From Symbiodinium natans (lineage: Eukaryota > Sar > Dinophyceae > Suessiales > Symbiodiniaceae): DNA of 64,000 nt. Position 1 is the stretch's first letter. The number at the start of each line of letters is the position of its first letter. The notes below the pieces were generated by a model. That model searched no databases and was not told the origin of the DNA. It saw only the letters and a program-made list of their open reading frames with translations. Positions 1 through 64,000 of this stretch are shown here, one piece after another. Position numbers and translations under genes: made by a program. Where the stretch lies: positions 615,001 to 679,000 of the forward strand of contig CAJNDS010001458.1 of the NCBI GenBank assembly GCA_905221605.1. Direction: 5' to 3'.

Positions 1-1654
1 TGTGGGTGTGTGGGTGTGTGGGTGTGTGGGTGTGTGGGTGTGTGGGTGTGTGGGTGTGTGGGTGTGTGGGTGTGTGGGTGTGTGGGTGTGTGGGTGTGTG
101 GGTGTGTGGGTGTGTGGGTGTGTGGGTGTGTGGGTGTGGGGGTGTGTGGGTGTGGGGGTGTGTGGGTGTGTGGGTGTGTGGGTGTGTGGGTGTCCTGGAT
201 TTTTCTCTGTGGTGTGTGGGTGTGTGGCTGTGTGGCTGTGTGGCTGTGTGGCTGTGTGGCTGTGTGGCTGTGTGGCTGTGTGGCTGTGTGGCTGTGTGGG
301 TGTGTGGGTGTGTGGGTGTGTGGGTGTGTGGGTTGTGGGTGTGTGGGTGTGTGGGTGGTGTGGGTGTTGTGGGTGTTGTGGGTGTGGTGGGTGTGGTGGG
401 TGTGGGTGTGGGTGTGGTGGGTGTTTCTGGTGTGTCTGTGTGTCTTGTGTCTGTGTGTCTGTGTGTCTGATGATGTCTGTGTGTCTGTGGTGTCCCTGTG
501 TGTCTGTTTGTCTGTGTGTCTCGTGTCCTGTGTGTCCCCCTGGTGTCCTGTGTGTCTGTGTGTCTGTGTGTCCTGTGTGTCTGTGTGTCTGTGTTCTGTG
601 TGTCGTGTGTCTGTGTGTCTGGTGTCGTGTGTCTGTGTGTCTGTCTGTCTGTGTGTCTGTGTGTCTGTGTGTCGTTTGTCTGTGTTTCTGGTTGTGTCCT
701 GTGTGTCTGTGTTCTGTGTGTCTGTCCTCGTCTGTCCTCGTGTCTGTCTTCTGTCGTGTCTCTGTCTGTCTCTGTCCTGTCCCCTGTCTGTCTTCTGTCT
801 GTCTCTGGCTGTCCTCCTGTCGTGTCTCTGTCTGTCTCTGTCTGTCTCTGTCTGTCTCTGCCTGTCTCTGTCTGTCTCTGTCTGTCTCTGTCTGTCTCTC
901 TGTCTCTGTGTCTCTGTCTGTCTCTGTGTCTCTGTGTCTCTGTGTGTCTCTCGGTGTGTGCGTGTGTGTCTTGTGTGTGCAGGGTGCGTGTGTGTGCGTG
1001 TGGTGCGTGGGGGTGCGTGTGGTGCGTGTGGGGTGCGTGTGGGGGTGCGTGTGGGGGTGCGGTGTGGGGGTGCGTGTGGGGTGCGTGTGGGGGTGCGTGT
1101 GGGGGGTCCGTGTGCTTGCGTGTGGCGTGCTGCGTGTGCGGGTGCGTGTGCGTGTTCGGGTGCGTGTGCGGGTGCGTGTGCGTGTTGCGTGTGCGGGTGG
1201 CTGTGCGTGTGCGTGTGCGTGTGCGTGTGCGTGTGCGTGTGCGTGTGCGTGTGCGTGTGCGTGTGCGTGTGCGTGTGCGTGTGCGTGTGCGTGTGCTTGT
1301 GCGTGTGCGTGTGCGTGTGCGTGTGCGTGTGCGTGTGCGTGTGCGTGTGCGTGTGCGTGTGCGTGTGCGTGTGCGTGTGCGTGTGCGTGTGCGTGTGCGT
1401 GTGCGTGTGCGTGTGCGTGTGCGTGCGTGGGTGTGTGTGTGTGTGTGCGCGCGTGCGTGTGCGCGCGCGTGCGTGTGCGTGCGTGCGTTCGTGCGTGCGT
1501 TCGTGCGTGCGTGCGTGCGTTCGTGCGTTCGTGGCGGGCGGCGCGCGGGGCCGCGGCCCGCGTGCGTGTGTGGTGGTGGGTGGTGTGTGTGTGTGTGTGT
1601 GTGTGGTGGGTGTGGGTGTGGTGTGGGTGTGGGTGTGGGTGTGGGTGTGGGTGT

Positions 1655-1699
<45 letters not shown>

Positions 1700-1860
1700 T
1701 GTTTGTGCTTGTGTCTGTGTTTGTGTTTGTGCTTGTTATTGTGTTTGTGTTTGTGTCTGTGTCTGTGTTTGTGTTTGTGTTTGTGCTTGTGGATGTGTTT
1801 GTGGTTGTGTTGGTCTTTGTGTTTGTGTGCGTGTGCGTCTGTGCGTGTCTCTCTCTCTCT
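1..1860. repeat. GT-rich microsatellite tract
   Basis: Successive subarrays: (TGTGGG)n to about 435 with TGTGGC variants, GTCTGT-rich to 960, GTGCGT-type hexamers 1135-1430, (GTGGGT)n and (TG)n to 1700, then TGTGTTTG-type. The long frames here follow from stop-free repeats and are not genes. Confidence 0.9.
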
Positions 1861-2104
1861 CTCTGTGTATTCGGTGCCTGAGTATAGGTGCGTGAGTCTT
1901 GGTGCGTGAGCTTGGTTTCGTGTGCGTGTGCGTGTGCGAGTGCGTGTGCGGGTGCGCGTGCATGAGTTTGGCTGCGTGCGCGTGTGCCAGTGCGTGAGCA
2001 TGCCTGCGCGTGCGTGCATGTTCGTGCATGTGCGCGCCTGTGCTCGTGTGATCGCTGTGCATGTTTGATTGTCGGCTTATGATACGAAGGAGCGTCACCC
2101 AAAC

Positions 2105-2154
2105 TATTTTCTCCGAGGTTTGGCCGCACACAAGTGTTTCAGATGGGTCAGACT
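2105..2154 (-). CDS. Candidate exon
   Basis: Acceptor GCCAG| at 2154, donor ATA|GT at 2105. Reads SDPSETLVCGQTSEKI. It lies just right of the GT-rich array; the gene end was not found. Confidence 0.45.
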
Positions 2155-2164
2155 CTGGCACACA

Positions 2165-2213
2165 GACAAACCCTAAACCCTAAACCCTAAACCCTAAACC
2201 CTAAACCCTAAAC
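2165..2213 (-). repeat. Telomere-type CCCTAAA block
   Basis: First interstitial block from the left. About a hundred further blocks, 15 to 320 bp long and in either orientation, recur every few hundred bases to the end of the window; only the largest are listed. Confidence 0.95.
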
Positions 2214-2334
2214 CCTACAACCCCTACCAGCATGGGCTATTAGGCCTTATAATCCCCTAACCAACCCTATAAAGGGTTTTTTTTTAAGGGGTTATAGGGT
2301 ATAATAGCCCATGTAGGTAATACCCAAGCCGCAC

Positions 2335-2374
2335 TAGTCTTCTTTCCAGCCTGCTGTGGTTGAGGCTGGTCAGG
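2335..2374 (-). CDS. Candidate exon, 40 nt
   Basis: Acceptor TGAAG| at 2374, donor CTA|GT at 2335. Reads PDQPQPQQAGKKT; a low-complexity tail is plausible near the C-terminus. Confidence 0.45.
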
Positions 2375-2548
2375 CTTCAGGGTAGTTTGCCTACAGACGA
2401 TGTCGGATGGATGTCTTCAAGTCGTACGAAAGTTACCCTAAACCCTACACCCTACACCCTAAACCCTAAACCCTAAACCCTAAACCCTAAACCCTAAACC
2501 CTCTGTGATTTGAGCCCCACCCAGACTTAAAGTACCGACAGATGTGAC

Positions 2549-2589
2549 CTGGGCGTCGGATCGTAATCTGGATCAGCTGGCGCCACATC
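2549..2589 (-). CDS. Candidate exon, 41 nt
   Basis: Acceptor CGAG|G at 2589, donor CCCAG|GT at 2549. Reads DVAPADPDYDPTP. Confidence 0.55.
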
Positions 2590-2945
2590 CTCGTGGGGAA
2601 AGCGCGTTTATTGTTTAGGTTTAGGGTTTGGCATTTGGGGACGAGGGTTTCGGGTTTGGGTTTTGGTGGTGTAGCTACCGCGGGCTCTTCGTCGGCGTCG
2701 CATCCCACATCCGTAAGAGTGGAACGAGACCCATCACCAGCTTAGGCCCGAGGACTGCTAAGAAAAGGCAGCACGCAAACTTCCGAAGATCGAAGCTGAG
2801 GCGGTGGTTCAGGGTTTAGGGTTTAGGGTTTAGGGCTTTAGGGTTAAGGCCAGCGAACCCCAGACCCTAACCCCAGAACCCTGCGACTGAGACTCCTCAG
2901 CCAGCCCCGCCAAGACAGCCTGGGGCCGCTTCGGCTCCTGGCTGC

Positions 2946-3130
2946 TACTTGGAGGTTCCTGGTACTTATAACTGAGGTTATAGGGTTTAGGGTTTAGGGT
3001 TTAGGGATATAGCCCTGGTAAAACTGCACTTACAACCCACTTACAAGCCCCTTAAGTGCCCCAACATCATTGTAACCGGGCTATAGGTGCAGTTACAACT
3101 GGGTTTATGAGTACCATGAACCTCCAAGTA
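2946..3130. repeat. Fold-back element family A, interrupted by telomeric repeat
   Basis: Terminal inverted repeats TACTTGGAGGTTC.../...GAACCTCCAAGTA. TTTAGGG units (2982-3006) sit inside the left arm with TATA on both sides. Confidence 0.85.
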
Positions 3131-3697
3131 GGCCATGATGAGATGCGGGTATAAGGAGAGACCCCTAGAAGGGACCCCTTAACCTTATTCCCCTATATCA
3201 CTCCCTTCCTGTACCTCATAGAGTCCCTAAAAACCTAGGTAGCCACTTAATAGCCCCCAACTAACCCCTAAGGTCCCTTTTATGAGGGTCACTCCTTTAG
3301 TCCCTTGACTAAACCCTAAACCCTAAAACCTAAACATTGAGGGAACTCGACAGCTGAAGGGGTTCTTGGGGGCCGGTACTTTATGTGCACCTAGAACCCT
3401 CCGAGTATGCTTTAGCATATACCCCCCCCCATACCCCAAGCCCTGAACACTAAACCCCACATTTCCAAACCCTGCTCTCCCAGTAACCCTAGAACTAGAC
3501 CCTCAGCTCTGCCGACGCTTCTTGCTTTAATGGGGTCTTTATAAACGGGCTCTTGCCCATTAGATAAGTGGGGAATGAGGTCACGCACTGAGTAATCCGC
3601 TCAAGAAACAAGGGCGTCCTTGCCCCCAAACCCTAAACCCTACACCCTAAACCCTAAACCCTAAACCCTACACCTGCGCTCCCGCGCCGCACCTGGC

Positions 3698-3769
3698 CTG
3701 CTGCTGTGGCCTTCCCTCGCTGCGGCGCCGGGCTTGGAGGTTCCGTGCGCAGCTCTCCACCAGAAAGTC
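3698..3769 (-). CDS. Candidate exon, 72 nt
   Basis: Acceptor AGAAG|G at 3769, donor GCAG|GC at 3698. Reads DFLVESCARNLQARRRSEGR. Confidence 0.6.
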
Positions 3770-4020
3770 CTTCTTTGTGGGGTTTCGGGGCCTAAAACCC
3801 TAAACCCCAAACCCTGAATCCCAAACCCGAAACCCTAAACCCGAAACCCTGAACCCTCAAGGGCCTATGGGTTCGGACCCCAAACCCCCTAGGGCTTGGG
3901 AAAAACTAAAGGGCTCGGGGAACAGGATTCCTCGGCTTTTTGGTGCCACTTCTCCGGGTATGTAGGGGTTTAGGGTTCATGGTTGAGGGTTTAGGGAGTC
4001 TGAGATTGAAGGGAGAGAGG

Positions 4021-4156
4021 GGTTCTCTAAGGGTAGTTACATGGTTCCTTAATATGGGCCCCTTATAAACCCCTTATGTACCCCGTAGTACTTCAGAACC
4101 CTTTAAGGAAGGTAAGAGACCATATTAAGGGACCATGTAACTGCCCCAAGAGGTTC
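4021..4156. repeat. Fold-back element family B
   Basis: Arms TAGTTACATGGTTCC and GGGACCATGTAACTG in opposite orientation. Confidence 0.82.
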
Positions 4157-4476
4157 ACGAGGGGTAGGTACCTAGGGAACCTTAGGGAAGCTTAGGGAGC
4201 CTTAGGGAGTAGTGACTAGTGGGTAATTAGAGACAGTGTTAGGGAACCTAGGGTTATATACTCCAATGAACCACCCTCCTTCCCACACCTCGGAGAGGAT
4301 CCAAAGAGTAGGACCCCCCAATTGTACCCTACACTACTACTGGGTCATTCTTAGGAACACTTAACGGGGTCTGGGTTAAGGACACTACGATTAGAGCTGA
4401 GAGCTGAAAGCACGGAGTTGCGAGCCCACGGTTGCCTTATGGGGTCCGGGGGTGGAGGATTGAGCGTTCATCGCGC

Positions 4477-4590
4477 TAAACCCTAAACCCTAAACCCTAA
4501 ACCCTAAACCCTAAACCCTAAAACCTAAACCCTACACCCTAAACCCTAAACCCTAAACCCTAAACCCCAAACCCCAAACCCGAAACCGTT
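4477..4590 (-). repeat. Telomere-type CCCTAAA block
   Basis: About 16 units decaying at the right edge to CCCCAAA and CCCGAAA. Confidence 0.95.
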
Positions 4591-4601
4591 CAGGGTCCAA
4601 G

Positions 4602-4652
4602 GCCGAAGTCCTGCTTCTGGTCACTCGGGACAGCCCAGTCGGCAACCACTGC
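4602..4652 (-). CDS. Candidate exon
   Basis: Acceptor CTGCAG|G at 4652. Reads AVVADWAVPSDQKQDF. Left end near a GC or GA donor. Confidence 0.5.
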
Positions 4653-4774
4653 CTGCAGCTGCGGGTTTAGGGTTTAGGGTTTGGGGTTTGGGGTTTAGGG
4701 TTTAGGGTTTAGGGTTTGGGGTTTAGGGTTTAGGGTTTAGGAATCAGGGTGGATTTAGGGCTTAGGACATATGC

Positions 4775-4850
4775 AGGGCTCTTCCGCTTGTGGTTCCTCA
4801 GCTTTGGGTCATGGCTCGCTGGTTTCCAGGAGCCGTCGACCACCCCGGAA
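4775..4850 (-). CDS. Possible exon
   Basis: Open minus frame VVDGSWKPASHDPKLRNHKR; splice limits undecided. Confidence 0.33.
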
Positions 4851-5306
4851 ACAGAACAATCACAAACAAACCGTACACACCCCAAACCCTAAACTCTAAA
4901 CTCTAAACCCTAGCCCTAAACCCTAAACCCTAAACCCTAAACCCCAAACAACTCAGACATCCTCGCACACCCGAGATGTCTCCAAGGCCAGAAGCCACCG
5001 GCCATCCAAATCCCCAAACCCACCCCCCTAAACCCTAAACCCTAAACCCGAAACCCTAAACCCTAAACACGAAACCCTTCACCACAGAGGGCAGAAGGGC
5101 GGGGACATTACAAGGTAGGTGCAAGTAGGTGGGCTTTTGACCCAACACATTTAATCTACACGGAAACTTCTCTCTCTCTCTCTCTCTCTCTTGGGGCTTA
5201 GGGTTTAGGCTGCTTGCCAGCAATTTAGAAACCACTGAACCCTAAAAACGCTCAGCCATAAACCCCAAACCCCAAACCCTAAACCCTAAACCCTAAACCC
5301 TAACAC

Positions 5307-5377
5307 AAAGAGTCGATGCCGAGGCCCCAAGCCCGGACGCGCACGTAGAGCGGATAGGACGTGGGGGCCACGGGGGC
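5307..5377 (-). CDS. Candidate exon, 71 nt
   Basis: Acceptor GCAAG|G at 5377, donor TTT|GT at 5307. Reads APVAPTSYPLYVRVRAWGLG. CCCTAAA left, TTTAGGG right. Confidence 0.7.
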
Positions 5378-5445
5378 CTTGCTCTCCAAGAGTTTAGGAT
5401 TTAGGGTTTAGGGTTTAGGGGGTTTAGGGCCTAGGACCTAGGAGG

Positions 5446-5509
5446 CTCTCTAAGGGTAGTTGGTAGGCCCTGTATATGGTACTCAGGGACCATGTAACTA
5501 CCCCAAGAG
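5446..5509. repeat. Fold-back element family B, internally deleted
   Basis: Keeps CTCTAAGGGTAGTT and CATGTAACTACCCCAAGAG. Confidence 0.75.
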
Positions 5510-5609
5510 TTTAAGGTTTAGGGTTTTTGAGCTTAGGTTTTGGAGTTAAGAGTTTTAGCGTTTAGGGACAATGGTTTCAGGCTTCAGGGCCTAGGGTTTT
5601 GTGCTTGGT

Positions 5610-5635
5610 TAGCAGTAGTAGTAGCAGTAGTAGTG

Positions 5636-5686
<51 letters not shown>

Positions 5687-5740
5687 CTAGTAGTACTAGA
5701 AGGCAGCAGCAGCAGCAGTAGTAGTAGTAGCAGCAAGGAA

Positions 5741-5815
<75 letters not shown>

Positions 5816-5842
5816 TAGTAGTAGTAGTAGTAGCAGTAGTAA

Positions 5843-5905
<63 letters not shown>

Positions 5906-5927
5906 CAGTGGCAGTAGTCGTAGTGGC

Positions 5928-5962
<35 letters not shown>

Positions 5963-5995
5963 CAGTAGTAGTAGTAGTAGTAGTAGTAGTAGCCA
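5610..5995 (+). repeat. (TAG)n trinucleotide array
   Basis: Nearly 390 bp of TAG units with CAG and TGG interruptions. Stop-free frames in it encode poly-Val or poly-Thr and are artefacts. Confidence 0.95.
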
Positions 5996-6237
5996 GCGGC
6001 GCTTTAACCGTACACACTTTTAGGGTTTAGGGTTTAGGGTCCTTAAACGGAAACATGACTCTTTAACCACAAAATAGAGCTGCCGCCTAGGCGAAACACA
6101 TGTTTCACAGACGAAAAGGGTTCAGTTTACGCGCCGCCGGGTAGTAGCAGTAGTCGCATGGGCTACTCCAGGTCCCAGTATGTCTAAGGAACCCTAAATT
6201 CATGCACCAATAACAGTAGCAAAAGCCCTGTTCCATC

Positions 6238-6465
6238 CAAACCCTGAACCCTAAACCCTAAACCCTAAACGCTGGTTACGCTGGTTACCCTGGACACCTA
6301 AACCCTAAACCCTAAACCCTAAACCCTAAACCCTGAACCCTAAATCCTAAACCCTAAACCCTAAACCCTAAAACCCTAAACCATAAACCCTAAACCCTAA
6401 ACCCTAAAACCCTAAACCCTAAACCTTAAACCCTAAACCCTAAACCCTAACCCTAAACCCTAACC
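6238..6465 (-). repeat. Telomere-type CCCTAAA block
   Basis: Two adjoining runs with several 8-bp CCCTAAAA units. An oppositely oriented block follows 100 bp to the right. Confidence 0.95.
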
Positions 6466-6569
6466 GAGTGCAAGGCCTGCTGTCGACTCGACGACTCCTC
6501 GAGGCTGGTGGAACCTTCGTGCCGTCGAAACTCCCAACAACGAGGCTTTTTCCAGGCCACCAAGGAGAG

Positions 6570-6725
6570 TAAGGTTTAGGGTTTAGGGTTTAGGGTTGAG
6601 GGTTTAGGGTTTAGGGTTTAGGGTTTAGGGTTTAAGGTTTAGGGTTTAGGGTTTAGGGTTGAGGGCTTAGGGCTTAGGGTTTAGGGTTTAGGGTTTAGGG
6701 CTTGGGGTTTAAGGTTTAGGGTTCA
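6570..6725 (+). repeat. Telomere-type TTTAGGG block
   Basis: About 22 units with TTGAGGG and GCTTAGGG variants. Confidence 0.95.
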
Positions 6726-6741
6726 ATCGCACGTAGATGTG

Positions 6742-6888
6742 TCTCCTTCCAAACGGTGGTACTTACAACCCAGTCATGGCTGTACTTATAACCCACTTAT
6801 AAGCCCCCTGAACTACCCTAACAAGGTTATACATGGGTCATAAGTGCAGTTAAGAACTGGGTCAATGAGTACCGTGGACCTCCAAGTA
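6742..6888. repeat. Fold-back element family A
   Basis: Right arm intact (ACCTCCAAGTA); left arm degenerate. Confidence 0.75.
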
Positions 6889-7319
6889 ATGAGGTGATTA
6901 TAGTATAATTACATAGGACCACAAGGGAATCATAATACTCATATTCTGAGTACTTCTTCCGACCCCTCTATTCTACAAATCAGGTGTTTTCTCACCTGCG
7001 TCCGGGAAGAGACATCCATACTACCTGGCTTCAGGGCCAGGGGTATGTGTGAGTAGGGTTGTTTCTAACGCAGCCGGCAGGACATTTCGGTTTAGGGCCA
7101 CACGCTTGGAGCCTTCCATGTCAAGGGCCACAACGGCGTCGACCGCATCTCAGGTGTAGGAAGTACGGTTCTTGTCGTTACGAGCATCACCCAAGAGCAC
7201 ACAATTACATATAACTCACAAATATTTATCAGGAACCCTGAAGACACTCACTAAGAACGGTACTGAAAACCTGTTCCATATGAAGGAAGGGAAATATGTA
7301 TTCCGCCCCAAACATACAA

Positions 7320-7420
7320 ATAAAAATGAAAACGTATACATATATATATATATATATGCACACGTATCTATATATATATATGTACACATTATACATACGT
7401 AAATATAAACATCTTTTTTA
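7320..7420. repeat. (TA)n-rich tract
   Basis: TATATA runs mixed with CACG. Similar short TA tracts occur at 12671-12708 and 39940-39962. Confidence 0.85.
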
Positions 7421-8577
7421 TCTATTTCTACCGAGTCCCCCCACTTTGTTCCTCCCGGCTCTGCATGGCGAGGCCCATGGTGGAGGCCTGACGGGCCTCG
7501 CGACGCCGGTCTCTACGGGCTTAAAAGGGGCTTGGGAGTTGGGAGCCGGCGCAGAGCGTTTGGGAGTTTAGGAGCTTAGGGTGTAGGGTGTAGGGTTTAG
7601 GGTTTGGGGTGTAGGGTTTAGGGTTTAGGGTTTAGGGTTTAGGGTTTAGGGTTTAGGGAAAGAGTACTTAGGAGCTTCGGGCTTGGGGCTTAGGTCTGGA
7701 GGTTTCGGGCATAGGGTTTGCAGGTTTTCGGTCCAGGGCTGCGGTTTAGGAGCCTCGCGGCGATGGTCTCATAAACAATACCCCCCAAATAAACCCTAAA
7801 ACCCGAAGACCATGATCCCTAAACCCTGAACCCTAAACCCTACACCCTAAACCCCAAACCCGAAACCCTTTGGGCCTTAGAGGCTCGTCTAGCCCTGAGG
7901 TTATACCCCTAACCCCTGAACATACTCCGATGGCCCTTATATGCCCTTACGGGATCTTTGAAAGGGTCCCCAAACCCCAGGGTAAAACCTTAGGAGAGTC
8001 CTAAACCCTGTACCCGAAACCCAAAGCCAAGCTTGCGCCCGAAACCCTAAACCCTAGACCCTAAACCCTAAACCCTCAGCCCTATACCCTAAACCCTAAA
8101 CCTTGCCCCACCACATTTGGCAAGGTCCGCCTGCCGGGGAGACATGACGGGGATGTGGGACCTCGAGAGATGGCAAAAGCTTTCTAGGGTCTGGAAGTGG
8201 AAAACCCTAAACCCTAAACCCTAAACCCTTAACCCTAAACCCTAAACCCCAAACCAAGGGTTTAAGCTCTTAAGAGTTTAGGGTTTAGGGGTTGAGGCAA
8301 TTCAGGGTTTTGGGTTTAAGGGTTTTAGGGTTTACTGGTTTATTTATGGGCTTTGGGGTAGAAGGTCCGATAGGGTTTCGGCTCGTTGGAAAGTCTATGC
8401 CTAGAAGGAGAAGAAGCTTGCGGGCAGCTCGCCTATGGCAACTCGCACCCGATTGTTCTTTCGAGATTGCCTGCATAACATCACGAAATTCAATGCTTGT
8501 CCAACTACGAGCCTCGCATCCACCCAGCCATCTCGAGAGACCCTCGGACCCTCCCTGAGACCGCAGTCCTGCCAAGG

Positions 8578-8690
8578 CCCTAAACCCTAAACCCTAAACC
8601 CTAAACCCTAGACCCTAAACCCTAAACCCTAAACCCTAAACCCTAAACCCTAAATGAGCCCTAACCCTAAATAAACCCTAGAGCTGTTGC
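8578..8690 (-). repeat. Telomere-type CCCTAAA block
   Basis: About 15 units. Confidence 0.95.
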
Positions 8691-8841
8691 TGTGCCGAGA
8701 TTGAAGAACCGGGGCTTGGGATTCAGGGCCGCCAAGTCTCAAAAAACCCATCAACAGGGTTTAGGGTTTAGGGTTTGGGGTTTAGGGTTTAGGGTTTAGG
8801 GTTCAGGGTTTGGGGTTTATGGTTTAGGGGCTGCCATCGAC

Positions 8842-8877
8842 CCTATGGCATTTGACGAGCGAATCTTTTTGTGTTGG
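8842..8877 (-). CDS. Candidate micro-exon, 36 nt
   Basis: Acceptor CTTAG| at 8877, donor AGG|GT at 8842. Reads PTQKDSLVKCHR. Confidence 0.45.
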
Positions 8878-9107
8878 CTAAGGGCTTAAGATGAACAATA
8901 AACCCTAAAACCAGAACCCTAAACCCTACACCCGAATCACACGAAATCCCAATTTCTACATGAAAGACTAGGGCCCAGTCCTTGAGCCTCAGCAGTATCC
9001 CAGCCCCATAGTCGAGGGTTTAGGGTTTAGGGATCAGGAGGCTGGGTTCAGGGTTTAGGGTTTCAGAAGGTTGAGCCTCTTTTTGCCTGCAGCTCCATGG
9101 GTCATGC

Positions 9108-9157
9108 CGACAATGCATTGGCTGCCGCGCTGTCAGCAAAGCGAATCCCAGGAAACC
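9108..9157 (-). CDS. Candidate exon
   Basis: Acceptor TGTAG|G at 9157, donor TCG|GC at 9108. Reads FPGIRFADSAAANALS. The opposite strand is also open here (MGHADNALAAALSAKRIP). Confidence 0.52.
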
Positions 9158-9760
9158 CTACAGTCCGAAATCCTGAAGCCCCCAACCCTCCTATGAAACG
9201 AAACCCCAAACCCCGAACCCCAAGCCGCAAACCCCAAACCCGAAACCCGAAACCCTAAACCCCAGTAAAATATGTACAGCAACACAAACCCTAAACCCTA
9301 AACCCTGTCGCCTTATGCCCTTCATGCCACCAGCTCTGAGCCCCAGAAGTGTGATCAAGGGTTTAGGGTTTAGGGTTTAGTAAGGTTTAGGGATCAAGGG
9401 TTTAGGTTTTAGGGTTCCGAGCTTAGGGATTGGGGCTTGAGGGTTCCAAGGTTTAAGGTTCAAGGCTCAAGGAATCTCAATCCTAAATCAGCTTAGCTGG
9501 GTTGGCCTTTAAACCCTTTAAATATGCAAGCATACATATATGTACATATGTATGTATATAGTATATATGTACATATGGTGATTCAGGAAAACACAACATC
9601 TCCCAAAAGCCAACCCAGTTAGAGAACTAGGCTCCGCCGGGGCGGCGGCGAGAGCATCGAGGTGCGATGCAGGTTTTGATTCCTCGGATGAACAAAACCC
9701 TAAACCCTCAACTCTAAACTTCATCCTAAGCCCCAAACCCTGAAGGCACCCCCCGATGCC

Positions 9761-9904
9761 TACTTGGAGTTTCATGGTACTTACTAACCAATTGTGATCG
9801 TACTTACAACCCACCTATAAGCCCCTTAAGCGCCCTAATGTAGTTACAAGTACAGTTACACGTACAGTTGTAATTGGTTAATAAGAACCATGAACCTCCA
9901 AGTA
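9761..9904. repeat. Fold-back element family A
   Basis: 144 bp, both arms intact (TACTTGGAGTTTC/GAACCTCCAAGTA). Confidence 0.88.
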
Positions 9905-10354
9905 CCATGTGAGGAAGCTCTTGTTCGGGGCTTTAAGGTTCAAGGCTAGGGTTCTCAAGCTTTAGGGTTTAAGGGCTTTAGGTTCAAGGTTTAGGGTTTA
10001 GGGTTTAGGATTTGGTGGGGGGAGAGGGGGGGGGGGGTGTTCTGAAGCCTTGGCCCTGTGGGGGAAGCTTAACAGCCTTAGCCCGAGCCCCTCTTCAGTG
10101 CATCTTTGTGCATCTCTGCTCTTTATGTCCTGTTCGCGCCCCCTCTACGCTCAGGTTACCCCAAAGGAGGGTTCACGGTTTAGGGTTTGTGGGGTTTAGG
10201 GTTTAGGGCTTAGGGTTTAGGGTTTAGGGTGTAGGGTTTAGGGTTAAGGGTTTCGGATTTAGGGTTTAGGGTTTTAGGGTTTAGGGTTTAGGGTTTAGGG
10301 TTTAGGGTTTAGGTTCTAGGGTTTAGGGCACTCTTCCGCAACCCCTAAACACCC

Positions 10355-10427
10355 CACTTGGAAGCCTTGTTGACTTTGGGTTATGGGGATGATAAGAGGG
10401 TTTCTAGGGGATACGAACTTCCAAGCA
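10355..10427. repeat. Fold-back element family F, short
   Basis: CACTTGGAAGCC to GAACTTCCAAGC; internal TTTCTAGGGGATACGAA shared with the other copies. Confidence 0.72.
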
Positions 10428-10551
10428 ACCCCCAAAACCCCAAACCCACCCTAAATTCAAGATGTAGGGTTAACCTTTTCAGGCTTAACCCTGCGACCAT
10501 GAGCCCGGAGTGCTAAACTCTAAACCGAAACAGCCCCCTCCTCCCCCCCGA

Positions 10552-10659
10552 AAGTAATATTTGCTTAAGACCCCCAAAAAATGGAAGAGATTAATCTCTA
10601 CCTTGCCATGATAAGGAAGAATAGCCGTATCCTTTTGGGGGTTCTTAAGCAATTAGTAG
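10552..10659. repeat. Fold-back element family C
   Basis: Arms TTGCTTAAGACCCCC and GGGGGTTCTTAAGCAATTAG. Confidence 0.85.
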
Positions 10660-10719
10660 GAAACCCTAAACCCTGAACCCTAAACCCTAAACCCTAAACC
10701 CGAAACTGCCAGCCTCAAC

Positions 10720-10788
10720 CAGAGCCCTGCTTTGCGTGCGGGAAGCAAAAACTTCTGCCCCGCCGCGGTGGACATCAGATGCCGGAAC
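10720..10788 (-). CDS. Candidate exon, 69 nt
   Basis: Acceptor TTGCCTGCAG|G at 10788, a strong polypyrimidine acceptor; donor TCTG|GT at 10720. Reads VPASDVHRGGAEVFASRTQS. CCCTAAA left, TTTAGGG right. Confidence 0.72.
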
Positions 10789-11377
10789 CTGCAGGCAAGG
10801 GCTTGGCTGGGGAACAAGTTCTTGAAGTTTAGGGTTTAGAGTTTGGGGTTTAGGGTTTAGGGTTTAGGATAACAAGGGTTTAGAATCGTGTTTTATGGGT
10901 TAAAGGGCTTGCGGGCTTCAGGGTTCACGGCTTTAGAGGTTTAAGGGTTTCAGGGTGAAGGGCTTTGGGCCCAGTGGCTCTATCTTCCCCAACCCTACAC
11001 CCTAAACCCTAACCCAAAACCCAAAACCCAGAAGCCTTGGAGAACAGGTATGGTAGCCTCGACCCCTCTGATTAGGAAAATACAATGAACAATATCTGGC
11101 GGTTTTCCAAAATTCAGGGTACTCTTTGGGGGTCTGGACATGGGGTCCCTTATTTTCATAAACTCGCATGGGTTTAGGGTTTAGGGTTTAGGGTTTAGGG
11201 TTTAGGGCTAGGGTTTAGGGTTTGGGGTTTAGGGTAGGGATCCTTCACATGATTTAAGGCATATTCCTTTTAAACATGGGAGTTGGGCTCTGCTGGAGGT
11301 ATTTAGGGCTACTCAGCGGGGGGGCTGACTGCGTTTACAAGGATTTTAGGGTGTAGGGTTTAGGGTTTAGGGTTTAC

Positions 11378-11820
11378 GCCACTAGGGCCTTTCGAGGCCT
11401 CTTCATCCAGGTGATTGATTGCATGCCGGCTTTGGAGATGGCATCTCGAACGCCTCCATGCTTGATGTATGCGAATTGCGGCTCTAGCTGAGAGCGCTCC
11501 AGGAGAGCATCGGACATGCGTGACTTCACTTTGCACGCGAGGATCTTGCCTGGGACACGAATAATTAACACCGATGGGACGGAGGTTCTTCATTGAAGTA
11601 GGCGGTTTGCCAGGCTTCGGCAGCCAGGCCACACGAGGGTATTTGAGATGATGAAAGCTCAGATCCCGAGGTTTCGTTGTTGATGAAGTCGACTAGACGC
11701 TGATTGGCTGCATCATTAAGACGTCTCCAAGCTGCGACTGTGGGAGAGTCACGTGGCGCTGCTTTGCCCACCGGAATAGTACTTACCTGCCCTTTGTAGG
11801 CGTCTTTAGTGGACTCGGGG
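11378..11820 (-). pseudogene. Frameshifted LINE reverse-transcriptase fragment
   Basis: Three minus frames in succession give the N-terminal part of a LINE RT: RRLNDAANQRLVDFIN (frame 1, from about 11820), then VAWLPKPGKPPTSMKNLRPI (frame 2), then PGKILACKVKSRM and PQFAYIKHGGVRDAISKA (frame 3). Known: the L-P-K-P-G-K...N-L-R-P-I-G and P-Q-F-A-Y...G-x-x-D-A-I motifs are standard in dinoflagellate LINEs. Two frameshifts, no catalytic box and truncation at telomere-type repeat near 11378 mark it as dead. It sits in an intron of the ASH gene. Confidence 0.75.
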
Positions 11821-12035
11821 GCTGAGGAGTTCAGCCTTCAGGGACTCCGGGTTGAGGGGTTGAGGGCTTTCATAAGGTGGAGCAGGCTGGGGTTTATGGC
11901 TAAGGAGATTGGGGTTCAGGTTCAGGGTTTGGAGGTTAGGATTTAGGGTTTGGGGCACAGGGGTTAGGGATTGGGGTTTAGGGATTGCGGTACTACAAGG
12001 ATGGCGCCTCAAAACCTCTGCAAAAAGACTCCTAT

Positions 12036-12085
12036 ACATATGACCATCTTAACGCCAATAAGGGAAGATACAAATAACCCAGGGC
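12036..12085. repeat. Dispersed repeat I
   Basis: TGACCATCTTAACGCCAATA; related copies at 60690-60735 (TGACCCTCTTAAACCCAATA) and 63305-63350. Confidence 0.65.
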
Positions 12086-12239
12086 AGTTATCAGTTTTGT
12101 CGGGCTTAGGCTTCCCCGTAACCCTAAACCCTAAACCCTAAACTTTAAACCCCAAACCCTAAACCCCAAACCCTAAACCCCATGTCCGGCAGGCCAAGCA
12201 CGAACCCAAAGCTTCCATGATTGTCACCTTTGGAAACCT

Positions 12240-12383
12240 TAATTGGAGGTTCATGGTACTTATTAACCAATAATAACTGTACTTATAACCGACGTTTAAG
12301 ACCCTTAAGTGCCCTAGTCTGGCTAAAAGTATAGTTATACGTACAGTTACAATTTGTAAATAAGTACCATGAACCTCCAAGTA
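12240..12383. repeat. Fold-back element family A
   Basis: 144 bp; long imperfect palindrome, intact arms. Confidence 0.88.
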
Positions 12384-12621
12384 AAGGCCCACCTTTTCTA
12401 TACGCTTTGGTGGTGAAGCCCGAAGCCCTTGTAGGCTTCACAAGAAACTGACAAAGGTAGGGTTGGTAGCTGACAAAAGATAGGTTTTAGGGCTCTCAAG
12501 TTCTTAAAGTATACCGAGATCCTTGAACCTAATTACAACACCAAAAAGCACCATCAATCCCTTCTACACCCACCACTCCCCCCAAGCTAGACCGCATCAT
12601 CCACAAATCACTAACCCCCGT

Positions 12622-12810
12622 CTACTAGTTGCCTAGAACCCCCAAAAACCATGAATATAAAAAAAGGCATCTATATATATATATATAGATATATATATAT
12701 ATATATATGTATGTTCTTCCTTATAACTTATATAAAGGTAGTATAGGGACAATTATGTTTTCTTTCTTTGTTTTTGTTGTTTTTGTGGGGGTTCTTTAAG
12801 CAAAGAGAAG
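12622..12810. repeat. Fold-back element family C with (TA)n centre
   Basis: CTACTAGTTGCC.GAACCCCC to GGGGGTTCTTTAAGC; the loop holds a TA microsatellite. Confidence 0.75.
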
Positions 12811-13392
12811 AAAAAAGGCCGTCCGCATGGGTTGGGTCTTCGCCCGGCTTAGGGTCTCGAGGGTTCCAGGCTTCAGGCAAAGAGGAAAGAAGTCCAGCTC
12901 TTTGCTGCTCAGTTTGTTGGTGGTGTAGGGTTTAGGGCTTAGGGTTTTTTGGGTCTATAGGGTCTGGGGTTTAGGGTTAGGGTTTAGAGTTTAGGGACCA
13001 AAGAGAAAAGGAGCCCAAACGTCTGAAAAGAAGCAGGGCCGGGAACATCACTGGTAAGGGACTAAAGGAATAACAGGTTGTCGACCCCTTGAAGGCCCTA
13101 TTTTAAAATGGAAACCTTCATGTGCTTCGAACACGCCTTTATGATTCTAAACATATAGGCAACCTACAAACAGGTACGACGTTGAAGCCTATACCCTAAA
13201 CCCTGAACCCTCCCCCGCGCCCCCCCGAATCCAGAAATAAAGACGTGTCGTGTCTCTCCAGGTAGACCCCTAAACCCTCAACCGCTGAAACTCCTAAAAC
13301 ACCTCAAATAGCCCCCAAAGCCCGAAACCCTAAACCCTAAACCCTAAACCCTAACCCAAAGCCCTGAAGCCTAATCCCCCCAAAAGCTCTGC

Positions 13393-13430
13393 CTGGAGAC
13401 CGTAAGGCGGTTGGCCACGGAGATATGGAC
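13393..13430 (-). CDS. Candidate exon, 38 nt
   Basis: Acceptor CCAG|G at 13430, donor TCCAG|GC at 13393. Reads VHISVANRLTVS. Confidence 0.66.
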
Positions 13431-13434
13431 CTGG

Positions 13435-13830
13435 TTTAGGGGTTAGGGGCTAGGGTTTAGGGTTTAGGGATTAGGGTTTAGGGTCTGCCGTCTAGCCTCG
13501 ATGTAGGGTTTAGGGTTTAGGGTTTGGGGTTTGGGGTTTAGGGTTTAGGATTTAGGGTTTAGGGTTTAGGCTTCTGGGTTTAGGGTTTAGGGTTTGGGGT
13601 TTGGGGTTTTTGGTTTGGGGTTTGGGGTTTGGGGCTTAGGGTGGGGGCTCCTGCGGCTGGGCATCTCGGGCCTGATCAAGGGTAGAGAGGATTCAGTTTA
13701 GGGTTTAGGGTTTAGGGTCTAGGGTCTAGGGTCTAGGGTTTAGGGTTTAGGGTTTAGGGTTTAGGGTTTAGGGTTTAGGGTTTAGGGTTTAGGTTTAGGG
13801 TTTAGGGTTTAGGGTTCAGGCTTCAGGGTT
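13435..13830 (+). repeat. Telomere-type TTTAGGG blocks
   Basis: Three runs separated by 25 to 60 bp of unique sequence, with TTTGGGG-rich parts. Confidence 0.93.
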
Positions 13831-13849
13831 TAGGTTGGGATGTTCCCCC

Positions 13850-13900
13850 TTATACTAACAGCTCTCAATGAGCAGTATGATAGATCCCTGTCAAGGGTAC
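13850..13900. repeat. Fold-back element family G, half copy
   Basis: Left arm only: TGTTCCCCCTTATACTAACA. Confidence 0.7.
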
Positions 13901-14065
13901 AGGGTTCCAAGGTTTAGGTTTAACGGCTTCAACTACACCCCCAATTGAAACCCAAGAAAGCACCATGCTTTTTCATTCTTCCGCGGGTCTTTTGCCTAAC
14001 AAAATAGACCAATACTTCTAAGGAGACGACTCTTCAAGGGATTCAAGGCTCGGGCAGCTGCTTAC

Positions 14066-14084
14066 GCATTCCAGGGCTTTTGGC
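14066..14084 (-). CDS. Possible 19-nt micro-exon
   Basis: Acceptor GCCAG|G at 14084 and donor TGC|GTAAGC at 14066. Reads AKSPGM. Too short to be sure. Confidence 0.28.
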
Positions 14085-14351
14085 CTGGCGGGTGCCTAAA
14101 TTCCGAAGCCTTGGACCCCAAAACCCTAAAGCCATAAAGCCATAAACCCTAAACCCTATGGCTCCAGGAACTCTTCTTAAAGGGTTTTTGGGCCCAAATG
14201 CATTCTCGCTATGTGAGGGTCTTGGGCTATGTTGAACCTAAGGGTTAGCCCTCAACCCTAAACCCAGAAGCCTAAACCCTAAACCCTAAACCCTAAACCC
14301 TAAACCCCAAACCCCAAACCCTAAACCCTAGACCCTAAACCATAGCCCCGC

Positions 14352-14403
14352 CAGAGCCGATCCGAGTGCCATGGCTGGTGCTGTCGGCCCCCGCCCGGTT
14401 CGC
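14352..14403 (-). CDS. Candidate exon
   Basis: Acceptor CGAG|G at 14403, donor TCTG|GC at 14352. Reads ANRAGADSTSHGTRIGS. CCCTAAA left, TTTAGGG right. Confidence 0.53.
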
Positions 14404-15833
14404 CTCGGCACCATGTAGGGTTCGGGCCCGGGGGTTTTAGGGTTTAAGGGCTTAGAGGTTAACCCTAAACCCCAAAAATTTAGGGTTTAGGGTTTAGAGG
14501 GTTTAGGGTTTAGAGGGTTTAGGGTTTAGAGGGTTTAGGGTTTAGGGTTTAGGGCTCAGAGGCTTAGAGGTTTCAGGTTTAGGGTTCTCGGAGCTCGAGG
14601 TTCGCTTCTTAGGGCATTTTGCTCAAAGGCTTGGAGGCTTTTTTTTCGGAAAGCGTAGCAGAAGGGCTTCCGTCTTAAAGCTTGCGATTCCAGGGGTCCA
14701 GGTGACCTAACATGTCTGGAAGCTTTGGAAGCGTCCGCGAGGCATCCGCGAAGCCTCGGCGAAGCGTCCGCGAAGCGCCCACGAGTGTCACGCACCCTAC
14801 ACCCTAAACCCTACACCCTAAACCCTAAACCCTACACCCTAAACCCTAAACCCGATGAAGCCTCTGGGTTCGCCATCTTCGTAACTGTTGCCATCGAAGC
14901 GCGGACAGTTACAAAGATGAGGCACCTGGGGTGCGCCACCTGTGGAGCTTCGTTTGGCGTTCCGCATCAAATTGTGCTGACAATTACGACCCTGAACCCT
15001 AAACCCTAAACCCTAAACCCTAAACCCCAAACCCGGTTGCGAAGATGTGGGATGTGTGGTGTGCGCTCTGTCAAGCAAAACATCCACGCGTCTTGCCACG
15101 AAATCTCGCTGTCCCCATGATTCGAACTTGCAGTGTTGCGGTGACAAAGCGCATCGCAAACATGCTGGTTTTGTGCACATCTACCTCCGGACCTAGCTTA
15201 CGCGCGAGATTTGTAGGGCTCTGCCATCTTTTACCCTCGACACTGCCATGGACCGACACGTCAGCACGATGGGTTGCACAACATCGTTGCGATACCGTTT
15301 GCATCTGTTCTGTTCGCAGTGTCCGTGACACGTATCTGCATTCAGGTTCGTAGGCCCTGTCAGGTTTCAGGTTAAGAGGTTTAGAGGTTTAGAGGTTCTG
15401 GGTAGCCCGGGCCTTGATCATGAGGGTTGTATGATATGGCCTTGGAGGTGTAGAGGGCCCGGATGCTTGACCCGAAGATGCCGAACGCCTACACCCTGCA
15501 CACCCTGAACGTTAACCCCAAAGCTGCAAAACATCTTTACCCTAAGCTCCCAAACCCTAAACCCTGAACCCTAAACCCTGAGCCCTAAACCCTGAACCCT
15601 GAACCCACTAAACCCACTAAACCCTCTAAACCCTAAACCCTAAACCTGCCTGAAGACCACGCATCCTAAACCCTCAGATCACAACCCCAGAACCAACAGA
15701 CCCCTCCTCAAACCACTAACCCCCCACCGCTGATAAATAATAAGCCGAGAGCATGCCCCCAAACCCTTTTCAGGGTTTAGGGTTTAGGGTTCAGGGTTTA
15801 GGGTTTAGGGTTTAGGGACATGGAAGGGGCCGG

Positions 15834-15890
15834 ACGTCAGAACCCTTCAAGGCAGGGGACCATATTGAGGGACCATGTACTTACCCTTAC
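15834..15890. repeat. Fold-back element family B, right half
   Basis: Matches the right half of the 4021 copy (GGGACCATATTGAGGGACCA). Confidence 0.65.
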
Positions 15891-16146
15891 AAACCTTAAA
15901 CTCAAGCCTCCAGACCCTATGAACCTTACCCCCCCCCCCCCCCGGAACCCCAGTAGAGGAGTAACGTACGGGCCACTTAGGTATATTGGGACTCTACAAG
16001 GTATAGTATCGGGGAATCAGTTTCTTTGGGTCCCTTTTAGGCGTCCCTCCTTTTTCCCTGAAGTGGAGAGACTACTTCCGGCGTGTGCCGAAGCGTTTGA
16101 AAACATAAACCCTAAACCCTAAACCCTAAACCCCTAAGCGGTGGAC

Positions 16147-16205
16147 GTGGGCTCGTGGATGTGATCCGCGTGGTATGCGAAGTACTCCACTTGCTCCCTG
16201 GAGTC
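16147..16205 (-). CDS. Candidate exon, 59 nt
   Basis: Acceptor GCAAG|G at 16205, donor CAC|GT at 16147. Reads DSREQVEYFAYHADHIHEPT. Confidence 0.66.
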
Positions 16206-16535
16206 CTTGCAGGCTTTACAGTGGTTAGGGTTCCCCTAAACCCTAAACCCTAAACCCTAAACCCAAAACCCTAAACCCTAAACCCTATAAACCCTACACC
16301 CTAAATCCTAAACCCTAAGCCCTGAGCAACCCCACTACACCCTAAATCCTAGACCCTAAGCCCTGAGAAACCCTAAAACCCCAAACCCCTTCATGAGCCC
16401 TACACCCTAAAGTCTATCGTCCCTAAACCCTAAACCCTAAACCCTAGAACCCTAAACCCTGAACCCTGAGCCCTGAACCCTGAACCCGAAACCCGAAACC
16501 CTAAACCCTAAACCCCAAACCATGATCGAAGGCCA

Positions 16536-16594
16536 GTCTGCAATATTGCAGCGGCGCCGGCTTCAGTTTCAGTCGTAGATCCATCTGAGTCCAG
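16536..16594 (-). CDS. Candidate exon
   Basis: Acceptor GCAG| at 16594. Reads LDSDGSTTETEAGAAAIL. Other frames open; donor approximate. Confidence 0.42.
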
Positions 16595-16837
16595 CTGCTT
16601 CGCTTGCCCAGACCCAAGAGTAGCCTAGGAATGAGCAGGGTGCCCTTTCTGGTTTAAGGGGCTTATAAGCGAACCTAAACGTTGGGGATGTGGGGTTGAG
16701 GGCTGAGGGTTTAGCCCCTAAATCCTAAACCCTAAACCCGAAACCCTAAACCCTAAACCCTAAACCCTAACCCTAAACCCTAAACCCTAAACTGCACGCC
16801 TCATAGGACTCCGTGATGGATTGCTGGCCATAGGCAC

Positions 16838-16876
16838 CTAGGCTCTCCAAAAACACCGAAGGCAGAACCCATCTCG
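16838..16876 (-). CDS. Candidate exon, 39 nt
   Basis: Acceptor ACCAG| at 16876, donor CTAG|GT at 16838. Reads EMGSAFGVFGEP. Confidence 0.53.
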   Translation of the reverse strand, partial: RDGFCLRCFWRA

Positions 16877-16954
16877 CTGGTGACTGTTGCTTCGGGTTCA
16901 GGGTGCAGGGTTTGGGGTTAAGGGTTCAGGGTTGAGGGTGTAGGGTGTAGGGTT

Positions 16955-16988
16955 CGAGAAGGGCGAAACCATGTCGATGTAGGGGCAC
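16955..16988 (-). CDS. Candidate micro-exon
   Basis: Acceptor AGAG|G at 16988. Reads CPYIDMVSPFS. A GT at 16969 would cut it to 19 nt. Confidence 0.38.
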
Positions 16989-17179
16989 CTCTGAGGAGCT
17001 CTCTTCACCCCTAAACCCTAAACCCTAAACCCTAAACCCTAAGACCTAAACCCCTTTGCCTGAAGGCAAAGGCAGGTGAGGGGCCTGAGAATCTGTGGCT
17101 AGGAGCTACGAGATTCAAGAGCAACCCCCGCAATAAACGGGGTGCCCTTTTTGGTTTAGAGGGGCTTCTACGGGAACCC

Positions 17180-17600
17180 CCCCCCCCCCAAAAAAAAAAG
17201 AACAATAATAATAATAATAATAATAATTTTACACAGGTTTTAATGATTTTAAAGATGTTGATAGGGCTCCCCCGCGCCCTTAAAGTTTAAATGGGCCCCC
17301 CCCCAATTCACTTTTAAAGATTTTTTATAGATTTGAAAAGGCCCCCGCCCCCCGCCCCAATTAAGCTTTAAAGATCTTAAGGGTTTCAAAGGTTTTACAG
17401 AATTTAACAGGGGGCTCCCCGTTAAAATTTAAATGTGGCCAGTTCAATACTCTAATAATAGTAATAATAATAATAATAATATATACACATATAATAAGTA
17501 AATAATAATGATAATAAGAAGAAGAAGAATAAGAATAGTAATAAATAATAATTATTATTTTTCTAATCATAATAATAAATAAAACAAAAACATTAATAAA
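17180..17600. repeat. AT-rich AAT/AATA microsatellite region
   Basis: (AAT)n at 17200-17230 and 17455-17590 with C runs between; no exon-like segment seen. Confidence 0.75.
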
Positions 17601-17740
17601 TCAGGGCCAATTCGGGGTCCGAGGCCAGGGTGTTTAGGGTTTAGAGGGCTCAGGGTTTAGGGCTTGGCCCTGGGGTTGAGAATTTGCTGGGGGTACCTTT
17701 GTAAAAGGTACGCTAGTCTTTCTTCTCCGTCCGCACATAC

Positions 17741-17790
17741 TTCCCCACGTCGCCAGTAGCTGCCAAGTACTGAATGACGCAGCATAAGGC
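17741..17790 (-). CDS. Candidate exon, 50 nt
   Basis: Acceptor ACAG|G at 17790, donor GAA|GTATGT at 17741. Reads ALCCVIQYLAATGDVG. A longer overlapping frame (LMLRHSVLGSYWRRGEVCAD) is also open. Confidence 0.6.
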
Positions 17791-18100
17791 CTGTATGCTT
17801 TGAATGGGCATCTCTACAGTTCGCGGATGTCTTTGCAATGCATTTAAGGTAGAGGTCTACTCTCGGCCTTACCTGAACCTCAAGCCTAAAAACCTGCAAT
17901 CATCGGATCCGCCCAAACCTCTCACACGCCACAGAACAGATAGAAGAGAATCTGGCGGAATGGGTTTAGGGCGTTCAGGGCATATAGGGTTCAGGGTTTA
18001 GGTTGCACGCAACACCAAAGGATTCTCTTAGCTGGGTCATGGCGCTGTGTAAACTCTGTGTAAGGCTTCGGGCCCCCTCCCCGCCCCCCGCCCCCCGCAC

Positions 18101-18143
18101 CAAGATGCAAGCTGATGTGTGTCCAGTCGAGATAGCAGGCAAT
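18101..18143 (-). CDS. Candidate exon, 43 nt
   Basis: Acceptor GCTCAG| at 18143, donor TTG|GT at 18101. Reads IACYLDWTHISLHL. Confidence 0.6.
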
Positions 18144-18215
18144 CTGAGCATGAGGGCTTGGGGATAAAGATGCATCCGCCTAAGGTTTCTTTATCACGGG
18201 TTGCCCTGCTAGCCG

Positions 18216-18333
18216 CTCTATACTACCCCCCCTAGGTTCCCCCCATAATGAAGGTTATTTAGGGACAATTAGGCCCATATAATTCAGGTTATTTAAGGGG
18301 GGAACCTAGGGGGGGGGGGGGTAGTACAGAGGG
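18216..18333. repeat. Fold-back element family E
   Basis: CTCTATACTACCCCCCCTAG to CTAGGGG...GTAGTACAGAG. Confidence 0.87.
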
Positions 18334-18494
18334 GGTTGTAGACTGTAGGGTTTAGGGTTTAGGGTTTAGGGTTTGGGAGTATGTAGGGTTTTGGGGGTTT
18401 AGGCCTGGCATGCAGTGGGCCTAAATTAAAAACCTGGCCCTAGAATTGCCCTCAACCCTGCAAACCCATGCCTCACTGACGGAAAGCCTGGGGC

Positions 18495-18675
18495 TTGGGT
18501 TTAGGGTTTAGGGTTTAGGGTTTAGGGTTTAGGGTTTAGGGTTTAGGGTTTAGGGTTTAGGGTTTAGGGTTTAGGGTTTAGGGTTTAGGGTTTAGGGTTT
18601 AGCGTTTAGGGTTTAGGGTTTAGGGTTTAGGGTTTGGGGTTTAGGGTTTAGGGTTTAGGGTTTAGGGTTTTGGGT
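18495..18675 (+). repeat. Telomere-type TTTAGGG block
   Basis: About 25 nearly perfect units. Confidence 0.95.
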
Positions 18676-18755
18676 TGGGGGTTTTTGGGGTTGGAGTTTT
18701 GGGTAGGGCTTAGAGGTTCAGACATGGGTAGCTCGCTGGACCAGGCCCCTTGTTT

Positions 18756-18870
18756 CTACTATTTGCTTAAGAACCCCCGCCTCCCAAAAAATAATATATA
18801 TATATATATATGTATATATCCTTATGAGGGCAATACCAGTCGTTTTGGGTCTTATATGTTATAGTTTGGC
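18756..18870. repeat. Fold-back element family C, decayed right arm
   Basis: Left end CTACTATTTGCTTAAGAACC; (TA)n in the loop. Confidence 0.65.
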
Positions 18871-19122
18871 ACCCTTAGAAGAAGGACCCCAAAAGGGACC
18901 CCAATCTCCAGAACTGCCAGACACCATAGTCGCATACTGAATCTACGTTGGCCAAGCCTACAGCAACAGTCCAGCAGCCTCCAGCTGACTTTCTAAACAC
19001 ACACCCTCAGCTTTGGAACACAAAACCTTAAACCCTGAACCCTGAACCCTAAACCCTAAAGCCCAAAACCTAAAACCTAAACCCTAACCCACCCACCCCG
19101 CCCCCCCCCGATGGAGCCTCAC

Positions 19123-19178
19123 CGCTTATGTCCATAGGCTCGTCGCAACAGAGGCGAAAGATGACGATGCAGTGAGAC
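19123..19178 (-). CDS. Candidate exon, ASH-like
   Basis: Acceptor GCCAG|G at 19178, donor GCG|GTGAGG at 19123. Reads SHCIVIFRLCCDEPMDIS. Confidence 0.7.
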
Positions 19179-19189
19179 CTGGCAACCCA

Positions 19190-19367
19190 CACTTGGAGGT
19201 TCATGGTACTTAGTATCCCAATTTACTACCACCTACTTGGAGGTTCAGTGGACTTTAGTAACCCAATTATAACTGCACTTAAAACCGTGTTAGGGCACTG
19301 ACGGAGCTTATAAGTGGGTTATGAGTACAGTCATAACTGGGTGAGAAGTAGCATGAACCTCCAAGCA
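19190..19367. repeat. Fold-back element family A, doubled left arm
   Basis: A partial left end (19190) precedes a full element (19234-19367). Confidence 0.83.
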
Positions 19368-19512
19368 GTCCCCAACATCGTGCGAAGGCGCGAAGTTGAA
19401 TCATTGTGTTTAGGGTTTCCGGTTTTAGGGTTTAAGGGTTTCGGGTTTTTGGGCTTAGGGTCGAGCCTTTAGGGCTTTTAGGCGTGAGGGTTTAGGACTT
19501 AGCTGAGTCCGG

Positions 19513-19596
19513 GATCGTGGGAGCTCCAATGAGAAGAGTCGCGTCTGTTATCATCTGCGATGAAGCTCGACCCCTGCAGCAGGTGCTGGCACGGGC
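19513..19596 (-). CDS. Candidate exon
   Basis: Acceptor GTAG|G at 19596, alternatives CAG at about 19573 and 19555. Reads SSQMITDATLLIGAPTIP. Donor not fixed. Confidence 0.52.
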
Positions 19597-19772
19597 CTAC
19601 TGTCAACACTCACCATGCAGCGGTAGGTGCTGGAACCATCCCGTCGAACCCCTAAACCTCACCGAAACTCATGATTCTCCAGAGTTCATGATTCTCACAT
19701 GTGACTCAGCGTCCGACCGAAACCTCAACACTCAACCCTAAACCCTATAAACCCGATCAAACCTATAACCCA

Positions 19773-19883
19773 TACTTGGAAGCCTTTTGACTTAGTAAAT
19801 AGGGCTAGTAAGGTTGGTTCTGGAGATTTAAAGCGGGTTTCTAGGGGATACGAAGCCGACTAAGTCAGTTGAGCTTCCAAGTA
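19773..19883. repeat. Fold-back element family F
   Basis: TACTTGGAAGCCTTTTGACTTA to CTAAGTCAGTTGAGCTTCCAAGTA-type ends, 111 bp. Confidence 0.86.
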
Positions 19884-19929
19884 TAAGCCCTATAAAACCA
19901 CATTATGCCGGCGTAGACCCCAAACAGTG

Positions 19930-20690
19930 AGGAGGGCCAGAAGAGGCCAAAGGAGGCCACAATTTAAGTGGCCCCTCCCAGAAGAAGCCAGAAGAGGCAG
20001 GAATTCGCGCGAAACCTCAGCGGGAGCGTGAGCATCGAAAAGCAACGGAATTCGCGTGAAACCACAGAGGGAGCGTCGAAACGAAGGCCCCGCCCCACCG
20101 CGTGCGCCGTCACCGAAACGAAGGCCCCACCCCACCGCGTAAGTGGCCCCCCCCCAGAATAGGCCAGAAGAGGCTGGAGCAAGCCAGAAAAGGCCCCAAT
20201 TCACGCGAAACCACAGCGGGAGCGTCGAAACGCAACGGAATTTGCGCGAAACCGCAGCGGGAGCCTCGAAACGAAGGGCCCGCCCCACCGCGTGCGCCGT
20301 TGCGGCCGGCAACCTATAGAATAAGTAGCCCCCCCAGAAGAGGCCTGAAGAGGCCACGAGAGGCCGGAATTCGCGCGAAACCACAGCGGGAGCATCGAAA
20401 CGCAACGGAATTCGCACGAAACCACAGCGGGAGCGTCGAACCGCAACGGAATTCGTGCGAAACCACAGCGGGAGCGTCGAAACGAAGGCCCCCCCACCGC
20501 GTGCGCCGTTACGGCCCGCAACCTAAGTGGCCAGGATGGAGCAAGCCAGAAGAGGCCGGAATTCACGCGAAACCACAGCGGGAGCGTCCGAAACGCAACG
20601 GGATTCGCGCGAAACCACAGCGGGAGCGTCGAAACGAAGGCCCCGCCCACCGCCGCGTGCGCCGTTGCGGCCGGCAACCAATTCCTTTAC
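19930..20690 (+). repeat. Complex GC-rich tandem array
   Basis: About ten degenerate copies of a 40-bp unit (GCGAAACCACAGCGGGAGCG) alternating with a spacer (CCCCACCGCGTGCGCCGT, then AGAAGAGGCC). Overlapping long frames on both strands follow from the repeat and are not taken as genes. Confidence 0.88.
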
Positions 20691-20837
20691 TGTGAACGTA
20701 AGAACTCCATGGTGCAAGCACTGTTTGGGGAAAAACCCTAACCACCCCCCCCCCCTAAACCGTAACCCCTAAACCCTAAACCCTAAACCCTAAACCCTAA
20801 ACCCGAAACCCTAAAACAGAAAGAAGCCAGGGCTGCC

Positions 20838-20912
20838 CAGGAGAAAGCTCTCCCTGGCTCGGCTCAATCTCCAGCTCGTGCTCAAAGCGGAAGAGCTTTC
20901 GTGCATCCCACC
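20838..20912 (-). CDS. Candidate exon, ASH start
   Basis: Acceptor GGCAG|G at 20912, donor CTGG|GC at 20838. Reads FRFEHELEIEPSQGELSPG, among the clearest ASH signatures here. CCCTAAA repeat left, TTTAGGG right. Confidence 0.82.
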
Positions 20913-21001
20913 TGCCGTGCGATGGGGTTTAGGGTTTAGGGTTTAGGGTTTGGGGTTTAGGGTTTCGGGTTTAGGGTTTAGGGTTTGGGGTTTGGGGTTT
21001 C

Positions 21002-21029
21002 TTTGGGGTCCTGTATGTAGTACGGCACC
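21002..21029 (-). CDS. Candidate micro-exon, 28 nt
   Basis: Acceptor CTCAG|G at 21029; phase fits the exon at 21263. Reads VPYYIQDPK. Left limit approximate. Confidence 0.45.
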
Positions 21030-21099
21030 CTGAGCCCTACAGCCCCCAAGCCCTGCCACCCACCACAAGGAGCACCCCTAGACTCCAAACCCTAAGCCC

Positions 21100-21248
21100 T
21101 ACTTGGACGTTCATGGGTAGTTTGAAGTGGGGTTACAAGTACCCTAAGTGAGGTTAGAAGTATAACTGACTTACTTATAACCCTACTCATAACACTAGAT
21201 CCTAGACCCTAAACCCTGAACCCCATAACTACCATGAACCTCCAAGTA
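21100..21248. repeat. Fold-back element family A, interrupted by telomeric repeat
   Basis: A 30-bp CCCTAAA-type insert (21194-21223) lies in the right arm between two CATAAC copies (21188-21193 and 21224-21229). Confidence 0.83.
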
Positions 21249-21262
21249 GGCCCCAGCCACAC

Positions 21263-21319
21263 GAAATGCCCGGCCTGTAGCCAAGGACGAAGTCCGAGGT
21301 GTAGTTGACCAAGATGAGC
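21263..21319 (-). CDS. Candidate exon, ASH-like
   Basis: Acceptor CTCAG|G at 21319, donor TTC|GT at 21263. Reads LILVNYTSDFVLGYRPG, the L-x-N-x-S-D motif common in HYDIN-type repeats. Confidence 0.77.
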
Positions 21320-22469
21320 CTGAGGGAGGCCAACTTGCTCCTCTTTAGGGTGTAGGGTCTAGGGTTTAGGGCTTGGGGTTTAGGGTTGGTAAGAGGATCC
21401 AGGGGACTTGCGTGCTGGCCCAAGTAGTGAGACTAGGATGCTCCGACACACTTTGCAACAGACGCTAAACCCGAAACTGTAAACCCGAAGATGGGCTGAG
21501 GGAGGGGGGGGGGGGGGGGGGGTTACCTTTTTGGTTTTATTTTATGTATTTTATTTATTTCATTTTTTTTTTTTTTTGTGGGGGGGGGGGGGGGGGGTGG
21601 GTTGTTGAACAAATCATTCGGGGAGGGGGGGGGGGTGCAGGGGCTTAGGGCTGAATAAGGGCACCCCCTACAAGCCTAGACCCTCCCGAAGGATCAATGC
21701 ACCCAGATAGCACATACTTTGGGGGGCTTCAAGGGGGTTCCTAAAGAGCTTTAGGATCCTTAGGGCCTATACCAGTAGTCCTACTGCAACGAGTACTGAG
21801 CTCCTTGCAAATTATGGCATGCGATGCTTCTTACTATTGCTACGTGGCGGCTGCCTTCGACTCTGAAGATCCAACCCGTCACCCTACAGTAAACCCTAAA
21901 CCCTAAACCCTAAACCCTATACCCTAAACCCTAAACCCTAAACCCACTACCTCAACTTCCTCGGCATACGTGCTGAACCAAACCTTATTCTAATAACTGA
22001 ATATAGTCCTAGTAGCAAAAACAACATAGAGATAAGTGGGCCGGCTGCCGGCTTGGGGTAAAGCCTACTCCCCCAAAACAACGAAACCTAAACCCGAAAC
22101 CCTAAATCCTTTTTGGTTCTAACGGGATTATACGAGAACCCCCAACCCCAAAAACAGGACATAAGGGCCTACTCCCGGTCCTAGGCAAGGATACATACTT
22201 GATTGCCGTAGTCGCGAGGAACATTCAGAGTGCACACTATCCCTAAACCCTAAACCCTAAACCCGAAACCCTAAACCCGAAACCCTAAACCCAGCTGGGC
22301 TGTAGAGGGACTCAGAGAGGGGGCTCGCGGCTTGCGTGCAACTTGGGGCTTGGGGATTTTGGGGCTGCGGGTTTAGGGGTTTCGGGGTTTCGGGTTCAGG
22401 GCTTAAGAGTTTGGAACCCTGAATCCTGAAAGAGCTTGCGGGCAGGACTTGGGGTAGGCTTCATTCCGG

Positions 22470-22531
22470 GCTCCCTGCATCTGCGCGTGCCGGGCTCTGA
22501 GCGGCACCTGCTGGAAATCCAGGAGCTCGAT
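22470..22531 (-). CDS. Candidate exon, ASH-like
   Basis: Acceptor CCGAG| at 22531. Reads IELLDFQQVPLRARHAQMQ. A GT after FQQ would give a shorter exon. Confidence 0.58.
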
Positions 22532-22829
22532 CTCGGTCGCGCGGCCATGTGGTCAAGGGCTTCTTGTGGGGTTCAGGGTTGTATGGCAGTTTTCGGGGCT
22601 TCGGGAGGTATAGGGTTTGGGTGTAGGGTTTCGGGACTATCATCTAAGCGTCAAGTTCTGTAGCTGGGCGCACAAAGGATGGCTACAACCGAAAAATCCA
22701 CGAATTTAGGGTTCAGGGTTTAGGGTTCAGGGTTGTAGAACAACAGCAGCAATGGCATCGTCGTCATGACTCTCTTTACCGTTGTTACCACCACTACCTC
22801 TGCTCCTCCTCCGGTGTGCTCAATGAAAA

Positions 22830-22944
22830 CTTGGTAGCCCAGTAACCATGTTATAATAAGCGCACCCTTTTTTGGGTTGGGTATTTTATAAGGGAACTCC
22901 ATAACCAACAAAAATAAGGCAAAGGGTACCACTGGGCTACCAAG
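22830..22944. repeat. Fold-back element family D
   Basis: Ends CTTGGTAGCCCAGTAACC and GGTACCACTGGGCTACCAAG. Confidence 0.88.
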
Positions 22945-23044
22945 AAAACAACCAAAGCCCAGACCATCAGCACTACAAACCCTGGGACATCTTGCGGGCC
23001 CAACGACTACACTTTTTTTCGGGTTTAAAGGGCTCTTGGCGGTT

Positions 23045-23125
23045 TTGGGCATCATCATAGGCTTGAAGTTGTAAGCTCAGGGTCGCTGTAGGGAAGCCAC
23101 AGCAAACCTTTGTCAAGCTTTCGCT
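23045..23125 (-). CDS. Open segment, possible exon
   Basis: Two overlapping minus frames are open (AWSESLTKVCCGFPTATLSL and RLERKLDKGLLWLPYSDPEL). Splice limits unclear. Confidence 0.38.
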
Positions 23126-23497
23126 CCAAGCGACTGTCAGTGCTCCGGAACGCACACAAGCCAAGGACGAGATGCCACAATCCTGAGCCCTAAATGGTTT
23201 AGGGTTTAGGGTTTAGGGTTTAGGGTTTAGGGTTTAGGGAGAGGAGCGCCAGGGGCTCAGAGCGGGGCCGAAAGTGCCGCCCCCCCGCCGGGCACCGGCC
23301 TCGGAAGAGAGCTTCGAAATTCGAGACAGTAGGGTTTAGGGTTTAGGGTTTCGGGTTTAGGGTTTCGGGTTTAGGGGTAAGCTGCAGAAGGAAAGAACAC
23401 GGGGAACACACGCTAAACCTGAAACCCTAACCCAAAGATGATATGACCCAGGAAACCCCTCGATAAACCCCTCACCAGCTCCAAATCACCTTCAAAC

Positions 23498-23690
23498 AGA
23501 AACCCTAAACCCTAAACCCTAAACTCTAAACCCTAAACCCTAGACCTAAACCCTAAACCCTAAACCCTAAACCCTAAACCCTAAACCCTAAACCCTAGAC
23601 CCTAGACCCTAGACCCTAGACCCTAGACCCTAGACCTAAACCCTAAACCCTAAACCTAAACCCTAAACCCTAAACCCTAGACCCTAAGCA
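23498..23690 (-). repeat. Telomere-type CCCTAAA block
   Basis: Contains a homogeneous run of six CCCTAGA units (about 23595-23635). Confidence 0.95.
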
Positions 23691-23693
23691 CAC

Positions 23694-23733
23694 CCAGCAT
23701 CTCTGCAAGAATTCGAGGATCGGCTCCTGACAT
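23694..23733 (-). CDS. Candidate exon, 40 nt
   Basis: Acceptor CTCAG| at 23733, donor TGG|GT at 23694. Reads MSGADPRILAEML. Confidence 0.6.
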
Positions 23734-24481
23734 CTGAGCCCTAACAGGCCAGAGCTTCGACTCACGCACGACACAAAAAATGCCCGCCTCAAAATAGTGC
23801 GACCCAGAACTGAAGACCCTAGACCCAATAAACCCTGAACCCCAAACCCTAAACCCTAAACCCTAAACCCTAAACCCTAAACCCTAAACCCTAAACCCTA
23901 AACCGAGGGTCCAGGGTTTAGGGTTTCAGGTCGCATCACTTTCGTCTTGCACGGGTTCTCAAGGTTTAGGGTGTCGGGTTTTCAGGGCCATCACGGACAT
24001 ACCAGCATGCGCAGCTGATCCCCACCTACGTCAGTGAAGGCCCTACCCTAAACCCCAAACCCTAAAACCCTAAAACCCTAAAACCCTAAACCCTAAACCC
24101 TAAACTGTAAACCCTAAACCCTGAACCCTGAACCCTGAACCCTAAACCCTAAACCCTACCTTGCTTGGGGGAGCTTTTTCAAAGGGCGCCGTGTGCCGGG
24201 CACTTCAGGGTTTGGAGTTTTGTCGTTGGGGTTAGGGCTTTTGGGTTCCAGGGTTGTGGCGTTTTGGGAGGTCTGGGGGGAGTGCATTGGGAGTGGAGGG
24301 CGTCAGCTCATTCTCTTAAGCTAAACCTGGCTTACCCTGGGAGACTTGAGGGCCATCTTCAGGGAACCCTAAACCCTAAACCCTAAACCCTAAACCCTAA
24401 ACCCTAAACCCTAAACCCTAAACCCTAAACCCTAATTAACCCCTAAACCCTAAACCCGGCCCCACTTCCTGAGGCCCTCAC

Positions 24482-24591
24482 GCATAGGTCTGGATCGGGA
24501 GGTTCTGAGGGAAATGAGGCTCGACCTCAGCAGACATCAGGGTCTCAGCAGACATCCGGGGCACAGGTTTCTTCGGATTCAAACATGGGGC
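24482..24591 (-). CDS. Candidate exon, 110 nt
   Basis: Acceptor GAAG|G at 24591, donor TGC|GTGAGG at 24482. Reads RMSAETLMSAEVEPHFPQNL then PIQTYA. One of the longest exons and with a canonical donor. Confidence 0.75.
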
Positions 24592-25202
24592 CTTCTTCTT
24601 TCTGAACCATCCCAAAACCCTAAACACTAAACCCTAGGCTGTAGTGCCGGCAGGATGAGGAACCGTGGTAGCATGCGGCAGCAGCCGGCCATAGTTGTAG
24701 CAAGAGTGGTAAGAAACGGACCAAGGAAAAACAGAAGCGGTCGTAGCGGAGCAGAGCAACAGCCCAAGAGAAGGTGTGCGTCAAGAGTCAACAGTGGAGG
24801 ACTACAAAGCCACAACCCCTAAATGCCCCCCCCCCCCCCCCCCGCTCCCCTTAAACACCGAAGTCCCTAACCCCTCAACCTCGTAAAGTCGAAGCTGCTC
24901 GGTCCCGGGATAGCCATGAAACCTTAAACTCCTAGACCTCCGAAAGTCCTGCGCCCCAAACCTGAAACCCTTCAACCCCTCAACCCCCCAAAGCCATTGT
25001 GTCCCAAACCCTAACCCTTAAACCCGAACCCCCCCCCCCAAACTCTTATGTCCAAAAAACACTAACCCTTAAACCCGAAACCCTAAACCCTTAACTCTTA
25101 AACCCTTAAACCCTTAAACCCTTAAACCCCTAAACCCTTAACCCTTAAACCCTAAAGCCTTGAACCCGAAACCCATCCAAACCTCCGTCGGCCCCTCAAG
25201 GC

Positions 25203-25251
25203 CTGCGGAGGCACATCCGTCGGCATGTAGCCATCTGCCTCGACGGCTCTG
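25203..25251 (-). CDS. Candidate exon
   Basis: Acceptor CCCAG| at 25251, donor GCAG|GC at 25203. Reads RAVEADGYMPTDVPPQ. Confidence 0.63.
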
Positions 25252-25480
25252 CTGGGCGATTTGTGACTGACCCCAAACCCTAAACCCTGAATCCTAAACC
25301 CTGAATCCTAAACCCTAAACCCTAAACCCTAAACCTTAACCCTAAACCCTAAACCCTAAACCCTAAACCCTAAACCCCAGGGTAACTAGGCCCCCCCCCC
25401 AGAAACCTAGGAAGGAAAATGGCACCTTCTTTTGTTGGGCCAACCCCTGAGCCCTAGCAGAAGCTTAGGCTCTGGGATGC

Positions 25481-25534
25481 CAGTGAGGGCAACCCCCGCA
25501 GAGTCGTGAAAGATACCCAGTGCGATGGAGAGGT
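25481..25534 (-). CDS. Candidate exon
   Basis: Acceptor AGAAG| at 25534, donor ACTG|GC at 25481. Reads LSIALGIFHDSAGVALT. Confidence 0.7.
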
Positions 25535-26560
25535 CTTCTGGGCTTAGGGGGTTTGGGGTCTTGGATTTAGGGCTCAGGGTTTGGCTTAGGGGGTTTGGGG
25601 TTTGGGGTTTGGGGTTTGGGGTTTGGGGTTTGGGGTCTATATTTGGGGCCCTAAGCCCTAAACCCTAAACCCTCTGTTGGGAGGTACCCATGTACGAGTT
25701 TAGGAGTTGGAATTCGGCAAGCAGGTTGCGAAGAAGGGTTTAGGGATTTGGGCTTGGGCCTCTCCGTCGGCCCGAAACCGCAACCCCCCGACCCCCAAAC
25801 CCGATTTAGGGTTTACCTTAAGAATCCAAAGCCCATTGTTTTTAGGGTTCCCAAACATCCAATAACGGGATTCATACTACGAACCTACAAAAAATGTGGT
25901 TTTTGGGTTCTTCAGGCAGGGCTTAGGGTTTGCCAGGCCCCAGATCCTTAACACCAAAGCGCCTTGAACCCTCGCCCTGTCCCTACAGCGTCCTTCGACC
26001 TCAACTCCTCCCCTGCAGTTCCCCCATTCCCCCCCCCCCCCCCCCGCCCCCCCGCACTCACCTCCACCAAAAAAGAGGGTGGGCTCGGGCGTTTAGGGTT
26101 TAAGCTTAACTGACTTATTTAACGCCGCTTCGGCCTCGAAAGTTTGAGAGGGTCAGGGTGCAGTTCTCGAAGGTGGGCCCCAAACCCTCAACCCAAAACC
26201 CCAAACCCCTAAACCAGAAACCCCAACTCAAATCTAAAAACAAACCCCAAAGCCTTATCAAGCAGGGGGAGTGGAAACACGGACTCCTGAACAGAGCCCG
26301 CAGCGAAACCTGAAACGGTGTCTTCTTGAGCATTTAAGGCTTCTAGGCTTTGGGGTCAAGCCCAAACCTCATCTCCCCAAAAACATTCTATCAAAAAAAA
26401 AAAGTATTGTTCCGTATTATAATAGGGATCCAGAAAAAGACCATGATTTTGACAACCACCCAAACAATTGTCAGAAGTCACGGAGAAGAGATGCCTGGAT
26501 CTCGAAGCAAAGCTCCTCTGCAGGGTATCCATCCTGAGCGGAAGAGGCTGTCTAAGACCC

Positions 26561-26668
26561 TACTTGGAGGTTCATGGTGCCTATTCACCAATTAGAACTG
26601 TAACTTATGACCCACTTGTAAGCCCCTTAAGTGCCTAAGTATGGCTATAAGTACGGTAATACCAAGTA
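26561..26668. repeat. Fold-back element family A, right arm deleted
   Basis: Left arm and centre present; ends ACCAAGTA after an internal deletion. Confidence 0.75.
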
Positions 26669-26795
26669 AACCCTAGAAGAGACTCGCCGTTGGCTTCGGA
26701 GTTTTGGGGTTCAGGAGAATGGACAGATTGGGACTCACATTGCTCCGAACTGACTGGGACCTGTGCACGAGAAGTAGCTGAGTTGCTGTTCTGGA
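26664..26795 (-). CDS. Ser/Gln-rich open segment, possible exon
   Basis: Minus frame FQNSNSATSRAQVPVSSEQC and on for about 45 codons. It abuts a truncated fold-back element, so it may be element sequence instead. Confidence 0.3.
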
Positions 26796-27062
26796 ACTTA
26801 AAAGCAAATAAAACCACACTGAAGAATATCACTGACTACCTTCTATTCCGATGATGGTAACTTAACTTGAGGGCGGGGGGTCCTAAATGATCAGGAGCGT
26901 ACTAGACTGGAGACCCCCAAAAGGCCCATTTAGAACAGACAACAGTGAAGCGGCTTCATTACCTACTTCTAGGTAAGCATTGTCCTACACACTAAACCCC
27001 AAACCAGGGGTTATAAGGTCTAAGGGTTTGTGGGTTTAAGCTCCTGCACTTGAGAAGGCCCC

Positions 27063-27103
27063 GGGACGAAAGCAGTCACAGACGAGAGCATGTGCGCGGA
27101 CGG
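27063..27103 (-). CDS. Candidate exon
   Basis: Acceptor AACAG| at 27103. Reads PSAHMLSSVTAFVP. Donor uncertain. Confidence 0.53.
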
Positions 27104-27561
27104 CTGTTTCAGGTTTGGGGTCTGAACGTAACTCCGAAACCCTAAACCCTAAACCCTAAACCCTAAACCCTAAACCCTAGACCCTAAACCCTAAACCTTG
27201 AAGGCCTCAGTGCTCAAAACCCCTTCGAGGGCTTGAAAAGCTGCTTGTTGACAGCGTCACCGTATCGGGGCATATAAAAACTGTGCACCCGAGCGCATTT
27301 GTCCAGTTTGTCCGGTATATAGGACTACCGGAAGACTTCCCCCCCCCCCCTTCCCCCCGGTGCAGCCCTTTAACTCCTAAATTATTGGGCCTTAAGGGGT
27401 GTATTTTGTAAACCAAAACAGCTAGAGCTCCGATGGAGCTCGTTCCTGTCACAACAGCACAGGGAATTGCGACAGTTGGGACGTTTGTCCACGAATACCT
27501 ACAGGGCACTGCCCCCGTTCTTTGTTGAGAACTCCAAGGCCAAAAGCCCTAAATTGAGGCT

Positions 27562-27706
27562 TACTTGGAGGTTCATGGTACTTGTTGCCCATTATGACTG
27601 TGCTTCGAACCCAATTATAGCTATACAAGTAAGGGGCTAACAGGTGGGTTTTCAAAAAAACAAATATACTTGAGCGAAAAAGTACGTACCATGAACCACC
27701 AAGGTA
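27562..27706. repeat. Fold-back element family A
   Basis: Both arms present. Its last TA is also the first TA of a family F element. Confidence 0.8.
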
Positions 27707-27800
27707 CTTGGCTCAGTAAGCGGGGTTAGTAAGGGAATATAGGACAGAGGGTTTCTAGGGGAATACTAAGGTAGACTTGCCAGGTCGAAAGAGTTTCCAA
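27705..27800. repeat. Fold-back element family F
   Basis: Joined to the family A element at 27562. Right end enters CCCTAAA repeat. Confidence 0.75.
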
Positions 27801-27885
27801 CCCTAAACCCTAAACCCTAAACCCTAAACCCTAAACCCCAAACCCTAAACCCTAAACCCTATTTTTCAGGTTTAGGGCTCCCCGC

Positions 27886-27927
27886 CTTCAGCATCTCCAC
27901 CCGCACGGGGCAGGTATATCTCTTCGC
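27886..27927 (-). CDS. Candidate exon, 42 nt
   Basis: Acceptor GAAG|G at 27927, donor TGAAG|GC at 27886; 14 codons AKRYTCPVRVEMLK. Confidence 0.65.
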
Positions 27928-28136
27928 CTTCCAGGGTGCGGAGGGTGCGGGAGGGTCAACGACACGTGCACGTACTCATGAGGTGAGGGTTTAGGGTTTA
28001 GGGTTTAGGGTTTAGGGTTTAGGGTTTAGGGTTTAGGGTTTAGGGTTTAGGGTTTAGGGTTTAGGGTTTGGGGTTTAGGGCTTAGGGCTTAGGGTTTAGG
28101 GTTTAGGGCTCAAGCTTCGGGGTTCAGGGTTCCTAA

Positions 28137-28270
28137 GAGCTTTGTAACCCTAACTTCTCAAACAAAGAGTAGGCTTCGGGTTCTTGGGAGAGCGATTCAG
28201 GACAGCACTTCAAGTAAAGTTGCTGTTGAAAAATGGTCTGCAAAGATTTGCCTTGACTGTGTTGCAAGGG
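28137..28270 (-). CDS. Open segment, possible exon
   Basis: Minus frame of about 44 codons (IFQQQLYLKCCPESLSQEPE) ending in a stop. AT-richer than the other exons, so chance is possible. Confidence 0.3.
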
Positions 28271-28309
28271 GTTTAGGGTTTAGGGTTTAGGGTTTAGGGT
28301 TTAGGGTAC

Positions 28310-28455
28310 AAAGGATCGTGGGTCCACCTGGCTGTGACGGCTTTGCGCATGGGATTTCGCCCCCGCCCTTGTTCTTCCAAAGTCTCCCAGTCCCAACTCC
28401 TGCCATCCTATACTTGCTCTCATGGGAGTACGCCATCAAGACCCAAGAGCAACGC
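28310..28455 (-). CDS. Open segment, possible exon
   Basis: About 49 codons open on the minus strand (for example MAYSHESKYRMAGVGTGRLW) with several internal AG and GT sites. Boundaries undecided. Confidence 0.38.
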
Positions 28456-28502
28456 AGGACCCTAAACCCTAAACCCTAAACCGTAAACCCTCAACAAACA
28501 GG

Positions 28503-28566
28503 GAATCAGGGCCAACTCCGGGTCCGAGTTCTGAACGCGAGTGGGCAGGATGGAAGGACCGAAGCC
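28503..28566 (-). CDS. Candidate exon
   Basis: Reads FGPSILPTRVQNSDPELALI. Limits approximate. About 26 bp of this sequence recurs near 17608, so part may be a duplicated fragment. Confidence 0.45.
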
Positions 28567-28754
28567 TGAAACCCTAAACCCTGAACCCTAAACCCTAAAC
28601 CCTAAACCCTAAACCCTAAATAAACCCTAAACCCTAAACCCCCAACATACCCTCAAGCTCTCAAGCCTGCAAGCCTCCAGAAACTGGAAGCCTCGAGGCC
28701 TAGAACCCTGAAACCCTGCATAAACCTTAAGTGAAAGCAGACTGAATCTAAGAT

Positions 28755-28866
28755 GAATTGATGAACCCCCCCCCCAAAAAAAAACAAAAACACAAATCCC
28801 CATGTTGCCCTTACAAGGAGGAACATTTTGGTATTTTTTGTGCGGTTCTTGAGCAAACAGTAGTAG
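28755..28866. repeat. Fold-back element family C
   Basis: Right end GGTTCTTGAGCAAACAGTAG; left end degenerate. Confidence 0.65.
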
Positions 28867-29669
28867 ATGACCTTACACCCCAAGCCCCTGAACCTTTAAA
28901 AAAAACCCAAGAGCCCAAAACCTGTACACACAGGGGCCACGCCTCTAAAGGCCGGAACCTTGCAGCAAGCACCGTGGGCGGTTTAGGGTTTGAAGTTTAA
29001 TGTTTAGGGTTTAGGGTTAACAGTCTAGGGTTTGGGTATCCAAGGTTGAGTGGGTTGAGGGCCTTGGGGCTGGGTGGTTAGGGCCACAGGGGGGGGGGGG
29101 GGGTGGGCGGTCTTGTCAGGAGCTCTTAAGTTTAGCTAGCCGAATGAGAGACAAAATCCCAGTCACTAAAATTACAAGTTACATACGTACTACTGCATAT
29201 TCCTATGGTAACTTAAGTTAAGTTCCTTAACAAACCAGGTTAGGGTTGACCGTTGCAGATTGAGCGCGTGTCATGTATCTGTACTCCCCTCCCCTTAATA
29301 AAACTAGTATGTTTTAATCTCCTTTTGGGTTTTTATTAAAACAAATTGAAAAAACAATTCCAAGGATATGGGTATAGGGTTTGGGGTTTAGGTTTAGGGT
29401 TCAGGGTTTAGGGATCAGGGTTCATAGGGCGATAAAGGTACTCAATTCCCTCACTCCTTAAGAACCAGTAGGTTTAGAGCTTTAGCCTAGCCAAAACCCT
29501 CCTAAACCCCAAACCGTCGTAAAACCCTCCTAAACCCTCCGTAGCCCTGCTAAGCCGAGCCTCAGGACGCACAAAGCAAGAGCGGTCAGAAGCAGTGTCG
29601 GGCCTCTTGATACGGGTTTAGGGTTGAGGTTTTCGGGTTTCGGGTTTCGGGTTTGGATAGACGCACCAC

Positions 29670-29721
29670 TGCGGGAAACATGGTGGATCACAAGGCTTTC
29701 AACGTCAGTGAAGTCCCTGAA
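29670..29721 (-). CDS. Candidate exon
   Basis: Acceptor TGCAG| at 29721, donor GCA|GT at 29670. Reads FRDFTDVESLVIHHVSR. Confidence 0.63.
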
Positions 29722-29825
29722 CTGCAAGTCAGGTCAAGACAGCTTAAAACCCAAGCAAATCCCAAATTCAGTAAACCCCAAACCCTAACCCTAAACCCTA
29801 AACCCTAAACCTTAGAAATCGCGGC

Positions 29826-29899
29826 CAGAGGGGCGTGAAGTGGAGGAATGTCGAGCTCTGTGGGTGGAGGACCCCCTCCAGAGGCGTCACGGACAGGAC
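29826..29899 (-). CDS. Candidate exon, ASH-like
   Basis: Acceptor GACAG|G at 29899, donor TCTG|GC at 29826. Reads VLSVTPLEGVLHPQSSTFLH, then FTPLW: two consecutive ASH strands with the P-x-x-G-x-L-x-P turn. Confidence 0.8.
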
Positions 29900-30118
29900 C
29901 TGTCCAGAGCTCGGAGCGCCAGCCACTCTTGGGGTTTAGGGTTTAGGGTTTAGGGTTGGGTTTCGGGTTTAGGGTTTAGGGTGTAGGGCTTAGGGCTTAG
30001 GATTTCCTAAGACCTATACGCTGAACCCTTCAACCCGAAACCCTAATCCCAAACCCCTTGAAAGTGTCTGCATGTGTCTAGGCAAAGGGCTTGGGGTTCA
30101 GGATAGATTCAGGTCAAC

Positions 30119-30162
30119 GCAGGAATCGAAGCTGAAGATCCGAAGCCACGAAGGGGAAGCAC
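30119..30162 (-). CDS. Candidate exon, ASH end strand
   Basis: Acceptor CCAG|G at 30162 directly beside a G-run, donor TGC|GT at 30119. Reads VLPLRGFGSSASIP, with the G-x-G of an ASH terminus. Confidence 0.65.
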
Positions 30163-30311
30163 CTGGGGGGGGGGGGGGGGGGGGGGGGGTTTAGGGTTTA
30201 GGGTTTAGGGTTTAGGGTTTAGGGTTAAGGGTTTAGGGTTTAGGGTTTAGGGTTTAGGGTTTAGGGTTTAGGGTTGAGGGGCTAGGGGTTAGGGAGAGGT
30301 CGGAGTTGGGT

Positions 30312-30351
30312 ATCAAGTTTGTCCAGTTTCCTGTCAGGACTCGCGGTGAAC
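30312..30351 (-). CDS. Candidate exon
   Basis: Acceptor GAAG|G at 30351. Reads SPRVLTGNWTNLIP. Donor unclear (GA possible). Confidence 0.48.
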
Positions 30352-30711
30352 CTTCGAGATTGTGTGGGGATTCCCTAAACCCTAACCCTAAACCCTAAAC
30401 CCTAAACCCCAAACCCTAAACCCTAAACCCTCAACCCTCAGCCCGGAACCTACCGAGAGTGAGCTCAGGATGCTGGCTCAAGCACACGAAGGAATCGCCG
30501 AGTCGGTATCAGAATCCGGGTTCATAGTTTTCGAGTTAGCTGTTACCCTAAACCCTAAACCCTAAACCCTAAACCCTAAACCCCAAACCCCAAACCCAAA
30601 ACATTAAACCCTAAACCCTAAACCCTAAACCCTAAACCCTAAACCCTAAACCCTAACCCTAAACCCCAAACCCTAAACCCTCCTTCTTCTGTGTTTTGGG
30701 CACCCGCAGTC

Positions 30712-30787
30712 CCCTGAAAGTCTCGGCGCCGGGCCTCGAAGTCGTAGTTCTGGGCGTTGTGCCCCGCGATGGTGGAGAGATCCACAC
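30712..30787 (-). CDS. Candidate exon
   Basis: Acceptor TGAG|G at 30787. Reads VDLSTIAGHNAQNYDFEARR. End near TTTCAG at 30712; GC alternatives lie inside. CCCTAAA repeat left, TTTAGGG right. Confidence 0.68.
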
Positions 30788-30809
30788 CTCAAGCCCTACA
30801 CACGAACCA

Positions 30810-31155
30810 CGTTTAGGGTTTAGGGTTTAGGGTTTAGGGTTTAGGGTTTGAGGGTTTGAGGGTTTGAGGGTTTGAGGGTTTGAGGGTTTGAGGGTTTGAG
30901 GGTTTGAGGGTTTGAGGGTTTGAGGGTTTGAGGGTTTGAGGGTTTGAGGGTTTTAGGGTTCTAGGGTTTTAAGGTTTTAGGGTTTTAGGGTTTTTTTAGG
31001 GTTCTAGGGTTTTAGGGTTTAGGGGTTTTGGGGTTTCGGGGTTTTAGGGTTTTAGGGTTTAGGGGTTTTGGGGTTTCGGGGTTTTAGGGTTTTAGGGTTT
31101 TGGGGTTTTGGGGTTTTAGGGTTTTAGGGTTTTAGGGTTTTAGGGTTTAGGGCTT
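30810..31155 (+). repeat. TTTAGGG block with 8-bp GGGTTTGA array
   Basis: Five TTTAGGG units, then about 13 identical 8-bp GGGTTTGA units (30850-30955), then GGGTTTTA-type units with a repeated 50-bp segment. Confidence 0.95.
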
Positions 31156-31776
31156 AGGCTAACGTACATTAGACTCCAGAAAGTTGTTTCAGGATGATTA
31201 GAGCTGGGCTTCCCTCCATCGTCTACCTTTTGGGCATGGGGATCAGGATGTTCCAACTTGTTTGGACTTTTCTGTAGCTCCTTTTTGGGTTAGCTGAAGG
31301 GGATTCTGGTGTACTACCTGAACAACATGTACTACATAATGGGAGCCCTTCGGTAAACCACCTAAACCGTCTGGGATTTAGGGGATGCAAGCTACCCTGA
31401 ACCGTAAACCCGAAAACGAGCCTACACGCCTGGCTTTCTGACCCCTAAATGCCCTAAAGCCCAAAACCCTAAACCCCCTCACCTGTCGCAAACCCTGGAT
31501 TGTAAACCCTTAAACCCCTTATGCTACATAAGCCCCCGCTAACACCTTAAACGGTACCCCTAAAGCCCGAAGCACTGTGATGCTCCCCTAAACCCTGAAA
31601 CCCTGAAACCCTAAATCCCTAAAACCCAAAGCTACCCCCCCCCCTAACCCCCTGACCCCTAAACCCCATACCCTAAACCCTAAACCCTATCCTGAATTGG
31701 AATCCGTTTAGTGGCCAAGTGTCTCCCTAAACCCTAAATCCTAAACCCTAAACCCTAAACCCTGAGTCCCCCGCGC

Positions 31777-31840
31777 CAGGCCGCGGCAACTCCCCCCGAG
31801 TTCGTCAACTCCACCGGCTGCACCACACCTTGCTCCACAC
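31777..31840 (-). CDS. Candidate exon, ASH-like
   Basis: Acceptor GCAAG|G at 31840, donor CCTG|GC at 31777. Reads VEQGVVQPVELTNSGGVAAA followed by W, the V-x-L-x-N-x-G signature. Confidence 0.78.
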
Positions 31841-32054
31841 CTTGCGCTTGAATAGGGTTTAGGGTTTAGGGTTTAGGGTTTAGGGATTAGGGTTGAGGGT
31901 TTAGGGTTTAGGGTTGAGGATTGAGGGTTGAGGGCACGTTTAGGGTTTGGGTTTAGGGTTTAGGGTTTGTAGGGTTTTAGGGCTTTTTTTAGGGCTTTTA
32001 GGGTTTAGTAACCCTGCCTTCTCCAACAAGTTCGACTGCCTGAGTATGCATGGT

Positions 32055-32180
32055 TACTTGGAGGTTCATGGCACTTGTTAACCAAGTCTAGCTGTACTCA
32101 TAACTGTACTTAAAACCAGATAAGGGCACTTAAGGGGCTTATAAGTGGGTTATAAATACAGCTACTATTGGTTCAGTACC
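32055..32180. repeat. Fold-back element family A, truncated
   Basis: Left arm intact; right arm stops at TTCAGTACC. Confidence 0.75.
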
Positions 32181-32516
32181 GTATCTGGCGAGTTCTCTAA
32201 ATTATGGTCCCTTTTTCGGTGCCCAAGATATTAGGGCCCGCCTTGTTATAGTAACCCAAGAAAAGACAATGATTTGGAGAAGTGACCATCTAGGGTTTAA
32301 CATATATGGTTTAGAACACTGGGGTTCAGAGCTTGATTAGGGTTTAGGTTGGGTTTCGGATTGAGAGCTGAGAACGCTAACATTTAGGGTTCAAGTAGGG
32401 TTCAGGGTTTAGGGTTTAGAGCACCAGAAGTTAGGGTTTGAAACAGCACGGGTTTTGGCGGGCGGGGGAGGGACTGAATGGATCTACACAGCACCACTGT
32501 CAATCGACGAGCGCGC

Positions 32517-32571
32517 CTAAGGGAACGGGCTGCAGCGAAACGACCGACGAGCGCACGGAGAGGCACCCCAC
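32517..32571 (-). CDS. Candidate exon
   Basis: Acceptor GCCAG|G at 32571, possible GC donor at 32517. Reads VGCLSVRSSVVSLQPVPL. Phase fits 31777. Confidence 0.6.
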
Positions 32572-33501
32572 CTGGCAGAGATTTTGGGGTTTAGGGTTTA
32601 GGGTTTAGGGTTTAGGGCCCAGGGCCTTGGAACGGACTGAAGCCCCAAGCCCAACTTATAAACCCCAAACCCCAAGGCCCTAAACCCCGCCACTCTAAAC
32701 CGTCATAGCGTAGCAAACCCTCAGCCCTGAACCCCAACAACCACTACACTTCATGACGAATCAACCCTAGACCCTAAACCACGATAACAAAAAAAACCGA
32801 AACCCTAAATCGTCATAACTCATCCCTGAACCCAAACCTAAACCCTAAACCCAAAACCCTATACCCTCAACCCTAAACCCTAAACCCTAAACCCTAAACC
32901 CTAAACCGAATTGACCCTGAGCCCCAGAGCCCGAAACACGAAATGCGGCCGAAGGGGGCGGGCGGGGGGGGGCCTGAAGGATTCCTAGCAGGGAACCTTC
33001 ATCCTACTACCCCTTGACCAGCCTCCCTCTCTGCAACGTACAGAACCCCGATGCACCTAAAGTAGGCCCGGATGAAGCCTAATCTTAGGGTGGTCCTTTA
33101 TATCATTCAAACCAAGGCTTGGGATAGGTAAAAAGGACCAGAAAAACCAAGGGGCCATGCAACAACCCAAACCCTAACTCCTAAGCCCCAGAACCCAAAC
33201 GAAATTCCAAACCTTCAGTCCCTGTGAACTGAAGATTTGTGACCCCTGTCTTGGCTGTAATGACAAAGGAATCCTATATTTTAGGGTGGTTACATGATCC
33301 CTTAAAAAAACATGGGCCCTTCATTGGGGAACCCTTGTACACCCCTATTGTTGATCTTAAACCCTTGAACCCTCCAAGCCTAAACCCTTGACCACTAGCC
33401 ACTAACCCTAAACCCTAAACCCTCAACCCTAAACTCTAAACCCTAAACCCTAAACCCTAAACCCTAAACCCCAGAAGTCGAAACACTGAGAGGAGCTCAA
33501 C

Positions 33502-33571
33502 ATGCCAGGGTTGCGCTTGGAGCCACGCTGTGCCCCTTCAGGTACAGCAGCACGGACCGTCCATCAAGCAC
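33502..33571 (-). CDS. Candidate exon, ASH-like
   Basis: Acceptor TGAG|G at 33571, donor CAT|GT at 33502. Reads VLDGRSVLLYLKGHSVAPSA, the closing strand and loop of an ASH domain. Confidence 0.74.
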
Positions 33572-34049
33572 CTCAGAAAGCTGCGGTTTTGAGCCCTAAA
33601 CCCTAAAGCCTAAAGCCTAAAGCCTAAACCCCAAACCCTAAACCCTAAACCAAGCCTAAACCCTATACAGCAGCCCAGGAATCAAGAAAGGTTGCCCGTT
33701 TTGGGGCGGTTTAACAGGGACTTGTTTGGTCATTTGGGTCTACGTCTTCGAGGTCGGTTAGCACCTCCTCCCCCCCCCCCCCCCCCGCAAGCAACACTCC
33801 ACTCGAGGTGAATTCTCCCCATCCGCCCCTAAACGTTTCATGGTTTCGTGTTTAGTGTCTAGGGCTGGCTTAGGCACGGATCTTCCTTGAAGGACTTCGA
33901 AGACAGGGGGTTTAGGGCTTGAGGGTTTTGAGGGGCTTTGGGGGGGTTTGGGGGCTTCTGTTGAGGGGGTTTGGGGGGCTTCTTTGGGGGGCGTGGAGTT
34001 GGACCCAGAGATGGGACGCGCATTCTGTGCAACCGCAAAGGGCCAATGG

Positions 34050-34235
34050 GTTAGGGTTTAGGGTTTAGGGTTTAGGGTTTAGGGTTTAGGGTTTAGGGTT
34101 TAGGGTTTAGGGTTTAGGGTTTAGGGTTTAGGGTTGAGGGTTGAGGGTTGAGGGTTGAGGGTTTAGGGTTTAGGGTTTAGGGCTTAGGGTTGAGGGTTTA
34201 GGATTTAGGAATTAGGGTTGAGGGTTGAGGGTTTA
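34050..34235 (+). repeat. Telomere-type TTTAGGG block
   Basis: About 12 units, then TTGAGGG variants. Confidence 0.95.
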
Positions 34236-34267
34236 GGCTTCAAGCTCTTTCCAAGCTGGGTTTGGAC

Positions 34268-34316
34268 AGATCGTTGTCGAGATTCGCAATCTCTTGCCTG
34301 CAACTGGGCCAACTTG
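34268..34316 (-). CDS. Candidate exon
   Basis: Acceptor TGAG| at 34316, donor TCT|GT at 34268. Reads KLAQLQARDCESRQRS, coiled-coil-like; phase fits both neighbours. Confidence 0.56.
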
Positions 34317-34572
34317 CTCAAAAAGGCCCCCGACGAAAGGACCACGAGCTAAAGAGACCTCGAAGCCCAAGACCCTAAACCCTAAACAAAAACGCCAAAT
34401 TCTCAATACAAACCTTAAAAAACTGGCTAGTTCTTAGTGGGAAATGAGGGCGTTATAGGTCGGTTGCAACGCTTGAAGGGATTCTATAGGCACCCTAACT
34501 AGCTTTCAGGGATTCTAATTCCCAAGAATCCCTAAACCCCAAACCCTAAACCCCAAACCCTAAACCCTAAAC

Positions 34573-34643
34573 GTCCCAGGAGCATTGAACACCACAGGCA
34601 GGATGTGCGTCCCGATGCTATGGTGGTGGTACGTGAACTTGAC
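34573..34643 (-). CDS. Candidate exon, ASH-like
   Basis: Acceptor CCTAG|G at 34643. Reads VKFTYHHHSIGTHILPVVFN. The donor GT belongs to the first GTTTAGGG unit of the adjoining repeat. Leaves two bases, as the next exon requires. Confidence 0.77.
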
Positions 34644-35014
34644 CTAGGCCGGGGTGGGGTGGTTTAGGGTTTAGGGTCTAGGGTCTAGGGTCTAGGGTTT
34701 AGGGTTTAGGGTTCAGGGGTTTTGGGGTGTAGAGGTTTAGGGATTTAGGGGCTTAGGGGTTTAGGGGTGTAGAGGTTTAGAGGTTTTGGGGTTTAAGGGC
34801 TTTAGGGTATGTAAAGGTTTCAGGGGTTTAGGGGTTTACAGTTTAAAAGGCAACTAATGGCCTCCTCCAGAAATCCCTGGGGCTGCTACAATCTCTTGCA
34901 AATGTCTGTTGACCATCAACCTCCTAGTCGTCATGTCAAAACCATCTTGTTTGGGGTTTCGGGTTTAGGGTTTAGGGTTTAGGGTTTAGGGTTTAGGGTT
35001 TAGGGCCCAATCAC

Positions 35015-35057
35015 CAACCACGAGACCTCGGAGTTCATCGTGATAGGCTTCTCTTGC
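35015..35057 (-). CDS. Candidate exon
   Basis: Acceptor GTAG|G at 35057, donor TTG|GT at 35015. Reads QEKPITMNSEVSWL. Phase 0 into 34573. Confidence 0.63.
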
Positions 35058-35290
35058 CTACTACACAAGGTGCAGGCCAAGGCCCCAAGCCCGAAACCCG
35101 AAACCCCAAGACAGCTGCAGCTTGGGCTTGGAGCCTGCGATTTAGGGTTTCGGGTTTAGGGTTTAGGGTTTAGGGTTTAGGGTTTAGGGCTGAGGGCTTA
35201 GTGATTTTCACGGAATCTGGTCAGGGTTCGGGCATATGTTTTAGGGTGTCCTCGACCGGAGCCTTTGATAACCTTTGAAGCCCAAAGGCC

Positions 35291-35446
35291 TCAGGGTAGT
35301 TACATGGTCCCTTCATGGCCCTTGGGTTTAGGGTTTAGGGTGTCGGGTTTAGGGTTTAGGGTTTCCTTATATACCCGTTTTATATCCTATGAAACCCCAG
35401 GGGCTCATACTTCAGAACCCTTTAAAGAAGGGAAGGGACCACGTTA
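35291..35446. repeat. Fold-back element family B, interrupted by telomeric repeat
   Basis: TTTAGGG block (about 35324-35374) splits the element where the 4021 copy has one CCTT; here CCTT lies on both sides of the block. Confidence 0.8.
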
Positions 35447-35552
35447 CTACTATTAGCTTAAGAACCCCCCCCCCCCCCAAAAAAAAAAAGGTCTTCCATA
35501 TAAGCAAATATAGGGATGATTACCTGTTTTTTTGAGGGGGCTCTTAAGCACA
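35447..35552. repeat. Fold-back element family C
   Basis: Starts CTATTAGCTTAAGAACCCCC directly after the family B element. Confidence 0.8.
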
Positions 35553-35874
35553 TGAAGGGCCCAGGAAATTACCCTTACAAAAGCCAAAACCCCTAAGCCC
35601 GGAACCCTAAACCTGAAACCCTCAGAGCCCCTAAACCCCGAAACCCCGAAACCTCGAAACCCCTAAACCCCTAAACCCCTAAACCCCCTAAACCCCTAAA
35701 CCCCTAAGCCCCTAAACCCACCCCCAAACCCCTAAAAGCCTAAACCTCTAAAACCCTAAAACCTAAACCCTCAGAGCCCCTGGCATGTAGGAAGTCGCCC
35801 TAAACCCTAAACCCTAGACCCTACACACCCTAAACCCCTAAACCCTCAGAGCCCCCTGGCATGTAGGAAGTCGC

Positions 35875-35929
35875 CAGGCGGGATGGAGCCGCTTCTGGGC
35901 TGGATGTCGTAGACGCCGTGCTCCTCCAC
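35875..35929 (-). CDS. Candidate exon, ASH-like
   Basis: Acceptor GCCAG|G at 35929, donor CCTG|GC at 35875. Reads VEEHGVYDIQPRSGSIPPG, a clear ASH first-strand motif (I-x-P-x-x-G-x-I-x-P-G). Confidence 0.77.
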
Positions 35930-36187
35930 CTGGCCGTAGGGCTCAGGGTCTAGGGCTCGAGGTTTAGGGTTTAGGGTTTAGGGTTTAGGGTTTAGGGTTT
36001 AGGGTTTAGGGTTTAGGGTTTAGGGTTTAGGGTTTAGGGTTTAGGCTTTAGGGTTTAGGGTTTAGGGTTTGGAGTTTGGAGTTTAGAGTTTAGGGTTTAA
36101 AGCTCAGGGCACTTTTAGCCACTTAACTCCAAGCATTCCAGTACAAGCCTCGTGGGGCTTGGGAACTCAGCTAAACAACCCAATCAC

Positions 36188-36222
36188 TCGCGCCGCTTTG
36201 TCGTTGAGCAGCCCCCCGAAGC
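36188..36222 (-). CDS. Candidate exon
   Basis: Acceptor AGAG|G at 36222, donor CGA|GT at 36188. Reads FGGLLNDKAAR. A 280-bp TTGAGGG array starts 20 nt to the right. Confidence 0.52.
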
Positions 36223-36236
36223 CTCTTGACTCTTGG

Positions 36237-36560
<324 letters not shown>

Positions 36561-36587
36561 TTCGCGGCTCTTCCTGGGTCTCCCAAC

Positions 36588-36636
36588 CCAGCTGAAGTGA
36601 GCTTCGCGCTCGTCCACCAGGGCCTTCTCGTCGCAC
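36588..36636 (-). CDS. Candidate exon
   Basis: Acceptor GCAG|G at 36636, donor TGG|GT at 36588. Reads CDEKALVDEREAHFSW. Confidence 0.64.
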
Positions 36637-36667
36637 CTGCTTGAGCTTGGGGAGGGTTCAGAGTTGA

Positions 36668-36770
36668 AACCCTAAACCCTAAACCCTAAACCCTAAACCC
36701 TAAACCCTAAACCCTAAACCCTAAACCCTAAACCCTAAACCCTAAACCCTAAACCCTAAACCTACCAACT
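36668..36770 (-). repeat. Telomere-type CCCTAAA block
   Basis: About 14 perfect units. Confidence 0.95.
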
Positions 36771-36811
36771 GAGAGCCCCAGTTAAGAGCTCAAGCTCCAA
36801 GCAAAGGTAAC

Positions 36812-36850
36812 CCCAAGGCTGCTCGTCATGGCCATATCATGAGCGAGAAC
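36812..36850 (-). CDS. Candidate exon, 39 nt
   Basis: Acceptor CAAG|G at 36850, donor GGG|GTTACC at 36812; 13 codons, VLAHDMAMTSSLG. Confidence 0.58.
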
Positions 36851-37154
36851 CTTGCAGAAACTAACTGAGAGAGGGATCAGGACTTGGGATTCAGGGAACC
36901 CAAACCCTAAACCCTCAACCCTAAACCCTCAACCCCAAACCCCAAGCCCGAAACCCTAAACCCCAATCCCCAAACCTTAAACCCCAAACCCTTAACCCCA
37001 AAACCCCCAAACCCTAAACCCGAAACCAGGCTTGAAGTCGTGGCCTTGAGGCAGCTAGGACGCATCACCCCCAATCGCATTGCTTAGGGCTCCTGGATCG
37101 CCACGGGGGGTTTAGGATTTAGGGTTTAGGGTTGTAGGGTTTAGTTTAGGGCCC

Positions 37155-37199
37155 TATAGTAGCATTTCGCGGGCCGGTGGCCGGGCGCAACGACAACAC
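37155..37199 (-). CDS. Candidate exon
   Basis: Acceptor TTCAG|G at 37199. Reads VLSLRPATGPRNATI. Left end uncertain. Confidence 0.55.
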
Positions 37200-37806
37200 C
37201 TGAACCCCAAACCCTAAACCCCAAACCCTAAACCCCAAACCCTAAACCCTAAACCCCAAAACCCAAAACCCTACTGTAGAGCCTAAACCCTGAACCAGGA
37301 TTGGCCCCTAAACCAAAAAGGGAAGATTTATACAAAGACATCCCAAGCCTACCCAGTGAACTGGAAGACCAAAACCAGGGCTCACCAGTAGGGGACATTC
37401 TCCAGATTCAAGTTCTCGGGCGTCTGGAAGGAGAATCTCGGCCGGCAAGCATGATCCACTCCCAAGCTTTCCCCACAAAACTTTGGACTTCAGATTCCAG
37501 GGTCTCAAGGGGTTGGGGGTTGGGGGGCTTCCTTCGCAATGACTGAGCTGTCATCCTAAACCCTAAACCCTAAACCCTAAACCCTAAACCCTAAACCCTA
37601 AACCCTAAACCCTAAATCCTAATCCCCAACCCCTGAACCCTAAGATCTGGCTCCCATCAAGGTATTCAGGGAGCTGGAGGTGGGGGAGCCAGGGTTTAGA
37701 ACACGGGCTGTTTTGGGTTTAGGGTTTAGGGTTTAGGGTTTAGGGTTTTGGGTTTTGGGTTTAGGGTTTAGGGTTTAGGGTTAGGGTTTATAGGGTCCAG
37801 GGTAAC

Positions 37807-37865
37807 CCCGTGCTGTGGCAAGGCATGGTGGCATGGAATGTTCAAGACGTTGGCGTCGGGCCCCG
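37807..37865 (-). CDS. Candidate exon
   Basis: Acceptor CCCAG| at 37865, donor GGG|GT at 37807. Reads GPDANVLNIPCHHALPQHG; a second frame (RRQRLEHSMPPCLATA) is open and would fit the phase left by 39006. Confidence 0.58.
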
Positions 37866-37971
37866 CTGGGCTCCAAAACCTAAACACTAAAACCAGTCTA
37901 GGATGCTGAGTAGTTTAGGGTTTAGGGTTTAGGGTTTAGGGTTTAGGGTTTAGGGTTTAGGGTTTAGGGTT

Positions 37972-38062
37972 AGTAACCCAGGATTAAAAAGGGTACCCGT
38001 TTTTGCCTAGAGGGGCTTAGAAGGGAACCTAAGCCTAAGGGCACCACTGGGCATCCTAGCAG
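37972..38062. repeat. Fold-back element family D, divergent
   Basis: Core GGGTACCCGTTTTTGCC...GGGAACC shared with fragments near 16640, 17138, 22105 and 47115. Confidence 0.6.
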
Positions 38063-38079
38063 TTAAACCCTAAACTTGT

Positions 38080-38175
38080 CATGTTCCCCCTTATACTAAC
38101 AGCCCTTAATAGGGATGATAGTAGGGGGTACTCAATAATCCCTATGAAGGACTGTTAGCATAAGGGGGAATATTC
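38080..38175. repeat. Fold-back element family G
   Basis: TGTTCCCCCTTATACTAACA and TGTTAGCATAAGGGGGAATA ends; a half copy lies at 13850-13900. Confidence 0.85.
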
Positions 38176-39005
38176 CAACCCTAAACCTTTAAACTTTCAC
38201 CCCTTTTAACCCCGTAAAACCATGGACCCTTAGACCTTTCAAAGCTCTAAACCCCTCAAACCCCATACCCTAAACCCATGGTGTCTCCTGGGCTGGGGGT
38301 GGAATTCCGGGTCTGTGGGGCTGATTGGCTTTAGGATTTAGGTAGTCTAGGATTATTAGGGTTATAGGGTTCAGGGCTATTGTACAAGTTTTGTTCGGGT
38401 TTTCAGGGTTTATATAAGGTCAAAAGGTTTTGGGTTCAGAAGCTCCAGTCCGGGACGTCTCTAGTCGAGCTGTTGGGTGCAGGGTTATGCCGATACAAGG
38501 GAACGGGATAATTCAATTGCCGGGTTATAGGGTTCGGGTTGTAGGTTTTACGGTTATAGGGTTTCGGGTTGTAGGCTGTAGTGGTCAGGGCGAAGACACC
38601 AGACAGCTTCAGGTTCACCCGGAAGCCCCAACCTCGCCCCCGCTGGGCATAAGAATGACAAGGGGCATCCTTCGCTACATGGGGTTTATAAGGGTACCCA
38701 AGCTGCTTAGAAGGGAGGGAGGCGTAGAACTGAACCTCAAACACAACATCAACCCTTCACCCGGGGCCCTAACCCTAAACCCGAAACCCTCTTGTGACTC
38801 CATCCGATGTCTGGTGCTAGCCGCCATGAAGAAGGGCATTTACACCTCTACTTTGTGCCTACTTCTCAAATTCCCTGATCCGCCAAGCAACCCTGAACCC
38901 TACTTGGTAACTCCCCAAGCCCTAAACCCTAAACCCTAAACCCTAAACCCTGAACCCTGAACCCTAAACCCTAAACCCTAAACCCTGAACCCTCGCGGCC
39001 CGGGC

Positions 39006-39057
39006 CGGATCGGAAGGTATCCCGGGTTCGACAAGGCCAAGTAGACGACCGTCGGGC
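39006..39057 (-). CDS. Candidate exon, ASH-like
   Basis: Acceptor CCTAG|G at 39057, donor CCG|GC at 39006. Reads PTVVYLALSNPGYLPIR, the L-x-N-x-G signature of ASH domains. Confidence 0.78.
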
Positions 39058-39104
39058 CTAGGAAGCTGGGACCCTCGGAGCGAAACCCTAAATCCCTGTC
39101 AAGG

Positions 39105-39215
39105 ATTTAGGGTTTAGGGTTTAGGGTTTAGGGTTTAGGGTTTAGGGTTTAGGGTTTAGGGTTTAGGGTTTAGGGTTAGGGTTTAGGGTTTAGGGTTTAG
39201 GGTTTAGGGTTTAGG
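39105..39215 (+). repeat. Telomere-type TTTAGGG block
   Basis: About 15 units. Confidence 0.95.
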
Positions 39216-40088
39216 GGTACAAGGAGGGACCCCTAGAAGAGACCCTGAATCCGATTCCCCGAGTATAACCCCTACATATCTATATATGGTTGTGCGCTGT
39301 GCGTTCTGCGCCCCCCCCCCCCCCCCATGGTAACCCCCGCCCCCCCCCAAGGGAAACCCTAACCCCACGCTAAACCCTAAACCCTAAACCCAAAACCCTA
39401 AATCCTAAACCCTAAACCCCAAACCCTGAAACCGTCAAACCCTAAAACCTCAAACCCTGAAACCAACCCAGAACCACCCCGCAGGGGGGGGGGGGGCCCG
39501 CCGGGCGCAACCATGCCTTATAAAGTCCTTCTATACCTCAGTAGCTCCTGAACGACCCTTAATAACCGCTAAGGTCCTTTACAAGGGTCCCTCGTTTAGT
39601 CCCTTGAACCTGAACCTTGCAAACACCCTAAGAAAGCACGCAAAGCAACCCTTTTGGACCCTTAAAACTTAAAACCGAAGACGCTTAACCCTCATCCCCG
39701 AAATCCTTTCCCCCCTTATCCCCAAACCCCCCATAACTCTCAACACCCCAAAGCCCCAAATCAGGGCTTCGCATACCCAACGGGTCCCTCAGAAATGGGG
39801 TTCATGGATTGTAGGTACCTAGGGAGCATCAGGGAAGCTTAGGGAGGCTTGAGGAGTAATGGGAGTATTAGGGAACTTTGGGTGACATATGAAGTAGGGT
39901 ATATGTTTCTTGTACCCCCAAAAGGATGCCAAATACATATATATATATATATATATTATACACTCACCAATATTGAAAAGGAACCTTATATACACTCACC
40001 AAGAAGAGTAATATGAACCCTGCTTCATATCCCCCTTGAACCCCTGCTCCCATAAGAACGCTATAACCGACAACACCCTTTTGAAAAC

Positions 40089-40131
40089 CTTGCCGATGCA
40101 GATCGCAGGTCTCCCTCTTTGGGGCGTCGAG
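40089..40131 (-). CDS. Candidate exon, 43 nt
   Basis: Acceptor CGAAG| at 40131, donor CAAG|GT at 40089. Reads LDAPKRETCDLHRQ. The leftover G completes the first codon of 39006. Confidence 0.74.
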
Positions 40132-40311
40132 CTTCGGTTTAGGGTTTAGGGCTTAGGGTTTCGGATTTAGGGTTTAGGGTTTCGGGTTTAGGGTTTAGGG
40201 TTTAGGGTTTAGGGTTTAGGGCAGGTAGGTTGGGATTTCCTCTGACACTCAGAACCCTAAAACTCCAAATCCTAAACTCTGAGCCCTAGAGTCTAAACCC
40301 TAAAGCTGTTT

Positions 40312-40385
40312 TGAACTTGGACCCCTAGCAAAAATTATATCTTTTTTGCTGCTTCTTAGGAATTGCCGTACCCCCGAAACTCTTT
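40312..40385. repeat. Dispersed repeat H
   Basis: Shares CTTGGA-CCC-AGCAAAAA and GCT-GTTTCTTAGGAAT-type blocks with 45668-45740. Confidence 0.6.
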
Positions 40386-40527
40386 TTAAAAAAGATTCCC
40401 AAAAATCCCTGAGAAAGCCCTAAGGCCCTACATCCTAAACCCTAAACCCTAAACCCTAAACCCTAAACCCTAAACCCTAAACCCTAAACCCTAAACCCCA
40501 AATTGCTGGCAGCTGGCCAGACTCCAC

Positions 40528-40584
40528 CGCAGCCGTGCCGAAGAGCATCTGGAACGGCTTCAGCTGCCTCAGCGGGGTGTCTAG
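40528..40584 (-). CDS. Candidate exon, 57 nt
   Basis: Acceptor TAAG| at 40584, donor GCG|GTGGAG at 40528; 19 codons, LDTPLRQLKPFQMLFGTAA. Continues in phase into 40089 to give an ASH-like stretch. Confidence 0.72.
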
Positions 40585-40730
40585 CTTAGGCTTGCTGGAA
40601 GTCTTGGGGGGTATCAGGGTTTAGGGTTTAGGGTTTAGGGGTATCAGGGTTTAGGGCGCAGGGTGTCTTGATCCCTACACCCAGTTGAGGGTTCTGGGAC
40701 GACAGTTGCTCCATTGGCCCCTGGCCTCAC

Positions 40731-40763
40731 CAAACGTTTCTTGTCGTCGATACCGATGGCAGC
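40731..40763 (-). CDS. Candidate exon, 33 nt
   Basis: Acceptor GCACAG|G at 40763 and donor TTG|GTGAGG at 40731, a near-canonical 5-prime splice site. Eleven codons, AAIGIDDKKRL; phase 0 to both neighbours. Confidence 0.7.
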
Positions 40764-41234
40764 CTGTGCGGGGAGCAGTCGTAGCCATCTTAGCTTGAGG
40801 GAGGCTGGAGGTTTAATGCAATGAGCTGTCGGGACAGCACGTCTAAAGATTGTGCAAGTGTACCACCGTTGGGTCAGTTGTTTCCTGCCTTGTGGCACGC
40901 AGTCTCTTCTCCAGGCAAACCGGTTGGAAACAATAATGTTGACGCAGGAAGTCCGGTACCCCTAATCAAGGAGTCGACCTGGAACTTTGTAGGGGCCCTA
41001 GATGGGAGTCAAGGTACATTGCTGCAGCTACATTGCTCAAGTGTTGGGCTCTCTGGGGAATGTATATTGTGCCAGAAATCTCTGACGCTTTCGAAACACT
41101 CCCTCCCCCGGCCTGCAGACTGCCCTCCCTTAGGGACCTCCTCTATAACAACAATAAACTAGAATAATACGAATAATAACAATAGGAATAATCATCGTCA
41201 TGATAAGAATAATGATAAGGGTTCAGCCCAGGCT

Positions 41235-41350
41235 CTTGGTAGCCCAGTATATCCATATTAGATGTTGAGGGCACCTTTTTTCTGCTGCTGTGACTTTGCT
41301 AGTACTAGGGAACCCAGAACCAGAAGAGGGGCAAGAGGGTGCCTACCATA
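41235..41350. repeat. Fold-back element family D, decayed
   Basis: Left end CTTGGTAGCCCAGTA intact; right end only GTGCCTACCA. Confidence 0.65.
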
Positions 41351-41691
41351 CTTTTTCAGCAGCTAAGAACATGTAGCGATAAGGAGGAGGAACAAAAGCG
41401 AAAACCCAAGCCTCAGCTCAAGCACCCGCAGGGTTCACAGGGTTTTATAGGGTTTTATAGGGTTTTTAGGGTTTATAGGGTTTTATGGGGGTTTGTAGCG
41501 GCTTGGAAGGTTTATAGGGTTTTCAGGGGTTCATAGGGGCTTCTCGGGTTTACAGGGTATTTTTGTTGATTTGTTTACGGTTTATAGGGGTTATAGGGCT
41601 TATAGGGCTTTTAGGGTTTAGGGTTTGGGGTTTAGGGTTTAGGGTTTAGGGTTTAGGGTTTAGGGTTTAGGGCAGTGCGAAGGCCCGGCGC

Positions 41692-41760
41692 CTGAAACTT
41701 GCGCTCCACATCCGCGACTTCGCCTTGATACAGCTCGTTGATGCCGTCCACCTTGGCGTT
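41692..41760 (-). CDS. Candidate exon, 69 nt
   Basis: Acceptor TTCCAG| at 41760, donor TTTCAG|GC at 41692; 23 codons, NAKVDGINELYQGEVADVER then KFQ. First of five exons that join in one phase down to 39006. Confidence 0.77.
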
Positions 41761-41921
41761 CTGGAAGATTGAGGGTGGGTTTGGGGTTTGGGGTGTAGGG
41801 TTGGGGCTCAAGGTTTAGGGTTTAGGGTTTAGGGTTTAGGGTTTAGGGTTTAGGGCTTAGTGAGTTCAGGGTTTCGGGCTTAGGGCCCTGAACCCTACGT
41901 CCCCAGATGGAGAGGTGCTAC

Positions 41922-41954
41922 TATCGGCTGCACCCTTCGAATGCAACCCGCGAG
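41922..41954 (-). CDS. Candidate exon, 33 nt
   Basis: Acceptor AAAG| at 41954, donor ATA|GT at 41922. Reads SRVAFEGCSR, phase-compatible with 42170. Other frames here are open too. Confidence 0.38.
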
Positions 41955-42169
41955 CTTTCTACTTAACTGGAGCAGGGCGGTCGTCTTCAGCAAAAACAGT
42001 GGATGTGACCGCCCCGGACCCCCTCAACCCTAAACCCTAGACCCCAAACCTGAAACCCGAAACCCTAAACCCTTCAGTTCTGAAGCTAGGGGTGGGAAAA
42101 GCCGTCAAAACCCTAGACCCTGAACCCTGACGGGCGATGGTTTGGCACAGCTTCAAGGGCTTCTTTCAC

Positions 42170-42227
42170 AGCATCGCCACAGACCCCACGAGTGAGGCGG
42201 CGCGATCCTCGCATGGATTTCCAGCCA
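42170..42227 (-). CDS. Candidate exon
   Basis: Acceptor GCGCAG| at 42227, donor GCT|GTGAAAG at 42170. In the phase given by the previous exon it reads AGNPCEDRAASLVGSVAM. Confidence 0.66.
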
Positions 42228-42391
42228 CTGCGCAAGAAGACGCCTTAAACCTAGACCTTCAACAGCGTTTCCCGAGGATAAAGGCTATACTCCCTAAACC
42301 CTAAACCCTTAACCCGAAACCCCATGCCCCTGTCTCAGGACTTGGGGTTGAGGGTTTGGTGACGAAGCTTTGCCGAATCTGAGGTGAAAAC

Positions 42392-42437
42392 CTGGAACTG
42401 GGTCCACATCATCGACTGCGGCTGCAACGTCGAAGAC
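42392..42437 (-). CDS. Candidate exon, 46 nt
   Basis: Acceptor CACAG|G at 42437 and donor CCAG|GT at 42392. Reads VFDVAAAVDDVDPVP; the remaining base joins in phase to 42170. Confidence 0.75.
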
Positions 42438-43045
42438 CTGTGCCGTTTAGGATTTGGGGGTTACGGAATTATAGGGTTGAGGGGATTCCTGAATTAGGGG
42501 CACGTTACTGGGGTCGTTATTATAAGGGTTTAGGGTTCAGGGTTTATGGGGTCCTTACTATACGCAGATCCTACTATTTGGGGCACTCAAGGGGTTCCCT
42601 ATTTTCGCAAACCGGTTTGGGCATTGGGGTTCAGGTTGAAGGTTTGGAGCTTGTTGGCGACTGGTTGGGTTTAATCCGTGGGGCTCAGGGTTTGAGAGGG
42701 CTGAGATTTGCCGTTCAGGTCTTTTGTCTTGGGCCTGTTGATATGGCAAGATCGACCTGACCACAGGGTATACTTTGCCTCCGAGCGTGGCAGACGAAAA
42801 GTTGACCTTGAGCCTTTCTCAGCCCAAGAGGCCAAAGCTCTCAACGCCTTCACCAAAACCCTCAAACCCGAAAAAAAACCGGCCCACATGCTAAGACCCT
42901 CAACAAGGACCCTAAGCCCTAAGCCCTAAACCCTGAACCCTTAACCCTAAACCCTAAACCCTGAACCCTAAACCCTAAACCCTAAACCCTAAACTGCTAA
43001 GACCCTCAACAAGGACCCTCAGATCGAACTCCCGCGCTGGGCCGC

Positions 43046-43099
43046 GCACTCGGTGCGCAGGTCGGCAATCTGTATGTAGGGGTATTGCACCAGCGCACA
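43046..43099 (-). CDS. Candidate exon, ASH-like
   Basis: Acceptor GCCAG| at 43099. Reads CALVQYPYIQIADLRTEC, recalling the Y-P-x-L-x-V-x-D motif of CFAP65/HYDIN-type proteins. GC donor at 43046 keeps phase with 42392; a GT donor at 43030 is also available. Confidence 0.72.
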
Positions 43100-43169
43100 C
43101 TGGCGTGGGGGGTTTCGGGTTTAGGGTTTAGGGTTCAGGGCTCAGGGTTTAGGGGGATACTCGGGGTGA

Positions 43170-43243
43170 TACTATTTACGAATGATTAAGCTTATTTAAG
43201 GTTCTTGAAAGGGAGAAGCTAGGGGGGGTAGTGTGGAGGGGGG
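43170..43243. repeat. Fold-back element family E, partial
   Basis: Right arm CTAGGGGGGGTAGT kept; left degenerate. Confidence 0.65.
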
Positions 43244-43248
43244 GGTAG

Positions 43249-43390
43249 TACTTGGAGGTTCATGGTATTCAGAAACCCAGTTATAACTGTACTTATAGCC
43301 CACTTACAAGCTCCTGAAAGTGCCCTAACATGGTTTTAAGTGGGTTATACGCACAGTTTCATTTGGCTACTTAGTACCATGAACCAAGTA
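43249..43390. repeat. Fold-back element family A
   Basis: Abuts a family E element on the left, sharing GTAGTA. Confidence 0.83.
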
Positions 43391-43775
43391 GAGGCGCCAT
43401 GTTGGGGCTACCTAGGACGACAGGCATTCTGTACCATCTTCATCGGGGCTCTACCGTGTACCCTGCTCCCTCCGAAAGCCCTTCCACCCTAAACCCGAAA
43501 CCCTGCACCCTAAACCCTAAACCCTAAACCCTACACCCTAAACCCTAAACCCTAATCCCTCTCAGCATGCCTCAAGCCCGAAAGCCGACCCTATGAACCC
43601 CAAGCTCATGGACCACCCCTCCTAGTAACCCTGGAGCCTCAAAGGCCAACCTCTAAACCCCAAACGGGTAGACAACACCCAAACCCTAAACCCTAAACCC
43701 TAAACCCTAAACCCTAAACCCTAAACCCTAAACCCTCAACCTAAAAAGAGCAAGTGAGGCCAATGTAAAGGTCAC

Positions 43776-43826
43776 GCTTCGACCGCTGGGCTCGTCGGAG
43801 CCCTCCCCCTGAGGCGTCACGGACAC
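43776..43826 (-). CDS. Candidate exon, ASH-like
   Basis: Acceptor GCAG|G at 43826, donor AGC|GT at 43776; 17 codons, VSVTPQGEGSDEPSGRS. Phase-compatible with the exon at 43046. CCCTAAA repeat left, long TTTAGGG array right. Confidence 0.63.
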
Positions 43827-43836
43827 CTGCATTGAG

Positions 43837-44160
43837 TTTAGGGTTTAGGGTTTAGGGTTTAGGGTTTAGGGTTTAGGGTTTAGGGTTTAGGGTTTAGGGT
43901 TTAGGGTTTAGGGTTTAGGGTTTAGGGTTTAGGGTTTAGGGTTCAGGGTTTAGGGTTTAGGGTTTAGGGTTAAGGGTTCAGGGTTCAGGGTTTAGGGTTT
44001 AGGGTTTAGGGTTCAGGGTTTAGGGTTTAGGGTTCAGGGTTTAGGGTTCAGGGTTCAGGGTTTAGGGTTCAGGGTTCAGGGTTTAGGGTTTAGGGTTCAG
44101 GGTTTAGGGTTCAGTGTTTAGGGTCTAGGGTTCAGAGTTTAGGATTTAGGGTTCAGGGAA
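43837..44160 (+). repeat. TTTAGGG/TTCAGGG mixed block
   Basis: Perfect TTTAGGG for about 100 bp, then interspersed TTCAGGG units showing a higher-order pattern. Confidence 0.95.
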
Positions 44161-44548
44161 TGGGGTTTAGGGTTGAGGGATGTAAGATCTCGCTTGTTTG
44201 ATTGGTCCTCTCACCTTGGGAAGGTAGACAAAGAATTTTGTGCCTAGGCCACGCTCACATGCCGCCCTCATCAACCTCAGCGGAACAAGACGGCAACAAA
44301 CTAGACACCCCTTAAACGGAAAACGCTGTACCCTATACGAGCCGTTCAAGCCAACACCTCTCAACCAGGGTACCTGAATAACCTTTAATAAAGCCCAAAT
44401 GCACCCTGAAGCCTAACTACCAAGACTTAAACCTCTCAACTCCAGTCACCTACAGTACCGCCCAGCCCCTTTCAAAAAAATTAAAAAAAAGTAATAATAA
44501 CAAAACTAAACCCCCCACACAAATCCCGAAACTCAGTTGCGCCAGAAC

Positions 44549-44632
44549 TCCCAGGCCTCATATACGAACTCCCCACGACCTGACAAGGCCGCACACTTCA
44601 TCTGCACTTGTGGCGGGATGGCTCCAATCGGA
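44549..44632 (-). CDS. Candidate exon
   Basis: Acceptor CAAG| at 44632, donor GA|GT at 44549. Reads PIGAIPPQVQMKCAALSGRG then EFVYEAWEFW. Confidence 0.68.
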
Positions 44633-45081
44633 CTTGCTTTCCCTGGTTCAGGGGTTTGAGGTCGTTACAGTTTAGAGTTTCTGGAAGATGAGAGCTTAGA
44701 AGCTTTGAGGTTCAGCCTTCATTAACTCTACACCCTGAACCTTAATGTTAACCCTGTCGGTCCGTCCTTCCGAAATTTCGGAAACGGGAGACGTAAGATG
44801 GCTGTGAGGACCGCGTACGCTTCTACTCTGGACTTCCTTGAGGCCTGACACTTTGTAGGGCTTAGAGGGTTTGTAGGGTTTATAGGGCTTAAAGGGTTTG
44901 CAGGGCTTATAGGGTTTGCGAGGTTTTTGGGGCTCATTCTTAGGGCTTTTAGAGTTTACCCTGAATGCTGAACCCTGAACCCTGAACCCTGAACCCTAAA
45001 CCCTCAACCCTAAACCCTAAACCCTAAACCCTAAACCCCGGGTCTCACAGCCGAACCCCCCCCCCCCCCCCGCTGGGGTCA

Positions 45082-45128
45082 TCGGCATGGCGGGTGAAAG
45101 GCGATCTCCAGCGTGGAGGTGCATCGAC
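45082..45128 (-). CDS. Candidate exon, ASH-like
   Basis: Acceptor GCAG|G at 45128. Reads CTSTLEIAFHPPC, the strand that ends an ASH core (L-x-I-x-F-x-P). Donor approximate. Confidence 0.62.
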
Positions 45129-45146
45129 CTGCTAAGCCCTAAACTC

Positions 45147-45283
45147 AACTTGGAGGGTCGGAGGACTTACGAAGTAGTTCTCAAATAGAGTTATAAGTAG
45201 GATAACTCCAAGTAGGGTCCCCATTTAGGGTACTTATAAGTCTACTTACTATCTACTTACTAAGTCCCCCGACCCTCCAAGAA
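45147..45283. repeat. Fold-back element, variant of family A
   Basis: Ends AACTTGGAGGGTCGG and CCGACCCTCCAAG around paired GGACTTA/TAAGTCC; only copy noticed here. Confidence 0.8.
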
Positions 45284-45400
45284 GGGGTTCTACCTTGGAC
45301 CCTTGAGGACCTTTGGGTTTTGGGGGTCCCTTTTTAAGGATCCGTAAGGGAAAATAAGGGCCATTTTAGGAGCATAGAAGGGCAACCTAACCCTAAATCC

Positions 45401-45528
45401 TATGCTTGGAGGTTAGTGGTACTTATTCACCAACCATGACTGTACTTGTGACCCACTTCTAAGCCCCTTAAGTGCCCTAATATGGTTATAAGTGCAGTTC
45501 AAATTGGTTAGTAAAGAACCTCCAAGTA
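45401..45528. repeat. Fold-back element family A
   Basis: Both ends recognisable; part of the right arm deleted. Confidence 0.8.
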
Positions 45529-45734
45529 TACCCTAAACCCTACAAACCCTAAACGTGTGGGCCCTTACTTGAGGAGCTGGTGCGAAGACTGATCGTAAAC
45601 AAAAAAGAACTTGGGAGCTTTACCTACAGATTCTGTGGGCCTTTAATTGGGGGTCCCTCGTCTATACGGATCTTGGAACCCAAGCAAAAAACTATGATTC
45701 TAGCTGTTTCTTAGGAATGATAGTACCCAAAAAA

Positions 45735-46065
45735 CTTATTCCCTAAACCCTAAAACCCTAAAACCCTAAAACCCTAAAACCCTAAAACCCTAAAACCCTA
45801 AAACCCTAAAACCCTAAAACCCTAAAACCCTAAAACCCTAAAACCCTAAAACCCTAAAACCCTAAAACCCTAAAACCCTAACACCCTAAAACCCTAAAAC
45901 CCTAAAACCCTAAAACCCTAAAACCCTAAAACCCTAAAACCCTAAGACCCTAAGACCCTAAAACCCTAAAACCCTAAAACCCTAAAACCCTAAAACCCTA
46001 AAACCCTAAAACCCTAAAACCCTAAAACCCTCAAACCCTAAAACCCTAAAACCCTGCACCAACAA
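45735..46065 (-). repeat. 8-bp CCCTAAAA array
   Basis: About 40 units of CCCTAAAA, one base longer than the telomere-type unit, with single-unit changes (CCCTAACA, CCCTAAGA, CCCTCAAA). Confidence 0.96.
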
Positions 46066-46198
46066 TCCCTAAGTTGTATACCCTGGACACAAAGCCCAAG
46101 GGCCCGTACGTCAGAACCCTTTAACAAAGGCAAGGGATCACAGCAAGGGGGCCCTGTGGCTACCCGTACGTGGGGATGATGTACCACCTATTCCCTTC

Positions 46199-46313
46199 TA
46201 CTTGGAGGTTCATGGGTACTTATAACCGCAGTTATAAGTCTACTTATAAGCTGCTTAGGGGGCTTATAAGTAGAGTTATAATTAGGGTTATAAGTACCAT
46301 GAACCTCCAAGCA
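46199..46313. repeat. Fold-back element family A, short form
   Basis: 115 bp, nearly perfect palindrome. Confidence 0.87.
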
Positions 46314-46784
46314 ATAAGGACCCGAACAAAGTGCCCCTAATTCGTTTCAGCAGAATACAGAGTGCATGAGAAGATGTCCTATTTGCAGCTCTGACATCCC
46401 CCAAAAGCAAGAAATGGCAACACGAAAAGGCGCAACCACATCAATACGATCAAACGAGATTAGAACAGACTTTGAGCAAGGCTTCCCTTAACTTGACTTG
46501 GTTAAAGCTGTTCTTGGCAAGCAGCACTACTATTCATGCCTGTAGAAATGGCATTCTGGCCGCGTGTGAGAAACACATGAAACAGAAACTACAATGTACC
46601 CATACGGTACAAGAGGGTTCGCATTGCATTGTTTCCCCCCCAAGACACCCTCCTCCACCTGCCCCGCAAAAAAGAAACAAGAAAAAACAACAATGACTTA
46701 TAGTAAATAGTCACAAATGCGTAAATTTAAGAAACCCTAAGCCCTGTTTGAACCCCGAGTCTTGTTCAGCCAGTGCCGCGGTGC

Positions 46785-46843
46785 CTGCAACGTTGCCGAT
46801 GGAGTGGCCAAGCACGAGGGCGTCATCCTCGCCGGAAGAAGGG
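46785..46843 (-). CDS. Candidate exon
   Basis: Acceptor GGAG| at 46843, donor GCAG|GC at 46785. Reads PSSGEDDALVLGHSIGNVA. Confidence 0.66.
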
Positions 46844-47049
46844 CTCCAAGGGCGACCAGGGTTTTAGGGCTTAGGACTCAGGGGTCGAACTACCTGCCAC
46901 TGAGCAGCAAGCAGCTTGGCCATCCACTACCAGTTATACCATGACGCTTGCTGTTGCTTCCTCTTGATTGGTAGGTATGGTCAACCAGCCTAAACCCTAA
47001 ACCCTAAACCCTCTCTAAACCCCGCACCCTACATCTTTCACAACCCAAG

Positions 47050-47092
47050 ACCCCTCGCTAGCTTGAACCGAGGCCGCAAAACTTTGCCTGAC
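47050..47092 (-). CDS. Candidate exon
   Basis: Acceptor GTAG|G at 47092. Reads VRQSFAASVQAS. Donor not fixed. Confidence 0.48.
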
Positions 47093-47309
47093 CTACTAGA
47101 CCCAAGTCTTGATATAAAAAAACGGGTGCTCTTCTTGGTTTAACGCTCAGAAGGGGCTTATAAGGGAACCTAAAAACCCCTAGAAAAAGGGAATACGGGC
47201 CTACTCGGGGACTCCGTACGGCGGCCAAACCTCCAAACCCCCCAAAAACTAGAGCCCCTCAAATCCTAGACGCTAGACCCTTAATCCCTAAACCGTAAAC
47301 CGACACCCT

Positions 47310-47421
47310 CTTGGTAGCGCAGTAACCATACTAAAGTAAGGGCACCCGACTACTTGGTTGGCTACTTTAGAAGGGAACCTTGAACCAACAAAATGGAAAA
47401 GGGTACCACTGGCCTACCAAG
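47310..47421. repeat. Fold-back element family D
   Basis: CTTGGTAGCGCAGTAACC to GGTACCACTGGCCTACCAAG. Confidence 0.87.
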
Positions 47422-47540
47422 CCCTGAACCCTAAACCCTAAACCCTAAACCCTAAACCCTAAACCCTAAACCCTAAACCCTAAACCCTAAACCCTAAAAC
47501 CCTAAACCCCAGACCCTGAAGCCTAAACACCCGAAACCTG

Positions 47541-47610
47541 GCATCTTCTGGGGGCCCAACCGCTGCAGAGGCCGCCTGCGGATCCCTTGGTCGCGCGGGG
47601 CTTCGTCAAC
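47541..47610 (-). CDS. Candidate exon
   Basis: Open minus frame VDEAPRDQGIRRRPLQRLGP with two possible AAG acceptors. Limits approximate. Confidence 0.42.
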
Positions 47611-47807
47611 CCCACCCCCCCGCCCCCCGCCCGCAAACCGAATACTAAAGCAGCCCACTTTAGGGTGCAGGGGTTTAAGTTTAGGGTGTAGGGTTTAGGG
47701 GTTAGGGTTTAGGGTTCAGCGTTTAGGGTTTTGCATGTGGGATTTAGGGTTTAGGGTTTAGGGTTTAGGGTTTAGGGTTTAGGGTTTAGGGGATTCAGAG
47801 TAGGGTC

Positions 47808-47872
47808 CTGGAGGGCTCTGAAATCCCTGAAAGCCACTCGCGGCGCTCTGCGGGCTGATCGGTCTTCCCAAC
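47808..47872 (-). CDS. Candidate exon
   Basis: Acceptor GGAG|G at 47872. Reads VGKTDQPAERREWLSGISEP. The likely end is CCAG|GA at 47808, a GA donor. First exon after the retroelement-bearing intron. Confidence 0.62.
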
Positions 47873-48593
47873 CTCCCCCCAAGGGAAGAGGGTTTAGGGT
47901 TTAGAATTTAGGGTTTAGGCTTTAGGGTTTAGGGTACGGGGGGACAACCAAGGAAGGAAATCAACTCCCCTAATCGCCCTGAACCTATATTCCCCAGATC
48001 GAACCAAGAAGCAAACGAGAACACGGATAAGAGCAACCCAGGGGGGAAGGAAAGGGGGAAGGAATCCACACCCTTACCAAACCCTAAGAACCCAGGCACT
48101 ACTTTTTGAACTTGTGGCTTTCTGTTCAAGCCCATCTTGAGCCAAACATGTTTTCCGGGTTCATTAACCCTTCCAACTCTCAACACTAACTCTTTTCTAC
48201 AATACCAGTTGCAGCTCCGCACTCCCCCTGTCCTAGGATTTCCTAGGACACATTGGAGGTGCAGATCTTTGGCCAAAAACTGCCATTAGGGCAGCAGCCA
48301 GCTGCTTGAAATGCACAATATGGTTTTACGTCTACCAGGACGAAATTATAGCACATTGGCTAAATCCACTAACCATAGAGAATCTTTTTTTCCACCTTGA
48401 TCCTCTTATCATTGAAGACTCTTCGGCCTTCTTCACCACAAACCGTGGTCTTCGCTACGTGAAAAACTACTAACTTCTACTATCAGGGATTTCCATACCC
48501 TTAATAGTAACCACCACATTTTCAGCACATTGGCCGATCCAGCGCACCTGTCTCCAGAAAGAGAAAAACCATCCCTTCATCCATACCATCCAG

Positions 48594-51500
48594 TCACTTC
48601 TTTTTCCGATGGTTTGCAATACTGAGGTGAAGTTGTAGCAGAATATACTCCAGGTCCGAAACTGCAAGAACAGGATCCTGCACGCACCTTTGAATTGAGG
48701 ATACCAATCCTTCTCTCTTTGCGTCCTCAATCGCTTGGCAAGATTGACCCAGCTCTGCACTCACAGCTGTAGACGCTTGCGCATCCACATCAGAAGGACG
48801 ATCCTTTTCCTCAGGACCTTTCACCACCACCACTTCTCCCTTTTTGGGACTCTGACTTTTCTCCTTCTTCTTCGCCTTTCCACCGACGTTTGACTTTGTG
48901 CGCATTTTCGAGGCTTTTTCCCCTGCAGAAACCGCCGCATTGGATGATGATCCACTCTTCTCAATGGTCGCCGGCATCTTCTTCGGCTTTGGAACCAGGA
49001 GAGTGTAAGGATCTTCGATAACTGCAGTTTTCCTCTTCTTTTTAACCTTTTTTGCCTCCTCCTCAACGGCAACCTCCGTCTCAGAAGTCTCAACCACCTC
49101 CTTTTCGGCAGGAATATCCTTGCTGGACTCCCTTTCTAGGGACCTCTTCTTGCCCCTTTTGGGATCTTTTTCTTCTTCCACGTTGGCTCGCTCGAACCAT
49201 ATCCTCAGGTCATTGACCCATTCTTCCACCTCCTCGAGCGAAACCTCATACGACTTCACTACTTCGTGAAGTTCCAGCACGGACAACATATCGGTGGTCC
49301 ACGAAACCCATTCTCTATCCATCTGGTCAGTATCTCCATTGAACTTCAGGAGTTTGAACAGTGGGTCCGCCTCTGCTCGAGCCAAATCTGTTTTGCCATT
49401 GGACAGAAATGAAATCGCCTCCATCAACAGTTCCGCCATTTTGGTGTCATCGTCATAAGTCATGGAATACTCCTCACCATCATCGAACTGTTCAGGAGAG
49501 ATCTCCTTTTCCCCACCTTTTGCACCAGAACTTCTCCTTGGACCATCCCTTGGGGGCGTCCTTGGAGACCTTGGCCTCTGTTCATTCAGCGGATCACCAT
49601 GCTCAAAAACACACCTGTCACCATAACGACACTTCCCAGGCTGAGCAAACTGAATGCACCTCACACCAGTTGCATCATGCGAGAACGCACACTTCTTTCC
49701 AGCGAAGCAGGGTCTCCCCGCCACATAGTATTTGCACCAATACGAATGCAGCACCACATCATCTTCTGAATGGATGAATTTGCAGTCTTCACCAAATTTG
49801 CAGCGATCTTTTCCCTTACTGAACCAATAGCAGAAGCCTTTCTTCCTCTTCTCCAAGCGCTCCGCCTCGAACCGGTCCATAGGGCGATTCTGCTCTACAT
49901 GAACATTGTCATGGGCCTGAGAACTGCTCCCTTCACCCCAGGTGCTATCAGTATTTGATGCTTGGAGTACAGCTGGAAAACCTGGCCTTGGTCCTACCAC
50001 CTTCATGATTGGTTTTCCGCCAGCTCCTGAGCCACGCTGAGACGATCCAAAAACACTGAACTTCTTCATGAAGGCTTTCCTAGTGCCGATCTTCTGCACC
50101 CTTTTGATTGGGTGCTTCATTGCTCCAACCTTGCATCCAGATACATTCAAACGACACAACCTCTTATACCCAGCTCTATATCCCTTTTTCCAAAGAGCCA
50201 TAAGAATTTTAGAGGCAGTAACATTCTCCACCTCTACCTTTTCCAACGATCCCTCACTTCCCGGAACAAACCCATCCAACCCATCCATATCTGAAGACCT
50301 TTCCATCTTTTTTGACACCACTTCGTCGAGGTAGTCTTCAGAGATCCAGGGTAAGTTCCTCTTAGAGGAAGGATTGTCACCATTGTTTGGTCCTTCACCA
50401 GGATACCCCTTTGTGCTGTCAAAGATCTTACCAGTAGTGCGGTCCTGCGTAGAGAAATTGGAAGCAACGCGAGAGTACACTGACCACAAGAAAATCCTTG
50501 TGCCCGCCAGTCTTGACGACCCACTGGATGTCTCCTCTTCCGGAGAGACTTCTGGCGCTTTGCCATCCCTTCCAGTGTCACCAAGTGTCTCACCTCCAGC
50601 ATCTTCAATGGGAATAAGGGATTCATTGTTCCCTTGATCTAGTACCGCATCTTGTTGATCGGGGATCTCCAGCACCATTCCTGTAGGATCCACTTCCTCA
50701 TCAGCATCGTCGTCCATTCTTCTCCAGAGAACCTCCAATTGATCAGCGCAGGTCGCCGCCTGAAGGAACTCCATCATTTGGTCCCTCCCGTGCTGCCAGA
50801 GAAATTCGGAATTCACCACTGTCCCTTGGCCTCCTAGTCTAAGGAATGGAGCGACCAGATTGGCTACCCTTGCCATAAGTTCCACATGAACTTCCATGCC
50901 TGGACTGCGACTCCAATCATAGGCTATTGCCTCCATAGCAGTTCCAAACTTTTCAGTATTTCTGAATTCCTTTTCCAGGCCAGGAGAAAGCAGTGCACCC
51001 ATCACCGAAAGAGGATAATTTCCCACCACCGGCAAGCACGGATCTTCATGGAACGAATGATGCAAATCACCGTAGTATCCTTGATCTCTCCTTTCAAAAA
51101 GGAGTCTCCCAGTATTCAACTGGGCATTCAGTTCATCCACTTGAACCATTTCAGCACATATTCTCTGTGCCGCAGTCGCTATTGCCGGCCAGAGAGCACG
51201 ATCTGCCAACCCACGACGCATAACCCAAATAGTTGTCGCCGACTGAATCAGTGTACCAGGGTCATATGCCATGACCACCAATGCACCATCATCCATTCTC
51301 TGATCAGTATCATCTTCTAATGCCAGGTTCAAATCCTGTTCGCTTGCACCTTCAGATGACATGCTAATAACCAAGTTTCGATCCATTTTATTGGATCCCT
51401 TCTGATAGTCCTTGTGCTCCACAGGTAACTTGCCGACAGCAACCTTCCAATAAATCCGATTCAGAAGACCTTTAACAAGCAATTGCTGAGGAACGTTCTT

Positions 51501-52775
51501 CACCGGACGAACATCCAATGTCTTCGCACCATCACCACGGAGTTCATTGCTCCCACCTTCTCCTTCGTTTTGGTCAGTCTCTTCGCCAAGAATTTGCACT
51601 GCTCCTTCCAGCGCCGTCTCCTGTCCAGCCACTTCTTGCCCAGGAAGAACTTGAGCGCCTTCAGATACATTCACCTGTCCAGCAACACCTTGCCCAGGTA
51701 AAACCTCATCCGTGGAGCCCACCGCCAGCGAACCAGCTATAACTGAGCCATCCCTTGCTCTTTTTTGAGACTGTTCAGGACGAGAAGGTTGTGGCAGCGA
51801 AAAAACTTGAGAAGTCACTTCTTGGCGGGTCTCCCCCCGCGACGCTTTGTCGCGTTCTTCGCCAAGGTGAACCGATTTTTTCTGCCCGTCATTGGGGACG
51901 GAAGAACCACCCATCGGAACATTGCCACGAATCGCAGTTCTCTGTGAATCCCTTTCTTGCAAAAGGATTTCCCTCATGCGTTGCACAGCATTGGTCTCTT
52001 CCTCGCTTGAATCGCTTGAGGAATCGGCATAAGAAACCAAAGCCTCCGCCTGATCATCATCGTCCACCACATCTGCCCACGCTCTGCTGAACCGATACGA
52101 CAACACACCACGAGGCTTCAGTTCCAGTGGTTTTGGTTTCTCCACCACTTCCGCCGGTTGTGCTCGTCGCTGTGAACGCGAGCGTGGCACCTGTCGCACC
52201 TGTTTTTTGTCCAGCAAGGGCCTTCCCCTTTTCACAGGGTTCGATCTTGACCGATACTTTTTTGTTGGTGGGTTCACTGGTGGCATTCCAACTCCCACCA
52301 ACTTCAGCTTCTGTACGCACAGTGGAGACCTCTGCGCAAGCGTCCAAGCGTCACGGTACTTGACCTTATCAAAAAGCTCCCGATAGGAGCCTCTCGGCAT
52401 CGTTTTTGCACCAGAGCCTTCAGCTTCACGCATCTGAGTGAGGGTTCGCACCGCCTCTCTTCCAGCTTCCTTGCTTCCAGAAGATTGTTGTACCCGTACA
52501 GATGCATCGGAAGGGACTGCTTTTTCCGGTCCCTCCGGACGATATCGGACACCTCCCACCAATCGCAGGATTTTGCATGCTGTCACCTTGTTGATCCCTT
52601 TTTCAAGCAGATCTTCCACAAAGATGAACTCCTGCAGGTCCGACACGGTGTTCACACCAAGAGTAATCATCACCTCACTTACATGAGGGGTATACACCCA
52701 AAGGTGTTTGTTGCGAGCCATCCAATTTTCAATTGGCTCCTCTGGATCTTGAAGCAGAGTACCAGTAACTTCCAC
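48594..52775 (-). CDS. 1,393-codon ORF: SAM-like N-terminus, three CCCH zinc fingers, basic C-terminus
   Basis: Uninterrupted ORF that starts with GTG at 52775; the first ATG is codon 19 (52721), and an in-frame stop lies at 52820. Residues about 18-75 (DLQEFIFVEDLLEKGINKV) resemble a SAM domain. A long acidic/Ser-rich region follows. Near residues 983-1064 there are three fingers: C-x9-C-x5-C-x3-H, then twice C-x8-C-x5-C-x3-H. The C-terminal part is Lys/Glu-rich (KKVKKKRK and similar) and ends ANHRKKK. CCCH fingers usually bind RNA, so an ORF1/Gag-like coat role is inferred. Base composition is even, unlike the GC-rich ASH exons. A host gene for an RNA-binding protein retained without introns is the alternative. 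No catalytic domain was recognised. Confidence 0.75.
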   Translation of the reverse strand: MEVTGTLLQDPEEPIENWMARNKHLWVYTPHVSEVMITLGVNTVSDLQEFIFVEDLLEKGINKVTACKILRLVGGVRYRPEGPEKAVPSDASVRVQQSSGSKEAGREAVRTLTQMREAEGSGAKTMPRGSYRELFDKVKYRDAWTLAQRSPLCVQKLKLVGVGMPPVNPPTKKYRSRSNPVKRGRPLLDKKQVRQVPRSRSQRRAQPAEVVEKPKPLELKPRGVLSYRFSRAWADVVDDDDQAEALVSYADSSSDSSEEETNAVQRMREILLQERDSQRTAIRGNVPMGGSSVPNDGQKKSVHLGEERDKASRGETRQEVTSQVFSLPQPSRPEQSQKRARDGSVIAGSLAVGSTDEVLPGQGVAGQVNVSEGAQVLPGQEVAGQETALEGAVQILGEETDQNEGEGGSNELRGDGAKTLDVRPVKNVPQQLLVKGLLNRIYWKVAVGKLPVEHKDYQKGSNKMDRNLVISMSSEGASEQDLNLALEDDTDQRMDDGALVVMAYDPGTLIQSATTIWVMRRGLADRALWPAIATAAQRICAEMVQVDELNAQLNTGRLLFERRDQGYYGDLHHSFHEDPCLPVVGNYPLSVMGALLSPGLEKEFRNTEKFGTAMEAIAYDWSRSPGMEVHVELMARVANLVAPFLRLGGQGTVVNSEFLWQHGRDQMMEFLQAATCADQLEVLWRRMDDDADEEVDPTGMVLEIPDQQDAVLDQGNNESLIPIEDAGGETLGDTGRDGKAPEVSPEEETSSGSSRLAGTRIFLWSVYSRVASNFSTQDRTTGKIFDSTKGYPGEGPNNGDNPSSKRNLPWISEDYLDEVVSKKMERSSDMDGLDGFVPGSEGSLEKVEVENVTASKILMALWKKGYRAGYKRLCRLNVSGCKVGAMKHPIKRVQKIGTRKAFMKKFSVFGSSQRGSGAGGKPIMKVVGPRPGFPAVLQASNTDSTWGEGSSSQAHDNVHVEQNRPMDRFEAERLEKRKKGFCYWFSKGKDRCKFGEDCKFIHSEDDVVLHSYWCKYYVAGRPCFAGKKCAFSHDATGVRCIQFAQPGKCRYGDRCVFEHGDPLNEQRPRSPRTPPRDGPRRSSGAKGGEKEISPEQFDDGEEYSMTYDDDTKMAELLMEAISFLSNGKTDLARAEADPLFKLLKFNGDTDQMDREWVSWTTDMLSVLELHEVVKSYEVSLEEVEEWVNDLRIWFERANVEEEKDPKRGKKRSLERESSKDIPAEKEVVETSETEVAVEEEAKKVKKKRKTAVIEDPYTLLVPKPKKMPATIEKSGSSSNAAVSAGEKASKMRTKSNVGGKAKKKEKSQSPKKGEVVVVKGPEEKDRPSDVDAQASTAVSAELGQSCQAIEDAKREGLVSSIQRCVQDPVLAVSDLEYILLQLHLSIANHRKKK

Positions 52776-53070
52776 CCCCTCGAATCTTGTTATTGTTTTT
52801 GTATTTGTTTTTGGATTTCATTATTCGAAACCAAAGAAGTGAGACTCTAAACATACATTTCCCTTTACGAAGAGAAAGAAGGGAATGTATTCTAAATTCC
52901 ACCCCCTCGAATCTTGTTATTGTTTTTGTATTTGTTTTTGGATTTCATTTTTCGAAACCAGAGAAGTGAGACTCTAAACATACATTTCCCTTTACGAAGA
53001 GAAAGAAGGGAATGTATTCTGAATTCCACCCCCCTCGAATCTTGTTGTTTTTTTGTATTTGTTTTTGGAT
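52772..53070 (-). repeat. 127-bp tandem monomers upstream of the CCCH ORF
   Basis: Two full 127-bp copies start at 52772 and 52899, and a third, shortened copy starts at 53026. Copies differ at only a few positions. The first copy overlaps the ORF start codon. The arrangement fits a monomeric promoter array of a retroelement. Confidence 0.85.
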
Positions 53071-53202
53071 GCCCCCAACACCCTAAACCCTAAACCCTAA
53101 ACCCTAAACCCCATACCCTAAACCCTAAAACCCTAAACCCCAAACCCTAAACCCTAAACCCTGAACCCTAAACCCTAAGCCCTAAACCCTAAACCCTAGC
53201 AG

Positions 53203-53259
53203 CAATTTGGGTGGTGAGCCAGGTCTTCGCGTCTGGGGACGATAGCCAAACATGTAGCT
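53203..53259 (-). CDS. Candidate exon
   Basis: Acceptor GGCAG| at 53259; left limit near GCTGCTAGGG. Reads LHVWLSSPDAKTWLTTQIAA. It is the last exon before the intron holding the 5-kb CCCH-ORF element. Confidence 0.68.
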
Positions 53260-53430
53260 CTGCCAGGCTACTTGTATCATCGACGCATAAACCCCACAAA
53301 ACCCTACGACCCCGAAGCCACTAAACCCCTAAATCCCTACAACCCTCAGCCCTTAAACCCTCATAACCCCTACACTGAAAAAAAACACTAAACCACGAAA
53401 CCCCCTAAATCCTTGAAACCGGAAACGCAC

Positions 53431-53477
53431 CAAGGTCGGCGCGAGCCGATAAATTTGGCCGCCACCACGTAGCGCAC
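53431..53477 (-). CDS. Candidate exon, ASH-like
   Basis: Acceptor TAAG|G at 53477, donor TTG|GTGCGT at 53431. Reads VRYVVAAKFIGSRRP, a hydrophobic closing strand. Confidence 0.74.
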
Positions 53478-53582
53478 CTTACAGGCGAACAGGGCGTTTA
53501 GGGTTTGAGGGTTTGAGGGTTTAGGGTTGGAGGGTTTGGGGGTTTCAAACATTAGGTACTCAATGGGTGTCTCTACTCATCT

Positions 53583-53625
53583 GGGGGTTTCCGAAACTAG
53601 GGGTACCTTATTGGGGTCCTTAGTC
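53583..53625. repeat. Dispersed repeat J
   Basis: Inverse of 60772-60812 (GGGGTACCTTATTGGGGTCC in one, complement in the other). Probably one arm of a decayed fold-back. Confidence 0.7.
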
Positions 53626-53689
53626 TAAGAGTGTCTATATTCGGGGTCCCTTTTTTTCTCGTAAAATCCCATTTAGGGTCTAGGCGGTA

Positions 53690-53885
53690 AGAGTTTTTTT
53701 TTTTTTTTGCGGGTGTTTTTTTGCTGTGGGTGCGGGGGCGCGTTTTTTTTTTGCTGCGGGTGCGGGGGCGCGTTTTTTTTTTGCTGCGGGTGGGGGGGCG
53801 CTGCTGGGGTGCGGGGGCGCGTTTTTTTTTTTGTTGCGGGTGCCGTGGGGGCGCCTTTTTTTTTGCTGCGGGTGCGGAGCGTTTT
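53690..53885 (+). repeat. T-run/GCTGCGGGTGCGGGGG tandem repeat
   Basis: About six units of a T run plus GCTGCGGGTGCGGGGGCGCG; the same unit returns at 55385-55800. Confidence 0.88.
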
Positions 53886-54710
53886 TGCTGTTTTCTCTAT
53901 ATTTTACTATGAAAACCTTTATTTCTCTAATTTTCAATAGGAAAACCTCTTTCTCCTCTATATTTGAATAGGAAAACCTCTTTCTTCTCTATATTTGAAT
54001 ATGAAAACCTCTATTTTCTCTACATTTAGCATGAAAACCTCTAGTTTTTCTAATTTCTCTATACTTCAATTCGAAAACCTCTATTTCTCTCTATTTTAAA
54101 ACTAAAACCTCTATTTCTCTCTATTTTTGTCTATATCGTCATAGTTTTCCTCTATATTTAATCAGGAAGACATGAGAGAGGAAGACATGAGAAACTTATC
54201 CTCTGTGTTGTCTCAATATGTGACTTGCAATTAAAAGTGTTTTTGTCCCTCTTGTCCTAATTTTAATAGGAAGCCCATTATTTTCTCTGTCTCTGAATAG
54301 GCAAACCTCCATTGTCTTAACATTTGAACATGAAAACCTCTATTCTCTATATTTGAATATCAAGACCTCTACATTTCAATATGAAAACACTTTGTATTTT
54401 CGCTATATTTTCGTATGAAAGCCTCTATTTCCTCTATGTTGTCATAGGAAGCATCTAATTTCTCTATATTGTATAGCGAAAACCTCTATTGTTCTATAGT
54501 TTCTTATTTTGTCAGCATTTTCAGACTTCTTCTCTTTATTTCACGAGGAAGACATGAGAGAGGAATACATGAAAAGCTAATTCTCTATATTGTCATAAGA
54601 GTACATGCATTATCTCTATTTGTGACTCGTAGACAACAAGTGTTTTTGTTCATGTCTCATAACACAAGCTCTATTTTCTCGATTCTTTACTAAGAAGACG
54701 TTTATATCTC
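53885..54710 (+). repeat. AT-rich degenerate repeat
   Basis: About 25 diverged 25-30-bp units of the type ATGAAAACCTCTATTTCTCT. Contains no GC-rich exon-like segment. Confidence 0.8.
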
Positions 54711-54779
54711 TATTTTTAAACGGAAAATTCAACTTCCACCATAAGGTCTGAATTTTCGTAGGAAAGCAAGCATATATTC

Positions 54780-55260
54780 CCTCTTTCTTCAGGGGGTTGG
54801 GGGCTGCGCAGACCGCCGCATTTGAAAACACAATGCTCGCATCATGGGTTTGGAAGGGATTCGTAAGCTTTGAAGCAGGCTTGCCGGCTAAAAAAAGCGG
54901 GGGGGTTGGGGGGGGCGCAGCCCCCCCATTTGCAAACACAATGCTCGCATCATCATGGGTTTGGAAGGGATTCGTATGATTGAAGCAAGTTTGCCCGGCT
55001 AAAAAGCGCAGCCCCACCCCCCCCCCCTTTCAAGCGGGGGGGAATGCTCTCATGATGGGTCCGGAAAGGATTCATTTGCTTTGAAGCAAGCGGCATGGCT
55101 TTAAGAAGCGGGCGGGTTGGGGGGGGCGCAGCCCCCCCCTATTTGCAAACCCAATGCTGGCATGATAGGCTTGGATTCATATGCTGAGAAGCGACCTGGC
55201 ACGGTTTTAAAGAGGGGGGGGGGTCGGGCGGGGTGCAGCCCTCCCTCCACCGTTTGCAAA
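54780..55260 (+). repeat. About 110-bp tandem repeat
   Basis: Four to five units, each with GGGGGGGCGCAGCCCCCC, then ACACAATGCTCGCATCATGG, then GGAAGGATTCGT. Confidence 0.85.
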
Positions 55261-55369
55261 CGCAGCCTTGGGAAGGATTCAGTGCTTTGAAAACGCTTGC
55301 ACAGTTTAAAGGAGGGGGGGCGTTGGGGACGGGGTTGGGGAGGAAATTGCAAAACAAATGACCTGGAGG

Positions 55370-55810
55370 AAAGGGGGGGGGGCGTTTTCTTTTTTTGCTG
55401 CGGGTGCGGGGTGCGTTTTTTTTTTTGCTGGGCGCGTTTTTTTTTTTTTTTTTTTTGCTGCGGTGCGGGGGCGACACGCGCAAGGTCACTCACCACCGGG
55501 GGGGGTGGGGAGGAAGGGGGGGGGGGGGGGGGTGCGTGCTTTTTTTTTTTTTGCTGCGGGTGCGGGGGCGCGTTTTTTTTTTTGCTGCGGGTGGGGGGCG
55601 ACACGCGCCAGGTCACTCACTCACCTGGGGGGTGGGGAGGAAGGGGGGGGGGGGGGGGGGGGGGGAGGGGGGGGGGGGGGGGGGGAGGGGGGGGGGGGGG
55701 GGAGGGGGGGGGGGGGGGGGGGGCGTTTTTTGTTTTTGCTGCGGGTGCGGGGGCGACACGCACCAGGTCACTCACTCACCGGGGCGGCCCCCGAAAAAAG
55801 CACCCACAGC
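55370..55810 (+). repeat. G-run/T-run compound repeat
   Basis: G runs up to about 25 bp, T runs up to about 20 bp and GCGACACGCGCCAGGTCACTC copies. Possible assembly weak spot. Confidence 0.88.
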
Positions 55811-55936
55811 AAAAAAGCACGAACAACAAAAAAAACACGGGTTCCGGGTCTAGGCTACAGTACTACTCTCACGAGCATCCCGAAGGCCCTAAACCCCAAA
55901 ACCTAAACCCTAAACCCTAAACCCTAAACCCTAAAC

Positions 55937-55983
55937 TGGAGGGTGGATGCAGCTTGACCGCCCACAGGTTCATTGGAGCCACC
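55937..55983 (-). CDS. Candidate exon ending at telomeric repeat
   Basis: Acceptor TTCAG|G at 55983. The only GT at the end is the GT of GTTTAGGG, so the repeat itself would supply the donor. Two frames are open: VAPMNLWAVKLHPPS and GGSNEPVGGQAASTL. Confidence 0.6.
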
Positions 55984-56714
55984 CTGAAGGCACCCTATGG
56001 GCTGTTTAGGGTTTAGGGTTTAGGGTTTAGGGATTAGGGTTTAGGGTTTAGGTAGGGCTTTGGGCTTAGGGCTTTAGGGTTTAGGGTTTAGGGTTTAGGG
56101 TTTAGGGTTTAGGGTTTAGGGTTTAGGCTTTAGGGTTTAGGTTTCACCCTAAACCTTAAGCTTCAGGGGAACCCTGAGCTCTAAACCCGTATTTACATTG
56201 CTGCTTCTGCCCTGCCTTTTGGGCTTCAATGCCTGCTGAAATGGGTTTCGGGTTTAGGGTTTGCGGTTTAGGCCTGAGGTTTCGGGTTTAGAGCTTAGGG
56301 TTCAGGGTTTAGGGTTTAGGGTTCTGAAAGGCATCTGTAGGCAAACTTTAGCACACCTGTGAACACAAAAACAACATGTGGTTTAGGGTTAAGGGCTTTG
56401 GGCTAGGCTTAACTAGGGCTTCATTAAACAAACCTCGTGCCCTAAGCATTTCTGGGCTTGAGGGTGTTGCAAAGTGCACTCCAGTGCCGCTGCCGCCTCA
56501 ATCGCAACAAAAAAGCCGGAAATCCGATGAGTTGAAGCGCCGCCGGCCGAACTCGGGTGTTAGGGGCTAAGGTTGTAAAAGGGTTTATAAGGTTCTCAGA
56601 GTCTGCAAGCTTAAACCCTAAACCCTAAACCCTAAACCCTAAACCCTAAACCCTAAACCCTAAACCCTAGACCCTAGACCCTAAACCCTAAACCCTAAAC
56701 CCTTCTTGTCAAAC

Positions 56715-56771
56715 TTCAGCCCAGATGTTGAGGGACCGCGCGCTGAGCTGAGACGAGTTCAGGATCACCAC
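56715..56771 (-). CDS. Candidate exon, ASH-like
   Basis: Acceptor GGAG|G at 56771, donor GAA|GT at 56715; 19 whole codons. Reads VVILNSSQLSARSLNIWAE. Phase 0, follows directly from the exon at 58000. Confidence 0.75.
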
Positions 56772-56870
56772 CTCCGGGCGCGCGTGTCAACCCCTAAACC
56801 CTAAACCCTAAACCCTATACCCTAAACCCTAAACCCTAAACCCTAAACCCCAAACCCTAAACCCTAAACC

Positions 56871-56978
56871 CTATACTACCTTCCTAGGCTCCCCCCTTGA
56901 AAAACCTGAATAAGGCTTTACGATCCCTAAATAGCCTTAACTATGGGGGGGAACCTGTGGGGAGTAGTATAGAGGGGG
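56871..56978. repeat. Fold-back element family E
   Basis: CTATACTACCTTCCTAGGCT to GAACCTGTGGGGAGTAGTAT; left end lies directly at CCCTAAA repeat. Confidence 0.83.
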
Positions 56979-57831
56979 GGTAGTACGTAGCGGAACCCAT
57001 GATGAACCTTTAGCTCTAAACCCTCAACCCTACAACCTGTGCCCTACCTGCTACTATAAGGAGACACCATCAGGCCAAACCACCACAGTACAAGTTCAGG
57101 TCAGGGGTTGAGGGTTCAGGGTTTAGGGTTAGAGAAATCACAGCTCAGGATTAGAGAGTTGTGGATTACGATTCGAGGGCGTTTGCTGAGGCCGTGGAGA
57201 TAATCTATCATTTGTGGGGCGAATTTTTGGGGGGCATGATGAGTTGGGATCCTGGAGAAGATTCGAGGATAGCTACCCTAAACTCTTAACCCTAAACCCT
57301 AAACCTGTTTAAGACACATGGTTTCGGCATCGCCCGACGGGGAAGATCGAGCTCTCACCTCGGCCACGTGCCCTTGAAAGGACCCAGCGAGTGCTATGGC
57401 CTAGGTCCCGTGCACTTCTTGTCGAGAAAACAGGTTAGGGGTGTGGGCTTAGGGTTTCCGAAGGGGAATCTAAGCATTATTCTCCTATATCTTTGAAGGC
57501 TCTTAGGCAGATTGTAGGAATGTTCCGGTTTGCTGTCCGATATCGGGCCATTTGCTCCCTCAACTTCATACATCATTCTCTTCCCCAAGGCTTGTTCAGT
57601 CCTACATGTCGATTCAGTTGCCCTGAGCAATCTTCCCATTTCTCTAACTCTCCACGACATGCCGGAGCAAGGAAGAAGCTGATCTCTCCCGTACGTACTC
57701 GAACGGTGTCCAAAGTCAATTCTCCCTTGTAATTGGTTGCCGCAGCCCTCTTAGCCCCGAGCCTAAACTCACCGCTGGCCTGCCGAGGCTTAGGGCTAAT
57801 GCCACCCCACAAACTCCCTGACTACCCACCT

Positions 57832-57980
57832 GAACCCCAAACCCCAAACCCCAAACCCCAAACCCCAAACCCCAAACCCCAAACCCCAAACCCCAAACCC
57901 CAAACCCCAAACCCCAAACCCCAAACCCCAAACCCTAAACCCTAAACCCTAAACCCTAAACCCTAAACCCTAAACCCTAG
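57832..57980 (-). repeat. CCCCAAA then CCCTAAA array
   Basis: About 14 identical CCCCAAA units followed by CCCTAAA units; the switch is abrupt at about 57932. Confidence 0.95.
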
Positions 57981-57999
57981 CAAGCCCCAAAAATCCAGC

Positions 58000-58073
58000 C
58001 TGGCGCTGTTGGCCCTCACAGGCTTGAACCGCTCCCAGGTCCAAGCTGCTGGGCTCCAGGGAGAGCGCGGGGC
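58000..58073 (-). CDS. Candidate exon, ASH start
   Basis: Acceptor GCAG|G at 58073, donor CCAG|GC at 58000. Reads PALSLEPSSLDLGAVQACEG, a close match to an ASH domain start (L-x-L-x-P-x-x-L-D-L/F-G). In phase with the exons on both sides. Bounded by CCCTAAA (left) and a long TTTAGGG array (right). Confidence 0.8.
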
Positions 58074-58079
58074 CTGCGA

Positions 58080-58345
58080 CGGGTTTAGGGTTTAGGGTTT
58101 AGGGTTTGGGGTTTAGGGTTTAGGGTTTAGGGTTTAGGGTTTAGGGTTTAGGGTTTAGGGTTTAGGGTTTAGGGTTTAGGGTTTAGGGTTTAGGGTTTAG
58201 GGTTTAGGGTTTAGGGTTTAGGGTTTAGGGTTTAGGGTTTACGGGTTAGGGTTTAGGGTTTAGGGTTTAGGGTTTAGGGTTTAGGGTTTAGGGTTTAGGG
58301 TTTAGGGTTTAGGGTTTAGGGTTTAGGGTTTAGGGTTTAGGGTTT
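58080..58345 (+). repeat. Telomere-type TTTAGGG block
   Basis: About 37 units, one of the longest, starting 7 bp from an ASH exon. Confidence 0.96.
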
Positions 58346-59119
58346 AGATCCCCTATCTGCCCCCCCTATCTGGGGTTGAGGGCACTTTTTCACGCAACGA
58401 GTAGCTCTCGGCCACGTCGGACTCGTCATTGCCTCAAGGGCCGCCCTGAAGGTGAGGCCCTTGTCCAAACAATCTGCCTCAATGCGGCCGATTCGGGCCA
58501 TTCATGTATCGGGCTGTCAACAAGACTGGCTGCTGGCAAAGAGTTGCAACAGCTGTGTGAGTTGGTCCCTGCACGGGCTGCTCCACAAAGGGTTCAGGGT
58601 TCAGGGTTTAGGGTTTAGGGTTCAGGGTTTAGGGTTCAGGGTTTAGGGCTTAGGCCTTGGGGGTTGAGGTTTGAGGGTTAGGATTTTCGAGTTTAGGGCT
58701 GAGGCTTAGGGCTTCGGGCTTCATCTGCTAGGTAAAGACAGAAAATGTCCCTAAACCAGGCTTAGGATCACGACTATAAGGTCCCTTAAGCCAAGGAGCG
58801 TTCTTTTAGCTATGAATACACCGAAGATTCAAGGATGTTCCCCTTAAGTTATCTTTGGGATCCCATGCCCACATCAACTGCAGCCAGGATTTCGGAGTCT
58901 AGGACCCCTAGTATTCCTAAACCCTAAACCCTAAACCCTAAACCCTAAACCCTAAACCCTAAACCCTAAACCCTAAAGGAGTGTGGGGTTTGGGGTTGAG
59001 GGTTGAGGGTTTAGGGTCTTGCCTCACACAAATAAATTTCGAATTCGTTGAGGGTATTGGAGTGTCTGGGAGCTCAGAGCGTAGCCTTTAGGCCTTCGGG
59101 GGCTGAGGGCTTGCAAGGC

Positions 59120-59310
59120 TTTAGGGTTTAGGGTTTAGGGTTTAGGGTTTAGGGTTTAGGGTTTAGGGTTTAGGGTTTAGGGTTTAGGGTTTAGGGTTTA
59201 GGGTTTAGGGTTTAGTGTTTAGGGTTTAGGGTTTAGGGTTTAGGGTTTAGGGTTTAGAGTTTAGGGTTTAGGGTGTGTATATATATATATAGGGTCTAGG
59301 GTTTAGGGTT
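59120..59310 (+). repeat. TTTAGGG block with (TA)n
   Basis: About 22 units interrupted at 59275-59291 by a TA run. Confidence 0.95.
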
Positions 59311-59953
59311 TTGACATTTTTGGGGGCATACAAGGTTTGAGGGTGGGAGGCTCGAGGCTCCAGAGCCGCTTGGGGTTGCAGGTTCAGGGCTTTGGGTTTC
59401 GGATGCGGAGCCCCCAAAACGAGTTCATGGCTGGGATAGTCTGAAAAATGTACAAACTCCTATGAAAAAATGTATAAATTCCTATCCCTTGTTGAGTTTA
59501 AGTGCCCTGAAAAAATCGAAGATGCTGTCAGAGAAGAGCATGGGTAGGGACCCAAACTTGTACTTGCCAACCCTCAGGGTTTGGGGTTTAGGGATTTCTC
59601 CCCCCCCCCCCCCCCCCCCCCCCCCAAGAACAAAAAATGAAAACCCAAAACATGACAACGAGTGAAGAACTGAGGGCTTAGGTGGCCGCAATTTCCTTAA
59701 AACCCCACTCCCAGACCCAATAGCCATATCGTTTAGGGTCTATAGCCGAGGGTTCAGAGCTTAGGGATTGGCGAGCCTTGCAGACATACCCCTTTGTGAG
59801 GTATTGCTGAAGGCTCAGGGTTTGGTGAAGGGCCCCCGAGTTTGGGGTTTTTTGGTGTGGAGGTTTAGGGAGGAGCTGCTATTCCCGAAACCCTGAACCC
59901 CAGACCCTGAACCCTAAACCCGAAACCCCCAACCCTAAACCCTGCATCTTAGC

Positions 59954-59987
59954 CTTTGCCATGGCCCACCATCTGCAGGATGTAGGA
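59954..59987 (-). CDS. Candidate exon, 34 nt, ASH end strand
   Basis: Acceptor GCCAG| at 59987 and donor AAAG|GC at 59954. Reads SYILQMVGHGK, the hydrophobic strand plus G-x-G that closes ASH domains. Leaves one base that completes the first codon of the exon at 58000. Confidence 0.75.
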
Positions 59988-60335
59988 CTGGCATGGATCA
60001 CAACACTTGGCTGGGGCTCGGGGGTTTTAGGGCTTTAGGGTTTAAGGGCTAAGGGTTTAGGGTTTAGGGTTTAGGGTTACTAGGGCTTGTAGGTTTTGTT
60101 GTTGGCTTTTGAAGGGTTTCAGGGGCGTGTGGGGTCTTAAGGCGCAGGCAGGCCTTCTATTCCAAACGCTCGAAGACCTAGTTGTCTAGTAACCTGGGGG
60201 AGTTAAAGGTTAACCTTTGGGACTATAAGGGGATTATACTACCCCAAAAAGGTTAAAGGTTACCTACTCTACTACTAGGAAGATGCATCACAACAGTCCG
60301 GGAAAGTGGTTGACGAGAACCGGGACAAACCAGAC

Positions 60336-60373
60336 CTTGTCTTAAAGCCTGAGTTGAGCACATAGCTGCCGAG
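60336..60373 (-). CDS. Candidate exon, 38 nt
   Basis: Acceptor GGCAG| at 60373 and donor AAG|GT at 60336. Reads LGSYVLNSGFKT, with the V-L-N-S-G turn usual in ASH domains. Confidence 0.72.
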
Positions 60374-60835
60374 CTGCCAGAACCCTAAACCCTAAACCCT
60401 AAACCCTAAACCGTAAATCCGAAACCCTAATCCCTAAACCCTAAACCCTAAACCCTAAACATCAGCCATTTGCCCCTGCGACCTAGACCCTTAAAACGAG
60501 TAGCCCCCAAACCAAGGTGAACCCGAGGTGTGAACCCGAGGTGCGAACCACCCCTTGGCAGGACGAGGCCCTGCTGTGCAGGCTTTAACAACTTCCGGGC
60601 TTGAGGGGTCTCAGGGCTTGGGGCTGTAGGCGTTCGGGCTCTCCCCTCCAAACCCAGGCCTCAACCTAGCCTGGCCCATATTCCTCGATATGACCCTCTT
60701 AAACCCAATAAGGGTAAATAAGCATAGGAGAGTGAAAAAACAGGGGACCAAAGAGGAGGGCTCCCTTATGCTAAGGACCCCAATAAGGTACCCCTAATTT
60801 CGGGAAACCCCCGTATCTCAAGGTCCTACCTAGCC

Positions 60836-60920
60836 AAAGGCTCCCATGTAGTACCTTTTGGGGGTAGTAGACTAGAATCCCCTATAGCTAACCCAAAAAG
60901 GAACTACATTGGAGCCTTTG
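60836..60920. repeat. Fold-back element family K
   Basis: AAAGGCTCCCATGTAGTACC and the matching AACTACATTGGAGCCTTT form about 26-bp arms. Confidence 0.83.
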
Positions 60921-60942
60921 GGTAGCAACATGCCGGGAAAAC

Positions 60943-60984
60943 CGGCTGTTCGTCCACAAGACTGGCCTTGGTGTTGACCAGTGC
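60943..60984 (-). CDS. Candidate exon, 42 nt
   Basis: Acceptor CCAG|G at 60984 and donor CCG|GT at 60943. Exactly 14 codons, ALVNTKASLVDEQP. Phase 0 on both sides, compatible with the exon at 60336. Confidence 0.7.
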
Positions 60985-61328
60985 CTGGCGGCTTTTGGGG
61001 CTTTGAGGGTTGAGGTCGCGGAAGTCCCCAGAAGAGCCCGATGCCCCTTAATTAAGGAATTTAGGGTTTAGGGTTTAGGGTTTAGGGTTTGGGGTTTAGG
61101 GTTAGGGTTTACGGGTTTCGGGATCCCTTAATACTTTAAGGTCTATTCCAAAACTCAGGGGGATATTGGGCTGTCTGGATCCCTCGAATCGGAAGGCCCT
61201 AGAAGCCTAACAAGCCCTGAAACTCCATTTCAACCCTGACCCAAAGCCTGAAACCCGAACCTAGAAAGTCTTCTGCCAAACTCTCTGGGTAGTTACAAGG
61301 GGCGTCAGTGCTGCCTCAGCCCTACAAA

Positions 61329-61435
61329 CTACTAATTGCTTAAGAACCCCAACAAAAAAGAAATATTCTTCCTTACTAAGGGGAACATAGGGATTATTAT
61401 TTTCTATTCTTTCGGGGTTCTTAAGCAAAGAGTAG
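61329..61435. repeat. Fold-back element family C
   Basis: 107 bp; 22-bp arms with two mismatches (CTACTAATTGCTTAAGAACC at the left). Confidence 0.9.
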
Positions 61436-61446
61436 TAAAGGGTGGG

Positions 61447-61498
61447 CGGAGGAGCTGCGACGGGCAGATCTGCACGGGACCAGGGTTCGACTTCATTG
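61447..61498 (-). CDS. Candidate exon, ASH-like
   Basis: Acceptor ACAG| at 61498. Reads KSNPGPVQICPSQLLRP, matching the first strand of an ASH domain. TTTAGGG repeat begins about 20 nt to the right. Confidence 0.62.
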
Positions 61499-61522
61499 CT
61501 GTTACGGAAGGAACTTTTTCGG

Positions 61523-61645
61523 TTTAGGGTTTAGGGTTTAGGGTTTAGGGTTTAGGGTTTAGGGTTTAGTGTTTAGGGTTTAGGGTTTAGGGTTTAGGGT
61601 TTAGGGTTTAGGGTTTAGGGTTTAGGGTTTAGGGTTTAGGGTTTA
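61523..61645 (+). repeat. Telomere-type TTTAGGG block
   Basis: About 17 units. Confidence 0.95.
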
Positions 61646-61877
61646 GGCCCTGGTTGTAGAGTCTAGGGTTGGGAGGCGGCGGGCTTGGGTCTGAGGCAAG
61701 CCCTTGCCCCAAATCTTACAACTCTCCCCCGTTCATTGGGGCGGAGGGGGGGGGGGGGGGGGGGGTGCCCTAAACCCTACACCCTACACCCTAAACCCCT
61801 AAACTCCTAAACTCCTCCCCTAAACCCCTAAACCCCTAAACCCCTAAACCCCTAAGCCCTAAACCCGAAACGGGGGG

Positions 61878-61939
61878 GTGGAGGAGATTCGTCGGCTTGT
61901 AGTGGCCTTCAGGGGCCCCTCCACGAAGTTGTCAGGATC
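61878..61939 (-). CDS. Candidate exon
   Basis: Acceptor CCAG|G at 61939. Reads DPDNFVEGPLKATTSRRISS. Flanked by CCCTAAA-type repeat on the left and TTTAGGG-type on the right. Confidence 0.62.
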
Positions 61940-62127
61940 CTGGTACCACGAAACGCCAGGGGTTTGGGGTTTAGGGTTTTGGGTTTAGGGTTTAGGTTGT
62001 GCGGACAGCTCAGCGGACTGAGGATAAAGCAAGCAGGCAAGTGTGGCAATTACTGAGAGTTACTGAGCTCTGTGCGGTTTTGGTGTCATGCCTCACGCAT
62101 ATTCTCTCTCGGCGTGTTGGTTTTCTT

Positions 62128-62190
62128 GCCTGCTTCTGCCTCAATGTCTTCGATCCGTGAGATCCACCACCAGTGCAGAAAGCCATGAGG
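62128..62190 (-). CDS. Candidate exon
   Basis: Frame WISRIEDIEAEAG, with a possible GC donor after GCAG at 62130. No convincing acceptor was found; the right limit is a guess. Confidence 0.42.
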
Positions 62191-62384
62191 AAGATACAAT
62201 GACAAAGGCCGTCGACCTCAAGAAGGGCCCGTAAGTCAGATCACCACCCTCACAATAACAATCCAAAATCCTTAGAATGCCCCAAACGCTAAACCCTAAA
62301 CCCTAAACCCTAAACCCTAAACCCTAAACCCTAAACCTCAAAAGGCTCCCAAATTTACCTCTGCCCCCAAAGTAGGCAGGGTTG

Positions 62385-62443
62385 AGGGGTTGCTGTCGCG
62401 CAGCCAGTCCACGTGGTACGGGCTTCGGGCCTTAAGACGTGAC
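62385..62443 (-). CDS. Candidate exon
   Basis: AG|G acceptor at 62443; the left limit is approximate. Reads SRLKARSPYHVDWLRDSNP. Confidence 0.6.
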
Positions 62444-62589
62444 CTCTCGGAGTTTAGGGTATCTAAGATTTAAGGGAACCCTAAACCCTAAACCCCAAAA
62501 CCTGAACCCTAAACCCTAAACCCTTAACCCTGAACCCTAAACCCTAAACCCTAAACCCTAAACCCTACACCTTAACCCCTTTAGGGGAC

Positions 62590-62667
62590 CTTTGGGATCC
62601 CTTGTGCAGGGACTCGGCATCCTCCAGGCAGCCAGCAACGCAGTACAGCGGCGCCGAGAAGACGCGC
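62590..62667 (-). CDS. Candidate exon
   Basis: AAG|G acceptor at 62667 and AAAG|GT donor at 62590. Reads RVFSAPLYCVAGCLEDAESL. Telomere-type repeat lies on both sides, CCCTAAA left and TTTAGGG right. Confidence 0.6.
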
Positions 62668-63124
62668 CTTGCCGGGGTTTGCTGTAGTTCAGGGGTTTAA
62701 GGTTTAAGGTGTAGGGTTTAGGGGTTGCGGGTTTAGGGTTTAGGGCTTCGAGGTCCTATTCAGTAGTCTTGGGCTATATAATTTCGGCCAAATTTAAGGA
62801 ATTTAAGACTTCTAGGTTTGAGAGCTTCAAAGTTTACTTGTGTTGCCAGCTGCAAAAGAATGTCTGAACGACACACGGAGGGTTGTTGTGATTGCCGTCG
62901 CCTTGTAGATACGATACCATCACTAGACCTTCAACCCCAAAAAACACTAACTACAAAGGACCCTCAAGCGGCCCTAGTTCAGAAAGGCCCCCTCCCTTTT
63001 GGGGGAAATCCAGTGTCGCCTGCGGGTTTGAGGTTAGAACTTAGGGTTTAGGATTTGGCGTTTCGGGTAGGGTGTGGGGGCCATATACCCTCTATAATTC
63101 CTATTAAGGCAATCTGAACGGAAA

Positions 63125-63189
63125 GCGCTTCATGAGTTTAGAACGTAGTGTCGTAGGCAGCTGGTCGACCATCACATCAGGCGCAGGCT
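63125..63189 (-). CDS. Candidate exon
   Basis: Open minus frame DVMVDQLPTTLRSKLMKRFP following an AG. The donor was not fixed and the ends are approximate. Confidence 0.42.
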
Positions 63190-63354
63190 CAGCATGTAGG
63201 GTTCAGGGCGTGGTGCTCAGGCTTGAGGGCTTCTCTTCTACATCTTCCCGAAAGAACCTATACCCTAGGATGGCCCTAAAGACCCTCTGAAAAAAATCTC
63301 TCAAGTACAACCCTCTTGAACCCAATAAGGGGAAATATGAATTGTCCCAAGGGT

Positions 63355-63541
63355 TAGGGTTTAGGGTTTAGGGTTTAGGGTTTAGGGTTCAGGGTTCGGG
63401 GTTCAGGGTTTAGGGTTCAGGGTTCAGGGTTCAGGGTTCGGGGTTTAGGGTTTAGGGTTTAGGGTTTAGGGTTTAGGGTTTAGGGTTTAGGGTTTAGGGT
63501 TTAGGGTTTAGGGTTTAGGGTTTAGGGTTTAGGGTTTAGGG
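63355..63541 (+). repeat. Telomere-type TTTAGGG block
   Basis: About 26 units with TTCAGGG/TTCGGGG in the left third. Confidence 0.95.
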
Positions 63542-63558
63542 TACCCCCAAAAAGGCAC

Positions 63559-63642
63559 TCCGAGGGCGAGGGCTCGCTGGATGGAGAGAAGTTGGCCACA
63601 ATGTGGGTGGTCTCGGAGGGCGCGAGCCTGGGCAGCCGAACC
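63559..63642 (-). CDS. Candidate exon, ASH-like
   Basis: Acceptor CAG|GG at 63642, donor GA|GT at 63559. Reads RLPRLAPSETTHIVANFSPS, a pattern typical of the middle strands of an ASH domain (P-x-E-T-x-x-I-x-x-x-F-x-P). Confidence 0.65.
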
Positions 63643-64000
63643 CTGCTTTAGCTCTTGGGGCTTAGGGTTTAGGGTTTAGGGTTAGGGTTTAGGGTTTAGG
63701 GTTTTAGAGCTCAGCGTCCAGGGCTCAGACAGTGTGCTTTTGATCGCTTGCTCTTGTGTCTTGTGGTGTTACGTGGTCTTGTGCATCTGTTGCTCCTGTT
63801 GCCTGCGCATGCTCCTCCGGCTTATTCTTGCTGTGGACATAGTCTGGCTCTCTCTCACTCACTTGCTGCTTCTGTTCCATAGGGCTTTTTAACCTAGTTG
63901 CTGAGTATCCTGGCCCAAACAAGGTGAACCTTTCAATTCCAGACCGAAAAAGGTTAAAGGGTATCCCTAAACCCTAAACCCTAAACCCTAAGGTTATCTA

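Follow-up and report, generated by a model that had tools for sequence, protein, structure and literature searches.

Interstitial telomeric sequences, which elsewhere usually occur as single arrays, and repeat-bearing introns are the described systems closest to the locus considered here. In the part of their paper drawn on here, Nergadze et al. 2007 (PMC2246262) report telomere units inserted as exact units, and propose break repair as the source. The cited portions of the respective papers describe introners in Symbiodinium microadriaticum (PMC9860276) and Amoebophrya (PMC7789003) that carry inverted repeats together with direct duplications; the cited portion of the latter names a telomere motif at scaffold ends, and the main text of the former, as available, does not contain 'telomer'. 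Additionally, an excerpt of PMC11114475 gives an average of 8 kb with 14 introns for genes of the symbiont group called S1.

The window analyzed comprises 64,000 nucleotides of Symbiodinium natans DNA and, judged from its sequence, has a single gene on its minus strand, which is CFAP65 (CCDC108) rather than HYDIN. When the window was aligned, with splicing, to a profile of CFAP65, the minus strand reached 3,358 half-bits, against 435 for the plus strand, 426 for the reversed minus strand and 427 for the reversed plus strand. Alignments upstream (2,079 versus controls of 475 and 518) and downstream of the window (660 versus 182 and 172) were likewise far above their controls. In the joined translation, the Pfam fourth, seventh, eighth and ninth Ig domains of CFAP65 all exceeded their own cut-offs, with a 1,368-aa model scoring 218.3 (PF24507), 188.1 (PF24816), 127.8 (PF24291), 93 (PF25249) and 48.9 bits (PF25248; cut-offs 24-28). 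The profile search that the preliminary description had proposed for this translation also recovered the ASH domain (60.1 bits, Pfam cut-off 27), and its claim of one giant minus-strand flagellar ASH-domain gene was borne out by these domains and the spliced alignment. It had named HYDIN, CFAP65, CFAP47 and DLEC1 as candidates, among which CFAP65 held. A profile of eight homologues matched solved structures of FAP65 with 479 bits, CFAP65 with 360, HYDIN with 88, FAP47 with 33 and FAP74 with 23, such that HYDIN was rejected as the identity (88 versus 479 bits) and the predicted product is closer to CFAP65 than to HYDIN, CFAP47 or CFAP74. Overall, the best explanation is that the minus strand very probably represents the central and rear portions of one CFAP65 gene, encoding a predicted flagellar central-apparatus protein of the dinoflagellate, with introns that bear telomere arrays.

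Very short open segments on the minus strand, bounded by AG| and |GC/GT/GA and embedded in degenerate TTTAGGG repeat, proved real and far beyond chance. Rather than the roughly eighty exons first proposed, 52 confident exons lay wholly inside the window, and their lengths of 16-75 nt agreed roughly with the 20 to 110 nt given earlier. They are listed below with neighboring features, in window positions (position 1 = contig position 615,001), residue numbers and identities referring to the homologue P0021.

63574..63627, minus, CFAP65 exon, aa 840-857, 16/18 identical
62622..62667, minus, CFAP65 exon, aa 858-872, 15/15 identical
61907..61939, minus, CFAP65 exon, aa 873-883, 10/11 identical
60943..60984, minus, CFAP65 exon, aa 884-897, 10/14 identical
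59954..59987, minus, CFAP65 exon, aa 898-909, 11/12 identical
58081..58347, plus, 267-bp example of a telomere array made of GGGTTTA units (sense-strand CCCTAAA), located 5' of the exon starting at 58073 and separated from it by 7 nt
58000..58073, minus, CFAP65 exon, aa 910-933, 23/24 identical
56742..56771, minus, CFAP65 exon, aa 934-943, 10/10 identical
53443..53477, minus, CFAP65 exon, aa 944-955, 9/12 identical
48594..52817, minus, insert that is not CFAP65, an open frame of 1,407 aa containing a CCCH zinc-finger region, within the intron that separates the exons at 53443 and 47585
47561..47585, minus, CFAP65 exon, aa 956-963, 7/8 identical
46785..46827, minus, CFAP65 exon, aa 964-978, 10/15 identical
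45087..45128, minus, CFAP65 exon, aa 979-992, 11/14 identical
44557..44579, minus, CFAP65 exon, aa 993-999, 7/7 identical
43761..43826, minus, CFAP65 exon, aa 1000-1021, 19/22 identical
43050..43099, minus, CFAP65 exon, aa 1022-1038, 16/17 identical
42392..42437, minus, CFAP65 exon, aa 1039-1053, 15/15 identical
41692..41751, minus, CFAP65 exon, aa 1054-1073, 20/20 identical
40726..40763, minus, CFAP65 exon, aa 1074-1086, 13/13 identical
40518..40567, minus, CFAP65 exon, aa 1087-1103, 16/17 identical
39006..39057, minus, CFAP65 exon, aa 1104-1120, 17/17 identical
37386..37436, minus, CFAP65 exon, aa 1121-1137, 17/17 identical
36588..36636, minus, CFAP65 exon, aa 1138-1153, 16/16 identical
35861..35929, minus, CFAP65 exon, aa 1154-1176, 22/23 identical
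34584..34643, minus, CFAP65 exon, aa 1177-1196, 20/20 identical
33515..33571, minus, CFAP65 exon, aa 1197-1215, 19/19 identical
32517..32571, minus, CFAP65 exon, aa 1216-1234, 19/19 identical
31775..31840, minus, CFAP65 exon, aa 1235-1256, 20/22 identical
30735..30787, minus, CFAP65 exon, aa 1257-1273, 13/17 identical
29835..29899, minus, CFAP65 exon, aa 1274-1295, 20/22 identical
28943..28958, minus, CFAP65 16-nt exon, aa 1296-1300, 5/5 identical
27886..27927, minus, CFAP65 exon, aa 1301-1314, 13/14 identical
26495..26533, minus, CFAP65 exon, aa 1315-1327, 12/13 identical
25203..25238, minus, CFAP65 exon, aa 1328-1339, 10/12 identical
24482..24525, minus, CFAP65 exon, aa 1340-1354, 15/15 identical
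23269..23299, minus, CFAP65 exon, aa 1355-1364, 10/10 identical
22479..22531, minus, CFAP65 exon, aa 1365-1382, 15/18 identical
21275..21319, minus, CFAP65 exon, aa 1383-1397, 14/15 identical
20837..20911, minus, CFAP65 exon, aa 1398-1422, 24/25 identical
19118..19178, minus, CFAP65 exon, aa 1423-1442, 17/20 identical
18113..18143, minus, CFAP65 exon, aa 1443-1453, 11/11 identical
16800..16837, minus, CFAP65 exon, aa 1454-1465, 11/12 identical
16147..16205, minus, CFAP65 exon, aa 1466-1485, 19/20 identical
14376..14403, minus, CFAP65 exon, aa 1486-1494, 8/9 identical
13393..13430, minus, CFAP65 exon, aa 1495-1507, 13/13 identical
10747..10788, minus, CFAP65 exon, aa 1508-1521, 14/14 identical
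9650..9682, minus, CFAP65 exon, aa 1522-1532, 11/11 identical
8131..8161, minus, CFAP65 exon, aa 1533-1542, 9/10 identical
7445..7496, minus, CFAP65 exon, aa 1543-1563, 18/18 identical
6477..6514, minus, CFAP65 exon (weaker), aa 1564-1575, 6/12 identical
5333..5377, minus, CFAP65 exon, aa 1576-1590, 14/15 identical
4611..4652, minus, CFAP65 exon, aa 1591-1603, 12/13 identical
3698..3772, minus, CFAP65 exon, aa 1604-1626, 21/23 identical
2880..2937, minus, possible exon within the tail, where conservation is poor, aa 1627-1650, 8/20 identical, outside the confident count
2540..2576, minus, CFAP65 exon, weakest passing in the window (score 23.4), aa 1651-1662, 6/12 identical
2355..2390, minus, doubtful exon, 4/12 identical, outside the confident count

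Across the 100 introns whose flanking exons were contiguous in the protein, donors were GC in 73, GT in 20 and GA in 7, and the first exon base after AG was G in 91. The AG, GT and GC limits noted earlier therefore stood, with GA donors in addition. Our aligner requires AG and G[T/C/A], mildly prefers G after AG and penalizes GA, so that it dictates the splice sites in part; since GC and GT received equal scores, the GC majority was not imposed. With the same reservation about the aligner, the introns have the dinoflagellate spliceosomal pattern (GC/GT/GA donor, AG|G acceptor). The gene would be transcribed and spliced by an ordinary dinoflagellate spliceosome of the GC/GT/GA-AG kind into a message of about 5.7 kb.

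On contig C1458 the gene spans 591,829-759,965, a portion of 168 kb that is over twice the window, and comprises 105 confident exons, which follow the protein order with an open frame and reach a stop codon at the expected place. The best homologue, P0021, is an uninterrupted protein of 1,894 aa that covers 100% of the query at 90% identity; the confident exons shared 1,424 of 1,572 residues with it. The locus was colinear with CFAP65 proteins over P0021 residues 248-1894, apart from 70 in a variable tail. The start of the gene sits on another contig, C1099, where residues 2-63 were found; from 64-247, only 112-142 and an edge at 234 were seen. The longest contig in the source of P0021 has 5,831 bases, leaving no room there for such introns, and another homologue, P0025, is labeled as an MMETSP transcript. 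All 18 genome matches of the gene fell on the two contigs, and therefore no second copy was seen among the 25 of 41 candidates scored. The 205 exact spliced leaders that we counted mark the host as a dinoflagellate.

Gene finding by codon statistics did not tell the strands of the window apart, and homology was therefore needed. The expectation that gene finders would report none of this gene was partly upheld: we found no near-identical protein of the same organism among proteins of the searchable lengths, and a gene model elsewhere, P0047, holds only 129 of the 1,894 residues, identical to P0021 and fused to unrelated domains. Against that expectation, the Breviolum gene model P0001 (1,151 aa) matched 78% of our first query, showing that automatic prediction can recover much of such a gene. 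The locus also illustrates that a flagellar gene, though conserved, may evade codon statistics and persist in a gene model elsewhere as a fragment of 129 residues (P0047).

Perfect telomere heptamers covered 20% of the window (TTTAGGG 10.0%, CCCTAAA 10.1%), compared with 0.7-1.0% in each of three first-order Markov sequences, and a tolerant mask covered 31%. Based on our first exon list, perfect heptamers made up 16% of intron sequence across the entire gene (7.6% and 8.3%), and exons were almost devoid of them (0.0% and 0.2%). The view that the introns are largely telomere repeat was overstated, given this range from 16% of introns (perfect heptamers) to 31% of the window (tolerant mask). Tolerant arrays were present in all 100 introns tested. 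These tandem units lie away from chromosome ends and are interstitial telomeric sequences; genome-wide, 21-mer telomere matches, which overlap, numbered about 2.37 million.

The arrays also tended to be ordered. Labeling an intron GC when, on the sense strand, TTTAGGG is the array nearest the donor and CCCTAAA that nearest the acceptor, and CG for the reverse, the end-nearest tolerant arrays gave GC 56, GG 20, CC 19 and CG 5 in 100 introns, and perfect arrays gave GC 37, GG 27, CC 21 and CG 4 in the 89 introns holding two or more. Shuffling the perfect-array labels placed 37 GC at 3.6 sd above the mean of 22.3 (sd 4.1), a value that shuffling did reach (largest 39 in 5,000). Around 75 exons flanked by arrays on both sides within 400 nt, the order was CG in 45, GG in 14, GC in 9 and CC in 7. 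Among eight telomere-rich exons belonging to other genes, read on the sense strand, C outnumbered G in the 5' flank of seven, and G outnumbered C in the 3' flank of just five.

Across the genome, the CCCTAAA-then-TTTAGGG order was in excess around exon-sized gaps. Specifically, at gaps of 120-150 there were 314,150 matches versus 91,049 in the opposite order, and at gaps of 10-40 there were 3,115 versus 7,945. TTTAGGG abutting CCCTAAA (gaps 0-9) gave 1,594 matches, about 160 per gap length versus about 256 at 10-40, that is, no excess of the direct abutment expected of head-to-head telomere fusion. The pattern of CCCTAAA, exon-sized gap and TTTAGGG constitutes a strand-symmetric signature, independent of gene models, that is testable in any related genome.

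The likeliest reading, to which we give somewhat less than even confidence, is that short introns grew by gaining telomere repeats in the arrangement they would have on two broken ends facing each other. The CFAP65 introns would once have been about 100 nt, like those of telomere-poor genes of the same genome; broken intron DNA would have been capped from both sides by telomerase and then rejoined, leaving X-(TTTAGGG)n...(CCCTAAA)n-Y, with later insertions and decay filling the middle. The repeats would have no role for the protein and would be tolerated because they lie clear of splice sites; arrays lay a median of 35 nt from the donor and 29 nt from the acceptor. In favor of this origin, 81 telomere-poor dynein introns of the same genome had a median length of 97 nt, with no end asymmetry in the longer ones, and the residual non-telomere flanks of the CFAP65 introns had a median sum of 67 nt that did not grow with intron length (rho 0.05). 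Several results count against it. Both ends share one orientation in 39 of the 100 introns, which a single clean capping does not describe; directly abutting arrays lacked enrichment genome-wide; the residual sum of 67 nt is below the 97 nt of the dynein introns; label shuffling reached the observed GC count; and the eight exons of other genes followed the pattern incompletely.

Alternatively, the arms may be terminal inverted repeats of a mobile element (introner or MITE) with telomere-type ends whose insertion created or inflated the introns, which we consider rather unlikely. Inverted ends would yield the usual G-then-C order, the known introners offer precedents, and foldback elements do occur in the introns (the window gave 16 matches of their ends against 0 by chance), but the four copies read had their own ends rather than telomere ends, and the inverted arrangement is missing from those same 39 introns. 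Matching bases were weakly in excess at intron +2 (0.42 vs 0.32) and +5 (0.37 vs 0.25), the only positions outside the splice-site core that clearly exceeded expectation. Improbable to a similar degree is that selection on splicing keeps the polarity, through runs of G following the donor and C-rich sequence ahead of the acceptor, or through an arm-arm hairpin uniting the splice sites. The first array lay at most 100 nt from the donor in 87% and from the acceptor in 88%, versus about 70% under random placement, and folding of 62 of the 100 introns gave on average 48.3 pairs between first and last thirds versus 19.9 in block shuffles; yet with the last third reversed, pairing remained almost as high (38.6, p 0.16) and the distance between the intron ends did not exceed the native one (means 15.3 and 17.4), and the 22 of 81 dynein introns above 140 nt showed no end asymmetry (C 0.246 and G 0.277 over the first 60 nt, C 0.238 and G 0.298 over the last 60). 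A pseudogene or assembly artefact, which the interruption of the assembly within the gene and 2,500 N adjoining the window might suggest, is highly improbable given the ordered, open 105 exons with their stop codon, the residues matching P0021, and the telomere-rich loci of dynein and kinesin present on further contigs.

Returning to capping at breaks, we tentatively extend it to a possible genome-wide builder of introns, in which telomerase or captured telomere ends cap breaks in short introns on both sides before rejoining, framing a large class of exons by CCCTAAA 5' and TTTAGGG 3', and letting genes such as CFAP65 grow well beyond 100 kb with the frame intact. If the arms stem from telomerase at breaks, they would form a fossil record of intronic break repair and a route to intron growth, of which a limited literature search found no description.

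In comparison with known systems, the gene resembles CFAP65 / FAP65 / CCDC108 in domain order, in sequence over most of its length and in the CFAP65-specific Ig domains, and differs in architecture alone, its 105 confident exons having a mean length of 45 nt and being spread across 168 kb of a single contig, against the 8-kb, 14-intron average of group S1. Dinoflagellate introners, as far as described in the cited portions of PMC9860276, PMC7789003 and Roy et al. 2023 (as cited in PMC11453091), share repeat-bearing introns, inverted ends and GC/GA donors, but here the intron ends are telomere repeats and junction duplications are weak. Finally, the arrays share telomere units inside chromosomes with the interstitial sequences attributed to telomerase-assisted break repair, in the part cited of Nergadze et al. 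2007 (PMC2246262), but differ from these in lying in the introns of several genes, mostly ordered as two facing arms.

The minus strand of the window encodes CFAP65 (CCDC108), which the preliminary description had listed among its candidates for an ASH-domain gene in tiny exons and which was supported by both Pfam and structure matches. HYDIN, another of those candidates, fell far behind and was ruled out, as Pfam, structure and protein matches all pointed to CFAP65. Searches covered a genome of 759.4 Mb in 2,543 contigs, in which the window corresponds to C1458:615,001-679,000. Two versions of codon-statistics gene finding did not separate the strands of the window, with reversed controls of 1,015 and 1,086 versus 229 in the first version and about equally high in the second. 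The ASH model alone returned 0 matches in the genome, we think because single exons are too short. In the structure bank, a concatenation of 43 peptides picked by eye from the telomere-masked minus strand matched CFAP65 (9.2e-7); it also matched 19 proteins below 1e-70, the top one being a Breviolum gene model (1.7e-164). Because these peptides were hand-picked, the locus was then tested with a purpose-written spliced profile aligner that was run alongside controls. Here, the minus strand of the window scored 3,358 half-bits versus 426-435 in three controls, and the gene was found to extend both upstream (2,079 versus 475 and 518) and downstream (660 versus 182 and 172) of the window. A 1,368-aa gene model used as query retrieved 34 proteins, the top one having 1,894 aa, 90% identity and 100% query cover.

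The final exon model was an alignment to this uninterrupted 1,894-aa protein (P0021) and seven relatives, and supersedes an earlier list of 90 exons. Of its 123 pieces, 105 passed our rule (at or below contig position 759,965, score of at least 20, half or more of the residues identical), and 52 of these lie entirely within the window; 13 pieces upstream of 759,965 were discarded as chance and five more as weak. Exons averaged 45.3 nt (14-82) over a span of 168,137 bp and matched P0021 at 1,424 of 1,572 residues; a TAG follows the last one. The lowest identities among the 105 were 6/12 twice (window 6477-6514 and 2540-2576), 5/9, 8/14, 11/18 and 9/14. N-terminal exons were not found in the remaining 34.6 kb upstream on this contig (C1458); residues 2-63 were located in the same style on a second contig, C1099, at a locus with 27% telomere cover, so that the assembly break falls within the gene, and little was seen of residues 64-247. 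The genome matches, 18 in number with 25 of 41 candidates scored, were all on these two contigs. A gene model from another source (P0047) has 129 residues identical to P0021, fused to other Pfam domains that we take from their accessions to be ribonucleotide-reductase and RCC1-type.

Several other features lie in the locus, in window coordinates unless a contig is named.

2946-3130, 9761-9904, 12240-12383 and 19190-19367: a MITE-like foldback element, about 144-185 bp long, whose ends read TACTTGGAGGTTCATGGTACTTAT
48594-52817, minus strand: open frame of 1,407 aa with a CCCH zinc-finger region, its only kind of Pfam match
1-1850: long TG/GTGTGC-rich tract, directly after 2,500 N (C1458:612501-615000)
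30812-31152, 45741-46055 and 36241-36560: variant-unit arrays of the 8-mers TTTAGGGT and CCCTAAAA and the 7-mer GGGTTGA
5610-5992: intronic TAG trinucleotide array, 383 bp, 88% matches
C1458:713937-750118: CFAP65 intron of 36 kb whose telomere cover is low, at about 1-7% in each 5 kb, flanked by telomere-rich stretches

The foldback ends had 16 matches in the window, with 0 expected by chance, and reading by eye showed a comparable sequence after a kinesin exon (locus L057). The 1,407-aa frame, likely an insert, occupies part of a CFAP65 intron where telomere repeats are almost absent. The TG/GTGTGC tract or the adjoining N stretch may hide some CFAP65 tail exons, and the single tRNA-like call by ARAGORN, unassigned, fell inside this tract; nothing in the RNA-family scan reached the gathering score. 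The variant-unit arrays are as clean as the telomere arrays, and are possibly local expansions after insertion. A relict spliced leader suspected by eye near 48,130 had no match with up to three mismatches allowed. The exact dinoflagellate spliced leader occurred 205 times in the genome (104 plus 101; reversed control, 0), which marks the host as a dinoflagellate.

The telomere-type arrays in the CFAP65 introns are polarised. With the earlier 90-exon list, TTTAGGG covered 26% of the first intron tenth, falling to about 7-10% in the third and later tenths, and CCCTAAA covered 24% of the last tenth. With the final list, the tolerant arrays nearest donor and acceptor, read on the sense strand, were TTTAGGG then CCCTAAA in 56 of 100 introns, TTTAGGG at both ends in 20, CCCTAAA at both in 19, and CCCTAAA then TTTAGGG in five (56 versus five, p = 5.6e-12 with introns treated as independent). 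Perfect arrays gave TTTAGGG nearest the donor in 70/99 and CCCTAAA nearest the acceptor in 62/99; within 100 nt, these were 58/71 and 47/62, respectively. Seen from the exons, 75 have an array no more than 400 nt away on each side; among these, CCCTAAA on the 5′ side with TTTAGGG on the 3′ side accounted for 45, TTTAGGG on both sides for 14, TTTAGGG then CCCTAAA for nine, and CCCTAAA on both for seven.

Since CCCTAAA-gap-TTTAGGG is its own reverse complement, this order could be counted genome-wide with no strand assigned. At gaps of 120-150 it had 314,150 matches versus 91,049 for the opposite order; at gaps of 10-40, which cannot accommodate an exon plus flanks, it had 3,115 versus 7,945. 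Reversed-pattern controls gave 0 in each, and the counts are overlapping start positions, so that distinct sites are fewer. Thus, in these two gap ranges, the order is in excess where an exon fits and reversed where none fits.

By telomere polarity, two facing broken ends that are each capped by telomerase and then joined would carry TTTAGGG-then-CCCTAAA arms, while an inserted telomere-capped fragment would yield the opposite order. The observed arms would arise if a short intron broke, both facing ends were capped by telomerase, and the ends were rejoined. The residual flanks, whose medians are 35 and 29 nt (67 for their sum) and whose size is unrelated to intron length, are compatible with a short intron split internally. 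Against such break and capping stand the 39 introns in which both ends have the same orientation; nor was direct telomere-telomere abutment enriched. In rodents, stretches copied from the telomerase RNA outside its template have been described. That the arms are instead the ends of a mobile element seems to us less likely, as does the reading that the polarity is kept as an aid to splicing, including by hairpin pairing of the arms; folding of 62 introns did not separate native from flipped-arm controls and so lends the hairpin role no support.

In the open-licence literature on telomeres, introns and introners of dinoflagellates or Symbiodinium, and on interstitial telomeric sequence with intron gain, no title or abstract start among the matches listed describes telomere-repeat introns of this kind, and nothing was found on CFAP65 in dinoflagellates. 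The term 'telomer' was absent from the main text of the S. natans genome paper (PMC8045281), which reports that PacBio IsoSeq data were generated for the species.

Over the whole genome, the exact triple telomere repeat was counted 1,185,204 plus 1,184,385 times, versus 41 and 33 for its reversed controls; its density was 6.5 per kb in the window and 3.1 per kb genome-wide. Among 30 dynein-domain loci, five were telomere-rich (14-47%) and 25 were below 2%, making this a trait of some loci, not all; three of eight kinesin matches, sampled from the 16 whose open frame was at most 60 aa, were also telomere-rich (18-20%). The genome that has dynein genes in tiny exons also has a dynein heavy-chain match (C2492:208221-209204) with an open frame of 3,242 aa. 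Three telomere-poor dynein genes (on contigs C1852, C1986 and C2477) had tiny exons like those of CFAP65, and others had exons of up to about 2 kb. The telomere-poor dynein introns (n = 81) had a median of 97 nt and GC (44), GT (28) or GA (9) donors, so neither tiny exons nor GC donors are peculiar to CFAP65. Those longer than 140 nt (22/81) had ends without base asymmetry, while telomere-type dynein introns above that length (10/11) were strongly asymmetric, with G at 0.403 and C at 0.140 in the first 60 nt, and C at 0.338 and G at 0.173 in the last 60 nt. What distinguishes CFAP65 and its like is their inflated, polarised introns.
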